Assembly (NCBI GenBank): GCA_026874595.1
Contig: CM049308.1
Span: forward strand, 80,584,124-80,648,123
Direction of reading: 5' to 3'
DNA length: 64,000 nucleotides
Source: Sipunculus nudus
Taxonomy: Eukaryota > Annelida > Sipuncula > Golfingiida > Sipunculidae
Both the position numbers and the translations under genes were made by a program. The notes beneath the pieces were generated by a model. It was not told the DNA's origin. It saw only the letters and a list, made by a program, of their open reading frames with translations, and did no database searches. Below, piece after piece: positions 1-64,000 of this stretch (within the stretch, counting starts at the first letter, position 1; the number at the start of each line of letters is the position of its first letter).

Positions 1-69
1 TTTGAAATCCATGTGTCAATACAACATGGATTTATCATCTGGAAACAAATTTGTGTGGATGGACGGATG

Positions 70-102
<33 letters not shown>

Positions 103-240
103 GGTGATTACTAAACAGCATCCACTTGTGATCAATACACACACCAGGTTTTGGGACACTAGATGTAATTACAGCTGAAAAACTGACATGATTGTTGTCT
201 TTTTATAGTAAAAAATATAGAAAAATTTTCGTTAAAATAA
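1..240 (+). repeat. GACA-rich microsatellite and flanking repeat-derived sequence
   Basis: A GGACGGATGGACAGACAGAC-type microsatellite at about 58-102 resembles the microsatellite tails of the Helitron-like repeats further on. The rest of this stretch is unclassified intron. Confidence 0.5.
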
Positions 241-594
241 CAAAAAATTCAGGTGGCGCCACCACTTTTCGGGAACTGACAAAACTAGTCATGGTCAATA
301 TTCAAGGCAAGATTCATGAAAATCCATGCATTAATTATCAAGATTTTGGAGGTTTTGCAATTTATTTTTGATTATTCTGGGGGGTACTTTCAAGCCCCAT
401 AGCTCGGCGGATATAGGTCACAGTGACCTAATTTCAAGTATTCAAGGAGATTTTTTATTGACCTCCTTGGATTTCACTTAGAAGTTTCTAGGACCAGCAG
501 TTACGATTTTTCCCTGCTTACGGACGGCCGGACGGACGGCGGACAAAGCGCCATTCCTCTACCTCAGTTGACTTACAGTCAGTTGAGCTAAAAA
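240..594 (+). mobile_element. Single-copy pearl-like (Helitron-derived) repeat
   Basis: One ~300-bp core starts at the palindrome GGTGGCGCCACC and is followed by ACGG-type units and a terminal hairpin (562-588, CTCAGTTGAC ... GTCAGTTGAG) with CTAAAAA after it. The core and tail match the monomers of the array at 16.2-23.1 kb. Layout (core, ACGG microsatellite, hairpin end) is that of molluscan pearl/HINE elements. Confidence 0.7.
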
Positions 595-971
595 AGACAG
601 TACTGGCGGAGTATGTTTTAATATGTGGCTTTTCAAAGATACAATGTCAAAATTCCTGTTTGAGATTGACTGGACAGGGTGATTTTGGTCTGACTGCATT
701 TGGGACAGAAATGTAAGAAAAGCAGACACAAAAACCCATTTCCTGACCTTAGTTACATCTTAACAATTACAAACAGACATGGGCAAACATTTACATAAGA
801 ATTTATGAGTAAAGCAGTCCAAATGGGTCCCAGGCTTCAGGCTTTTAACAGATGTTATTTTGGAAATTATAACATTGCTGCATAACCATAAATAATGCAC
901 TGATTTTCAAATCTTTTCAAATAACTTTAATGTAACAGCAAAAGGAGCTTTAAAGCAAACATCAAACCTAC
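595..971. other. THADA intron, nothing else recognised
   Basis: AT-rich intron between the pearl-like repeat and exon 18; no further structure seen. Confidence 0.6.
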
Positions 972-1085
972 CTTATAGGATTTAAGATGATCTTCAAACT
1001 GTTTTGCACTTGATGACCTCTGTTTTAGAGCATTCTTCCTCTGTCTCTCAAGAGCCTGACCACCTTCATCTAATCTCATGTATAA
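972..1085 (-). CDS. THADA: THADA exon 18 (last one inside the window)
   Basis: 114 nt (38 codons, phase 0 to 0) between TTTTTTAG| and TAAG|GTAGGT, encoding LYMRLDEGGQALERQRKNAL and KQRSSSAKQFEDHLKSYK. It is the charged linker that follows exon 17 in vertebrates. The next exon lies left of position 1. Confidence 0.88.
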
Positions 1086-4000
1086 CTAAAAAAAAATATG
1101 CAGAGTAAGTCTCCCATAATTTATTTCAGCTTGTGAGTTACAGATTTTAATTTTATGATATAGACATGTGGAATGTGACATGATATTGTAAAGCTTAAAA
1201 ATCTTGACAAAATTACTGTGAACAAATGTTAAAGTCATTTAAAAAATGTTTACTTTATTTCCCATTTAGTGGGTACATTTCCACAACAAATCATGTTTTA
1301 AATTTAAAGTTTCAAGGCACAGTTTAGTTTCATGAGTCACCTGTGTAGGCAAACAAAAAATAAAATATTTAAAAATAAAAATATGAAAAAAATTCTATTA
1401 CTTATTCAAACCAAATCACTTTAAATTATATATTTTATGCAGAGTCACATTTAAAACATTTCAATTTCTATAAAAGACACACACAGACTAGTATAAAAGA
1501 GTTTAATGAATACCAGAAGTCATTTCTAAACAGACAGTGAAACTCAAACCAGCAATTTAAGTTCAAATTTACAGGAGTCCCTACATTTCATAAAATGGAA
1601 GTAGCACCAGTAGACTAAGCTGTGAATATCACAAAATGAGGATGTACCTTCTTGGCATAAGACACCATGAGCTGTCTGAAGGCTGGTTCTTGACTGTTCA
1701 AGTTGAGGGTGAAGAACAGCTTCAGCAGCTCCAGGTCTGTGGCTGACACAGCCTCTGTTGTCTTGCTGTTCTCACATAACAGTCCAAAAGCATCAAGACG
1801 AACCTAATCACATTAAAAAAAATAATAAGATTTTCTATCCCTTACAGTATAAATATCACCATCTGTTTCTGCATTTTATCTGTTTTAGATGAGCATAAAC
1901 AACTTTTCCCTGAAAGTTCCTTATTTCTCTTAGTGAACACTAGATGGCACTGAGAAGCAAGAGTGGTTACAATCACCATCAATAAGAAACAACAAATTTA
2001 TAAGGTCACCAATTCACCTGTGTATGTCATAAACAACTCACCTGATCTTCCTGGTGACAGAGCGCCCTCTGGAGGACACTGACTGGTACTACACCATTCC
2101 ACATGACTCCCTTTTTGTCACCTTCTAAATGTTGCTGAGTCTGGATAATCCCCAGAGATCTCCCTCTCTTCAGACAAGTGATGAGAGCTCCAAGAGATTC
2201 ATGACTGGTCCCTACAGACAGTGAAGAGAATTTGAACTTATGAATGGTGTTCAATATTTGTGAAGACAGTCATGAGTATTTGTCACAATATATACATATT
2301 CATTTAAAATGAAGCCCTTCAGACATACATGTACATGTATCTTGTATGTTCCTAGCATGTGAAGGACAGGAGGAAGGGAAACCTTTGACAGTGTAGCTTT
2401 CATACTACTGTAGATTCAGAAATATTAGTTGGGATTTTATTTTCGTGGTTTTCGTGGATCAAGATAATCCACGAATTCATGATTCCAACGATCAAAAAAT
2501 CACACGGTCAGAGGATATATATACGGTATCTCAACGGAAGCTGGTGGTCGACTTTATATTTATAATTGTTACCGCTGGCTGAATTTTCAATAAAGATACA
2601 AAAATTGTTTATTACTTTTTTATGATTCTTTTTGATACAATCATTAAATGCACTGAATTGCTTTTCGTAAATTACTATAAAAATACGGGATTTATAAATA
2701 TTCTTTTGTCAATTAAATTATTTCCCCTAATATTGTACGATCACGGCCCCCTGAAATCTTTACAATAAAACAATATCAAAGTATAATTTAAACTGAAAAC
2801 GTTTTTTCCTCTTATTAGCATTTCGGATGAAAAATTCAAGAACAATACCACATTTCTATCGAGCAAAGCGGTAGTTCTGACACGCCAAGAACGGTACACA
2901 TGTTCCGATGTTCGTAACCATAGCTACCGAGGCACGGCTTTTTCGGAACCGGCCTTTTCAACATTCTTTCAATAGATATTAAACGAGACTTACGCTACCT
3001 ATTGGTCTAAAAAGACAAGGGCCGTGTAAACTCATTTGCATTACCGCGATTACCGCGGGACGCGAAAGAGCACTTATTCCGAATAAGGCGGTACTTTTTC
3101 CGAATATTGCCGCTGGTGGTACATATATATGTTAGCGTAAGTAAGTGCCACCGAATACTATTAGGCAAATTATTTCTTTATAATCTCCAAATATAGCTGA
3201 CATGATGAATGACGAACAAACCGTGTCTCGTCTCACCGCCCCGTCAGGGATTTACAGGCGCCACATGTGACTAGCGCCTAGATAAAAAAAAAGTTAAAAA
3301 CCTTCATGTGGACGGTCCCGTTTATTTTTTTACTCCGGTCAAGTGATGATTTACGTTTTCTGTTAACGTGGTGTGATCGGATGTTATAACTGATAGCCGA
3401 TGTATCGGGTGTTACAACCAACAGCCGATGTATCGCCCGGCACGTGTCGGTCACGGCTGATTAATTCTTTGTTAGGCTCGGGTCGGGCGGAGCATGTTTG
3501 TTCAACACTGACCTGATTGACCGCGGTACAGGCGCACCGTGCGATAAGCATCTGAGCCAAGCCACCTGTGTACATCGGGCTCGTCTTCCTTGCGCACATG
3601 GAGGTATTAAAAACCATAATTTTCTCAAGTTTTCTTTGTCTTTCCACGAATTCAAATACCCCACGATATGCGTTTTGTACAAAAACCACGAAATTTTAAG
3701 CCCACGATATTATCTGAATCTACAGTATCAAAATATTTGAACAAATCTTTGGTCTCTGCCTTTACAAATTTACTGAAATTTGAGAAAATCTAACAGAAAA
3801 TGTAACAGAAATGTTAATTAAATCCTTAGGTCTTGTTCATAGATATGTTAAACTTCTCTAATTAAAATCTACCATCACAATATGGGACACAAGCTATTAA
3901 ACTGCAGACTTAACCAAGGGTTTGTAAACTGAAATACCAGTTAAAATGATGATGGTTCTACATAATAAAATTCCTTCGCTTTTTTTACAATGTCCTACCT

Positions 4001-7000
4001 GCTGATGACCTTGAGAGATGCTGAATCATGTAGTTCAAGGTCGCTGGGTACTTCTTGAACAGACGTGGCAACACATGCTAATAAGATAATGGCAATTAAT
4101 TAAACTTAGTAACCCATGTAACAAACAACTGAGCAGCAGTGTAGTTTTTTCAATAACACCAAGCATGCTAGTGGTTTTCCAATGCAAGATACAATTAGGA
4201 TTTATAGTTCTTGCTTTATATACCAAATATGAATAACATAAAAATCTGCCAAGTGGAAATGGTCCATACTTCTCAAACCTAAGCACATTATATGTGATCG
4301 TGAAGTCAAAAGAGAGCATGCTAGCTAAATAAAGGGCAGACTCTGGAGTGTACAGAGGGGTATTTATTCCATAGCACCCTCCAAACAGGAAAGAAATTCA
4401 GGAAAGTGATTGGTGAGTCATTTCATATTTTATCATCAGGACTACAAAAAGATCTGTTTTATTAGATGCATGTTTGAAAGTTTGTCCTAAATCCACTTAA
4501 TCACATATCCACCAGTGGTAGTATCTGGCATATTTTAGATTAAATGCACAGTTTATCATAAGTAGTTTTGACATATCTCACCTCAATAACAAAGTATCTC
4601 TGCTGTGGTGAGCCAGATTGTAAGCACTCAGTCAGTGGATCTACCCAGGTGGACTCCCACTGCTGTTGACTAGATTTACTTTGATTTATATTTAATTCTT
4701 CGTGGTGTTTGCTGAACAAAACTTCATATAATTCACAAACCTGTGGGTGGCAAAAGTATGGAAAGTGCATCAAACTATGGTCACACAATTCACATATAAG
4801 ATAATTAGATCTTTGTTTGAATCGGCATACTCTTTTACAAAGGTTGTAGCACTAACAAACTGGTCACTGTGTCTTTATTCACATAATTATCGTAATACTC
4901 TTTCAGTGTATTTATTTTTTCATGTTTATTTGGTGAAGCGTAACCTGCAGGTTTGAGAGATAAGTCTTGCATATGCTCATAAAACAGGATGGTTTGCCAA
5001 CATAATTAGCATTATTTAAACTGCAGCAAAATACTGAATTTGACTGGGATTAGAGTTAATATTAAAATAAAAAGAAATATAAACAAAATCTTTCCAACTT
5101 TAAATACAAGAGAGTGTTGAGAACTATAAGTGGCATACAGGTCAGTTTATGAAGCTAGTGGAACATGTTTTGTGAATCTATAGATTTCAGAAGACAGATA
5201 ATCACATAATCACAAGAGAATTCAAGTATGGGATTCCTCTGTGTAAGAAATTTCATTTAAAATTCACTGGCTGATCTTACTCTGGGTAACATCCTCCGAT
5301 ACTGTGAAATATTCTTTTTGCTATGTGCACAACATTTGCATTTTTATATGCAGGTTGAAATTAAGTCAAACCAGTAAAGACTGATTTAACTAAAAATATA
5401 CATTCTCAGGAATGCAGGCCTCTGCCCTTTGGGAGGTCCTTATTGTGGGATGCTGCACAAAAGGTGTTTGCATTCTCTTATTCCACCAGTACTTCTAGGT
5501 TCATTCACACAGATGTTCCCCTAACCCATGTTAATATTCACCTATTCAGCCCATATTCAAAGGTTCATTCATGCAAAAGTGACTGTACATTTGTGAATAT
5601 TCCTGGAAATCCTTCCTAGACTCGGATCATAGGGCAAATCCACACCATATTCTAATCGATTCTTTATTGGCCCATTCTCAAAATCCTCTGAAAATTTCAT
5701 GAGATTCTATTCATGATTGCATGAGTTATGTTGTGAACAAACAAACACACACACAAACAGGGATGAACACATACTCTCCTGGCAGAGGCAAATTAGACTT
5801 ACATGACAGGCCAGTGATTGTTCATTTACAACCTGTAGCAGCTCTGCTGGGAGCAACGGCTGGAGGTCCAACATACAGGATGCTCCAAGCTTCTCAACCA
5901 CACTAGCCAGCGGACCGTAGCGGCCCTTCATGTACTTATCCATGGATAACAGAGACTTGGCCAGGGAGAGCAGGAACTGACTGTTTCTGGCATCTGCCAA
6001 AAATTAAAATTTAGCTGAAAACTTAGGATACATTTTATATGTGAATTTAAACTAGCTTTACTGCTTGAGTGTATCCATACTTCTTGCAGGTAACAAGTCA
6101 GTGTAAACTGAATTAAAATGAATTTTGGAGTTCAGGAAAGGCAGAGGCAATTTAAAAACTTACACAAAACAAGGTCATACAAATTATCTAATATGCAATT
6201 CAAATGTATGGTCAAGCAGGGACTCACACAATTTTAAAATCTGACAGAGAAATATGGTCACAGATTACCTAAATGTATGTAAGGATTTTTCATAGGCAGA
6301 AGTTGGAAGATTAAATACAAACAATTAAAGAAAGTCCCACAGTTTATCCACATAAATGAAAACTTAATAAGGATATATCTAATTTCATAACACATAATAA
6401 AGAAAGTCACAGCACATTTCTTTTGATTTAATGTAAATATAAACATAACTGAACACTAATTATAAAGAATACACAAGAATGTCTAAATTTTAAACCCTGA
6501 GATGTTACCTTAAAATACAAAGCAGAAATATACCTTCCCCACTGGCCAACAGATGGCACTGCACAATGCTGGCAAATATGGTCCTGGCTTGGTGCCTGAT
6601 ATTCTACAAGAAATTTGTTCCAATTACAAAATGATTAACAGTTACTTAGCTAATTACATATGATAGTTATGAGGGACATCTAATTTTACTTTTTTTCCCC
6701 TTGGTACATACTGCTTTTATGTATTAACTCTCACCACAAGCTTTCATAAGTTTTGAATCCTTCAATTAATTCTTACATGTTTAGTAAAATCTTCTTTCTT
6801 TGTAACTGTTACACTTACCTTATTTGCTTATCCAAAAGTGTTTTATCTCACAAAAACTCTGTTAACATAAATCTATTCCGACAGGGGACATACACTGGAA
6901 TTAAGATGATCATTCTTTAAAATGTTTATATCTCCAACTAAGTAAGGCATAAAAGAAAAGGAGGATCTAAAGACTTAATATAACAAAACGTACTTGTGGG

Positions 7001-10000
7001 TTCCAAAAGTTATCAAAATGAAATTCACCATATGGCTTCAAGCCTTTTGGTTATGCTTCACAGGTTTGTGTAAGTGCCTGTCTTAGATCTTTCTGTTTGA
7101 AGCATGGGTGTGTGTGTGTATGTGTATGTAGATGTGTCTGTACAGACTCACATCCACTGAATCCTGCCAGTGAGTCCAGAAGTACTGCAGCAGCTGCTGT
7201 GGTACCTCAGCATCACCATGGTAACTCATCCTCATCCCCTCAGGTATGTTACAATTGACAAGAGCTGCACTGTAATAAATAAATCTACATATGCATCTGT
7301 ATCAATAATCCATTCTTCAAAAAGGATACTATGCTCTGAACACAGCATGTGACCTCCTGGGACTTTCAAGTCACAAGCTGTGAGAAATGGAAGGATCGTA
7401 CAGGTTTGGCTACCAGGGGCTTATAAAAAAACACTCAGCAAACCAACACTCTGTAAAACAAAATCTGATTAGCTCAGCGTGTAAACAAAGATGGCTGCGC
7501 TCATGCGGAGCTCATTGTGCGGCACTGCAAGAGAAGAAATTTGCAAACAATGGGGGAAATCTGGCCTCAGGCACACCAGCAAGTTAGTATACAGACTGTC
7601 CTGAAAGGTTAAGATAGCATCCTGGGTATTCAAATGTGGGTGGGGGGGGGGGGGTGGAAAAAGTCTGTGCTACCAAGCATTTTCGACCGCAGTACAAATC
7701 AACCAGTACCTGCAACGTGATTGGTTAAATATTATGCATGAGGGCTTTCTCCAGAGACAGCAAAGCCTGGTGGATAAACCTGACGGAAAACCACGGTTTT
7801 GTTCAGTGGTTACAGCAGAGCAAATAGATGAGCAAAGCATAACCACTGCTTATGAAGCATACAAGCATACTGGCTACAATGAATTTTTTAAATAAGAGTA
7901 TTAACTTCAGAATTACTGCTTAAACTTAGCTCTGTCATTACAAAATGAATCAGGAATCCAGTATACCTCTTAACATTGATAAATTTGTTATTGGACATAC
8001 ACACATACATCTCAAACATATCAATCTAAACATGACCATAAAATGCTGTGTCATTCTAAGCTTGCTGGTAACAGGCCTGAAATGTGAAGGTGTCATTACT
8101 TTGCCAGTAACAACACATTCAACTCTAACAGACAGTGTATGTTATTCCAAACCTCACACGAGATATGTACTGCCAAAGAGACTCAGTTTATACATAAAAG
8201 ATTATCATATAAAAACTCCCTTAATGTCTATTAGTTATCATTTGTTATTTCCACTACTACAAAAGAGAATCATACCTCATTTTGTTTGTCAGAAGAACTA
8301 GGGCACGGGATGCAATCACCTTGGAACTGGTGTCCCCTAAACTGAAAGATAAGATAGTATGGTCAATATTCCAACTATATCCCTCAGATAAAGCTGCAGT
8401 TTTCATGGTGAATATCCCAAAATGGTTTTATTAAATCTAGCCCCCTAGTCATTTTCAAATAACTTTCTATGATGACTGTCTATGTCTACAATGATGTCAC
8501 AGAGTTAATCTTTCTCAAACGAGTTACGATTCACTGGAAACATAAATGACATGGAAGATATCTGATGCACTATAGAGTACAAACATGCCAGAAAATTCAA
8601 TTTAAGGAGTATATCATTGGCAAAATTTTAAATACAAGATGCATGCCTTAATAAATATAATGTGTTATTAATAATGGGTGCTTATAATTATTTTAATGTT
8701 TATTATTTTAAATAATTTTAATATATATGTAATAATTCAATATTTACCTTTTCAAATATTCAACTAAGTAGACCTCAGCTTAATAGTAAATGGTTGTAAC
8801 AGGATTAATATTTATTTTAAATTAAATAAAAGGAATGATTTAAGATTATCTTATTTAAAATTTATAATATTAAAATCACTGGTGCAGGACTTAATTTTAA
8901 ATGATTATATAACTTGTTATATATTTATAATCCAATATTTGTAATTTACCAAATAAAAGTAGCAGGCTTGGGCTGGATATAATAATGATAAAAAGGATAT
9001 ACATAAAAGCAAAATATTTTTTTGTACTTATTTATGATAATGAACACACTAATTGATTACATCAATACCAGATTTACCTTGAAACACTGGACAGTATCAC
9101 TCTGGCAATATACAGCAAGATGCTTTCTTCCTGGTTCAGGGACTGTGACAGCATGGACAGCTCCATCATAGCCAGGAATCCAGCACATATACACAGGAAA
9201 GATGTGACTGGTATGTTTGATCTGCTCAGAACCTTAGTGTGTATGTATTTTGATGACAGCCAGTTGTTATTGTTATGCGTGGATTTGGTATCTGCTATTC
9301 CAAACACTGTCTGCAGAACCTGATATAAAAATAAAGAGGATTTAATTTACCATGTAAATAGTTTTTACAAGAAGAAACATTATTAGTTTAATGAAGAGAC
9401 CCAACATGGCAAAAAAGTATATGTATTGTGTATGAGTTTGTACATTGGCAGAGAAAACTGAATACTACCTCTTGAGGCTATGGGGACACAAGTGCATTAT
9501 TTGTAAAACAATAAACACAATGCAAAATTAAATATGCAAGCAGTAGAAAAATTTGATAACTAGCAAAGAGAATCCAATAGGTGGCTATAAAACTGGAGCA
9601 TAATATCTTACTTATAATATAACTCTAATAACGTTAGAGTCACAGTAAGGCTCTTACAGTATTTACAGCCATACATTGGGGTGTATTATCATCAGTGTTA
9701 GTTTCAGAGTAAGGCTGTGATAGTACTTACAGCTGTGAGCGGGCTTGAGTACTTACAGCTGCAAGCTGGGCTTGAGTACTTACAGATGTGAGCTGGGCTT
9801 TAATACTTACAGCTGTGAGCTGGGCTTGAGTACTTAGAGCTGTGAGTTGGGCTTTAATACTTACAGCTGTGAGCTGGGCTTGGTCTCTGAAGTATACCAG
9901 AAGCGTCAATGGTATCACAAGGCCTGATGTACCCCTGCAGTCTAACATGAACTGCTCTGAAATTCAAACACAAATTAAGATATCATATATGTTATGTTAT

Positions 10001-13000
10001 GATATTTGGTGAATGCCGGAAATGAGGCAATGTTATTACAACAAATTCCAAAATCAATTCAACTCAGTTTCTGAGTGCAGATGAGTCCTCTTTCAACCTA
10101 ATACTTATAATACTTATTTATACAAGGTCAAAATGAAATATTTTCATTTACTCCTGAATCTGGCCAGGTTATCTTAATTTTCTGATTTATATTAAAATTA
10201 ACCTCTCACAGGCATACTTTATAGTTAATGGTACATTATAACATGAATATCACTTGAACAGATACTGTCACATTGTAATTTGATATGTTCAATAGGAACT
10301 TCAATATTTAGGGTTTTTTTTATATCAGAATGGTATACTGAATTAACAGATTCTATTAACATAATTAAATATATTTTAAATATAATACTTAATTAATTAT
10401 GTATATGTTATATGTATGTCATGTTTCAGGAATTTACAAGAACACTCTGACTGGACAAGAACACTGCTACTGCTGATTAACTGATCAAATTCATGGACCT
10501 GTAATACCAAGCTATTCCTATAGCTCCATGCAGCATAACAAATTTTGACAATATTCCACATATATTCAATACCGGTATAATCAATATTTTATTCCAAAAC
10601 TTTTAATTGTGGATTTCCATGACAATTTTTACAAACTTTCAAAAATTAACTTTTCCAAAAATTTACAAAAAAAAAAATGTTACAAAAGTTCAACTGGTGG
10701 AAAAACTAAGTGGATGAGTGTGAATTTATCTTTGTAATGACTGGACAAAAGTATTTTGATAAACTGTAGTTACTTACCATCAGATAATATTTTCACAGCA
10801 ATGTCAAAGCACTGTGACAATGGTGCATGAACAGGATGGTTGTCTGAAGTCACATCTTGTCGGATGTGATCACCTGACTTCTGGAGAAGTTTTGCGAAGA
10901 CCTGGAGTGTCACATGACAGTCGTGCATCCTTTGAGTCAAGTCCACTGGTGAGCTGCTGTCACTTGAAAAATCAACAAAAATAATACTGTGGTGGTCTTT
11001 CTGTTCGTGAGGGTTTCAAATTTGTGATATTCACTTAAAGGGAAATTACAACAAAATGAAACCTTCGCAAATAAGACATATTATCTACACAGGTGACCGG
11101 TCACTTTAAATGTAGCCTCATTAACAGTTTATGCCTGTTATCAATGTGACCATGCCTGGAGGTTAGAAAAGACTAAAAATAATATCACATCTTTCATATT
11201 ATCTACTTATAAGAGATAAGAAATTTGACTCATTCTCATGGATCCTCATAAAATTTGATAATGGATACCCTATGTATAAGTAACTGAATGGTAAATTGGC
11301 AAAAATGAGACCCTTGTAAAACAACAATAAAGTGAAAATCATAAAAATATAGCCTCATGAAAATGAAGTCAACCACATTATTATATTATATATTAAAATA
11401 ATATCTTTGGTATTATTAATAAAAATTCTTATCTTGATCCTGGTCATGATCTTGAGTGTATAGAGAGTGATTTCTGTTTGAATAAGATTGTCCATATGAC
11501 CACCTCTTGTTAATGATAATTACTTCTGATGTAAGGAAATGAAGTATGTTCTCATGTTTCTTACCTGGCAGCTTTGAAGAAGAAATCCAGTGCCTTGGCC
11601 AAAAATTCAAATACTGAAAATATGTAAAATTAGTAGCCATAAAAAAGCAAAAATATATCATGAAGATTGAATGTCAAATAACACTGCAAAAAAATATAAA
11701 TTAAAAATTAAATGTGAATTTTTTTAAATGAGTTTGTGACCAATTTCACAAGAATCTATGAAATACAATATGTTTTGTCAAATATTTAAAGAAAATATGT
11801 CATAGTATTCCTTCATTAAATAAAAAAAAGAAAGTCTGTATGTTACACATCAAATAAGACATGTTCAAATTTTTCACTGAAAGAAATATGAATGTTATGT
11901 CAAAAATTTCAAAATGAACCACATTCAAGTATATGAGACATGCAGGAACCAGAAAAATAAAACTAAAGCTACTTACCTTGCCCATAAGAAGACAGCACAA
12001 TATTCTCCCCTGAAATATATATATTGAAAGCTAAGAATACATACAGCACTCCCCAAGACTGTCATATCAAATGAATTCCCTGAATACACTTATGTTCCAT
12101 TTTATAGGTAACCTCTGTAAACTGTCACATTTTCATTCAAGTATCCAGAAACTTCAGGTCCTTTCATATACAAACTTAGAGAGGTGTTTTGCATATAATT
12201 GAAGTAAAAGGTTTGAAGATACAATATGAAGTGCATATTTCAATATCCAACAATATTATTAAAGCTTTCAATCATGTCCTTCAATTTGGTAACAAGGCGA
12301 AGTGCAAATTATTTCATTTCAATTTGAAAATAATATTCATTGGTACCACTGTTATTCTTTTTTTTTGCATTCAACTGTGCATCTGTCTCAAGACATTATC
12401 CTTATACTGTTGTTGCCTGTGCATTTATCACCCTGTGACAGGGTTGGCAATTTCTTCCGAGAGGTGGTTTCTTCCTTGGAAACTTCTGGAAACTTCGGAA
12501 TAAATAGTTTTTCCTCCATTTCTTCCGGAAGAAACTTTCAAATTTCATGTGAGAATATATAAAACTAATGAATTTTTAGCTTTATTTCTGCTTAAACATA
12601 ATCTGTTCCATCTTATAAAGGTTTATATTAATATATAGTGTTATCTTAGAATGTATGACTATTAGTTTAATTTAGTTAGACAAATATGCCTCATGTTGTT
12701 TTGATTTAGTCAGTTCAGGTGACACTGTCATAATTAACAGGATTTCATCCACTATACCAATGAAACGGTTTAACTGCTCCTTGTTATATAACAGATTATT
12801 ACCCAGCAGATATTCATGTACAGTGATAGGATTTCTCATATTTTTTAGGTATTTCCTAGCTTTGGCATAATTCATAACAGGCTGAGAAAATTGGTGTTTT
12901 GCTACTATATGCTTCATGGAAACTAAGATGTAGATTACAGACAGGTACTGATTGTACTTCACTGTGATAAACAAAAGAACTTACAAAAATTATTGGTGAG

Positions 13001-16000
13001 ATGCATAGGGCCTGTGATAGGTTTTTATACTGCTCTTAGATAAACATAGCCTGCTGTGTTAAAATGACTAATGTCCAAAATCAATGAGATATGGTGTGAT
13101 TCTGCCTTAGTCTTGTACTCAGAGGCCCTTAGATTTTTTTTTTCATGGAATTCTTCTACCCTAGCAGTAGTCACCTCAGAAGATTATCTCACCTGATAAT
13201 GCTGTGTTATGACTGTAATCACTACCTTGTGATCATCTCACCTGATAACGCTGTGGAATCACTACCTTGTTTTATACCTTGGTTGTTCCTTATTCATAAA
13301 GAAGACCATATCTCAGCAAAAGACTTATTGTGTTACAGCACTGTTATTCAACTGACTTATATTATACTGCATATGATATTAATAGTTGACCCACCAATGG
13401 AGAAGTTTTCTGTCATGGCTACCACATGGTCCACTGCCGCCCGGGTGCTGACATAGTTGTTAGTCTGGTCCATACACTGTGATAACCTGGTGCTGAACAC
13501 TGTACAGACCAAGGGCTGGTACCTTTCTGGTAGACCTTGAATGTTACTGCAACAACAAATGTTTATAAATATGGAGACAGAACAGGTAGTGCATGAAATT
13601 AATCAGACATTGCATGAGTATATCTGAATAATATTTTGATTTAGAGGATTAAATTAAATTACAAAATGTGGATATTATAAAACAATAACTAATATGAATA
13701 TAATGATTAATAATTTTTCTTGTAATAAACTTTGACTTTCTAAGAGATAAATACATGTATGCTCTTTTACAGTGTTGAACATTTGTTAATATATTAGTTT
13801 ATTAATATACATGTATATTATATCTCAATCAGGATTGTACAGTTGGATTAAGCACCATTCCAAACTAGGTTTGAGTTGTGGTGACAAATACTTTATACAA
13901 AGTGTTCTAAGTACCATGGAATTAATCAGCAGACAAAAATTTAGAAACTTGCCATATACTGAAGGCTACAATGAGATTAATAAGATACTCTTATAGTCCT
14001 GTACTAACCATGCCAAAGCTTTCTTTAATGGGTTCTTGCTGGGACAACAGAAGTACACCTCAGCCACCAGCTGAAGCACACCTTTGTAGCATTCTACATG
14101 GGTTTCCTCCGATTCCTTTAGGTGTGTCAACACCTGCAGCACAGCATTTGCACAGTATTAAAAGTAAGGTGCATGTTATCTCAGTAACCTAAATGATAGA
14201 TTAGTTATTGTATTATACAAGTTTACAATGCAAAGCTGAAAGACAATGTAGATGTCACATTGATGAATTGGCTGGTTGGACAGGTGACAGATAGAGGTCT
14301 GATGGCTCAGAATGTGTAAGCACAGAATTGCAAGAGATTTGATATTTGAATTTATGAAGCAAACCCTTATCAACCTTATTTTTAAGATGGGCAAGGTTAT
14401 TATTGTTTTTAATTCATGTGTTATTTACATGTGTTACTTGCTAAAAAAATGAAACATAAATTGTTTAAAGAATTTTACTAAATTTGGCAAGGCTCACAGT
14501 ACCATTTTTAGTAAAAATCCTATACACATAAGTTATGGAGTGAATATTCTTATAAATCATGCAGGAGTGACTATTTTAGAGTATTTGATGATCTGTTTGG
14601 GAGTTTCCAAACAGTAGACAGGCTACTTTTTCAAATGATAATCCTACCAGTGTGTTGCTAATGATGTTTCATCATGTTTATAAATGAACTATCAATATGA
14701 AACTATTTGACATCATAACACTGATTTTGTAAATGTTAATAAAGACAGGTCTGTCTCCCTATATATCTTCAAACTTCATGCATAAATTTGAGTGTTTCTT
14801 AAATTCACTGTTAGCATAATTATGAATTTAGAGCATACAGCACAATGAATCTAAATACATGACAGAACAAGTGACCCATGGGTCATGACGCTCAGCTGAC
14901 TTGGAAGAGATTCTCTAAAGGAAATTTTATCATCAGAATGGTAGTATATACCCATTCAACTGAAGCATCAAACAGATTAACCAACAGGCCAAGATTTAGT
15001 CTGTATTTATATATCTCAAAAATAGAGAAAACATGTGTAAACTTTTAAAACTAGAATACGGGTAACTGACAAGTGACTACATGTATCCGCCAAAATCAGA
15101 GGTGAACGGGTGAAGTGAGGCATTGATTGAGTGGCAAGGGGAAATAGAGTGAGGTATGTTGCATATTAGCATGGATGTCTGCAGCCTAAATGTGTATGTA
15201 GGTTGTGCCACCTACCACAAATCCAGAAAGCTGTCCAAGTTGTATACACCTGCAAAATTTTAGGCAGAAAAGTCAAACCACTACATGTATATGAGCAATT
15301 TTTGCCCATGGCAGACAAACAGACAAACACTGTGCAAAAATCTTTGCAGGTGACCCCTCCAGTTTTGTGTATGATAAAGAGCTATGTGAGATCTATACAC
15401 ATGCAAAATTTTGGCCCAATCGGTCAAACGGTTCCTGAGATATGAGCTTGGATGTGTGCAGCGTTAACAAGAATGTAGGTGGCACCACCTGTCATAAAAT
15501 CAAGAAAGCTGTCCACGATGTATAAACCTGCAAAATTTTAGGCAGTTATGTCGAACCACTACAGAGAAATGAGTGATTTTAGGCCACGGCAGAATAACAG
15601 ACAGATGCTGTGCAAAAATGGTTGCAGGTGGCGCCACCAGTTTTGCTTATGATAAAGAGCTATGTGAGATCTATACACATGCAAAATTTTGGCCCAATCG
15701 GTCAAACGGTTCCCGAGATATGAGTTTGGATGTCATCTGCGTGAATGTGAATGTAGGTGGCGCCCCCTGTCATAAAATCAAGAAAGCTATCCAGGATGTA
15801 TATGCATGACGAATTTCAGGTGAATTAGATTCACTGCAGAGATATGAGTGATTTTAACCCAAGACAGATGAACAGATGGACACTGTGCAAACATGGTTAC
15901 AGGTGGCGCCACCATTTTTTGTGTATGTCATAAAGCAATCCAAGGGCTACATTTGTATCAATTTCATTTCCTGATCGGTCAAACGGTTCCCGAGATATGA

Positions 16001-19000
16001 GGGTTTATTAGTGGAAACAGGCCCACAAATGGACACTGGATAGAGAGGAAAGGTCAGAGGTCAACGCAAATTGGTAAGGCACCAGTTCAAATGTGACCCA
16101 ACAATTGGTGTAAGTTTCAGAAAAATCAGTCCATTAGTTTCCGAGGAGCTCTATGGAAACGGACGCCGCGGCGGCGGAGGAACTCGGTAGACAAAAACAT
16201 AGTATCCGCAAAACTTCTTTTTGTCTGTACAAAAATACAGGTGGCTCCACCAGTCTGCAGAAACTAATAAAAACACTTAATGGTCAATATCCATGCAAAG
16301 AATCATGGTGATCTCTGCATTAGTTGTTCAGATACTTCAGCTTTTGTATCAAATTGTCCATTATTCTGAGGGATACTTCGGAGTCCTATAGCTTGAAGGA
16401 TATGGTTAACAGAGACCTAATTTCAAGTTTCCACAGGCACTTTTCATGGGCCTTCTTGCATGACAAGAATGAAGATTCTAGGTCCAGTTGTTGCGATTTG
16501 TACCCTGTTGACAGATAACCACATCTTTAAAGGTCTCAAAAAAAAGAAAAAAATTCGTAAAAATTTGAAAAAAAATAGAGATGGCACACCCAGTCTGCAG
16601 AAACTGATGGAACAGCTCATGATCAATATGTATGCAGAAAATCAGGATCATCAGTGTTGTAGTTATTGAGATACTGCAGTTTTTGGTATCAAATTTTCCA
16701 TTATTCTGGGGGGGGGGGGTATTTTGGAGCCATACAGCTTAAAGAATATGGGTAACAGAGACCTAATTTCAGGTTTCCATGGAGACTTTTCATGGGTCTC
16801 CCTGTGTGTCAAGAATGAAGATTCTTGGTCCAGTTTTTATGATTTGTGCCCTGTTAACAGATGTTCATATCTTTAAAGGTCTCAAAAATAGAGAAAAATT
16901 TCGTAAAAAAACCCGAACAAATACAGGTGGTGCCACCAGTCTGCAGAAACTTATGAAACACTCCATGATCATATCCATGCAAACAATTATGGTTATCTCT
17001 GCATTAGTTGTTCAGATACTTTAGCTTTTGTATCAAATTTTCCATTATTCTGAGCTGTACTTTGGAGTGCCATAGCTCAAAGGATATGGGTAACAGAGAC
17101 CAAATTTCAGGTGTCCATGGAGACTTATCATGGGTCTCCCTGTGTGTCAAGAATGAAGATTCTAGGTCCAGTCATTACCATTTGTACCCTGTTGACAGAT
17201 AACTACATCCTTAAAGGTCTCAAAAATGGAGAAAACAATTCGTAAACATTGAAAAATACAGGTGGCGCCACCAGTCTGGAGAAACTGATGAAACATCTCA
17301 TGATCAATATGTATGCCGAAAATCATGACCATACATGATGCAGTTAATGAGATATTGAAGTTTTTGTATGAAATTTTTGACTATTCTGGGGGGTCATTTG
17401 GGGCTCCATAGCTCAAAGGATATGGGTAACAGAGACCTAATTTCTGGTTTCCAAGGAGATTTTTCATAGGTCTCTCAGTGTGTCGAAAATGAAGATTCTA
17501 GGTCCAGTCATTCAGATTTGTGCCACGCTAACAGATGACAGCATCCTCAAAGGTCTCAAAAATAGAGGAAAAAATTGTAAAACATCAAACAATACAGGTG
17601 GCGCCACCAGTCTGCAGGAACTGATCGAACATCTCATGATTAATATGCATGCCAAAAATCATGACCATCAGTGATGTAGTTATGGAGATATTGAAGTTTT
17701 TGTATGACATTTTTGACTATTCTGGGGGGTAATTTGGGGCCCCATAGCTCAAAGGATATGGGTAACAGAGACCTAATTTCTGGTTTCCAAGGAGATTTTT
17801 CATGGACCTCTCAGTGTGTCAAGAATTAAGATTCTAAGTCCAGTCTTTATGATTTGTGCCTTGTTAACAGATGTTCACATTTTTAAAGGTCTCAAAAATA
17901 GAGAAAAAAATTCGTAAAAAATCGTAAAATACAGGTGGCACCACCAGTCTGCAGGAAGTGATGTAACATCTCATGATCAATATGTATGCCAAAAATCATG
18001 ACCATCAGTCAAGTAGTTAATGAGATATTGAAGTTTTTGTATGAAATTTTTGACTTTTCTGGGGGGTACTTTGGGGCCACATAGCTCGAAGGATATGGGT
18101 AACAGAGACCTAATTTCTGGTTTCCAAGGAGATTTTTTATGGACCTCTCAGAATCCCAAGTTACAAGGTTCTAGGTCCAGCGGTTACGATTTGTGCCTGG
18201 TTAACGGACAGACGGACAGACAGACGGACGACGGACAAAGAGTGATCGCTATAGCTCAGATGACTTTCAGTCAGCTGAGCTAAAAATCGTACAATACAGG
18301 TGGCGCCACAAGTCAGCAGGAACTGATGGAACATCTCATAATCAATATGTATGCCAAAAATCATGACCAGCAGTGATGTAGTTTTGAGAGATTGAAGTTT
18401 TTGTATGAAATTTTTGACTACTATTGGGAGGGGGGGGTACTTTGGGGCCCAATAGCTCAAAGGATATGGTTAACAGAGACCTAATTTCTAGTTTCCAAGG
18501 ATATTTTTCATGGACCTCTCAGTGTGTCAAGAATGAAGATTCTAGGTCCAGTCGTTACGATTTGTGCCATGCTAACAGATGACATCATCCTTAAAGGTCT
18601 CATAAATAAAGGAAAAAATCGTAAAAAAACGAACGATAAAGGTGGCACCTCCAGTCTGCAGGAAGTGATGACACATCTCATGATCAATAGTTATGCCACA
18701 AATCATGACCATCAGTCAAGTTGTTAATGAGATATTGAAGTTTTTGTATGAAATTTTTTACTTTTCTTGGGGGAAATTTGGGGCTCCATAGCTCAAAGAA
18801 TATGGGTAACAGAGACCTAATTTCTGGTTTCCATGGAGACTTTTCATAGGTCTCTCAGTGTGTTGAGAATGAAGATTCTAGGTCCATTCGTTATGATTTG
18901 TGCCACGTTAACAGATGACAGCATCCTTAAAGGTCTCAAAAATAGAGGAAAAAAATCGTAAAAAATCGAACAATACAGGTGGCGCCACAAGTCTGCAGGA

Positions 19001-22000
19001 ACTGATGGAACATCTCATGATCAATATGTATGCCAAAAATCATGACCATCAGTGATGTAGTTATTGAGATATTGAAGTTTTTGTATGAAATCTTTGACTA
19101 CTCTAAGGGGGGGGGGTACTTAAGGGCCCCATAGCTCGAAAGATATGGTTAACAGAGACCTAATTTCTTGTTTCCAAGGATATTTTTCATGGACCTCACA
19201 GTGTGTCAAGAATAAAGATTCTAGGTCCAGTCTTTACGATTTGTGCCTTGTTAACAGATGTTTACATTTTGAAAGGTCTCAAAAATAGAGAAAAAAAATC
19301 GTAAAAAATTGAACGATACAGGTGGCGCCACCAGTCTGCAGGAAGTGATGGAACATCTCACGATCAATATGTATGCCAAAAATCATGACCATCAGTCAAG
19401 TATTTAATGAGATATTGAAGTTTTTGTATGAAATTTTTTACTTTTCTGGGGGGGGTAGTTTGGGGCCCCATAGCTGGAAGGATATGGGTAACAGAGACCT
19501 AATTTCTGGTTTCCATGGTGACTTTTCATAGGTCTCTCAGTGTGTCGAGAATGAAGATTCTAAGTCCAGTCGTTACAATTTGTGCCTTGTTAACAGATGT
19601 TCACATTTTTAAAGGTCTCAAAAATAGAGAAAAAAATTCGTAAAAAATCGAAAAATACAGGTGGCGCTACCAGTCTTCAGTAACTGATGGAACCTCTCAT
19701 GATCAATATGTATGCCGAAAATCATGACCATCAGTGAAGTAGTTAATGAGATATTGAAGTTTTTGTATGAAATTTTGGACTTTTCTGGGGGGTACTTTGG
19801 GGCCCCATAGCTCGAAGAATATGGGTAACAGAGACCTAATTTCTGGTTTCTATGGAGACTTTTTATAGGTATCTCAGTGTGTTGAGAATGAAGATTCTAG
19901 GTCCATTCGTTATGATTTGTGCCACGTTAACAGATGACAGCATCCTTAAAGGTCTCATAAATAAAGGAAAAAATCGTAAAAAAACGAACGATAAAGGTGG
20001 CACCTCCAGTCTGCAGGAAGTGATGACACATCTCATGATCAATAGTTATGCCACAAATCATGACCATCAGTCAAGTTGTTAATGAGATATTGAAGTTTTT
20101 GTATGAAATTTTTTACTTTTCTTGGGGGAAATTTGGGGCTCCATAGCTCAAAGAATATGGGTAACAGAGACCTAATTTCTGGTTTCCATGGAGACTTTTC
20201 ATAGGTCTCTCAGTGTGTTGAGAATGAAGATTCTAGGTCCATTCGTTATGATTTGTGCCACGTTAACAGATGACAGCATCCTTAAAGGTCTCAAAAATAG
20301 AGGAAAAAAATCGTAAAAAATCGAACAATACAGGTGGCGCCACAAGTCTGCAGGAACTGATGGAACATCTCATGATCAATATGTATGCCAAAAATCATGA
20401 CCATCAGTGATGTAGTTATTGAGATATTGAAGTTTTTGTATGAAATCTTTGACTACTCTAAGGGGGGGGGGGGGTACTTAAGGGCCCCATAGCTCGAAAG
20501 ATATGGTTAACAGAGACCTAATTTCTTGTTTCCAAGGATATTTTTCATGGACCTCACAGTGTGTCAAGAATTAAGATTCTAGGTCCAGTCTTTACGATTT
20601 GTGCCTTGTTAACAGATGTTTACATTTTGAAAGGTCTCAAAAATAGAGAAAAAAAATCGTAAAAAATTGAACGATACAGGTGGCGCCACCAGTCTGCAGG
20701 AAGTGATGGAACATCTCACGATCAATATGTATGCCAAAAATCATGACCATCAGTCAAGTATTTAATGAGATATTGAAGTTTTTGTATGAAATTTTTTACT
20801 TTTCTGGGGGGGGTAGTTTGGGGCCCCATAGCTGGAAGGATATGGGTAACAGAGACCTAATTTCTGGTTTCCATGGTGACTTTTCATAGGTCTCTCAGTG
20901 TGTCGAGAATGAAGATTCTAAGTCCAGTCGTTACAATTTGTGCCTTGTTAACAGATGTTCACATTTTTAAAGGTCTCAAAAATAGAGAAAAAAATTCGTA
21001 AAAAATCGAAAAATACAGGTGGCGCTACCAGTCTTCAGTAACTGATGGAACCTCTCATGATCAATATGTATGCCGAAAATCATGACCATCAGTGAAGTAG
21101 TTAATGAGATATTGAAGTTTTTGTATGAAATTTTGGACTTTTCTGGGGGGTACTTTGGGGCCCCATAGCTCGAAGAATATGGGTAACAGAGACCTAATTT
21201 CTGGTTTCTATGGAGACTTTTTATAGGTATCTCAGTGTGTTGAGAATGAAGATTCTAGGTCCATTCGTTATGATTTGTGCCACGTTAACAGATGACAGCA
21301 TCCTTAAAGGTCTCATAAATAAAGGAAAAAATCGTAAAAAAACGAACGATAAAGGTGGCACCTCCAGTCTGCAGGAAGTGATGACACATCTCATGATCAA
21401 TAGTTATGCCACAAATCATGACCATCAGTCAAGTTGTTAATGAGATATTGAAGTTTTTGTATGAAATTTTTTACTTTTCTTGGGGGAAATTTGGGGCTCC
21501 ATAGCTCAAAGAATATGGGTAACAGAGACCTAATTTCTGGTTTCCATGGAGACTTTTCATAGGTCTCTCAGTGTGTTGAGAATGAAGATTCTAGGTCCAT
21601 TCGTTATGATTTGTGCCACGTTAACAGATGACAGCATCCTTAAAGGTCTCAAAAATAGAGGAAAAAAATCGTAAAAAATCGAACAATACAGGTGGCGCCA
21701 CAAGTCTGCAGGAACTGATGGAACATCTCATGATCAATATGTATGCCAAAAATCATGACCATCAGTGATGTAGTTATTGAGATATTGAAGTTTTTGTATG
21801 AAATCTTTGACTACTCTAAGGGGGGGGGGGGGGGGTACTTAAGGGCCCCATAGCTCGAAAGATATGGTTAACAGAGACCTAATTTCTTGTTTCCAAGGAT
21901 ATTTTTCATGGACCTCACAGTGTGTCAAGAATTAAGATTCTAGGTCCAGTCTTTACGATTTGTGCCTTGTTAACAGATGTTTACATTTTGAAAGGTCTCA

Positions 22001-23191
22001 AAAATAGAGAAAAAAAATCGTAAAAAATTGAACGATACAGGTGGCGCCACCAGTCTGCAGGAAGTGATGGAACATCTCACGATCAATATGTATGCCAAAA
22101 ATCATGACCATCAGTCAAGTATTTAATGAGATATTGAAGTTTTTGTATGAAATTTTTTACTTTTCTGGGGGGGGTAGTTTGGGGCCCCATAGCTGGAAGG
22201 ATATGGGTAACAGAGACCTAATTTCTGGTTTCCATGGTGACTTTTCATAGGTCTCTCAGTGTGTCGAGAATGAAGATTCTAAGTCCAGTCGTTACAATTT
22301 GTGCCTTGTTAACAGATGTTCACATTTTTAAAGGTCTCAAAAATAGAGAAAAAAATTCGTAAAAAATCGAAAAATACAGGTGGCGCTACCAGTCTTCAGT
22401 AACTGATGGAACCTCTCATGATCAATATGTATGCCGAAAATCATGACCATCAGTGAAGTAGTTAATGAGATATTGAAGTTTTTGTATGAAATTTTGGACT
22501 TTTCTGGGGGGTACTTTGGGGCCCCATAGCTCGAAGAATATGGGTAACAGAGACCTAATTTCTGGTTTCTATGGAGACTTTTTATAGGTATCTCAGTGTG
22601 TCGAGAATGAAGATTCTAAGTCCAGTCGTTACGATTTGTGCCTTGTTAACAGATGTTCACATTTTTAAAGGTCTCAAAAATAGAGAAAAAAATTCGTAAA
22701 AAATCGAAAAATACAGGTGGCGCCACCAGTCTTCAGGAACTGATGGAACCTCTCATGATCAATATGTATGCCAAAAATCATGACCATCAGTCAAGTAGTT
22801 AATGAGATATTGAAGTTTTTGTATGAAATTTTGGACTTTTCTGGGGGGTACTTCGGAGCCCCATAGCTCAGAGGTTATGGGTAACAGAGACCTAATTTCA
22901 GGTTTCCAAGGAGATTTTTCATGGTACTCCCTGGATGTCAAGTTAGAAGATTCCAGGTCCAGTGGTTACGATTTGTGCCTGGTTAACGGACAGACAGACG
23001 GACAGACAGACAGACAGACGGACAGACAGACAGACAGACGGACGACGGACAAAGAGTGATCGCTATAGCTCAGATGACTTTCAGTCAGCTGAGCTAAAAA
23101 AACCTAATATACCAGAGCTTGCATATCAAAAGACACTTGTTATTTTTTAAATCTATATAAATCCTAACCAGGTGTAAAGAATTGACTGACT

Positions 23192-23262
<71 letters not shown>

Positions 23263-25484
23263 TTATATCTGTTTTTTTCTCATGAATTTAATGATAATAT
23301 CATTAGGGTTGGGTGGGCGATACCTGGCTGGGTAAACACAGGTGGGTAATACCCCTGTTGGCCAATAAGTCTTAAAACCCATATGTGGGTTTCATGGGCA
23401 ATATGAACTTTTCTAAAAAATTTCCAAAAGCATCGCAAATGGTGCATAATATTATTAAATATGCATGAATTTTGCTGAGAATGTAATACAGGTGAGAAAC
23501 TGTATTGGTTAATATTCATAATGAGTTTCAAGAAAATCCATTAGATTATTGATAAATCATCATGGTGCCACCAAATTCTGGTGACCTCTGACCTTAATAA
23601 ATATGCATGGATTCTACTGGAAATTAAACTTAGGCCAGATATTATTTTAATAAATAATTCTGTTCAGTTTTATCAAAATTCATCATATTTCACAAAGTAA
23701 CCTAGTGAACTCTGACCTTTTTAAATATGCATGGATTTTGTCCATAATCGTACTTGTGCCAGAGAATCTACTGGTAAGTACTTATGGTGACTTGCATGAA
23801 AATCCATCAAAGCCCTTGTTAGTTATTGTAATGACATGAAAAGTTAACGGACGGACAGACAACTGACCATGGGTATGCCATAATACATCCTGTCATATAC
23901 AGGCATACAAAGATAGCCATTAGCCAGCCAGTAGGCTGAGATATGAGTAATGTGGGTCTACACTGCATCTAAAGATTTATGATATACCTTTTTTTTTGGT
24001 AAAGTGTATCATAATAAATTGCTTCATGTGTTAAATGTTAAATATCAGATACAGCTCATGATACAGCTTTAAATTAACAACATATAAAGCATAGAATCAT
24101 ATTTACCACTGCATATAATAATATTTAATTTCAATTTGACACTATATTGCCTATAAAACCAGTAAAATCCATAAAACCTGGGTTTACCTCGAAACCAACT
24201 GAGCTGGGCTTTATGCTTAAAACCTGGGTTTTGACCAACCTTGAATATCATTTATTTCTTTTCAGTAAAACTATCTATGGTTTCTTAATCCCTTATTTAA
24301 ATCTAAACATACCTGTTTCAATGCTCCCATCTGCTGGTTCACATCCTGGGCTTCAAGGAACTTTGTTACAGCCTCAGCTAGCTCTTTACCAACCCCTACA
24401 GAAATGACAAGAGAACAGTCAGAACAGTCACGTCTCTGAGTGCCAGTAAGGCAGTGCATATTTATCTGCACATAATCTTGAAAAGATTATGTTACAAAAT
24501 GTAAAACTACATTGATAGTGTCCCTCACTTTGACTTCTCAGGCAGGAAAAGTAATTGATATAGTCAAACCCATATAATGTCATATTCTCTGTACAGGCCT
24601 AAAGTATGCCAATAACTGAGATTTGATATAAGGAGGGCTTCAGGTGCTTTCCAGAATGATCAGCTGAGTTTACAGGCCTTTAAAAAAAAACAATGTAATC
24701 TCAGCATGTATATGTCTCAACTACTCATTATTCATTTTCCTATCTAAAGTAATAGATTGTTTCATGCTATAATCCAATTTAACCATTTGGGGGATCTGTG
24801 ACAGACAGTCTTAACATATCAAAATCTATAAAAAAAGAAAGACTGTAGTGTCACTTTCAGCGGCTGTTGACTGATATGACATTAAGTGGGTTTGACTGTA
24901 TTTATAACAGAAATATGGGAAATGCAACAATTCTTGTAACACCTCATTATACCTTGTTCAAGAGGGTGATTTGCTTCATATATTTTGATCAATACCTAAT
25001 GAGTAGCTTCCTTTTCACAGGTTATGTGTGGAAACAGACGCACAAACGGACGCAGAGTGCAGAGGAAAGGTCAGAGGTCAAAACAAAATCGGGGCGCAGC
25101 AGTTCACATGTGAGCTGAACATAATCCCGGGTTTCGTAAAATTTGGCCCAGCGTTACGGTGGAGTTCTCCGGACACCTACGCCGCGGCGGTGGGCTGAAA
25201 ACATAGTATCCGCAAAACTTTGTTTTTGCGGATACAATTACATGTTGAGTATTTTATTCTTGTTTGAATTTCTCAGTTTTCAAATACGGATAAACGATTT
25301 TCGGACAATGTCTGTTCGGATAAACGATACTCTACTGTATGCCTCTATACTACAGTTTACATTCACGTTATATCGCCCATACCCGGAAAATGTGCCTCAT
25401 GAACTTGCCTGCTAGGAACTGATCGGGGCACAGATTTACGGATACGGCATCTTTAATCTTCCCTCTTCTCTTTTTCGTGCCCAT
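972..25484 (-). CDS. THADA: THADA, N-terminal third (18 exons identified, 3' end outside window)
   Basis: THADA (yeast Trm732 family) is a large HEAT/armadillo-type helical-repeat protein. It binds the methyltransferase FTSJ1/Trm7 for 2'-O-methylation of tRNA position 32; vertebrate and fly THADA are also linked to metabolism and SERCA. Minus-strand exons translate to peptides that follow the vertebrate protein in order, for example SKNPLKKALA, GFLAMMELSMLSQSLNQEES, YFWTHWQDSVD, RHQARTIFASIVQ, LGALITCLKRGRSLG and VRLDAFGLLCENSKTTEAVS. Splice sites are GT-AG, and codon phases chain without conflict from the exon ending at 24395 down to 972. About 680 codons lie here, against roughly 1950 residues in human, so the conserved DUF2428 region is outside the window. 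One junction (start exon to second exon) and one acceptor (near 7224) are not settled. Only the interrupted exons are coding within this span. Confidence 0.95.
1086..1647. other. THADA intron, nothing recognised
   Basis: AT-rich, no reading frame or repeat noticed. Confidence 0.6.
1648..1803 (-). CDS. THADA: THADA exon 17
   Basis: 156 nt (52 codons, phase 0 to 0) between GATTAG| and CAAG|GTACAT. The peptide begins VRLDAFGLLCENSKTTEAVS and contains FFTLNLNSQEPAFRQLM. It is the most family-diagnostic exon here (vertebrate VRIDTLGLLCESNRSTEIVS and ..FFITYNLNSQSPGVRQ..). Confidence 0.97.
2042..2211 (-). CDS. THADA: THADA exon 16
   Basis: 170 nt between CTGTAG| and TCAG|GTGAGT. It encodes TSHESLGALITCLKRGRSLG through SVLQRALCHQEDQ and matches vertebrate ..SRGALGALMACLRIARAHG... 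Phase 1 in, phase 0 out. Confidence 0.95.
2406..3727. mobile_element. Non-autonomous TIR transposon, 1.3 kb (TA target)
   Basis: The ends are perfect inverted copies of TACTGTAGATTCAGA, with TA as probable target duplication, and the similarity continues imperfectly for dozens of bases (TTTCGTGG-rich). No long reading frame is inside, so it needs a transposase in trans. It lies in the intron between THADA exons 15 and 16. Confidence 0.85.
3999..4077 (-). CDS. THADA: THADA exon 15
   Basis: 79 nt between CTTATTAG| and AGCAG|GTAGGA, encoding HVLPRLFKKYPATLNYMIQH and LSRSSA. It corresponds to vertebrate YYLPKLLSYSPESLQYMVKIL. Phase 0 in, phase 1 out. The next intron contains the 1.3-kb TIR element at 2406-3727. 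Confidence 0.92.
4582..4740 (-). CDS. THADA: THADA exon 14
   Basis: 159 nt (53 codons, phase 0 to 0) between CCCACAG| and TTGAG|GTGAGA. It starts VCELYEVLFSKHHEELN and contains WESTWVDPLTECLQSGSPQQ and RYFVIE, which follows vertebrate ..WHETWVSPLLFILCEGNLDQKSYVID.. almost residue by residue. Confidence 0.95.
4741..6533. other. THADA introns around exon 13, nothing else recognised
   Basis: Apart from exon 13 the stretches 4741-5802 and 5994-6533 are ordinary AT-rich intron. Confidence 0.55.
5803..5993 (-). CDS. THADA: THADA exon 13
   Basis: 191 nt between TTGGCAG| and TCAT|GTAAGT. It encodes ARNSQFLLSLAKSLLSMDKY, then MKGRYGPLASVVEKLGA and LPAELLQVVNEQSLACH. Each block matches vertebrate THADA (..SLLRLEWHIKGKY.., ..SQILEVMGDQSL..). 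Phase 1 in, phase 0 out. Confidence 0.95.
6534..6603 (-). CDS. THADA: THADA exon 12
   Basis: 70 nt between TCTTGTAG| and GAAG|GTATAT, encoding NIRHQARTIFASIVQCHLLA and SGE. RHQ..T.IF closely follows vertebrate LRHQTKIMFKNLLQMHRL. Phase 0 in, phase 1 out. Confidence 0.92.
7152..7224 (-). CDS. THADA: THADA exon 11 (acceptor tentative)
   Basis: The donor GGAT|GTGAGT is clear. The peptide VPQQLLQYFWTHWQDSVD matches vertebrate ..GRLLEYVYTHWEHPLD.. very well. The acceptor is uncertain: AG at 7225-7226 and AG at 7231-7232 both keep the phase (one nucleotide to finish a codon), but neither has a good pyrimidine tract. The end at 7224 could therefore be 7230. Confidence 0.8.
7225..9077. other. THADA introns around exon 10
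   Basis: Apart from exon 10 (8276-8341) the stretch holds a G-run near 7642 and a very AT-rich block (8640-8960); no gene or clear repeat. Confidence 0.55.
8276..8341 (-). CDS. THADA: THADA exon 10
   Basis: 66 nt between TTTCAG| and ATGAG|GTATGA, encoding LGDTSSKVIASRALVLLTNK between split codons. It corresponds to the vertebrate segment ..FLSRILASWTNSA... Its flanking phases (2 and 2) agree with exon 9 and with the proposed start of exon 11. Confidence 0.82.
9078..9319 (-). CDS. THADA: THADA exon 9
   Basis: 242 nt between TATCAG| and TCAAG|GTAAAT, starting VLQTVFGIADTKSTHNNNNW. It contains PVTSFLCICAGFLAMMELS, matching the vertebrate ..AVLFLCQGTLAMLDW.. segment. Phase 0 in, phase 2 out. 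Confidence 0.92.
9725..9886 (-). repeat. 27-bp tandem repeat of a 5' splice site (six units)
   Basis: The + strand word ACTTAC recurs at 9725, 9751, 9778, 9805 and 9859, and ACTTAG at 9832. The spacing is 27 bp except for one of 26. On the THADA strand each unit reads like exon end plus GTAAGT donor; in the unit at 9832 the GT is lost (CTAAGT). The 9-codon frame is open through the units. Confidence 0.9.
9865..9956 (-). CDS. THADA: THADA exon 8, with tandemly repeated 5' splice site
   Basis: The acceptor is TTTCAG| at 9957. The proximal donor ACAGCT|GTAAGT gives a 92-nt exon encoding QFMLDCRGTSGLVIPLTLLV and onward to RDQAQLTA; STSGL.I.L is conserved in vertebrates. Downstream the last 27 bp, including the donor, is repeated five more times in frame with no stop until 9727-9729. 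Any of the repeated donors would therefore add 9, 18, 27 and so on residues (AQLTAVSIK-type units) without a frame change. The proximal donor was chosen because it best fits the family length. Confidence 0.85.
9957..10777. other. THADA intron, AT-rich
   Basis: No gene or clear repeat seen. Confidence 0.55.
10778..10962 (-). CDS. THADA: THADA exon 7
   Basis: 185 nt between TTTCAAG| and GATG|GTAAGT. It encodes DSSSPVDLTQRMHDCHVTLQ through CFDIAVKILSD. The last part matches the vertebrate ...LLSIFTKVLSDD motif. Phase 2 in, phase 1 out. Confidence 0.88.
10985..11380. mobile_element. MITE, TACTGTGG family, copy 1
   Basis: The left end TACTGTGGTGGTCTT and right end GAAGTCAACCACATTA are imperfect inverted repeats. 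The interior carries GTTCGTGAGGGTTTCAAATT and the reverse motif. The same family occurs at 28933-29368. Confidence 0.7.
11565..11613 (-). CDS. THADA: THADA exon 6
   Basis: 49 nt between TTTTCAG| and CCAG|GTAAGA, encoding FEFLAKALDFFFKAA between split codons. It aligns with the vertebrate ..VLHFLQKSLIEILEE.. helix. Confidence 0.85.
11977..12009 (-). CDS. THADA: THADA exon 5 (33-nt microexon)
   Basis: A 33-nt exon with ATTTCAG| upstream and CAAG|GTAAGT downstream. It encodes ENIVLSSYGQ between split codons (phase 1 in, phase 1 out), so it adds exactly 11 codons. It joins SIG of exon 4 to VFEFLAKAL of exon 6 and lines up with the vertebrate ASVNNLLKNVLHFLQ segment. The phase match and strong donor make it credible despite its size. 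Confidence 0.75.
12010..13394. other. THADA intron with HSE-like motif
   Basis: Besides the HSE-like motif, a short direct repeat lies at about 13185-13270 (ATCTCACCTGATAA...GCTGTG twice). Nothing else recognised. Confidence 0.5.
12479..12496 (+). promoter_or_regulatory. Heat-shock-element-like motif in THADA intron
   Basis: The 18 bp read GAA-AC-TTC-TG-GAA-AC-TTC, four perfect alternating nGAAn units, the arrangement bound by HSF trimers. Further TTCC/GGAA-rich palindromic pieces lie at 12450-12480 and 12518-12545. It is intronic and could simply be a 10-bp direct repeat. Confidence 0.3.
13395..13546 (-). CDS. THADA: THADA exon 4
   Basis: 152 nt between TTGCAG| and ATTG|GTGGGT. It encodes NIQGLPERYQPLVCTVFSTR through DHVVAMTENFSIG, matching the vertebrate stretch that ends in a ..MENFNLG motif. 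The donor GTGGGT is weaker than average but keeps the phase. Confidence 0.88.
14009..14133 (-). CDS. THADA: THADA exon 3
   Basis: 125 nt between CTGCAG| and CATG|GTTAGT. The peptide ends in YFCCPSKNPLKKALA, and SKNPLKKALA is close to the vertebrate LKNPLKKVLA, one of the strongest anchors for the gene. It starts in phase 0 and ends in phase 2. Confidence 0.9.
14134..15164. other. Start of the large THADA intron
   Basis: Ordinary AT-rich intron up to the repeat block. GCTCAGCTGACTT at about 14891 resembles the hairpin arm of family A and may be a 5' remnant, but this is not secure. Confidence 0.45.
15165..16215 (+). mobile_element. Helitron-like repeat, family B, with 278-bp core monomers
   Basis: The phrase GGTCAAACGGTTCC recurs at 15422, 15700 and 15976, giving a core period near 278 bp. 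AGGTGGCGCCACC palindromes recur within the monomers. The tail (ACGCCGCGGCGGCGG, then ATAGTATCCGCAAAAC) matches the tail of the fragment at 25.0-25.2 kb. It abuts the family A array directly. Confidence 0.65.
18207..18285 (+). repeat. Internal Helitron-like 3' terminus inside the array
   Basis: A GGACAGACGGACAGACAGAC microsatellite and the hairpin AGCTCAGATGAC-TTTCA-GTCAGCTGAGCT (18253-18281), then TAAAAA, reproduce the array's final terminus at 22990-23100. The array is therefore at least two elements joined head to tail. Confidence 0.75.
18596..22669 (+). repeat. Higher-order repeat, three copies of 4 monomers (~1.36 kb)
   Basis: The phrase GGTCTCATAAATAAAGG marks the copy starts at 18596, 19951 and 21309. 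Copies have the same internal layout and look almost identical. The first two differ in length by exactly 3 bp, which is the difference in one G-run (10, 13 and 16 G in successive copies, near 19107, 20461 and 21820). Confidence 0.85.
23195..23259. repeat. (AT)n microsatellite
   Basis: About 32 uninterrupted AT units directly after the Helitron-like array. Confidence 0.95.
23280..23905 (-). mobile_element. Dispersed repeat with GGACGG/GACA end, copy 1
   Basis: It contains repeated phrases AATATGCATGGATT...TGGAAAT and ends GGACGGACAGACAACTGACCATGGGTATG plus CATCCTGTCATATACAGG in broken form. The same family lies inverted at 26420-26955, so the two copies face each other across THADA exons 1-2 and the promoter. 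Confidence 0.55.
24313..24395 (-). CDS. THADA: THADA exon 2 (first well-bounded exon)
   Basis: The acceptor follows a pyrimidine-rich tract (TTTCTGTAG) and the donor is CAG|GTATGT. The 83 nt encode VGKELAEAVTKFLEAQDVNQ and a few more residues after a split first codon. This fits the first helical repeat of THADA (vertebrate ...QLTDGVSQIHYIKQ...). The following intron is about 10.2 kb and contains the large repeat array. Confidence 0.75.
25020..25235 (+). mobile_element. Helitron-like 3' end fragment, family B
   Basis: It shares AGAGGAAAGGTCAGAGGTCA, CGCCGCGGCGG and AACATAGTATCCGCAAAAC with the tail at 16.02-16.2 kb. It closes with a perfect 12-bp hairpin, GTATCCGCAAAA / TTTTGCGGATAC (25206-25235), as expected near a Helitron-type 3' end. 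It lies in THADA's first intron. Confidence 0.65.
25383..25484 (-). CDS. THADA: THADA exon 1 with start codon (3' boundary tentative)
   Basis: The ATG at 25484-25482 opens a frame beginning MGTKKRRGKIKDAVSVNL, which resembles the basic start of vertebrate THADA (MG.KKK.. followed by a short hydrophobic stretch). The frame stays open for 38 codons. A GT at 25382 (CGG|GTATGG) gives a 34-codon exon, about the length missing before the next exon. However, its phase 0 end does not fit the next exon, which needs an upstream exon ending in phase 1. Either a small exon was missed or a different donor is used. The start codon is better supported than the end. Confidence 0.6.
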
Positions 25485-25800
25485 CGCTGTATCCTGACTG
25501 TTTCACCGCTAATTTTACCTTCTAATACGGTGCCTGACTGACCATGTGTCGGACGTCAAAACTGATGTTTACGTTGAGTGTAATCACGGAGAAAATATTT
25601 GATCCCGCAGTAAATTTCTAAATTTATTTAATAACTCGCGAAAAGCAACCATGCAAAATGACTTGATATACTTACTGTTAAATTACAATTAGCATAATCA
25701 AGCTTGTGACCTTTGTTGGTATTATAAAAATATTTTTATGACTGCCCTATATCTGAGGTCAGAGGTCACTGAGGTCAGGTCGGCGGTTCGCCATGTTCGG
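25485..25800. promoter_or_regulatory. Probable bidirectional promoter, THADA / divergent gene
   Basis: The stretch between the THADA start codon and the candidate plus-strand first exon is richer in CpG than the surrounding AT-rich introns and lacks recognisable repeats. Divergent first exons about 300 bp apart are typical of a shared promoter. No TATA box or initiator could be assigned with confidence. Confidence 0.45.
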
Positions 25801-25938
25801 CTTCAAGAAGACAAGAAACCACAACACACGGACCACAGCCATGCAAAGTGTTGATGCGTTAGGGATATAGCGATCTTCCTTCCGTTTCCCAGCTGCACCT
25901 GCAAGGTCCCAATGTAGGCTTCTACATTCATAAACAAC
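25770..25938 (+). other. Candidate untranslated first exon of the plus-strand gene
   Basis: A GC-richer stretch ends in a strong 5' splice site, AACAACAG|GTATGT, at 25938/25939. The short reading frame inside (from ATG 25791, MFGFKKTRNH...) stops within 26 codons, so the exon would be 5'UTR. The link to the coding exon at 36993 is inferred from strand and spacing only. Another candidate leader exon ends at 35693/35694 (TTCAG|GTAAGG). Confidence 0.35.
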
Positions 25939-26419
25939 AGGTATGTGGGCTTTCCTATCAGTAATCTTTCTGGGTTTGTATCTTGTTTTCATTCACCCAA
26001 CGAACCCCAGATGAGGTTTCCTGTAATGAGCAGGGGTACCATCCCTGTCACTTTGACAGATAACACCTACATGGTACAGATTTAGGACTGTTATCATTCA
26101 TTTTATGACTGTCACACTGTTGTATATCACATTCTATCATAACAAGATGCTCAGGTAACTTATCTAATTTATAGCAGCAGTGATTATGAAAAAGCTTGCA
26201 GTTATTCCAGCAGATTCTGTTTTTAATTATGGGAATAGGTCAGATTGGTTAAAAAGTATAGTCTGTCCTATAGATAAGCAGTAAGGCAATTAATGTTCCC
26301 ATACCTTGCCTCAAGATTATTTACTTAATGGACATTAATAATGCTTTTTTTTAAATTGCACCTTAAAAAGCAACTGGTGCCATACAATTTTATGTGAAAC
26401 TTTTTTTTTATCATTTTTA

Positions 26420-26955
26420 TATGCCCATCATATGATGGGAGTATTATGTTATACCTGTTGTCTGTCTGTCTGTCCATCTGTTACCTTTTAGTGTCACTGC
26501 AATAACTTACAAGGGCATTGATAGATTTTTACAAAACTCACCATAATTACTTACCAACAGATTATCTTGCCTGAGTTGGATTATGGGCAACATCCCTGCA
26601 TATTTAATAAGGTCAAGGGTCTCTAGGCTACTTTGTGGTGTTGCCGCAATAACTTAAGAAAAATATGAAGGATTTTGATAAAACTCATCAGAAATGTTAA
26701 TCAATAAAATATCTTAACTATGTTTGATTTCCAGCAAAATCCATCCATTTTTTATAAGCAGAAGTCACAGCACCTTGGAGGCACCTTGGTGACTTACCAA
26801 ATATCCTATGGATTTTCATGAAACTCTTTTTACATATTAACCAATAGAGTTTCTCACCTGAATTACCTTCTCATCTAAATTCACACATTTTTAATGAGGT
26901 CAGAGGTCAACTAGATACATGAGGGGTGTATTAGGCATGTTTGCGGTGCTCTTGT
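26420..26955 (+). mobile_element. Dispersed repeat with 16-bp palindromic end, copy 2
   Basis: It begins with the perfect palindrome CCCATCATATGATGGG (26424-26439), then GTCTGTCTGTCTGTCC, and ends near GCGGTGCTCTTGTTTA. Body phrases (TGATAAAACTCATC, GGTCAGAGGTCAACTAG) match copy 1 in reverse orientation. Confidence 0.6.
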
Positions 26956-29900
26956 TTAGAAGATGATACATGAAAATTGCAAAATTTGATTCTATCGTGA
27001 AGCAAACAACAAGATTTTTTATTTGAGTTAGTCTTTAATTTCAACAAGGCAGGAATATAAAGTGATGGAACTTGTTACTTATTTTTAAAGTGTAAGTCTT
27101 CTTTTTAAGAATAAATGCACTGTATAATTTTCTTATGCTCATTTTATTAGATATATAAGCATCTTTTTCAACAACATCATGGTTTGAATGATTGTTTAAG
27201 ACCTTGCATATTTATTAAGTGATATGTGACGTTAAACAGACATTGTCATTAAGCGAGGTTTCACGATACCAATATATACAGAATTGCGGGTTCACCTAAG
27301 TCATGGTTCAATAATTTTTTTTGGAGGGGGTGTTGAGTAAAAAGAAATATCAAATATGTTATATAAAATTATATACCGGTATATTTGTTAAAAAATAGTG
27401 TTCTCAGTTGTGACATATTGACTTACGTTATGGGAACAAGGACACCTTGTGACAGACATTTATTATATAATAGATATTTCTTAACAGTCGGTATCATTGA
27501 TATTATATTATATTATGATCAGCTTGGAGATGCCATTCAGCAGTGTCACATGATGAAGAAGTTACCAGGAAGTTCTCGTGTATAAATAAATGTTTGTTGA
27601 AGTAGTCATTCTGTTCTGTCAGTGTCACATGTTGGCCAGAAATAGGAGCCTATCTTAATTATAGGGTTAATACAGGGATGGCTGGGGGGGGTGAGGAAGG
27701 GGGCCGGGGGTCCATTTTCTAGGGTGTGGAAGGGGATATTGTTTGATGCGCATAGTCTGCTCTTTCTCTCTCTCTTTATATTATGGGAGGATTTTTAGTG
27801 ACACTTGCTAGAAAAAAAAGTTTTCATGGTCAAAAACATTTGATTAAAAACCTATTGGTTTCATTAGTAGATTGAAATCTTTTAAATGATTCCTTGTGTA
27901 GTTCTGTGTGGTTCTGTTTAAGAGAACTAATCACATTCTGCTTGTAGGTACATATGCTCTGTATCATATGACAGGATGTACCAAGGTAAATAATACATGG
28001 AGCAACCAATAAAAAAGGCTGTTACTGTAAGCCCAGACTTGCAGATCCTTTCTACTTTATGAATGATTCATTATATCCCAGCATAAGGTGCTGTGACATT
28101 ACCATGCATGCTCCTCATCATGGTCAGCTGATCAGATAACACATGCTCTTGCTTTGGCATGCAGCTAGCTGTGAAGATGGTTTCACTTGATGGTCAATGG
28201 AAAATTATATGCAGAAATATTAAATTTTTCAAATTCACTGTGTGCCCAAGGAGTTTGATTAAAAACTGTGCCTAAGTTACTGACATATGATATCTGGTAA
28301 CTGCTTGAATGAAACTTTGACCCATTAATTCAAAATTTTATTTATAAGACATATAATATTCATTCTGTATGCATAATAAATCTGGTATATTCAATTATTC
28401 ATCCTGATTTTAAAAAAAAGTTCCCTGGTAGACATACTTTACAATTTACAATATTACATGTTATTTGATTGACATCACATGTGACAACTTTGCTGGTATA
28501 AGGTGGGATCTGTAAGCTGAGAATGTAAAGATCATGTATAATATTTGGCCCACCCTCAGGAAATGTGGTTTATAACGTGGCAAGTGCTTTTTCCTCTTAA
28601 CAAACCTTGATTTCCTGTTTGACTTTGTCCAGTAGAACCTTGAGTGGTTTTATCACCATTACTGTTATATGTTGGCTTTGCAGACTTATTTTTCAACAGT
28701 AATATTATGAGTCAGATTTTTTATCCAAGTGTCTGAATTTTTTTTAGGAGGGAATACAGGCTGTTGGCTTTTCATGTATATAGCATATGTTGATTTTTTC
28801 CCCCTGATATGTGCACAAAATAATAGTTGTTTGACAAAAGTAAAATTTGAGAATTACATTTGGTATACTTTGGTATTATTTGCATGTTTCTTTTCTTATC
28901 CTTTAAGATTTTCAGTACAGTTGGATGTAAGATACTGTGGTTGCCTTTTTGTTCGCAAGGGTTTTAATTTCGTGATATTTGCGAATGGGAAATAATCGCG
29001 AAAATGAAACCCTCGGGAATAGTTGGCCAATTGAGTATGCCCTTCATATTTTATGTAGCCAATACTTGTATGGGAATAGGTTAGAACAGTGAGAAAATTT
29101 ATAATAAGTTACATCCATGCAGGTATAGGGAAACGTTCCCTTAAATTTGAACTCAACTACCTTTGCTGTGTGTACGGGCCCATCATTATATGAAAAGAAT
29201 ATCACAAACTCATGACTTATTCTCATTTTATAATACACACACAGGAATGGCTTTACCAAAGATTTGTTATTTGTTCTGGTTAGATCGCGAAAATGAAACC
29301 CTCACGAAACATTAAAAATGGGGAAATCGCGAAATTTCAGCCTCGTGAATATGAAGCCAACCACAGTAATTAAAGTCCTTTTCCTTTTAAGGTTCCCTAT
29401 AATAGTTGTTGTGTTGAATATAGCTCTGGCATAACCATAGAACTGTATTTCTGTTTAGTAAAGTTCAGGTCTGTCTCTCTTCACTAATTTAAAGCAAGAT
29501 GACAAAGAAGTTGCATAAACTGTGTTCAGAATATAACATTGTAACAACTAAAGCTCTGAAGTCAATTAACTTTGTCAGGGCAAGTGGAATTGATCTCTGA
29601 TCGCTAAACAAATATTCCAAGTAATTAGTTGAGAGGCTTTGGAGGTCCTCCCACTGACCTGAGTCTGTATTATGTAATCAAAACCACACTAAAACATCAA
29701 AGAGGTCTCCTGGTGGTCCTTATGTCTGACATGGTGTACAGTCAGCTGATTTTATTATTCTTTATTTTAAAGATAACTCTGTGGCCTGTTTATGTTACTG
29801 TCTTATTGAATATGGATTAATTTGCCATATGTTGATAATAATAGTGTTATCATTACATAAAACATTCTAGATTTCTGCAGCCTTTTTTAAGTATATGGTT

Positions 29901-30289
29901 TAACATATGTAGATATGTTCATGGTTAAATTAAAAAAAAAAGAATGAGATCTGTTGTTAAACATAAAAATGTATTTGGTATCCTAAATTATTGTTGATGG
30001 ATTTGCTGAATTGTGCTCAGATTAGGTTGCACCCATACATATGTAGATTTTCTTGCCAAATCATACAATGTTATAAAAAGTTTATTTGGTTGGATAATCG
30101 TAATCCCGTTTTTTTTTAAAGGGTGTTATGTTTTCATCCACTTCTCTAAGTTTGTTGGTTTTTGTTTTTTTTCTGTCAGTAGATTAAAGCAAAAAACTGC
30201 TGCACTAAAAACAAGAAATTTTGTAGAGGGGTAGGTCAGGGAAGGCGGTAAGGTAGAATCTCTCCTGACAACAACCTCTCTTAGACAAT
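26956..30289. other. Putative first intron of the plus-strand gene
   Basis: Apart from the MITE at 28.9 kb there is a G-rich patch near 27690 and no convincing exon. Confidence 0.45.
28933..29368. mobile_element. MITE, TACTGTGG family, copy 2
   Basis: The ends TACTGTGGTTGCC and GGCCAACCACAGTA-like (GAAGCCAACCACAGTA) are inverted repeats with TA at both ends. TTCGC and GCGAAAATGAAACCCTC motifs recur inward on both arms. It is about 436 bp and better preserved than the copy at 11 kb. Confidence 0.8.
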
Positions 30290-30640
30290 CAGTTTGGCAT
30301 GTCCTGCAGGTGGTTGTGTTAGTGAGCACTCGCTTCCTATCATATTATTTTGTATCCTGGTGTCACCCAGGCCTGGTGTATACCACACCTGCGGGTCCTG
30401 TGTGTGTAATCTACCTCATTGCTGGGTCATAACACCAAGGGACCCCGCAAAGACGCACTTGTTTGTAAGTGATACATGATCCCATTAAGCCTGCAGAGCA
30501 CTCGCCCTTGGTGGGAGCTGACTTTGAAAAATCTCTCTGCTCCTTGGCTGAGATTTGAATTATACTCATGACCTCCCCACTTTGAGTCTTGTGCTTTCTC
30601 CCTGAACCACAGTAGCCAGTTCCAGTGTGATTGTTTTACC
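30290..30640 (-). mobile_element. SINE-like repeat (inverted relative of 46.7-47.1 kb)
   Basis: On the minus strand a B-box-like ATAATTCAAATCTC is followed by a body containing GGTGTTATGACCCAGCAATG and CAGGTGTGGTATACACCAGG. The plus-strand repeat at 46.69-47.11 kb has the same body. This suggests a tRNA-derived SINE family. Confidence 0.6.
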
Positions 30641-31162
30641 TTGGCAGAGTTATGCACTCTGTTTAGTGCCATCATAGCTGTATACATAGCTCCAGCAGGA
30701 CTACCTGCCATGTTGATAAGTAGTTTGTTAACAAAATGCCATTGTGAGTATTATTGGGCTAGACAGCAATATACCCATATTAGGCTAGACTTCTGACATA
30801 TGTAAGTCCCACTTAATAAAATCTCATCACCTGGAGGTTTATTTTGCTGGATACCTTACATGTCTCGTCAGGGTATATAGCAGGAGGCAGCTTGCCTTGG
30901 TGATCATGCGGGACTAGTAGTCCTAGAATAATGTACTACTCATTGACATTTATATTCAGTTTAATTAACTTTAAATAGTGAAGACACGTCCTTTTGGACT
31001 TGGATATCAAACATATCTCTGTCATAGGTCAACAATCATAAAATATATTTTATCATATTAGCCAGGTTGCAGTCAACAACATGGATTTATTGTCTGTTTA
31101 CCAGACGTGTACAATATGGTGAGGATTCTTTTAATTTCAGAACATTTAAGTTATCCCGTATT

Positions 31163-31540
31163 TGTCACAGAACAAACTCTGATCCAGTAGAATCGTCGAT
31201 CCTACTAGGACAAAGTCCGATCGGACTTTCTACTAGGAGAAACTCCGATCAGACTTTCTACTAGTAGGATCGGCGATTCTACTATGACAAACTCCGATCA
31301 TAGCCTCTACTAGGACAAACTCCGATCAACCAGAGACCACAACATGATTAAACTTTCTACTAGTAGAATCGCCGATTCTACTAGGACAAACTCCGATCAT
31401 AGTCTCTACTAGGACAAACTCCGATCATAGTCTCTACTAGGACAAACTCTGATCGTAGTCTCTACTAGGACAAACTCCTATTGTAGTCTCTACAAGGAGA
31501 GACTTACCATAATTTACCTAATTTCTGAAACCTGAGATTA
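31163..31540 (+). repeat. Left arm of element 3
   Basis: This arm starts TGTCACAGAACAAACTC and ends GAAACCTGAGATTA, with CTACTAGG/CCTAGTAG words throughout. The arm length differs from the right arm by subrepeat copy number. Confidence 0.85.
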
Positions 31541-32758
31541 AAAATGAATAAAACATAGTAATATTTTAACCAAATGTTTTATTTATGTATTTGAAAAAAA
31601 AAATAAAGAAAATCAAATACAAGCACATATGATAAAATACAATATCCTACAATTATATATACAAGTCACAGATATACAACTAAATGTTTCATTCAAACAT
31701 ATTCATACAATTTTATTTGATAAAAAAATTACAAATATAAGCACAAGCACATGTAAGCACAAAATGTTTATCTACTTGTATATATGTATAATTCCTTAAT
31801 ATTGATCTAAAATATTTCATTCACATCCTGTCTTAAATTCACAGCAAAAAAATGCAATATATATATCCACATGTACTTATGTTTATCAATTTAACCACTG
31901 ATACAGATTGTAGGTATTTTCAAATAGAACTTTGATTCTCAGAAATACACATTCCTTGGTTAAGTACAATTCATACAAGTTCATATTCTAAAAAATACAA
32001 ATAAAAGCACAAGCACATATAAGCACAAACTGTTTATCTACTTGTATATATGTAAAATTCCTTGATTTAAGGATAGATCTAAAATATTTCATTCCCATCC
32101 TGTCCTAAAATCAGAGAAAAATTGCATTATATACATCAAAATGATTGTATACTATGCCTAGCTTAGTTCATTGAACATACTTGTACAAGCTCAAGTCCTT
32201 AGATATGAAAAAAAAAATGGTTGTGTACTCTGCCTAGCTTGGTTCACTGAACATACCTGTACAAACTTTAGTCCTTAGATCTCAAAACAATGAAGGCCTA
32301 GCTGACCATATTGACAATTGATAGGTTGATGCCTAGCTGTCTCATACACCTTGAATTCTACATACTCTATTATTTATATTTATAAATATCACTATCATTA
32401 GTTTTAATTTTCTAACTTTATACAAAAACTTACTTTATGCCAGTACATACAGATGACCGATCTTTATTTCCCCTGTACACTATAAGGAGCAATCATATAT
32501 AATACAGCGTAATAACAAGATATCTAGAAGTATAGTACATAAAACAATGATTTAATATAATGGTTTTACAAAAAAAAACTAACATGTCAACCATTACTAT
32601 AAACCAATGTATAACCCCACATTAAAAACCAAATAAACAACCATTGTCTTGTATATTGTATAAAACAATCATGGTAAATTCTAGTCTTTTAGAAAGTCAT
32701 ATTGTGTATAATCATAAATAAAACATTTGATTACCATATAACTGTGTTTAATTATTCA

Positions 32759-33103
32759 TAATCTCAGGTTTCATAAATTAGACCATTATGGTAAGTTTGT
32801 CCTAGTAGAAGCTCTGATCCAACTAGTACATTTATATATGATTGGAGTTTGTCCTAGTAGAGACCACGATCGGAGTTTGTCCTAGTAGAATCGCCGATTC
32901 TACTAGTAGAAAGTCTAATTATGTTGTGGTCTCTGGTTGATCGGAGTTTATCCTAGTAGAGGCTATGATCGGAGTTTGTCCTAGTAGAATCACCGATCCT
33001 ACTAGTAGAAAGTCTGATCGGAGTTTCTCCTAGTTGAAAGTCCAATCTGACTTTGTCCTAGTAGGATCGACGATTCTACTGGATAGGAGTTTGTCCTGTG
33101 ACA
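32759..33103 (-). repeat. Right arm of element 3
   Basis: The reverse complement of the left arm: begins TAATCTCAGGTTTC and ends GGACAAACTCC-type units reading outward to CTGTGACA. Confidence 0.85.
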
Positions 33104-33213
33104 TATACATGGATGATGGCATGGTGCCCTCACACCCTCACCTAGCCGGGGACCTAGTTTCCCTATCCCATCACTTGAATATGATATACACTTCACCTTG
33201 TGTGAAATACCTC

Positions 33214-33233
33214 GGGGGGGGGGGGGGGGGGGG
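33214..33233. repeat. (G)20 tract
   Basis: An uninterrupted run of 20 G on the + strand. Shorter G- or C-runs also lie near 7642, 38408 and 42835. Confidence 0.9.
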
Positions 33234-36200
33234 ACCTGATCAGTAGGTGGTTTCAAACCATTTTGATATGCATAAATTTGTTGCTTATGTATGTGACTGC
33301 TGTGTCAGCATAGTTGCTTTAGATTCAGGGAATAGAATGAATGTGTTGAATTGTGAGGCTTTACACCATGTAGTTGAATGTCAGATGGCACCCACAAACC
33401 AGTTCAGCTGTATGTTTGTATGAACTCACTATACCAGGGTTGAAACCCATTCGGGCTATCCACATGTACAGTATTTTAAAACCAATTAAGGTATTTTCAG
33501 AACAAAATGTAGAGTATTTACTTATTACAGCACAGCCTTAATTCATTGTTTTCTAATAAATTGTCTGTGTGTGATATTATCAACATCATATACTCAGATT
33601 AGGTATATTTTCCCTGTCATCTAACTTGATTACTTACAGGATAATAAAATATTGCTGTGAGCAATAACATTTGTGAGGATAATGCTAAGATTGGATTAAC
33701 TTCCTGACTTGTTGATTGCTTGTTCGTTAATAAAATGTCACAGCCAGCATTATATGGCCAGCCATCTGTCAGGCATCTCACTGGGTGCTCAACAGGTACT
33801 TTTCATCCGGTAATAATAAAGTCACAAATGTAAAGAAAAATCCTTGTGTCTGGTCAAGTTTTATGGAAACTCGGCCACACCTTCCCCTGTGACAACTTTT
33901 TGCCCAGAGGGATTCATTTGTCCAGGACCCAAACAAATTTTCTACCGGAAATGGGACTGTCAATAGCGTTATTTGCATGGTTCTAATGACCAGATGATTG
34001 CTTGGCAATTTCCCTCAGGGAGGCCCTTTGTAATAATCTCCAGACTCTCTAGAACAGGTAGATTATTTTCCTGGTTCCAAGGGACTTGTCATCACTTTGT
34101 GAAGAGTGAGCAAGATAGATGTTGCCGCACATGGAGGAATTTACCTTTTTATTGAAGCGGAATTAAGATTAATGAGAAATCTGAGATATATGTGTGTATA
34201 CTTTTATATATATTCCTTAGGTATTTTATCAAAGGAGTATCATAGATTCATAGCTTCTTCAAATTATATGGATTCTTAAAATCTGTATTAAAGGGCATCA
34301 ACTACAATAATTTGAAAGAGATGGTAGCTTTAAGAGATAGAGAGCTCCTAACGTTTTAATATTGTGATAGCAAGGTAACATAATTTTTAAGACAAGTCTT
34401 TTCAAATGACTCATCTAGAAACATTTGATATTCATGTATGTGAATGGTGGTGTTTGCTAACATTAATCTATTGGAATGAAATAAATTAAATGTGTCACAA
34501 CTGTCATTTAGATAGGGCATGAATTTGGACCTTACAAACATTTTTATTCACAATTTACAACTGAATCATATCAGCTAAGATATATAACAGTCAAAATAGT
34601 TTTTTTTTGGTTAAAATATAATGTTTGTATCAGGGCTCTTTATTAAGGAAATGAAGAATTGATCTTTCTTATAGGAGGGTGCTGCCACCTGAAAATATTG
34701 AAGCAGTTATCCTGATCTGGTTCACTCAGTCTGATTTATGTTAGTATTTTAAGACTCTAGATGTTGGCATGTGTAAACCAATTCTATTTCTTCAGTAAGT
34801 AATTATATATTTATTATATTTGTACATTCAGCAACCTTCTGTTATTTCAATTAAATACATTTTAGTAATCAGGGAAATGCCCATTATTGCCTATGTAGCC
34901 ACACTATGTCCAGCTAAGTTTGTATTTAGGATAGTGTTCATATCACAGTATTTAATTAGAGAAAGTATATGTCTACATGTATTGCTATCTCTACACACAT
35001 GATATACAGTGACAAGAATCAGATTGAGTAACAGTGCACTCAGTGACCTCAGTGTGAATGACATAATGCAGTCCACCAAGTGGGAACATCTTATCATCAA
35101 TGTAAATAGTTCTCTAACGTGGTGTGTACATGTGGTCCATACAGAACATGATGGCTCTACCTTAAAAGGCATGGATAAGTGGGAGTGTATTTGTTAGCTG
35201 TTACACAGGTAGTTAATATCTCATAATGTGAGTACAGAGGACTTATGTATCATGTCACCTTTGTTCTTGGTATCTTTTATACTTCATTTAAATGACTGTA
35301 TACCAAACTTCACTTCATTGCATTACTAGACTATTAATAACCCAATGTGTCTCTGTATATATATGTGACAGTTTACATTGGAATCCAAATCACCTGGGTC
35401 ATTCAGTGTTATACTAGTTGAAGTTGGAATTCCAATGTTAACCATTATATTGGAAATCCCATGTAAACTATAAGTTAGCCAGGTTACTTTAAAATGACAG
35501 TCTCAACTGTTGTACATTTGAATTCCCATATGAACTGGTTAAATGAACTAAATTCCCACATACATTGTAACATATGTTAGGACATTTTCTGAAATGGGTG
35601 TGTCTGTATAAGAGAGAATACCACCCTCTTCATTCCCCACTGGACGGCAGCAGGTGTCTGTAGTAGAGAGATGTCAATTAAAAACAGGTTCAGGTAAGGA
35701 GGGGTTACCGTCTTTGTATAAAAATGTTTAAAAATTTACTAAGATTTCTTAATGGATATTTTCACATGTTCAATTAATAAGTTATATGTGACTGAATGCA
35801 AAGTACAAAAAGTGTTGGTTTTGCCTTAATTTACATGATGAATATAAGTTCAGTGCTGTTTCACAGGTAGCATTATCTACATTTTTAACTGTAGTAGCTG
35901 GAGGTATTATGTCACATGTATGCACTAGTGTCTTTTTACTACATTGAGTCAGCCTTGAGTTGTCATCAGGTTTGTTATTTATAACACTATGCTAAAACTA
36001 GCCATAAGAGTCATGTTACTGTGCCATCCATATAAGTAACTGACATATGAAAATTAATTAATATTTTATATGTGGAGCAATGTATGATGATAAAACTCAT
36101 GTTAATGTCACAGGGGTCGTTCAGTGCACTGTGATATAATACAGGATAGGCTGAGAAAGAAACACAGCCAGAGAATACCTACAATAGCTTCTCCTTGTTA

Positions 36201-36629
36201 TTTGCCTTGTGCTGTCATGTAAGTTGATTTATAGAGAGCCAGTACATTGTGATAGTAGGTGAAAAAAATCCCAGTGCATGTATTATCCATTAGCTTTAAC
36301 TTGCAGTTTAGAATTATATGTGATTTTAAAAATGCACTGACTGTGCCAATCAAATCAGAATTTACTGTGCAAATGGTATGAACAAATATGTATAAAGTAA
36401 ATAAATGCACATACTGACTATTGTTTGAAGAGTATCATATACTAGCGATGAAGTGAATTAAAGAGGCTTAAATGAAAAATATAATATATATAGGAGGTTA
36501 TTATTGAATTCATAAGCAATTAGTTCATTTTGTGAAAATGTTCATGAATCTCAACAACAGTCCCTGTTTATTTATGGCACCACACCTCAGTCCAAGTTAA
36601 TAAGGTCATCTTCATTATACAAAGGGGAT
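33234..36629. other. Intronic or intergenic, one candidate leader exon
   Basis: A possible untranslated exon ends with the donor TTCAG|GTAAGG at 35693/35694. Otherwise no coding signal or repeat was recognised. Confidence 0.4.
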
Positions 36630-36790
36630 TCTGTAGTCAGCTGGGTAGTCTAGTTATAACATGGACACTTACTGAAATCTTCTTCACCTTATAGGGTTTA
36701 AATCCCACCACAGATGTTCTGTTGTGTATAATTTACATATTAGGATCTAATGTAAGCCTCAGTGTTGAGCTTTGGGGGATGTAGTTGCTT
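36630..36790 (+). mobile_element. tRNA-like SINE head
   Basis: An A-box-like GGGTAGTCTAGTTATAACATG and a B-box-like GGGTTTAAATCCCACC lie about 50 bp apart, as in tRNA-derived SINEs. The 3' limit is unclear. Confidence 0.45.
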
Positions 36791-36891
36791 TCTACTGAGT
36801 GCCCTCTTCTGAAGCTGGGACATCTAGCTTACTGACTCTTACTTTGTATCTCTGTTTCAGATCAGGATAAAAACATTTAGGGTTAATCAAA

Positions 36892-36906
36892 ATGCCGAGG
36901 AGGTAA
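36892..36906 (+). promoter_or_regulatory. uORF 1 (MPRR)
   Basis: Four codons and a stop in the leader of the coding exon, with AAA before the ATG (favourable -3 adenine). It lies about 100 nt upstream of the main ATG and could reduce initiation at the main start. Confidence 0.5.
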
Positions 36907-36928
36907 ACGGATCTCAGTCTGAGATAAA

Positions 36929-36943
36929 ATGCTGGTTGTCTGA
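36929..36943 (+). promoter_or_regulatory. uORF 2 (MLVV)
   Basis: A second four-codon uORF, also with AAA before its ATG, ends 49 nt before the main start codon. Two minimal uORFs in one leader suggest translational control, if the exon boundaries are right. Confidence 0.5.
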
Positions 36944-36992
36944 GTACCGTGACAAGTGGAATACATACAGACGGACATCATAGAGGGACAAG

Positions 36993-37109
36993 ATGGCAGG
37001 CTCTGGAGACCAGGGTGTGAACTGGAAAGAGCGGTGTGAGACCATGGAAGCCTCGCTGCTCAAGTTCAAGCAGCAGGCCTCCAGGATACGAGAACTACTC
37101 TCCAATAAG
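36993..37109 (+). CDS. First coding exon of a coiled-coil protein, family not identified
   Basis: The ATG at 36993 lies in a good Kozak context (ACAAGATGG). The exon encodes 39 residues, beginning MAGSGDQGVNWKERCETM and continuing ASLLKFKQQASRIRELLSNK, and ends in phase 0 at AAG|GTAAGT. The heptad-like spacing of hydrophobic residues and the many K/R/E/Q residues suggest the start of a long coiled coil. The style recalls GRIP-type golgins and other Golgi or centrosomal coiled-coil proteins, but I cannot name it. No following exon is recognised up to 64 kb, so the next intron seems to exceed 26 kb or small exons were missed. Confidence 0.7.
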
Positions 37110-40100
37110 GTAAGTTCCATCTTGTACAAGATATGTTGGATTATTGCCATTATTTGCTTCCATGTTAGCTCACCTGTGTGCCGTTGCCATGGTGCAGCAT
37201 CCATCCATTATCAGTAGTATGTATACCTGCTGTTTTATGCCTTTTAGCTGTCATAAAAGTGGTTTCTGTCCTTATACCGAGGCATTTTACATACTGGCAG
37301 AGTGGTAAGGGAATGGTGATCACACCAGGGTATCAACTTACACCTGTATGAATGTGCAAAGTTTATGAAAAGTTTTTAATCATAACTGCCAAGGGCACAT
37401 TTATGAAATGTCAACCTAGCAGATATAATATTATATTATAGCAGCCATTAAAAAAAAATAAACATAATTAGCCATTCATTTCTAAGAAGTATTCAGCTTA
37501 GGTTGTGCAGTTTGAATAAGTAATAAAATTTCAAGAGGTGTCATGTTTGAAGTTTGATAATTTGTACTTTTCTGCGGTTCTCATATGCAACATTTTCACA
37601 TCTGAATATCAAGCACTTTGGCTTTTGTTTAACCCCAATAAAAAAATATATTCAGGGATATAGATTATTTAACAAGAGTGTCCTGTACTTGACAAAGGGA
37701 AGTGTTTTTTTTTACTATATATCATGATTGTTTACTACAGGGGAATGTGTATTATGTGTATTAAACTGGACTGTATATTTAATCATATTAGGTCATATTC
37801 AGTATTGGACAGAAATGTCCTTGTGTTCAGAAAAGACAGATATTGAACAGATAATAAAATTTACCATCAGCATACCTATAGAGGAAAATATTTTGTCTAT
37901 AGATCAGTAATAACAAAAACTGCTGGCCCATAAAATAGACCTGACACAGGGCGACATATTTGTATATTCAAGTTTGCAGTAGACAAGAAGGCATAGGGAG
38001 GAAATGGTTTTTGATAAAAGACTACATTAAGGCCAGTTAGTCATCTGCAGGACCTTTTTGTCATTTGCTCATTTTATAGCTTTATAGCTGTCTTGGAGGG
38101 ACCAGTTATTTATAAGATAAAATCATAAGACATTAAAAACTTGATTGATAAATGCACTACAGTGTATTGGGAACTCTTGGCTTGATTTTAAGGTCCATGG
38201 TGCCTGAATATGATTCAGCCTGGGCAGGTTTAGATACAGATGTTTTTTATACAGATGATTATGTAGACAGCCCATAAATCTGCCCTTACACTAAGTTACA
38301 GTTAATGCTGGGTCATTTTCCATGTTTGGTCTTGCAATTTATTACCCATCCATCAGAGCTTTCATTGTTCATAACTTCATCTCTCTCTCTCTCATTTTTT
38401 TTTTTTTGGGGGGGGGGGGGAGGGTGCTAATTGCAATGTGTAAAGAATTCATGAAACTGCATTTTGGGTCATAAATTTAATACAGTTAGGCTTTAGATGG
38501 TTAGGATTTGCTGAGACTGTTTATTAATTTGTACATTGTGTCTTTCTGACATTGAGAGTAAATATAGAACAGGCTTGTTACCTTTATGGTCAATAACTGC
38601 TGTGCCCACTGATGTCTTATTGATCAATCTAAGCTAGTAGTTGTACAGCCTCATTCCTGCCATATTATTACAGTAGGCTCATGTCCCACTTTTGGCATTG
38701 TGTTTAGTAAAACACTGCCCATATTCAAAGCACAGTGTAACATTTTAGCCTTGTGTATGGATATACACATAATCATACATTGTCAGTTGGTATTTTAATC
38801 GAAAATTCATTTTTTTTTCATATTGATATTGAATTTAATTTTGAATGGATTGTTGGGATTAAAAAGTTTTATTAACACATGCCCCATAGATCACACTTTC
38901 CCAGTTTTACTAGCAGTTACCTGTATGCAGGATCTGTAATAATTACAGGTACATCTGGTCAGGCCAAGAATCTGTATGTGTGGTCATTTCTTTCATATCA
39001 GTAGCAAGGGTTTTTCAACGCTGATCTGCATAGTCTATCATAAGATTTTTCTGATCGATCAATACTTGAGTCATGACCCTATTCTACCAAAAAGTGTACA
39101 GCAATGGCCATCCATACCATCAAAATGACATTGCTCTGCTTAGGTAGTGGTCTAAATAGCATAGTTTTTGACATGGCATGTGATGAAACATTGACATCTT
39201 GGTAGACTTTTGTGTTAGAGGGGCAAAAGTGCTGCCACCCAAAAGCCAGAAAAAGTTAAAAAAAAAAGGTAACCAGGGCAACCAGAGAATGTCATTCTTC
39301 AGCTGATGAGTGATGAGAAAATGTTATTACTCTTACTGAAATATAAAGGAAATGTAAAGCTTGCAGTACTTAAGGAATTCTAAAAAAACTGGAATACGTT
39401 TCCTAATTGTAACTTTAGAGAAATCTGAGGAAAAAAACCTGTATGACAGAACTTTGTAGAAATCCTTAAACAACTAGGCCCTGAAAACTAATTTGTAACA
39501 GAATGAGTTGTCCAACATGATTGTTAGTGTTTCAACCTGTGTATTACCCATAAAGCTTGATACATAAAATTACTGCTGACATTGCTAGTTTTGCTTTTGC
39601 TAATTCACATCTGTATGATCCTCAAAGTTCATTAAACTGATTGAACATCACTTGTGGCTGCAGGGGACAGTCATCTGGGTCAGTTTCTAATATCAGAATA
39701 AGTGAGCTGATGTGACTTTGGCAACAATTAATGGCAAGTGACAGTTGATGTTGGTACTGAATTTCCCCTTGCTCACATTTCCCATGGGGAACAAGATACA
39801 ATTTGTATATAGATTGAGGGTCTCACTGGTTATTGACTTAACGTTCACATGTAGTGATTGAAACACAACTGTTGAAGCCAAGCTGCATAACTCCTGATCT
39901 TTTCACATGTTATAGTTTCCCCTTCTTTAGGAATTTATATTATGAAATTAAATCAATAACTTCAATGATTTTCAGTATCAATAGGGTTTAGTTATGTCTT
40001 TTAAAGCCATGTTCAGTCTATACCCATGTTCACTGAATACAGCATTGAGTACCATTTTACTGCTTCTAAATCGACATTCTGCTCACCAGTTAACATTTGT

Positions 40101-40131
40101 GTTTTGACAACATTGGCAGGTATTTTAGATA
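37110..40131. other. Putative intron, nothing recognised
   Basis: AT-rich with a T/G homopolymer at 38.4 kb; no exon identified. Confidence 0.45.
38388..38420. repeat. CT-rich, T-run and G-run
   Basis: Tandem CT units, about 13 T and then 13 G in direct succession. Confidence 0.85.
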
Positions 40132-40851
40132 TACAGTGAAACCTCTATAATGTGAGCAGACTGGGGACTTGGCTAAACTGCCCACTGTATAGAGGTGCCC
40201 ATTATATGGAGGTCATGACCACAACATAAATAATGAGAAGGAAAAAAAAACAGGACTATCAAAAAGTGCCCATTATATAGAGGTGCCCACTTTATTGTGG
40301 TGCCCATTAGGAACTGTACCAAATCCATTAATATGGTATTCACATCAACGCAGTGTGATCACACATTAATTTTATGCATGTCCAATATCGTATCTACAAT
40401 GAATACAAGGAAGAATATATATGTGAATGAGCTATATAAACACGAGAAGTAAATCAAATGCCAAATATCAGCTACCGTATTCAGTGTTGGAAAAAACATG
40501 TTGGACATGCTTGTAGTGTGAACTTTGCTGAAGTTTAGCATCTCAATTAGAACATTAGCAAATCTTAGTTTGTCTGTAATAGAGAGGTGTCTGCATTAAA
40601 GAGGTTATTATTCTTCCATGTCTGCCTCTCACAGCACTGTTTCAAGTGTGCAAAATAGAGAGGTGCACATAGAAGAGAGGGTTCTGTATTAGAGAGGTTA
40701 CCTAATCCCCAAGTCTCCATCCATTAGGACTGCCTCTAGTGTGCTTTAGTCATGTGCTCACAATAGAGAGGTTACAGACCTTAATCTGTTTCACATGAAG
40801 TTCTTTTGTGACTAATATAGAGGTATCTGCAGTTTGAGAGGTATTCCTGTA
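40132..40851. mobile_element. pogo/Tigger-like MITE, 720 bp
   Basis: The ends TACAGTGAAACCTCTATAA and (reverse) TACAGGAATACCTCTCAAA are imperfect TIRs with TA targets. The interior is full of TATAGAGGTGCCCATTA and AGAGAGGT motifs, the GAGG words typical of Tc1/mariner pogo-Tigger ends. No transposase frame is present. Confidence 0.75.
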
Positions 40852-42994
40852 TTTCCTATTTGTATTATTGCAGTGAGTATTGCTAGATCTGCATCAGAAC
40901 ACAAGAATTTGATTGGGTCTTCCTGATATGAGGAACAGTTGCTCCACCATGCTTTGTAAAAATCTATTCAGAATATTCAGTACAGCTGTAATTATACTTT
41001 AATCATAGCCTAGTGAACTGGGGCAGCATACTGGAAATGAGTTTCTGATTGTATCAAAACTGCTTCTGGATTATTAAAGGTCAGTGGCAGCATATAGTTT
41101 TAAGCATTTGGAGTTTTCCCCATTTGTGTGGATAAAAAACTAATTGCCTACAATTTCAGACACTTTATATTAACTGGATCACATCCCGGTTTGATGTAAT
41201 GTCATGTGCAGCTGCTCTGGTGTGATTTATTTGATAAAAGGGAGTAACCTTGAAGATTCAGGGCCATATCTCATTGAAATGAGACCCTGGTGACATTGTG
41301 AATAGTATCAAAAAGGAAAACATATCCCTGTGTCTGTGCAAGCAGAAACAAAGCTTTGGTATTTTATGATTTTAATCTGTCATGGTTGGCCTGTACAGCT
41401 GTGTTTAATGTATTTGTTTAAAATTTTTTTTTAGATCCAGTGAGTGTTTGGTATTATTTGATATTTATAAAATAACAGAAACAATATCAGCTGCAGGGTT
41501 TAAAGATGTCTGTTAGGTGGAATAATCTGAAAATTTTGTAGATACTAAATCAAACTTTTTTTTCTAAAGAAGGGGTAATATCATGATGAACACATTGCTG
41601 GATACATGTCACAAGATGATAAATTTCCTTTGCGCTTTATATTGGTTTTACAAAACCTCTTGGGTGTAATTTATGTTCTTTCATTTATTTTTTTGCTTTA
41701 TATGCTTTATATAACAGCAAAAACAACAATAATAATAATAACAGTAATAATATTGGTATAAATAATAATAATCATCATCATCATTTCTTTTTAAGTCTGT
41801 TGTTATGGATTATTAATACTGCATGGATTCAAAAAGAGGGTTTGACCAAGCTGACATACTAGAAATGTAGAATATCTTAACTGACAGTCTGTATCATATC
41901 TGCTTAATGAAAACTAAAATGTATTACATGTTTATTATGGTCGTTATAGAAATTTAGTGTAATAATAAAAATTGCTTTTTTTGCACTCATTAAAGGCTCA
42001 AACAATGAATAATACAGAAAAAAAGCCAAAGTTATGATATAACAAATATTATAAAATTTTTATTTTCCAATATTTTGAAATTCTTTCATGGGAATATGAC
42101 TTTCATAGTTAAAATAGTATATATCATGCAGATAATAAAATAAAATAACTCAGGTTTGACTCTAGCTAACTACCCTGCATAATAATTTGCCTGGAACACT
42201 ACAGCAATGAATAGTAAATGAATTCATCACTGCCTAATGCAAGCTAAAATTATTTGGACTAACTGCTACATGTGTCCAGAATATTCATTCAATACTGCCC
42301 ATGCAGACATATTATATGTTGCTGGCTTTGTTGATGGATATGGTGATTAATTCAGTATGGTCCATGCAAACATTTGTATGATAACCTCTGTTGTTGTTCT
42401 GGTAATTAATTCATTACATAAAGGGTTGGAGATTATCATTATTCTACTGTTCTATAGAAGACACCAGTGTTGTGTTAATAGAAAGCCTTAGTTGTTTTCC
42501 ATTAACAATAACAGGAGCTCTTTTAAGTCAAAGTCATTTGTGAAGGACTGATCATTTAAGATCTAAGGATTAAAGCCTTCCATTCACCTACTTTGTTTAT
42601 AGAATTTATGTGATTTCTGGCTCACTTTGCCAACATATTCATGAATTCTAGGGGGTTCCTGTTGAGAAAAATTCTTATATAAAACCTCTGTGACAGATGT
42701 ATGTTTATCTACAACCTGTTAATATTGAACACAGCAATGTTGACAAATGAAAAAATCATGCAAACCTTAGGTTGCATATATGATGAATTTGACTCCCTGC
42801 CAGATGTCCTTTTTAATGTATTTGAACTCTTTTACCCCCCCCCCCCCATATAAAAACACATTTATATAAATAAAATGAAAACCCTGAATGCAGTTGGATT
42901 GGCATTTTCTGGCCTATTTGTATGAAAGGTTCAAGGAATTATCTTCATTTACGGTAATATTTATCAGGTATTAGAATAGTGCCCTTTAACAATT
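40852..42994. other. Putative intron, nothing recognised besides microsatellites
   Basis: AT-rich, trinucleotide tract at 41.7 kb and a C-run near 42835. Confidence 0.45.
41716..41785. repeat. AAT/ATC trinucleotide-rich tract
   Basis: Imperfect ACAATAATAATAATAAC and ATAATAATAATCATCATCAT runs. Confidence 0.8.
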
Positions 42995-43140
42995 TAGGTT
43001 GGACATAGCCTAGTTGTTAAGGCTTTAAATACTTGAACTTAAAGTCCCTGGTTCAAATCCTGTCCTCTAAGATGAAATGATGATTTTTTTTATGGAGCCT
43101 TAAATATTTACTTGAATGTCTTAATAATAGGTCATGACTC
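42995..43140 (+). mobile_element. tRNA-derived SINE
   Basis: The A box TAGCCTAGTTGTTAAGG (43006-43022) and B box GGTTCAAATCC (43050-43060) have tRNA spacing and close-to-consensus sequence. There is no cloverleaf with intact acceptor stem, so a SINE is more likely than a tRNA gene. Confidence 0.6.
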
Positions 43141-43904
43141 CTGGATTATTCCTATAATGATTGTATATAAAACAAAGTATAGAAGGCATAATAATAACTT
43201 GTTATTCACATGCTTATTACATAATCTGTAATATAATTACTGGTGTAATATTACAAAAAAAACATATAATACAGGGTTACGGTCATCCTAAGTATAGGCA
43301 GTAGTTTTCACCAAAATTTCAAACTGTGTGCTGCAGTACTTAGAATAACAATAATTACTAAATGTCTGCATTATCAGAAAACTGTTTTCAAGCTGTGGAC
43401 TGAAAAACAGATAATTTTTTTCTGTGGTTAAAGGGAAATGAATTATGTGTATTAAAGAAAGTGAAACTTGCAGTGAAACTTACTATACATATAAAAAGAA
43501 AGTGTTTTTTAATGGAATTTTAAGAGGACATACACTACCTTGTTTTATGGTAGTAATAAAAAAAGTATTTTATATCTGGTGCTCAGCTGTAAATATTATT
43601 TCATTTTTGATGAATCACCAGAACCTGATTGGGTGTTACCATGGTAACAACATGGCTGATCTAGTGGGAGGTGGGAAGGTTAGGACTGTGACCTACAGAT
43701 GTCACTGGTGGTTTAATTAAGGTTGAAGACAAAGTTTCCATGATAAAATATTGACATGAGGCCATTCTTTATTTGTACCCTCAGAACTGGAATAACGCAA
43801 GGTTCATGAATTCCTATTAATCTCCTGCCAGTCTTGCGTTTCGGTGTTATATTAAACATTTCAATGTAATTTAGTTATTTTCACCCAGGTACAGTATTGT
43901 TTTA

Positions 43905-44300
43905 ACTAGTGGTATGCCAATTAATCAGTTATATTGATGATTGGTCGTTTTCTTTTGTAATTGATCAAATGAATTACATTTTTGCATGATCATCACAAAC
44001 GTTTATTGGATTATGTATGCACATCCAAAGAAGTCACATTATCCCCATAAATTATTCTTATTCTATCAGTGATATAAGAAAGTTTGGGCACAAAACAGAG
44101 AACAACATGAAAACTTTACCTTGTGCAACTGATAAGTGTCCACAATATGGCCATTAACTTGACTTTTCATTTTGATGTTCAGGTTAACTTGAATTTATTT
44201 GGTCAATAGTTTAGGTATAATTCTGATAATAGTTCATGGTAATACAGAGGCTACATAAAATAATCGATCAATAATCGATTATCGGTTGTTTTCCATATTT
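43905..44300. mobile_element. Degenerate MITE-like repeat with ATCGATTA ends
   Basis: GTGGTATGCCAATTAATC at the left and AATAATCGATTATCGGTTG at the right are imperfect inverted relatives, the pattern of small hAT-type MITEs. The ends are eroded and no target duplication can be assigned. Confidence 0.35.
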
Positions 44301-44908
44301 CAGTCATCAAATATGACTTTCCAACTGATTCCTAGCACCAGTGATAACCTCACCTTTGTCAAGACAAATTTTTGTAGTCCCATGTGGTAATAATGTATAT
44401 TTTTACCCTAGCTTGATAAATTTGCATGTAACTTTATTTAATGACAACAGTCCCTGAATGTATTTGAATCCTAAACTACGGCTGTTGGAGTGAATCTGAA
44501 ACCCCTGCAGACTTGATCACACAATAAGGGTTAGAATCAGAATGGTGAATGGATTTTTTTTTTCCTTCAGGATTTGATTCATTTATTTTCCAAGAAAAAA
44601 ATTTCATAATGTGTATTGTGTTGATACTTTTATATAAATGCATATTGTTGAAAGTTCATTGAGTCACACCTGACTTATTATGTACTATCCCCTCTGGCTC
44701 TTTGCATCGCAAGTGACGACCAGCGTGAAGTTTCAAGTGGTCACTCCTCCAGTGTGTCCAGGTATTAAGACTAGGGAGGCCTTGGATCCTTTAGTGATGG
44801 CAACATGCCAGAATGATCAGTTCTGTGAATTTTATCTTTTATGACTTGAATGACAAAACTTTGTCTTATGTTCAGGATTCCAGAGCTATAGCAAGAGTGG
44901 GAGAAAGT

Positions 44909-44909
<1 letters not shown>

Positions 44910-44953
<44 letters not shown>

Positions 44954-45039
44954 CATTGGAGAAAACACGGAGAGAGAGAGAGAAAGAGAGAGAGAAAAGG
45001 AGAGAGGGAGATAGGTAGAAAGAGAGAGAAAGGGAAGGG

Positions 45040-45070
<31 letters not shown>

Positions 45071-45090
45071 ACATTAGAGAGAGAAAGAGT
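44910..45090. repeat. (GA)n-rich tract
   Basis: About 20 perfect GA units at 44910-44950, then degenerate GA/GGA/GAAA runs to about 45090. Serine/leucine-rich reading frames on the opposite strand are low-complexity artefacts. Confidence 0.95.
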
Positions 45091-46689
45091 GAGAATATGG
45101 GGTTATCCTGAGAAAGAAAAAAGAAAACAATACAGCGATTGTCAGTGGAACATTTTTGTGTATCATTAAAATTTTCTAAATTCGCTTAAGGAGTGCCTAG
45201 GGAGAAAATCAAAGATCATCTTCAACTATGAGCTACTCATAGCTATGACAGCACATCTCAAATCAAGAAGAGAATGTGGGGTTCATGTGAAAATAGTAAG
45301 CTTGCAAATAGTTACTGTAGTAGTAGAAGCATAATGTATCCCCTGTTACTGGGGTCACCGTCAGTTCCTGCTGACCTCCGTACACATTAGTGATATTGAT
45401 GTGAAGGCATGGGTAATACAGCAGGCAGTGAACTGGCCTTCATGAGCCCTCTGATTGATGTCAATTTCCATATATGTGGACCTGGCTGTAAAGGTGGTTC
45501 CATGCCCTCTGGCAATCCATTTTCATCACCTACTTACTATACACATAGCTCTCTGTCATTTTCACATTATTACCTCTGCTAGTCATGTGGGAAGGAGGTT
45601 CTGTTTTCACTTATATCTGTCTATCATTCTGTGTGTATGTTTGCTTCTGCTAGAGTAGTTTCAGGATTCTCTAAAGCTTTTAACTACTTGAAATTTCTTG
45701 AATTCTCTTTATTTATTTTCAAGCCTTGAATTCACCTCATTTGCAATTTATGTCCTTGAAAAGACCTTGAAATCTACTCTAGTTTCAACCATAACAGACC
45801 ATTAACAATAAGAACAGTTTAATCTGATGCCATAATTGCTATACCCATGACAATAATGTGCCCTTGTTTATGTCCAGTCCTGACTTCAATAGTTCTGCAT
45901 GCACTTATGTATATTTTATGTATTTACATATAACATATTTAAAAATTGGGAGCATTGAATGGCTTAAGGGATGGTAAAAGTGGCAAAAATACCTATGAAC
46001 ACATCTTGGATATTGATATGGAAAGAAACTGGAAATACAGAACATAATTGATTTCATATCTACCCTTTACACTAAATGCTTAATCTTTATGATGTCAAAA
46101 AATTATATTTATGTTATTTTTCAAAGACATGTTTTGCTGCATGCACCTTGCTAAATGTTGATTTTTTATAACATTAAAGCAGGATAATTGTCATAATATA
46201 CTTGCCCTCATCACAGTTGCATGCAGAACCATGCTGTGGCCATGCTTTCCTTAAACCTTCATCAACAGCAGGCCATTACCACCATGAAGGCATACTTATT
46301 AGCTGGGAGAAATTCTGACCTTATCATACAGGAGGTTATTGTCCTGCTAGTCCTAATTTGTGCTTGTGATCCATCTTCAAGGTCATTATCACCTGTCTGT
46401 GATGTATGGTCAAGGTCAGCATCACCTTTGTCAGCAGATGAACCAGGTTGATGTCCCTTTAATCATCCTGTGTCTGTGAGGTCATCGTCATGGAAACATT
46501 TTACTGCCTATGAGGATTTGCTGCCTGTTTCCAAATCATATTTTCTTTATGTCTCATAACTCTGATGAGGTTATTCAAAATATATTTATGATTGTCTTGA
46601 AACAGTTACCTTTACATAGTTGATATATTTTTATTTCATATAAATGTTATAAAAAAATCCAAGATCAACATCAAGCAAGGAGCAGCCTT
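45091..46689. other. Putative intron, nothing recognised
   Basis: A 76-codon frame at 46221-46451 lacks family resemblance and splice context; left unannotated. Confidence 0.4.
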
Positions 46690-47110
46690 TTTGTTTGAGG
46701 GGCTGGACAGTGGGGCGAAAGGCCCTTGGTTCAAATCCCACCAATCCCTCAAGGGCAGAATGGTTAAATCCTAACAGAACCTTGGCAGGGATTCTATGAG
46801 ACTTGAACACCAGGCTATAACATCTGGATTTTTTAGACCAGCTTATGTGGTCTGGGGTGGGGGAGTGAGAAGAGACTCAAAGCTGGTGGGTGCACTGCAG
46901 ACATAATTGGAAAGGCTGTGTCCCACATCCATTTTTCACTCACAAATGAGTGCCCCTTTGGAGGGTTTGTTGGTGTTATGACCCAGCAATGGGGATGATT
47001 AAACACCCAAGACCCACAGGTGTGGTAGACACCAGACCTGGGTGATAGCAGGATACAAAAATAACATGACAGGAAACGAGTGCTACTGCCATGTCACATA
47101 GTCCCTAACT
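46690..47110 (+). mobile_element. SINE-like repeat
   Basis: The B box GGTTCAAATCC at 46728-46738 is followed by a body with GGTGTTATGACCCAGCAATG and CACAGGTGTGGTAGACACC. The body matches the inverted copy at 30.29-30.64 kb, so this is a dispersed tRNA-derived family. Confidence 0.65.
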
Positions 47111-48604
47111 GAAATGGAACTCTGCCGATGAACTTACATAAATTAAGAATTAGACAAGACAGCGTGAAACAATGGAGACGATTACCTCCCAGAAAAAATT
47201 GAGTAAAAATGAGTAAATGGAGGTACTGACAGGCTGTGAACCTATACCTAAAAATAAGAAGGATCAATTATTGATCCCTTACTAAAGTAAAATGTTTGAT
47301 GAAGTAACGTTCAGTATATGTTTGTTAAACAGTCACTTTTGATCATTAAATGCTTAACAGATGCCTTTGACATTTGCCCATAGGCCCAAAAAAACTATAT
47401 TCCCATCAGTGACTGAGAGCAGGTGAAGAGGCCTGTGGTGTGAAGTATTAACATTGCATGGTGTTTGTTGTACAGGTGGGAACTAATGGCTATAATCTTT
47501 AGCTTTTGTGTCAGGACCCTTGGTCATATGTTGGTTTCTATCTTTTTAATGGCACAAAGTTTACACCTTTAAGTCACCAGGTTATGTTCTGTGCAATGGT
47601 ATCGAAAAAAAGATAAACCATAGCTTGAAAGTGATGGATTGAATTTACGTTCATATATTGCACTTTTGAGTGTGACAGAGGTTTTGAGGTCATGAGAACA
47701 GCAAGGGCCAACAAATTGGTGTCAGGACTGAAATCTGCCAGACCAAAATGTGCTTACTGTACTGTAAGTGTCTGAATAAAAAAATATATCTGTTGTTGGT
47801 TATTCACATAGAGCTGTAGATGATTCTTGGCATTCCAGGGCCAGTGTCAAGTAAAGTCAATTTGGTCATCACATACTTAGTCATTTGTTTCATAAATAAT
47901 ATTATAGTTTGTACTTGTAGAGCTACAGTTGTCTGGTCTTGCAACTGTGATGTATAGGGCAGAATCTCCCAAGAAACTTTCCAATAAGGTTACAGGGACC
48001 TTATTTCTGTGAGTGTAAAAATGATGAGTTCCTCAGTTTTATTAAAGAGTGGATGTTTAGTCTAGGGCTATGATGAGAAATATTGCATAAAATAACAAAT
48101 TTCTACCCATAATATACTTATATTATAAAAAAAGGAATTTCTGCCCCAGAAATCACAAAAGTTCAAGAAATTGAAGTTCAGTCAACATATTGTGACATCA
48201 TTAATAGATGTAATTTCATGCATAAATGAAAACTGTGTTTATCTTTTGTTTGGCTTAATGCATTTTAACCAAAATAGATAAATATGTTAGAAATTATTTC
48301 TTGAAATAAAAGCTCCAGTTACCATTTCTAAAAAAAACAGTAGCACATTTTATACTGTTAATGCTATGAACTTAAATCTGCATGTGAATACCTTTTGCCC
48401 ATAATTATCACCCACTCATTTAATCATAACGTTTCTTCTGTCAGCTTGCAGTTGATTGTACCATGATTTTAGAAAAATGACTGGCAATATTGTTTAATGA
48501 CGAAGGATGTAAATTAAAATTAATTTTGTTGCTGATGACTTAAGAATGAATTAGATCCAGAGTACAGACAATAAACAGGGAAATATCTGCAAATTTAATA
48601 CTTA

Positions 48605-48740
48605 AGTAGGACGCAGAGTAGTGCTTACAGCATCAGACTTCATCACTGAAGTTCCAAGGTTTTCATCCCAGCAGATGTTTCAATTAAAACTTAAACATTA
48701 ACTCTGGTGACTTAGTGACGTGTTATGTCTATCTGTACAC
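48605..48740 (+). mobile_element. Possible tRNA-like SINE head
   Basis: GCAGAGTAGTGCTTACAGCA and AGGTTTTCATCCCAGC resemble A and B boxes at suitable spacing. Both are degenerate. Confidence 0.3.
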
Positions 48741-49014
48741 TGATGTAACATTAATTTGCAAGTTTACACAGGAAAAGGTATATATTTGTGATATATAAAG
48801 TTTATTCAGACTGAATGTTAAAGTTTAAAGGTTTCTCAATAAATCTACCCCCTTTTCATTAGATATATTCCATTGCCATATGATTACTGGTGTTTTGTAG
48901 GAATAATTTATAACAAATACCGCAGTTTTAGAAGGTAGTCACTATGTTTATGATATTAATATTAATTTATTATATTCTAGTCAGTGTACACAACAGATTT
49001 ATCATTTAGTGTTT

Positions 49015-49190
49015 GGCAAAGTGGTGCAACTTCTATCAGTTGTCACTGTAAGGTTGTGGGTTTGCATCCTGTAAGGCCCTCCACTAAGACCCCAGGCCAA
49101 GGTAGTGACCACAAAAATGGTCCTTTTTACCCAGGACTAGATGAGCACTGACCATAAGCAGCTGGCAAATGTTTGACTATAAATTGCTTT
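49015..49190 (+). mobile_element. Possible SINE fragment
   Basis: GTGGGTTTGCATCCTG resembles a B box and is followed by a ~110-bp body (CCAGGACTAGATGAGCACTG). No convincing A box. Confidence 0.35.
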
Positions 49191-49720
49191 GATTTGTTTA
49201 TATTCTTCAAGAGAAAGGAAAAGTGATACAAGAATAAACAGCCCATGAAAGTTCGAAAAGTGTAAAGGTGATCGGGGACAAATCCACATTTTTTATGTCA
49301 GAGTTTACAGCTCTTTTCTCTCATCTGCTTGTACATGTATTTCTTTTATATCTGTTACAGCATCTATTATCTTTGAAACTCTTAGACCTCGCAATCAAAA
49401 ACATGAAATACCACAACATGTTAATTACATTGACATTTCAGTGGTAGTTTGAAAATGTTGATTGAACATTTTTGGAGGGTAGATGGGATGTGCAAATAAA
49501 TGATACAGAGTGTGGTAAGGATAATTAAATAACTGATGACGCCAAATGTAAAACTGACAGGCGTTCCCTTCTATTTCATTTCCTGAATTTATTTAATTAG
49601 TAAAAGGTCAATATGACAAAATAATGTTTTATAATGAAAACCATATGTTGTAGTTGCATGTTTATAAAGTCTCTTTCATCAGAAAACATGAATAGCATGT
49701 AAAAGGTCAAGCGGAACTTC

Positions 49721-49724
<4 letters not shown>

Positions 49725-49762
<38 letters not shown>
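49725..49762. repeat. (TA)n target tract of element 1
   Basis: About 19 TA units directly left of element 1. The same kind of tract continues between elements 1 and 2 (51759-51770) and right of element 2 (62253-62270). Confidence 0.95.
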
Positions 49763-49766
<4 letters not shown>

Positions 49767-51758
49767 AAGGCCCAGATCGCGATCTGGACGGATCTTAGAT
49801 CTGTCCAGCCCAAATTGCGATCGCAGTTCAGGCCGGCCCAAACTGCGATCGCAATCCAGGCTGGCCAGATCTTAGATCTGTCCAGCCTAGATTGCGATCG
49901 CAGTTTAGTCCGGCCCAGACTGCGATCCTTCTTTCTTGCTTCAGGATTGCAATCTGGTCTGGACAGATCTAAGATCAGTCCAGCCGAGATTGCGATCCTA
50001 AACTTGACCAGCCCATATTGCGATCCATGCTTTTACGATCACAGGAGTGAAACATTGGTTGTTTTACCAACTCATTTGGTATTGCATTGTACCATTTTCC
50101 CATAATAAATACAATAATACAGAAAGGCAATTTTCACTCCTTCATATCACAGGAGTGAAACATGGGATGTTTCACCAACTCATTTAGTATTGCATGGTTG
50201 TTGAAAAAAGGTAACAAGGAAACCATGGGTTTTATATGCTCACAAAATATGATTTGAAAGAGGAGGTAGCAAGTGCAGGTTTTGTGTGGTAATATAAGCT
50301 GCATTATGAGCTGATGGTGTTTAACTTAAGTAATGTAAGATTATGATAATATCCTTGGAGACAGGGAAGAGGATTGATGTCATTTATATTATATACAGTT
50401 GGAATGGTGTGCTGTTTTCACATAGGTTTTGACTTGGCCATATAACTTTATCTACATTGCAGTAGAATTATTTGAAAAAAACCTGTCCATTATCAGTCAT
50501 GGTAATTCTGATTTTTACAAATGAGAACTTTTATTTAATAATTACTGGTTATTCCTACCCAAGAATAAAACTTAAATAATATAACTATTTATTATAAATT
50601 AATAACAAATATTGTGTCAAATATAATTTAAATTAAAAATAATAACAGCATCATATGAAAAGATCTTTTAATAATATAATTGAAATAAATGATTATTAAA
50701 ATAATATTATAGAATATATTCATGAATACATTCATGATTACATTTTGAAAGTATTTGCATTTGTATTCAAATACTTTCATTTATACCTGTATTCCGATTT
50801 TTATGCATGAAATTATGGAGTACATATATTCCTATTTGCATTCAAATATTTTTGCAAAGTATTCTTATCATGTCTGGTATTTATTCAGTTTCAGCAAAAC
50901 AAAGTTCTTGAGAATCCAGAATTTACAAATTTCACAAATTGATCATAAGTATGATCATAATGATCATAAGTACCTGGTTTTATGGCTTTAATTTATATTT
51001 AAACATAAAACTATTATATTCACTTTGGACTACTTTCACAGCAATCTAAGCACTAGACATAGCAAAGGTCTTATGACAATTATCAACATTACAGAAATCT
51101 TAACAAGAACTTGTCTAAGATCAGATTTTTTATATTTAAAAATTTTTATTTAGAAAAATGTAAAAAATTTAAAAGAAATCTCAGCTATGAAACCATTTTA
51201 AGAATAAAAAATAACTCAAGCATAAGAACACCCTATAAATTGTACAAGGAGAAAACTAGAGATGGGCAAGTTTAATTTTATTAACATAAATTGAGGAACA
51301 AGCAATACAGATTTTGATTATTTACATAGTCTTGTGACAGCTGATACAGCCACGAGTCTTAATATTATTAGTGAAACATATTGACATATTTAATCAGTAC
51401 TTGTCTGAGTAAAATTTAAAAATTTTGACATATTTTACTTTTTTAAATTTTAAAATAACTATAAATTAACAAGCTGAAACACTTGGATCGCATGGATCGC
51501 AATATGGGCTGGTCAAGTTTAGGATCGCAATCTTGACTGGACAGATCTTAGATCTGTCCAGTCCAGATTGCGATCCTGAAGCAAGAAAGACAAGATCGCA
51601 ATCCTGGCCGGACTTAACTGCGATCACAATATAGGCTGGACAGATCTAAGATCTGGCCAGCCTGGATTGCGATCGCAGTTTGGGCCGGCCTGAACTGCGA
51701 TCGCAATTTGGGCTGGACAGATCTAAGATCCGTCCAGATCGCAATCTGGGCCTTGACA
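49763..51758. mobile_element. Foldback-like TIR element 1 (2.00 kb, TGTCA ends)
   Basis: Arms of about 268 bp (49763-50030 and 51490-51758) begin TGTCAAGGCCCAGATCGC. They are composed of palindromic words GATCTTAGATCTGTCCAG and GCGATCGCA in tandem. The interior is AT-rich, has a ~110-bp-spaced direct repeat (ACAGGAGTGAAACAT at 50040 and 50150) and no long reading frame. It sits in a (TA)n tract, so the target is TA/TATA. Confidence 0.85.
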
Positions 51759-53434
51759 TATATATATATATGTCAGAGACGAGATTGAAATCCAGGCGGA
51801 TTTTAAATTGGCCTGGGCGAGATTGCGATTGTGATCTCGCCTAGGCGAGATTGCAATTGTGATCTCGGCTAGAAGGATTTTAAACTCGCCTAGACGAGAT
51901 CACAATCGCAATCTCGCCTAGGCGAGATTAAAATCCATCTTGGAGCAGGCCAGGATTTTAATCTCGCCTAGGCGAGTTTAAAATCCGTCTGGTGTCATCC
52001 AGGCGAGTTTAAAATCTGCCTGATATTACTTAGGCGAGTTTAAAATCTGCCTAGGCGAGATTAAAATAGGGATCTGATCTAATTTCCTAATATATTAAGC
52101 ATTGTAATTGACATATGAAAGATGTTTTCTGTCAGATTTTCAATATTTAACACTGAATGGTTGTATATAGTTAAAAGGTAATATTTTTATTAATATTTAC
52201 AAAATATTATAGTATTGATGTAATAATTAACTTTTTTACAGTAATGTAATAATTATTCATGTGATAATTAACATTAATTTTGGAAACACGAATTATGAAA
52301 TAGATATTTGATTATTATTTGCACATTTGATGTGTTTCATGTGGTCTACAGCATCCTTATCATACCAATTATTTGCTATACATTAATTAATCTTTATTTT
52401 TTTTCCAATTTTCTTAACAACCTTGTGATTGTAAATATCACTAATAATTTTTACAAAAAAATAATTTGTAATTGTATTTAAATATATGGCAATTAGAGAG
52501 TAACAAGAGGTATATTGAAGCACACTTATGAGATATTATGAAGAGCAAATCTGGGGGAAAAAGTCATCCACTTGCATATTGAATCAATCATAGATTGATA
52601 GATATACAGATAGATAGATTAGTCTAGATAGCTATTACTTCACTATTTAATGAGTATATTACACATTAACATAAACAATCATCCTATTTGATAATTCTTA
52701 CAGGACAAACAGAACAAATTAGTTGGTTGATCTAGTTCAAATGTTTCTTTTCACCCAGGTATTCAACACTCAACAGTCAAAACATGTACACTTATGGTAC
52801 AAAATATGCAGGGTATCAGTATTTATGATGGACTTTGATACACCATCCTTTTTTTTTTGGTAATTAAACATCATATGAGAAAAGGTAAAAGTTGATACAC
52901 AGATGTACGCATGTGAATATTTCTTTGTCTTATTTAGTCTTTTATTATAATGTATAATATTCTTCTGATCTTTTTTTTAATGTTTTGTGAGGCATTATGT
53001 GAAGCTTCAATATTTATGTAGACTGTGTTACAAGATAACTGCCTTTTTTTGTATTATATCATATCAGAAAAAATATGATTTCTAGTTTCATAGAGTAATA
53101 GATCATTTATGCATGTGAACATGCATTGAATTATATTGATAAAAAATAAATGAGCTATGTTCCTTTTGTCTTTTTAAAATACTACATTACTAATTTTACT
53201 AATACCAGTTTCCCTTCAAATTAATATTGACAAACAAATTTTTTTTTTTTTTTTTTTTTTGATGTTTTTTTTTTTATTGCACTCCACAAAATATACATCA
53301 AATGTACATATAACACATTATACCAAAACAGAAACAATACATTCTAAGAGTATTTTAGACACAACTGCTTTATGGACGATTCTAAGTTCATCAAATGACT
53401 GGGATACTAAAACATGTAAAACACTAAACCACCC

Positions 53435-54424
53435 CTAGCTTATCATTTCATGATTTTTTAAATACATTGACCATCGTTTTCTAAAAGTTTCTAATTTCTT
53501 ATTCTTTTCCGCTACTTTGTATTCAATTCTTACATATTCATATAAAAAATTTCTAAATCCTTGTATGTTAGGCTTCTGATTATTAATTCTACACTGGTCA
53601 ATATATCTTTTAGCCTGGATTATAATTACATTATACATATCACTTTCATCAATAGAGCCATAAAAAACAACTAACTTCTCTAATCTTAATTCTATTAGCT
53701 GGTCAGTACACCAAGTCTTCAAATCCATCCAAAATTTTTTAGTTAGTCTACATTCCCAAAATAAATGGTTAATTGTTTCTACCTCACCCTTACAAAACGT
53801 ACAATAATCAAAATCCTGAATTTTCCATTTCATAAGCCAATAATTGTTCACTAATATATTATTGAGAAATTTATATTGAAATATCTTCGATCTTGTATCA
53901 TACAGTACTCTGTGAGGAAGTGTATAGATACTAGTGTAATCATCTGGTGTGTTTATTATATATTTTGATATCTTTGGCTTGGTGGGTTGTACAGAACATA
54001 TCTTATTTCTTAATACCTGGTAAATTTTATGTGATTTCAATTTATTCAATGGTACAACAGTTTCTTGAATTTTAACATGTAAATTATGTGCTATATAATC
54101 TTCAGATTCCTTATCTTCTTCAAACTCAATCATATTAATTTGATCTGTAACTGCCTTGCATTGTTTCATTACTAATGTTATTAAAACATACCAGTCAATA
54201 AAATAAATGCTACTTAACCCTTTGGATTTCCAGTATTCAAAAGACAGAACATGGTTCTGTACATCAAATAAATCTTGAACCTTTTGCATTCCCACTTTAT
54301 AGAAATGTTCCCAATAGAATGTTTTCTTATTAAATACAAAGTGCTTATTATGCCATAGATATTGTTCATTTAAATTTACCTCTGCATAATAGTCTAGCTT
54401 TAAAAAGTACCAGCTCTGCATCAC
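53435..54424 (-). pseudogene. ORF2 piece 4: C-terminal domain
   Basis: It is in the same frame as piece 3, past one stop codon. It carries CTFCKGEVETINHLFWEC near its middle-end (C-x2-C...H-x4-C), typical of the L1/Tx1 C-terminus. The natural stop is followed by a short 3'UTR and the poly(A). Confidence 0.82.
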
Positions 54425-54442
54425 CTCTCTGTAAAATTCATT

Positions 54443-55208
54443 TTATTTTTCTAAGGCTAATAACTTGGGTTTGTAGTTGCAGTTAAATAGTAAGTGAATA
54501 TCACTACATATTTTCTTTAAGTTGTAAATCCATAATGCTTTCCAGGGGCCATATTCACTCTGAAAAAATCTTTTGATCCAACCTATTCTGGAAGCCAAAA
54601 AAAGTGACTGCAAATGTGGAACATTCAGACCACCATTTTCTATTTCTTGCACTAGAACAGACCTTTTTATTTTCTCTTTTCCACCATTCCACAGAAAAGA
54701 AAATATAATCTTATTTAGTCTATTTACATATTTCTCTGATATATTATTATTACTGAAATAATAATTAAATTTAGATATTATATATGTTTTTATAATTTGA
54801 ATTTTCCCTTGCAATGTCAGATTTCTTTGTTTCCAAAGCTGTAGAGTATTTTTTGTTTGTTTTAATTTATCTTCCAAATTCAGCTCTTCACACTGTTGTT
54901 TATCATATGATATATACACTCCAAGAAGTTTGATTGGTTTATCAGGCCAGTGAATTCCAAATGGTTTTAATTTACTATTTTTAGATTTACCTATCCATAA
55001 ACCTTCTGATTTTTCTAGGTTTAATTTAAGCCCACTGAATTCTCCAAATGAGTTAACCTGTTTTAAAAAATTGCTGCCTGATGTCTTATCTGAAAGAATT
55101 GCAATTGTATCATCAGCATATTGTAAAAGTTTAACTTGTTCCTGCCCTATTCTAATTCCTTTAATGGCTTGATCATTCCTTATTCTGATAGCTAAAATTT
55201 CGATGGCT
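54443..55208 (-). pseudogene. ORF2 piece 3: reverse transcriptase, YADD part and thumb
   Basis: This frame contains LLQYADDTIAIL (the catalytic YADD), then NLEKSEGLWIGKS and LLGVYIS, as in L1/Tx1 RTs. There is no start codon, since it continues piece 2. It ends at a premature TAA (54443-54445), after which the same frame continues in piece 4. Confidence 0.85.
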
Positions 55209-56267
55209 AATTAGTAATATAAAAAGATAGGGGGACATAGGGTCCCCTTGTCGGACTCCTCTTTCCACTTTAAAATAACCAAAGGTTGTGCCATAATTAA
55301 TTATGCAGCTGCTTATATCATTATATAAAAGCTTTATCCAACGTATAAAGGTCTCTGAAATTTTAAATTTTTTTAGTGTGGCTAACATGAAAGTCCATTC
55401 TAAAGAATCAAAAGCTTTTTCCATGTCTAATGCAATAATCATACCGGGTATTCTTTTATCTTTCGTATATTCAAGCAAATCTTGAACAAACCTAATATTT
55501 TCACCGATAAATCGATTTTTCACATAACCAGTCTGATTAGAGTGTATTATTTTAGGTAGGAGCTTTGAAAGTCTAATAGAAAGTGTTTTAGCCAAAATTT
55601 TATAGTCTGTATTTAAAAGTGATATAGGTCGCCAGTTTTTTAATAAAGTACGGTCTTTATTTTTATCTAATAGAGTGATTACTGCTTGCCTCTGGGATGT
55701 GGAGAGTTTACCCTCCTCAAACGATTTATTAAAAGATCTGACTAATAAGGGACCAACTTGTGGCCAAAATTTCAAATAGAATTCGATAGGCAGACCATCA
55801 TTCCCTGGGCTCTTATTATTTTTAAATGATTTTACTGTATTATACAATTCCTCTGTTGTTAATGGTTCACACAAAAAGTTATTATCTTCTTGTGATAGAA
55901 ATGGGGTATTTATATCTGATAAATATTTTTCGATCTGTTCAAGTGACTTACTGTGATTTGATGAATACAATTTGCAATAAAAATCTTTTTCCAAACAAAG
56001 TATTTCATTTGGAATTATAGTATATTCTCCATTATCCTTTCTTAGTTTTCTCACCCATTTTCTTACTGCATTATATTTTTCTAAATTATAAAAATATTTA
56101 CTACTTTTTTCTCCTTTTTCAAACCAAGTGACTTTTGATCTCAAAATAAGTCCTTCTGTTTTATAATTATCTATCTCTTCCAGTTCTTTTATTTTTTGTA
56201 TTTTTTCAATAATACTTATTTCTGTCTCTGCATCTGAATTAACCAATTTAGTTTGGAGAATTTTCAA
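55173..56267 (-). pseudogene. ORF2 piece 2: reverse transcriptase, first part
   Basis: RT motifs are NWRPISLLNTDYKILAKTL, IALDMEKAFDSLEW (catalytic Asp) and GVRQGDPMSPYLFILL. The last residues after LFILLI are out of frame because of the frameshift near 55205. The tail differs from the real continuation. Confidence 0.88.
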
Positions 56268-57253
56268 TTCATCAAGTAAATCATCTTCTCGTGCTTTTGT
56301 AAATTTCTTTGCTTCTTTACCCTTTTTGACATATAAATCTCTGAGCTTATACTTAACATACTCCCATATCTTACGGTAATATTATTTGTGTTTTCACAAG
56401 ATTCATTTGACCATGTATGTATAGATTCAACTATATGCTTAGTTATTTGGTCCTCATTAAGTAGAAACTTGTTTAGCTTCCAATAACCTTTACCCCTCTT
56501 TGTAGTATATAGAGGGTCTGTACATATAACTAATTTAATAAAAGAATGGTCAGACTTTATATATGGAAATAAATCAGCTTTTACGACATAATCTTGAAAC
56601 TGTTTTGTAATTAGCCAATAGTCTAATCTAGATGATATATTTTCATTTTTAGTTCTCCAAGTATATTCCTTTTTATATGGCTTTCTTGTTCGCCAAATAT
56701 CCAATAAATTATGCTGATCCATCATATCATTTATAGCTTTCCTTACAGAGTCTTTTAGGCATAGAGCACCACCTCTCCTGTCCAACTTTACATTAAGAGC
56801 TACATTGAAATCGCCTCCAATGAGAACTACATCATTAAGTGTGACATATTCTTGCAAAATTTTGTTAAGATTCTTTAAAAAAGAAATTTGATTTGTGGTA
56901 TAATTAGGAGCATAAACATTAATGATAATATATTGAAGGTTTTCAATTGCCAATTTTATGACTAAAATTCCACCATCTATGGAACTGTGTAATAAGCTAA
57001 CACTATCTACATGTAACTGCTGTCTTAAAAGTACTGCTGTTCCTCGACTATTTGTTGTCCCATGTGAATAGAATACCTGTCCACGCCACTCATTCCTCCA
57101 AATATTTTCTATATTTTGACAACTATGAGTTTCTTGTAAAAGTAAAACATCACAGTGTTCTTTTTTTGCCCACCTGAATACCGACCTTCTTTTTAATCTG
57201 TTTTTAAGTCCTCGGACATTTAAACTTAGCAACTTCAAAGTTGTGTCTGACAT
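56264..57253 (-). pseudogene. ORF2 piece 1: AP-type endonuclease
   Basis: The frame starts MSDTTLKLLSLNVRGLKN. Visible endonuclease motifs in order are LNVRGLKN, LLLQETHS, YAPN, GGDFN, RLDYWL and SDHS, which supply the catalytic N, E, D, N, D and H residues. After about 56375 the reading is out of frame; the neighbouring frame continues the protein. Confidence 0.85.
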
Positions 57254-57699
57254 TCAAGGTGTCTGTGTAACATGGTAAATACTATGTGGAGTGAAATTAT
57301 GAAAAAGAATAAATAACACAAATCATAACCTAAACCTAAACTATCCAACCCCTCAGTGAGTGTTAACCTCACTAAACACAACATCATAATTACATTGGAG
57401 ATCTGCTGCTCCCACATGGTTTTGCAAGTATGGGACCAGACAGCAGCTCCTTGGAGAACACAACCACACAGAAGCTTGTGTCCTCCAGAACAAGATAGTA
57501 TCTTATGTCCTATCTGAAATATATATAGACTTGAAGTTAACCAATTACTAATTATAAGATACTCACTTGTTAACTGTCAATCACAATATCTAGCAGTGTA
57601 ACAAAAATGAAAGAACCTTTACACTACGACGATGGATTAGTTGTGACAGTTTGTGTGGTTTGACGACTATAAGATCACAGCGCTCTTTAATCCATTATT

Positions 57700-59110
57700 G
57701 CAACAAGCTGATAAAATATTTCACTGTTTCTTTAAATTTAAAATACTGGTACATGTATAGGATTGTTCAAATAGTTAAACTTAAATGTTAATAGTTAAAT
57801 GACAAAGCCTTGTTACACATATCTTTGACGATCTAGTAGAGCTTTATGAAAATTGGCATATGTCTCCTATTTTAATATTTTACTGTCTTATGTAAAACTA
57901 TCCGTGAGGTAGATTTTGAAATATTCCACTCTTTCTTTAAATTTAAAATCCTCTTACAGGATACACCAAATAATTAAACTTAAGTGACAAAGTCATGGTA
58001 CACATATCTTTGACAACCTAGCAGAACTTTATATACCTCATATTTTAATGTTTTACTGTGTTATGTAAAAATATCCTTGAGGTATCAATTGTATACTAAA
58101 TGGTATCACCTTATACCAGGACTATGACTATGACAACATGACAGAAATACAAAGAATATTAAATAGTAAATGCATAATCTATCTCACTTCTCAGTGATTT
58201 CCAAATGACATTGTAGAACAGCGATGTATGCCATTGATATCACAGTACACCAGTTCACAGTACACCAAATAATTAAACTTAAGTGACAAAACCTTGTCAC
58301 ACATATCTTTGACATCCTAGCAGAAATTAATCTACCTCATATTTTAATGTTTTACTGTGTTATGTAAAAATATCCTTGAGGTATCAACTGTATACTAAAT
58401 GGTATCACCTTATACCAGGACTGTTACTATGACAACATGACAGAAATACAAAGTATATTAAATAGTAAAATGCATAATCTATCTCACTTCTCAGTGATTT
58501 CCAAACAACATTGTAGAACAGTGATGTATGCCATTGATATCACAGTATACCAGTTCACAGTACCCAAATAATTAAACTTAAGTGACAAAGCCTTGTCACA
58601 CATATCTTTGACAACCTGGCAGAACTTTATATACCTTATATTTTAATGTTTTACTGTGTTATGTAAAAATATCCTGGAGGTATCCTTGTATATTAAATGG
58701 TAACAGCTTATACCAGGACTATTACTATGACAACATGACAGAAATACAAAGTATATTAAATAGTAAATGCATAATCTATATCACTTCTCAGTGATTTCCA
58801 AACAACATTGTAGAACAGCGATGTATGCCATTGATATCAAAGTACACCAGTTCATGACTGTGACAACCTGATTGAAATACAAAGTTTTTAAATATGAATT
58901 CATAGTCAATCTCAGTGATTAACTGTGATTTACTGATAACAATCCCACTTTAAAGTAAGCAATTAATATGGACAGAAATACAGAGTATATTAAATAATGG
59001 ATGCATAATCTATCTCACTTCTCAGTGTACAACATTGTACAATAGCGATCGATGTATGCTACTGATATCATAGTACACTAATGCCATGACTGTTACAACA
59101 TGATTGACAT
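57700..59110 (-). repeat. ~299-bp tandem repeat in the LINE inter-ORF spacer
   Basis: The phrase ATTAAACTTAAGTGACAAA recurs near 57971, 58270 and 58569, so the period is 299 bp, with about three good copies. Degenerate partial copies flank them (about 57768 and 58970-59110). No long reading frame is inside. Confidence 0.8.
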
Positions 59111-60276
59111 ACAAAGTGTATTAAATATGACTTCATTGTCAATCTCAATGATTTACTGACAACTATGACACTTAAAAGTGAGAAGAGAATACCTACTCTT
59201 GAAAACAATACTAGAATAGACCAATCAAAGCTTAATAGAGTACCGAAATATAGTCTCTTTAAGTAACACTAAATCTATACTTAAAATTTAAACATCATAT
59301 AGATTGATATATCCAAAAGTGTCTATGAGACTAGACATTATGAACAGATAAAGACACTATGACTACTGTGTACTAATATTATAATTCAGCATTTGGATTA
59401 TTGTAATACTGTCAAAGTCTTTAAAATATTATACAAATAAAAGATTCAAGGACCAAGGATTGCACGGACAGAGAAGATGTGAACAACATCATATCTGTTA
59501 TATATGAAGACTGGTGTATTCAGGGATGTAGACATTTCCATACAGCTTTCTTAATATTTTTTATCTAAAGTCGTAAAGATAAGGAACAATGAGCAAATGG
59601 CAAATTATGTGTTCATTGTTTTATGTTGACAGTGGAATACATGATATAAATACCAAATGTTCCAGTGATGGTGGTTTTTATATTAATATCCTCAAAAGGA
59701 ATAAATATTTATACCATTCAGTTATAGAGGAGCTACAAGATGGAAACATCCCCGCCGAGATGAAGTAGTTTGTTTACAGAAAAAAAATATTTTTAAAAAC
59801 CAGATAAAGATTATTTTTTTTTGCCATGTGCACAAAGAGTGTCAGTGTTTATTGCAGGCTAAAGACATCTTTAAATATACTTCGCAGATCTAGTCTACTC
59901 TGTCCGAGTTGTAACTTATCCATTTAAACTGAATAAACTGCAAACTATCTTTTGACTGATAATTAAAGTAAACCATGGACATTAACTAAAAACCTTTATA
60001 GTAATATTAGGCTTCCAAATAATAATTTCTTCAAAGATAAAATGCAGATGTTTAATAAGGTTCACCACTCAGTGATGTCATGTCCCAAGTTCTCTCCCGC
60101 TACAACCTCAAGTACAACCCGGTTAACCAGTTGTTAACCCCAAGATCGCTTTCATAGAATAAAACAATATTTGATCAAAGTTCCTCATGGGGTCGCTTAA
60201 TATATATTATTTATTTTTGCACTGCAGTTAAATCATTTCGACTGTCCTCACATACCTTTGAATTTCAGTTCGTAGT

Positions 60277-60293
60277 TTTTTTTTTTTTTTTTT
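60277..60293 (-). repeat. Internal poly(A) (minus strand) in the LINE spacer
   Basis: A run of about 17 T on the + strand between ORF1 and the 299-bp repeats. It could be the tail of another retrotransposed piece or an expanded homopolymer. Confidence 0.6.
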
Positions 60294-60602
60294 AAACATA
60301 GACATGCATCGAACACGCATTCCATGATGAGCGATAAAACAATCAATCAATGCCAAGTCCGCTCTCTCATACCCATGGGTCTTAACTGAGTCTCTAATAC
60401 CGTAAATTACTGAGCTGTTAAATCTCTACTTCGTCAATAGAGGCCGCTCTAGCAGACTTTCGCGGGGTTTACTTGAAGTCTCCCTGGTCGTGTTGCCGAA
60501 AATAAATCCTTGGTTACCACAGAGGACAAGAGAATATAAGCCTGCAGAAATAATCCTGGGTGAAGACATGAAACGTCACTGGCCTTATTGAGTTGCCCCT
60601 TG

Positions 60603-61472
60603 TTAAACTGAAATTACCTGGCCTTCAACAATGAGTTGACCCCTGGTAAAGCGTGAACGCTTTCCCTCATTGTGCGCTTTCCTCATATGCGGCAAGGCTT
60701 TTAATCTCTGGTCATAGTCCTCTTTTGTGAAGTCTTCAAACACCAAGTTTCGTCCGTCCTCCCCCCTCCGTTTTCCTCTGGATATTATATCATTTCTCGT
60801 TTCTCTACTATGGAATCTTGCAATGATTTGTCTCACTTTGCCCGGTATTCTTTTTCCTGTTCTGTGTGTATATTCTATAGCTCTGCAAATACCATTTTTA
60901 TCAGCTCCCGGCATTAAATTATGATTGTGTAAAAAGTCCACCAATTTTTCTCTAACTTTCTCATTCTTTTCCTCACGAATGCCATTTACTCTAATGTTGA
61001 ATTCTCTTGTGTGCCTTTTTAAGTTCAGAACATCTTGTTTCACCTCAGTAAGTTCTTTTTCCGCCTCCTCTCTAGCAGAGCGTTCTGCACGTAATTGTTC
61101 CGTCAGGCTTTCATTTTCATTTTTCAGTCCCTCTATACTTTCATGAGCATTATCCAAACTGGTTTCTATGGCCCTCAGTTTAGTTTCAAACTCTTTAGTT
61201 ATATGTTCTATGATGGAACTACGGGTATCACTGACCTGGGTCTGCAGACTTTTAATAGCCGCCATAATGTTCCTGTAACACCTCTCGTCAGACAAATCCT
61301 GCGTGTCCATATCACTGGTGTTATCATCACCTCCAAGTTCCGTTTGTTCTGAGGATACCTGACTGTGCTTTCTCAGCATATACGCATCTACAGTCTGCTC
61401 ACCTGCTTTTGGTTTGTTTTTGGGAGGCATTGTATTCCCCGAAATATTATTTCTTGCAATATTTATGGACAC
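60603..61472 (-). CDS. LINE ORF1 protein (RNA-binding chaperone type)
   Basis: Intact 289-residue frame, though the first ATG may not be the true start (MPPKNKPK at residue 15 is an alternative). Residues about 65-155 form a coiled coil rich in E/K/L. Residues about 155-205 look like an L1-type RRM (FNIRVNGIREEKNEKVREKL). The last 70 residues resemble the L1 ORF1 C-terminal domain (ARFHSRETRNDII, LVFEDFTKEDY, SRFTRGQLIVEGQ). In L1 elements such proteins trimerise and coat the RNA. It lies 3.3 kb upstream of ORF2, an unusually long gap. Confidence 0.8.
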   Translation of the reverse strand: MSINIARNNISGNTMPPKNKPKAGEQTVDAYMLRKHSQVSSEQTELGGDDNTSDMDTQDLSDERCYRNIMAAIKSLQTQVSDTRSSIIEHITKEFETKLRAIETSLDNAHESIEGLKNENESLTEQLRAERSAREEAEKELTEVKQDVLNLKRHTREFNIRVNGIREEKNEKVREKLVDFLHNHNLMPGADKNGICRAIEYTHRTGKRIPGKVRQIIARFHSRETRNDIISRGKRRGEDGRNLVFEDFTKEDYDQRLKALPHMRKAHNEGKRSRFTRGQLIVEGQVISV

Positions 61473-62504
61473 TACTCAGAGCGCTGTCAAGGCACGTCTA
61501 CCTAGGTGTCGCCATTAACCGGAAGTCCCTTGACAAAAAAATTATTATGTAAATAATCAGCACCAGCCCACATCATATATCATTTGAATATGCCATATAC
61601 AATACCAATGTAAGTTTCTTATTACCTAGTTTATAAATAAAAATATAAAATAAAAAAAATAATTAATGTTAATTATTACATAAATATTATAATATTCTGT
61701 AAATATTATTAAATATATATTACTTGTGAACTATACTTAACCATATTAATAAAAAATATATAATATAAAATATTCCATTTCCAAAATTAATGTTAATTAT
61801 TACATTAATAATATAATATTCTGTAAATATTAATAAACATATTACTTGTGAACTATACATAACCATTCAGTGTTAAAATATTGAAAATCTGACTGAAAAC
61901 ATCTTTCCTAAGTCAATTACAATGCATAATTTATTGGGAAATTAGATCAGATCACTATTTTAATCTCGCCTAGGCAGATTTTAAACTCGCCCAAGTGATA
62001 TCAGGCAGATTTTAAACTCGCCTGGATGACACCAGACAGATTTTAAACCGCATAGGCGAGATTAAAATCCTGGCCTGCTCCATGATGGATTTTAATCTCG
62101 CCTAGGCGAGATTGCGATTGTGATCTCGTCTAGGCGAGTTTAAAATCCGTCTAGCCGAGATCACAATTGCAATCTCGCCTAGGCGAGATCACAATCGCAA
62201 TCTTGTCTAGGCGAATTTAAAATCCGCCTGGATTTCAATCTCGTCTCTGACATATATATATATATATATAGTTATTCTATATAGGGAATAATAAATAAAG
62301 TTTTGAAGAACATTAAAGTCTAAATTAGAGCTTAGGATCTAAAATTAATTTCATAAAGGTGCAGTAGCTAGTTTTGTTGTGATATCTTTAATAGAATGTG
62401 AATAATATGCAAATTATAAAAAAAACTTTGACTGTCATTTGACAGTTACAAGAGGCCGAGTTAATATTTATGGTTGTACCTCTATAGCCTTGCAGTACCA
62501 CCTA

Positions 62505-62730
62505 GTGCTCATACCGTAAAATCTCCACTTAAAACCGCACTTCCGATTAAAACCGCACCCAGACTTCGCCGAAATTCCTGGTGAGACACCACGAGGGGCT
62601 CAAATACTAAAAACCCCCCTTTAAAACCGCACCAACTTTCGCTACGGAATGATTTGACAAAAGACAAAATCAAGCTATCATCTAGAAATGAACACGCGTA
62701 GGTTGCGGCTCGGCCATTCCTGTCCACTTT
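62505..62730. repeat. Repeat-like region with recurring TTAAAACCGCAC
   Basis: TACCGTAAAATCTCCACTTA is followed by three TTAAAACCGCAC words within 125 bp, reminiscent of transposon termini of the Tc1/mariner-pogo kind. No matching right end was found before the window stops. A minus-strand frame here is probably incidental. Confidence 0.35.
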
Positions 62731-63832
62731 AAAATTCCATTTTATTCAAACACATCATAAGACTTTTTTTGCAGGGTCACTAAAGCAAGTTTGGGAAGAC
62801 GCAAGGGCCGGTGAACCTCTGCCTGTTTATACAGATTTTATATTCCGTGCCGTATTCTTGTTTGCTACTGATTTGTCATTATATTTTGGGAAAAATATTC
62901 TGCTTATCCATTTCAAGTCTCAAGTCACTGTATATTTTAAATCTAAAAGTAATATTTTGAAATCTTAATTTTTGATGAAAATTTCCATTTTCTGGAATTA
63001 CTCGGAAGATTCAAATCATTTTCATACCGGTTACTTCGGTATTATCATCGTCACATCGTACGTTGACATCGCTCCATGTTACAATTTGCTGGTTCGTTGG
63101 AAAACATCGCTGGTCACCTTAACTAAATATCAAAGTAACTGAAGTTACCTTGTCGAGATACGCACGTATAGGAAACATGACGCTTGAAAACGAGTGGTTT
63201 TAAGGTAAAATTAAAGTGGCAAGTCGGGGTAAGCAAGTTTTTTTCCTGAAGAAAGTTTCCGTGTGGGGAGCCATTTTGTCAAGGCAGTGTTCGCGCAAGG
63301 CACGCTGGGACGAAATAGGTGGCTGTTCTGTTAAAATACCACCCACCGCATACAGCCGTTCAAAATATTCTTAGCAGAATACCAGGGCGTTTCAGCACAT
63401 GGCGGCACTCAAACTTGGTTTTAAAACGATCGTCTGCCATTGTGTGACTCTTTGCGATGTCAGCTTTTTATTTTCTTTACGTTTTAAACAAATAATCATT
63501 CCTAAATAATGCCGCAAACGGGTTTATAGTAGGCTTTTATTTCAATTTTGCTTGACCATGCCCAACGATGTGGGCCGCTGTTAGCCCTAGCACCCGTCCT
63601 CTCTTACTACGCTACGCTGTGCGAGAGCCCTAGAAGATAATTTGAGGAAACTGGAGACATTCCACATGACAATTAAATTCTTATATTTCGTCTGAAAATG
63701 TCATATCCGTTAAGAAATAAAGATATTCTTATCAAATACGCATATAACATTCCACTTAGACAGTGTTTGTCCACTTTAAATATTGATTAGAAGAATATGT
63801 ATTATCCTAATAAACTGTGATACACGGGAACG
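62731..63832. other. CpG-richer stretch, possible promoter of a gene to the right
   Basis: CpG becomes frequent after 62.5 kb compared with the AT-rich elements before it. With the edge exon candidate it may be a promoter region, but no defined motif was found. Confidence 0.3.
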
Positions 63833-64000
63833 ATGTCTGCTCTGGGTTTTTCCTCCAGCCACGGCTGGCCGGCAGCCTCCTGTGTAACTAGTGGTAACGG
63901 GCCTTGTTGGCTCAGCGAGCAAAGGTCGCGCAGTTCATTGTTTCAGATTCTGAGACAGTTTCAAGCGCAAGGATTGCAAAGTTTTAAAAGTGAGTCTTGT
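63833..64000 (+). CDS. Possible first coding exon running to the window edge, not recognised
   Basis: The ATG at 63833 (adenine at -3) opens a frame that stays open to the edge (56 codons), starting MSALGFSSSHGWPAASC and containing RSRSSLFQILRQFQAQGLQ. A strong 5' splice site (TTTTAAAA|GTGAGT) lies at 63989/63990, so the exon may end there. The surroundings are CpG-richer than the rest of the window, as at a promoter. I recognise no family, and a chance reading frame is possible. Confidence 0.3.
   Translation, partial: MSALGFSSSHGWPAASCVTSGNGPCWLSEQRSRSSLFQILRQFQAQGLQSFKSESC

Follow-up and report, generated by a model that had tools for sequence, protein, structure and literature searches.

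Three foldback-like elements of Sipunculus nudus share a mirrored arm geometry and may represent non-autonomous Ginger2-like transposons

Three elements and a nested LINE

We analyzed a 64,000-bp window of the Sipunculus nudus genome (assembly GCA_026874595.1, contig CM049308.1, positions 80,584,124 to 80,648,123). It contains three foldback-like elements, designated E1, E2 and E3, with the following features.

31159..31162, left target duplication of E1, TATT (TATA with one change), matching the right copy at 3/4 positions
31163..33103, E1, non-autonomous foldback-like element, 1941 bp, tips TGTCA...TGACA
33104..33107, right target duplication of E1, TATA; joining the flanks on this copy gives GTATAC
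49763..51758, E2, 1996 bp, within a (TA)n array
51759..51770, (TA)6 spacer between E2 and E3
51771..62252, E3, 2179 bp minus its LINE, in the (TA)n array common to E2 and E3
53241..61529, minus strand, LINE in the E3 core, with frames for endonuclease, reverse transcriptase and zf-RVT plus one coiled-coil frame

All six ends of E1, E2 and E3 carry the TGTCA/TGACA tips. The inverted arms measure 272 bp in E1 (ungapped, 94% identity), ~268 bp in E2 (two blocks, 95–96% identity) and 465 alignment columns in E3 (436 identical, 2 gaps). Cores are AT-rich, with a GC content of 24–26% versus 35% for the window, and the longest stop-free runs in the entire elements are 83 (E1), 113 (E2) and 68 (E3) codons, leaving no long frame. 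A previous sequence-only reading had described these coordinates and sizes (the third without the LINE), the tips, the long inverted arms and the AT-rich, frame-free cores, all of which we recovered, as well as palindromic subrepeats, which are present in all six arms far above chance, as judged by the folding scores given below. Ends and target-site duplications (TSDs) were inferred from one copy per family and, for this reason, represent single insertions; blastn identified no further copies of E1, E2 or E3 within the window. No transposase was seen in a Pfam analysis of 10 window frames, six of which lie within the LINE and none in the E1 or E2 cores. Rfam yielded no family at gathering score.

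In the LINE, Exo_endo_phos, RVT_1 and zf-RVT exceeded the Pfam cut-off. A fourth frame, with coiled-coil matches below the cut-off, is a putative ORF1, and domain order suggests an L1-type element. The LINE is flanked by a target duplication, TTGACAAACAAATT/TTGACAAAAAAATT, at 53227 and 61530 (14 bp, one mismatch), the length of which is best given as 12–14 bp because the last two T merge into the poly-T.

Homology and mirror geometry of the arms

The sequence-only reading held that the three elements are alike in ends, target and size, though not in sequence, and that their subrepeat words differ completely. This view proved wrong because the arms are homologous. Compared pairwise from the tip without gaps, the left arms share 72, 73 and 81 identities over 140 positions (51–58%, positions 6–145) with mirror centers in one register, and for each pair none of 5000 shuffles equaled this identity. 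MAFFT aligned the initial 175 bp of all six arms without gaps. Differences between E2 and E3 show the pattern expected of descent (43/59 transitions), and a weak transition excess was found for E1–E2 and E1–E3 (31–32 of 67–70 differences). In a sliding-window lag test, from which the window at position 6 was left out, lag −6 tied with lag 0 in the E2–E3 window at position 66. Roughly half of the sites in the outer ~150–165 bp differ between families, yet without indels, while the inner parts lose register. At the level of their sequences, E1, E2 and E3 are distant relatives with homologous arms.

Inter-family arm likeness falls under the blastn reporting level; searches between families (word size 7, E 1e-3) gave zero matches for arms and cores. 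These null results, together with the occurrence of short tips of this kind in many superfamilies, are what can be said for three unrelated transposon families having arrived by convergence at TGTCA ends and at palindromic arms. We give this alternative almost no credence: ungapped identity far beyond shuffles and the choice of one geometry by all six arms, described next, already contradict it.

Each arm is built from half-modules of 10.5 bp (a) and 14 bp (b) reflected at mirror centers. The form of this two-module rule was chosen after viewing the arms, with the parameter search conducted only afterwards, and a half-site at 20.5 was assigned by visual inspection of the stacked arms. When scored singly against 16,820 geometries, all six arms picked 34.0/10.5/14.0 (A center/a/b), which amounts to three independent choices because the two arms of each element are near copies. 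The outer modules at this geometry are as follows.

31163..31325, plus strand, E1 left outer module, tip to ~163 bp, b* aa bb bb aa bb b, score 44/54
32941..33103, minus strand, E1 right outer module, score 40
49763..49925, plus strand, E2 left outer module, score 43
51596..51758, minus strand, E2 right outer module, score 41
51771..51933, plus strand, E3 left outer module, score 40
62090..62252, minus strand, E3 right outer module, score 42

These scores of 40–44 of 54 stand beside 27.7 ± 2.1 (maximum 38) at 2637 other places in the window, retained from 3000 random draws after dropping overlaps with the elements or (AT)n. Palindrome profiles of all three family pairs correlated best at register 0 (r of 0.25, 0.33 and 0.42; next best 0.23, 0.26 and 0.26), a value reached by none of 316 shifts. 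TRF periods agreed with the rule, comprising 28 (E1, E2 and E3; 2b), 21 (E1; 2a), 49 (E1; 2a+2b), 77 (E1 and E2; 2a+4b) and 98 (E2; 4a+4b); the exception was E3, whose inner arms have a period of 31. At least 9 of 12 positions are complementary at centers 34 and 72.5 in all six arms, at 111 in five, at 58.5 and 86.5 in four, at 149.5 in three and at 135.5 in one; single centers are, thus, uneven in strength across arms. The common geometry spans the outer ~150–165 bp and, on alignment evidence, is shared by the three families without indels between them. When both strands of the window were scanned with the fixed geometry, the best 25 matches per strand consisted of the six arms, other phases of their arrays, and tracts of TA repeats at about 23.2 and 49.7 kb.

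The words that fill this geometry behave differently from it. Within a family, different slots are 0.74–0.80 (b) and 0.78–0.91 (a) identical. Between families, identity is 0.53 (b) and 0.51 (a) for the same slot and 0.54 and 0.52 for different slots. As read from these comparisons, words are homogenized within a family, and between families matching slots show no greater similarity than non-matching ones, in agreement with the subrepeat turnover proposed earlier. The earlier proposal that the elements form a single group served by one type of machinery is also supported. The data suggest that, for the moving enzyme, the spacing of the repeats may be more important than their spelling. In one possible reading, to which we subscribe only tentatively, the end is coded like a ruler: the machinery would require mirrored 10.5- and 14-bp half-site steps, with the word freely replaced wholesale and homogenized. 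Alternatively, the geometry might be merely inherited from one ancestral array, with neutral homogenization by gene conversion and no selection on spacing. This explanation, which we regard as rather unlikely, predicts homology and homogenization equally well, and the rarity of indels alone could preserve the spacing; however, unequal exchange among repeats should shift it, and the outer modules are free of indels despite change at about half of their sites and loss of the inner register.

Folding of the arms

The sequence-only reading further suggested that the machinery recognizes either the terminal bases or the folded structure and nothing else. The first option is at odds with the geometry shared over ~150–165 bp besides the tip. 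For the second, selection would act on base pairing rather than words, with ends recognized as folded single strands or cruciforms. All six arms indeed out-fold shuffles by far as single strands (z −7.5 to −11.0, with none of 200 shuffles per arm reaching such values), and three of them (left and right E1, right E2) have their strongest predicted hairpin centered at ~72.5. Across 61 mirror pairs, pairing cells amounted to 83.6% versus 71.4% in shuffles, both-sided changes occurred in 56 cells versus 21.7, and covariation was 0.46 versus 0.23 in shuffles and ≤0.115 in slid registers.

Convincing as these pair counts appeared, the case for hairpin selection was weakened by comparing partner with non-partner halves, the identities of which, from small samples, were 0.69/0.68 (E1), 0.67/0.78 (E2) and 0.73/0.86 (E3) for b and 0.88/0.97, 0.90/0.90 and 0.75/0.75, respectively, for a. 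Since partner halves are no more alike than non-partners, the covariation is explained by the repeated word, and the same small samples disfavor a pair-by-pair fold reading. Further pair types showed no excess (39 versus 40.9 shuffled). Moreover, the strongest hairpin is placed differently in the left and right arms of E2 (~34 and 111 on the left) and of E3 (~97 on the left, 111 on the right). We consider recognition of folded ends improbable.

Target sites, known relatives and a candidate mechanism

TA-rich targets, as noted from the sequence before, are seen in the flanks of all three elements. The accompanying suggestion of a 4-bp TATA duplication is supported for E1 only, with its 3/4 match; in E2 and E3 the TSD is not readable because both sit in (TA)n, with ATATAT flanks that match at every even TSD length tried (2–12). 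E1 lies outside any microsatellite. Its flanks correspond to GTATAC if the right TATA is original and the left TATT changed, providing one informative site. Other lengths matched poorly in E1: 1/3 at 3 bp, 1/7 at 7 bp, 2/8, 1/9 and 2/10. A TA duplication scored 1/2 in E1 and 2/2 in E2 and E3, the latter being uninformative in (TA)n.

We compared these features with known transposon groups, as characterized in excerpts of the cited papers. Ginger2/TDD elements have TGTNR ends, 4-bp duplications, RTATAY targets and terminal inverted repeats (TIRs) of 45–297 bp, and Ginger2-1N1_NV is a short derivative of 252 bp, non-autonomous by name (Bao et al. 2010, PMC2836005). E1–E3 resemble this group in their termini, with TGTCA at 6/6 ends, and in their targets, E1 with GTATAC and E2 and E3 in ATATAT. 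Beside the published Ginger2 TIR range, arms measure 272 bp in E1, ~268 bp in E2 and 465 bp in E3, the last exceeding it. Differences are the lack of a long frame or of a transposase, which in Ginger2/TDD is of the integrase type with H2C2 and DDE, and the arms of up to 465 bp with mirrored half-modules; in the available text of PMC2836005, a mirrored array is not described, and ‘tandem’ is absent from the main text. Ginger1, with its CCGG or CCGT target (PMC2836005), is unlike E1 and the (TA)n sites of E2 and E3. The previously suggested kinship to Ginger-type elements is, thus, backed by ends and target and can be narrowed to Ginger2/TDD. The RTATAY target with 4-bp duplication is supported by the one readable site.

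Other groups fit less well. According to the same kind of excerpts, IS481EU from parabasalids has TNT..AYA ends, TSDs of about 4, 15 or 25 bp and TIRs mostly <50 bp (PMC4482050/PMC10045372). Our elements agree in their ends, and E1 matches at 3/4 positions for a 4-bp TSD, but their arms of 268–465 bp speak against this assignment. PIF/Harbinger (PHIS) was dismissed for its 3-bp TWA duplication (PMC4482050/PMC10045372) and Galileo (P superfamily) for its 7-bp GTANTAC duplication, given the E1 matches at these lengths. Galileo and the Foldback-like Tetris nonetheless share long, restructured foldback-type arms; Galileo TIRs can lengthen through tandem repeats, with units of ~140 bp in the single D. 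willistoni copy having them, and duplications are 7–8 bp (consensus GTANTAC) in Galileo and 8–10 bp in Tetris (excerpts of PMC4079207 and PMC4168063). Subterminal arrays of CACTA/EnSpm, in which both ends are accompanied by 10–20-bp units in either orientation, direct or inverted, offer a functional analogy for an end made of many binding words, although CACTA tips and 3-bp duplications differ, and the available portion of PMC8978399 describes no half-base geometry common to families. Very unlikely, in our view, are Foldback/Mutator-type (MULE) elements aimed at TA microsatellites. MuTAnT likewise combines long modular foldback arms with insertion into (TA)n (excerpts of PMC4486113), but it has a MULE transposase, GGGG tips in place of TGTCA and 9-bp duplications, which, like the 8–10 bp of Tetris, disagree with the E1 flanks; E1 also lies outside the microsatellites that MuTAnT-type targeting would select.

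Pattern searches were run on viral and prokaryotic collections, from which near records were possibly left out, so that absence of matches means little. A shared-column end pattern gave no match in viral_contigs or genome_contigs, and neither a shorter pattern with TATA nor one word per family matched viral_contigs. Two genome_contigs matches to the shorter pattern were taken as chance (geometry 18 and 16 of 54, without an exact partner of the 14-bp end in the locus). Among the matches listed in open-licence literature, fixed-geometry transposon arms were not described.

On balance, we favor the interpretation that E1–E3 are non-autonomous Ginger2-like families, with ends organized as arrays of half-site words that drift within a fixed geometry. 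They would be three diverged families of one DNA transposon group, mobilized in trans by a Ginger2/TDD-like transposase of the integrase type. This enzyme would cut at TGT...ACA and insert into RTATAY, duplicating the 4-bp TATA. The outer ~150–165 bp of each end would present a half-site at the tip followed by mirrored half-sites of 10.5 and 14 bp, each a putative dock for a single subunit, either of the transposase itself or of an associated protein. Selection for synapsis on a rigid array may hold the geometry, while the word would be homogenized across the array of a family and, between families, presumably drift as the DNA-binding domain of the protein reading it changes.

For discovery, we suggest searching for TATA, TGTCA and mirror centers at 34, 58.5, 72.5, 86.5 and 111. 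Such a rule could catch families missed by sequence similarity, as blastn missed the relationship among these three, and could place orphan foldback elements in an integrase-type superfamily. Geometry and word should also be separable experimentally because three families within 64 kb share the geometry and not the homogenized words. The broader question is how transposon families gain independence from each other’s transposase while retaining one cutting machine. Under the tentative ruler-like reading, families could split by changing their word and still retain a single transpososome architecture; spacing would then encode the end, and the word would act as a password that drifts.

Dimensions and setting of the elements

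Three non-coding foldback-like elements, each the sole copy of its family in the window, have the following dimensions.

Foldback-like elements
E1, 31163-33103, 1941 bp
E2, 49763-51758, 1996 bp
E3, 51771-62252, 2179 bp without the LINE in its core

The sequence-only reading had described TGTCA starts, TGACA finishes and AT-rich cores without a reading frame, all borne out here: 6/6 ends carry these termini, the cores have 24-26% GC versus 35% in the window and the longest stop-free runs reach 83 (E1), 113 (E2) and 68 codons (E3). The inverted arms span 272 bp at 94% identity in E1, about 268 bp in two blocks at 95-96% identity in E2 and 465 columns at 94% identity in E3; these three elements and six arms form the sample for the whole analysis. 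A single (TA)n array contains both E2 and E3, which are 12 bp apart. E3 is interrupted by a minus-strand LINE with Pfam endonuclease, reverse transcriptase and zf-RVT domains (the search covered 10 frames, all outside E1, E2 and the E3 arms); the two copies of the 12-14-bp duplication that borders the LINE differ at one position. This LINE appears to be L1-type, with its coiled-coil frame as ORF1. In the about 3.3 kb between its ORF2-like and ORF1-like frames (57254-60602), stop-free runs are all ≤113 codons, a 299-bp unit occurs in three tandem copies (57962-58854) and terminal inverted repeats sought around the interval yielded none that were convincing.

Other repeats include a large satellite block at 15163-22987 (278-bp unit ×2.8, then 337-bp unit × about 20), with GGTGGCGCCACC present in both consensus units. 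A diverged inverted repeat at 23452-26758 (blocks of 70% and 79%, arms about 3 kb apart), possibly an older element, lies beside a long (AT)n tract and repeats of GACA. The 131-bp inverted pair at 30348-30478 and 46930-47060 (82% complementary, 16 kb apart) may represent two dispersed-repeat copies. A minus-strand frame at 4035-4397, possibly a host exon, matches TMEM18 (Pfam E 0.00068, 20 bits, under the curated cut-off of 26.9).

Arm homology and geometry

Counted inward from the tip (outermost base) without gaps, left arms share 72/140 (E1-E2), 73/140 (E1-E3) and 81/140 (E2-E3) identities over positions 6-145, values reached by 0/5000 dinucleotide shuffles (means 34-36, s.d. about 5, maxima 55-57). 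MAFFT aligned the first 175 bp of all six arms with zero gaps and 59 invariant columns. The proposed contrast between common ends and unshared sequence therefore fails. Arm sequences show that the three families are homologous. Between them, blastn (word size 7, E 1e-3) returned zero matches; their likeness lies below the reach of ordinary searches. In 30-bp windows, the common register lasts to about 155-170 bp in E1-E2 and E2-E3 and to nearly 200 bp in E1-E3, then is gone. Arm differences comprise 43 transitions and 16 transversions in E2-E3, 31 transitions versus 37 (left) or 39 (right) transversions in E1-E2 and 32 versus 35 in E1-E3.

The seven strongest palindrome centres in the three-family mean lie 34.0, 72.5, 111.0, 149.5, 86.5, 58.5 and 135.5 from the tip. 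With a per-arm pass mark of ≥9/12 complementary positions, 6/6 arms qualify at both 34 and 72.5, 5/6 at 111, 4/6 at each of 58.5 and 86.5, 3/6 at 149.5 and 1/6 at 135.5. These centres obey a two-module rule, with half-modules a (10.5 bp) and b (14 bp) each mirrored at its ends; after a single b-like half-site that ends at 20.5 (read by eye), the outer arm continues as aa, bb, bb, aa, bb, b. Periods reported by TRF resolve as module sums: 28 = 2b in all three elements, 21 = 2a and 49 = 2a+2b in E1, 77 = 2a+4b in E1 and E2 and 98 = 4a+4b in E2; period 31 in E3 inner arms falls outside the rule. Inspection of the arms came first and shaped the rule, leaving only its parameters for each arm to choose: scored separately over 16,820 settings of first centre, a and b, 6/6 arms selected 34.0/10.5/14.0 (44, 40, 43, 41, 40 and 42 of 54), while 2637 other window places scored 27.7 ± 2.1 (maximum 38). 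The six choices amount to three independent ones because both arms of an element are nearly identical (94-99% over the first 120 bp). Palindrome-profile correlation peaks at register 0 in 3/3 family pairs (r 0.25, 0.33 and 0.42; next-best 0.23, 0.26 and 0.26), with 0/316 shifts equalling it.

Base-paired fold or repeated word

The arm palindromes could reflect a base-paired fold rather than a repeated word. Single-strand folding is strong in 6/6 outer arms (z −7.5 to −11.0), and a 61-pair mirror structure has both-sided changes in 56 cells versus 21.7 in shuffles, with mirror-pair covariation of 0.46 versus 0.23 shuffled and ≤0.115 slid. However, further pair types show no excess (39 versus 40.9 in shuffles), and partner halves are no closer than non-partners: common/different-centre values are 0.69/0.68 (E1), 0.67/0.78 (E2) and 0.73/0.86 (E3) for b and 0.88/0.97, 0.90/0.90 and 0.75/0.75 for a, from few comparisons (b 18 and 36, a 12 and 12, all families together). 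A word that recurs in both orientations thus accounts for the both-sided changes. Minimum-energy hairpins (150-base pieces, centres taken by eye from dot-brackets) lie near 72.5 in both E1 arms and the right E2 arm, near 34 and 111 in the left E2 arm and near 97 and 111 in the left and right E3 arms, respectively. The partner-half comparison and differing hairpins therefore favour ends in which a protein reads arrays of half-sites in double-stranded DNA.

Target site, word turnover and spacing

Bao et al. 2010 (PMC2836005) give Ginger2/TDD elements TGTNR ends, a preferred RTATAY target, TIRs of 45-297 bp and 4-bp duplications, but 5 bp in TDD-4 and TDD-5; the Ginger1 target is CCGG or CCGT. 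E1 is flanked by TATT (left) and TATA (right); joined with the right copy assumed original, the flanks read CCCG followed by TATACATGG, a GTATAC target. The ATATAT surroundings of E2 and E3, in which duplication length is unreadable, are compatible with RTATAY, which would explain why both sit in a microsatellite. PIF/Harbinger, Galileo and Foldback/MULE are disfavoured, as E1 duplication lengths of 3, 7, 8, 9 and 10 fail. Judged by ends and target, E1, E2 and E3 likely belong to Ginger2, although no transposase appeared among the 10 window frames searched with Pfam.

Within families, different slots are 74-80% (b) and 78-91% (a) identical; between families, same-slot identity (b 53%, a 51%) is no closer than different-slot identity (54% and 52%). 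Subrepeat words had been considered wholly different, yet the family consensus b words (AGGAGAAACTCCGA, GGCCTAAATTGCGA and AGGCGAGATTACAA) are still related. By eye, E3 half-site words at 51771-51920 resemble E2-type CGATCG with CpG-to-TpG changes on one strand. Spacing may be under selection, as inferred from outer modules that show zero indels between families beside about 42-49% substitution. The slot comparisons indicate that slot positions persist though individual slot ancestry is erased, and that words turn over while spacing stays, the pattern of concerted evolution.
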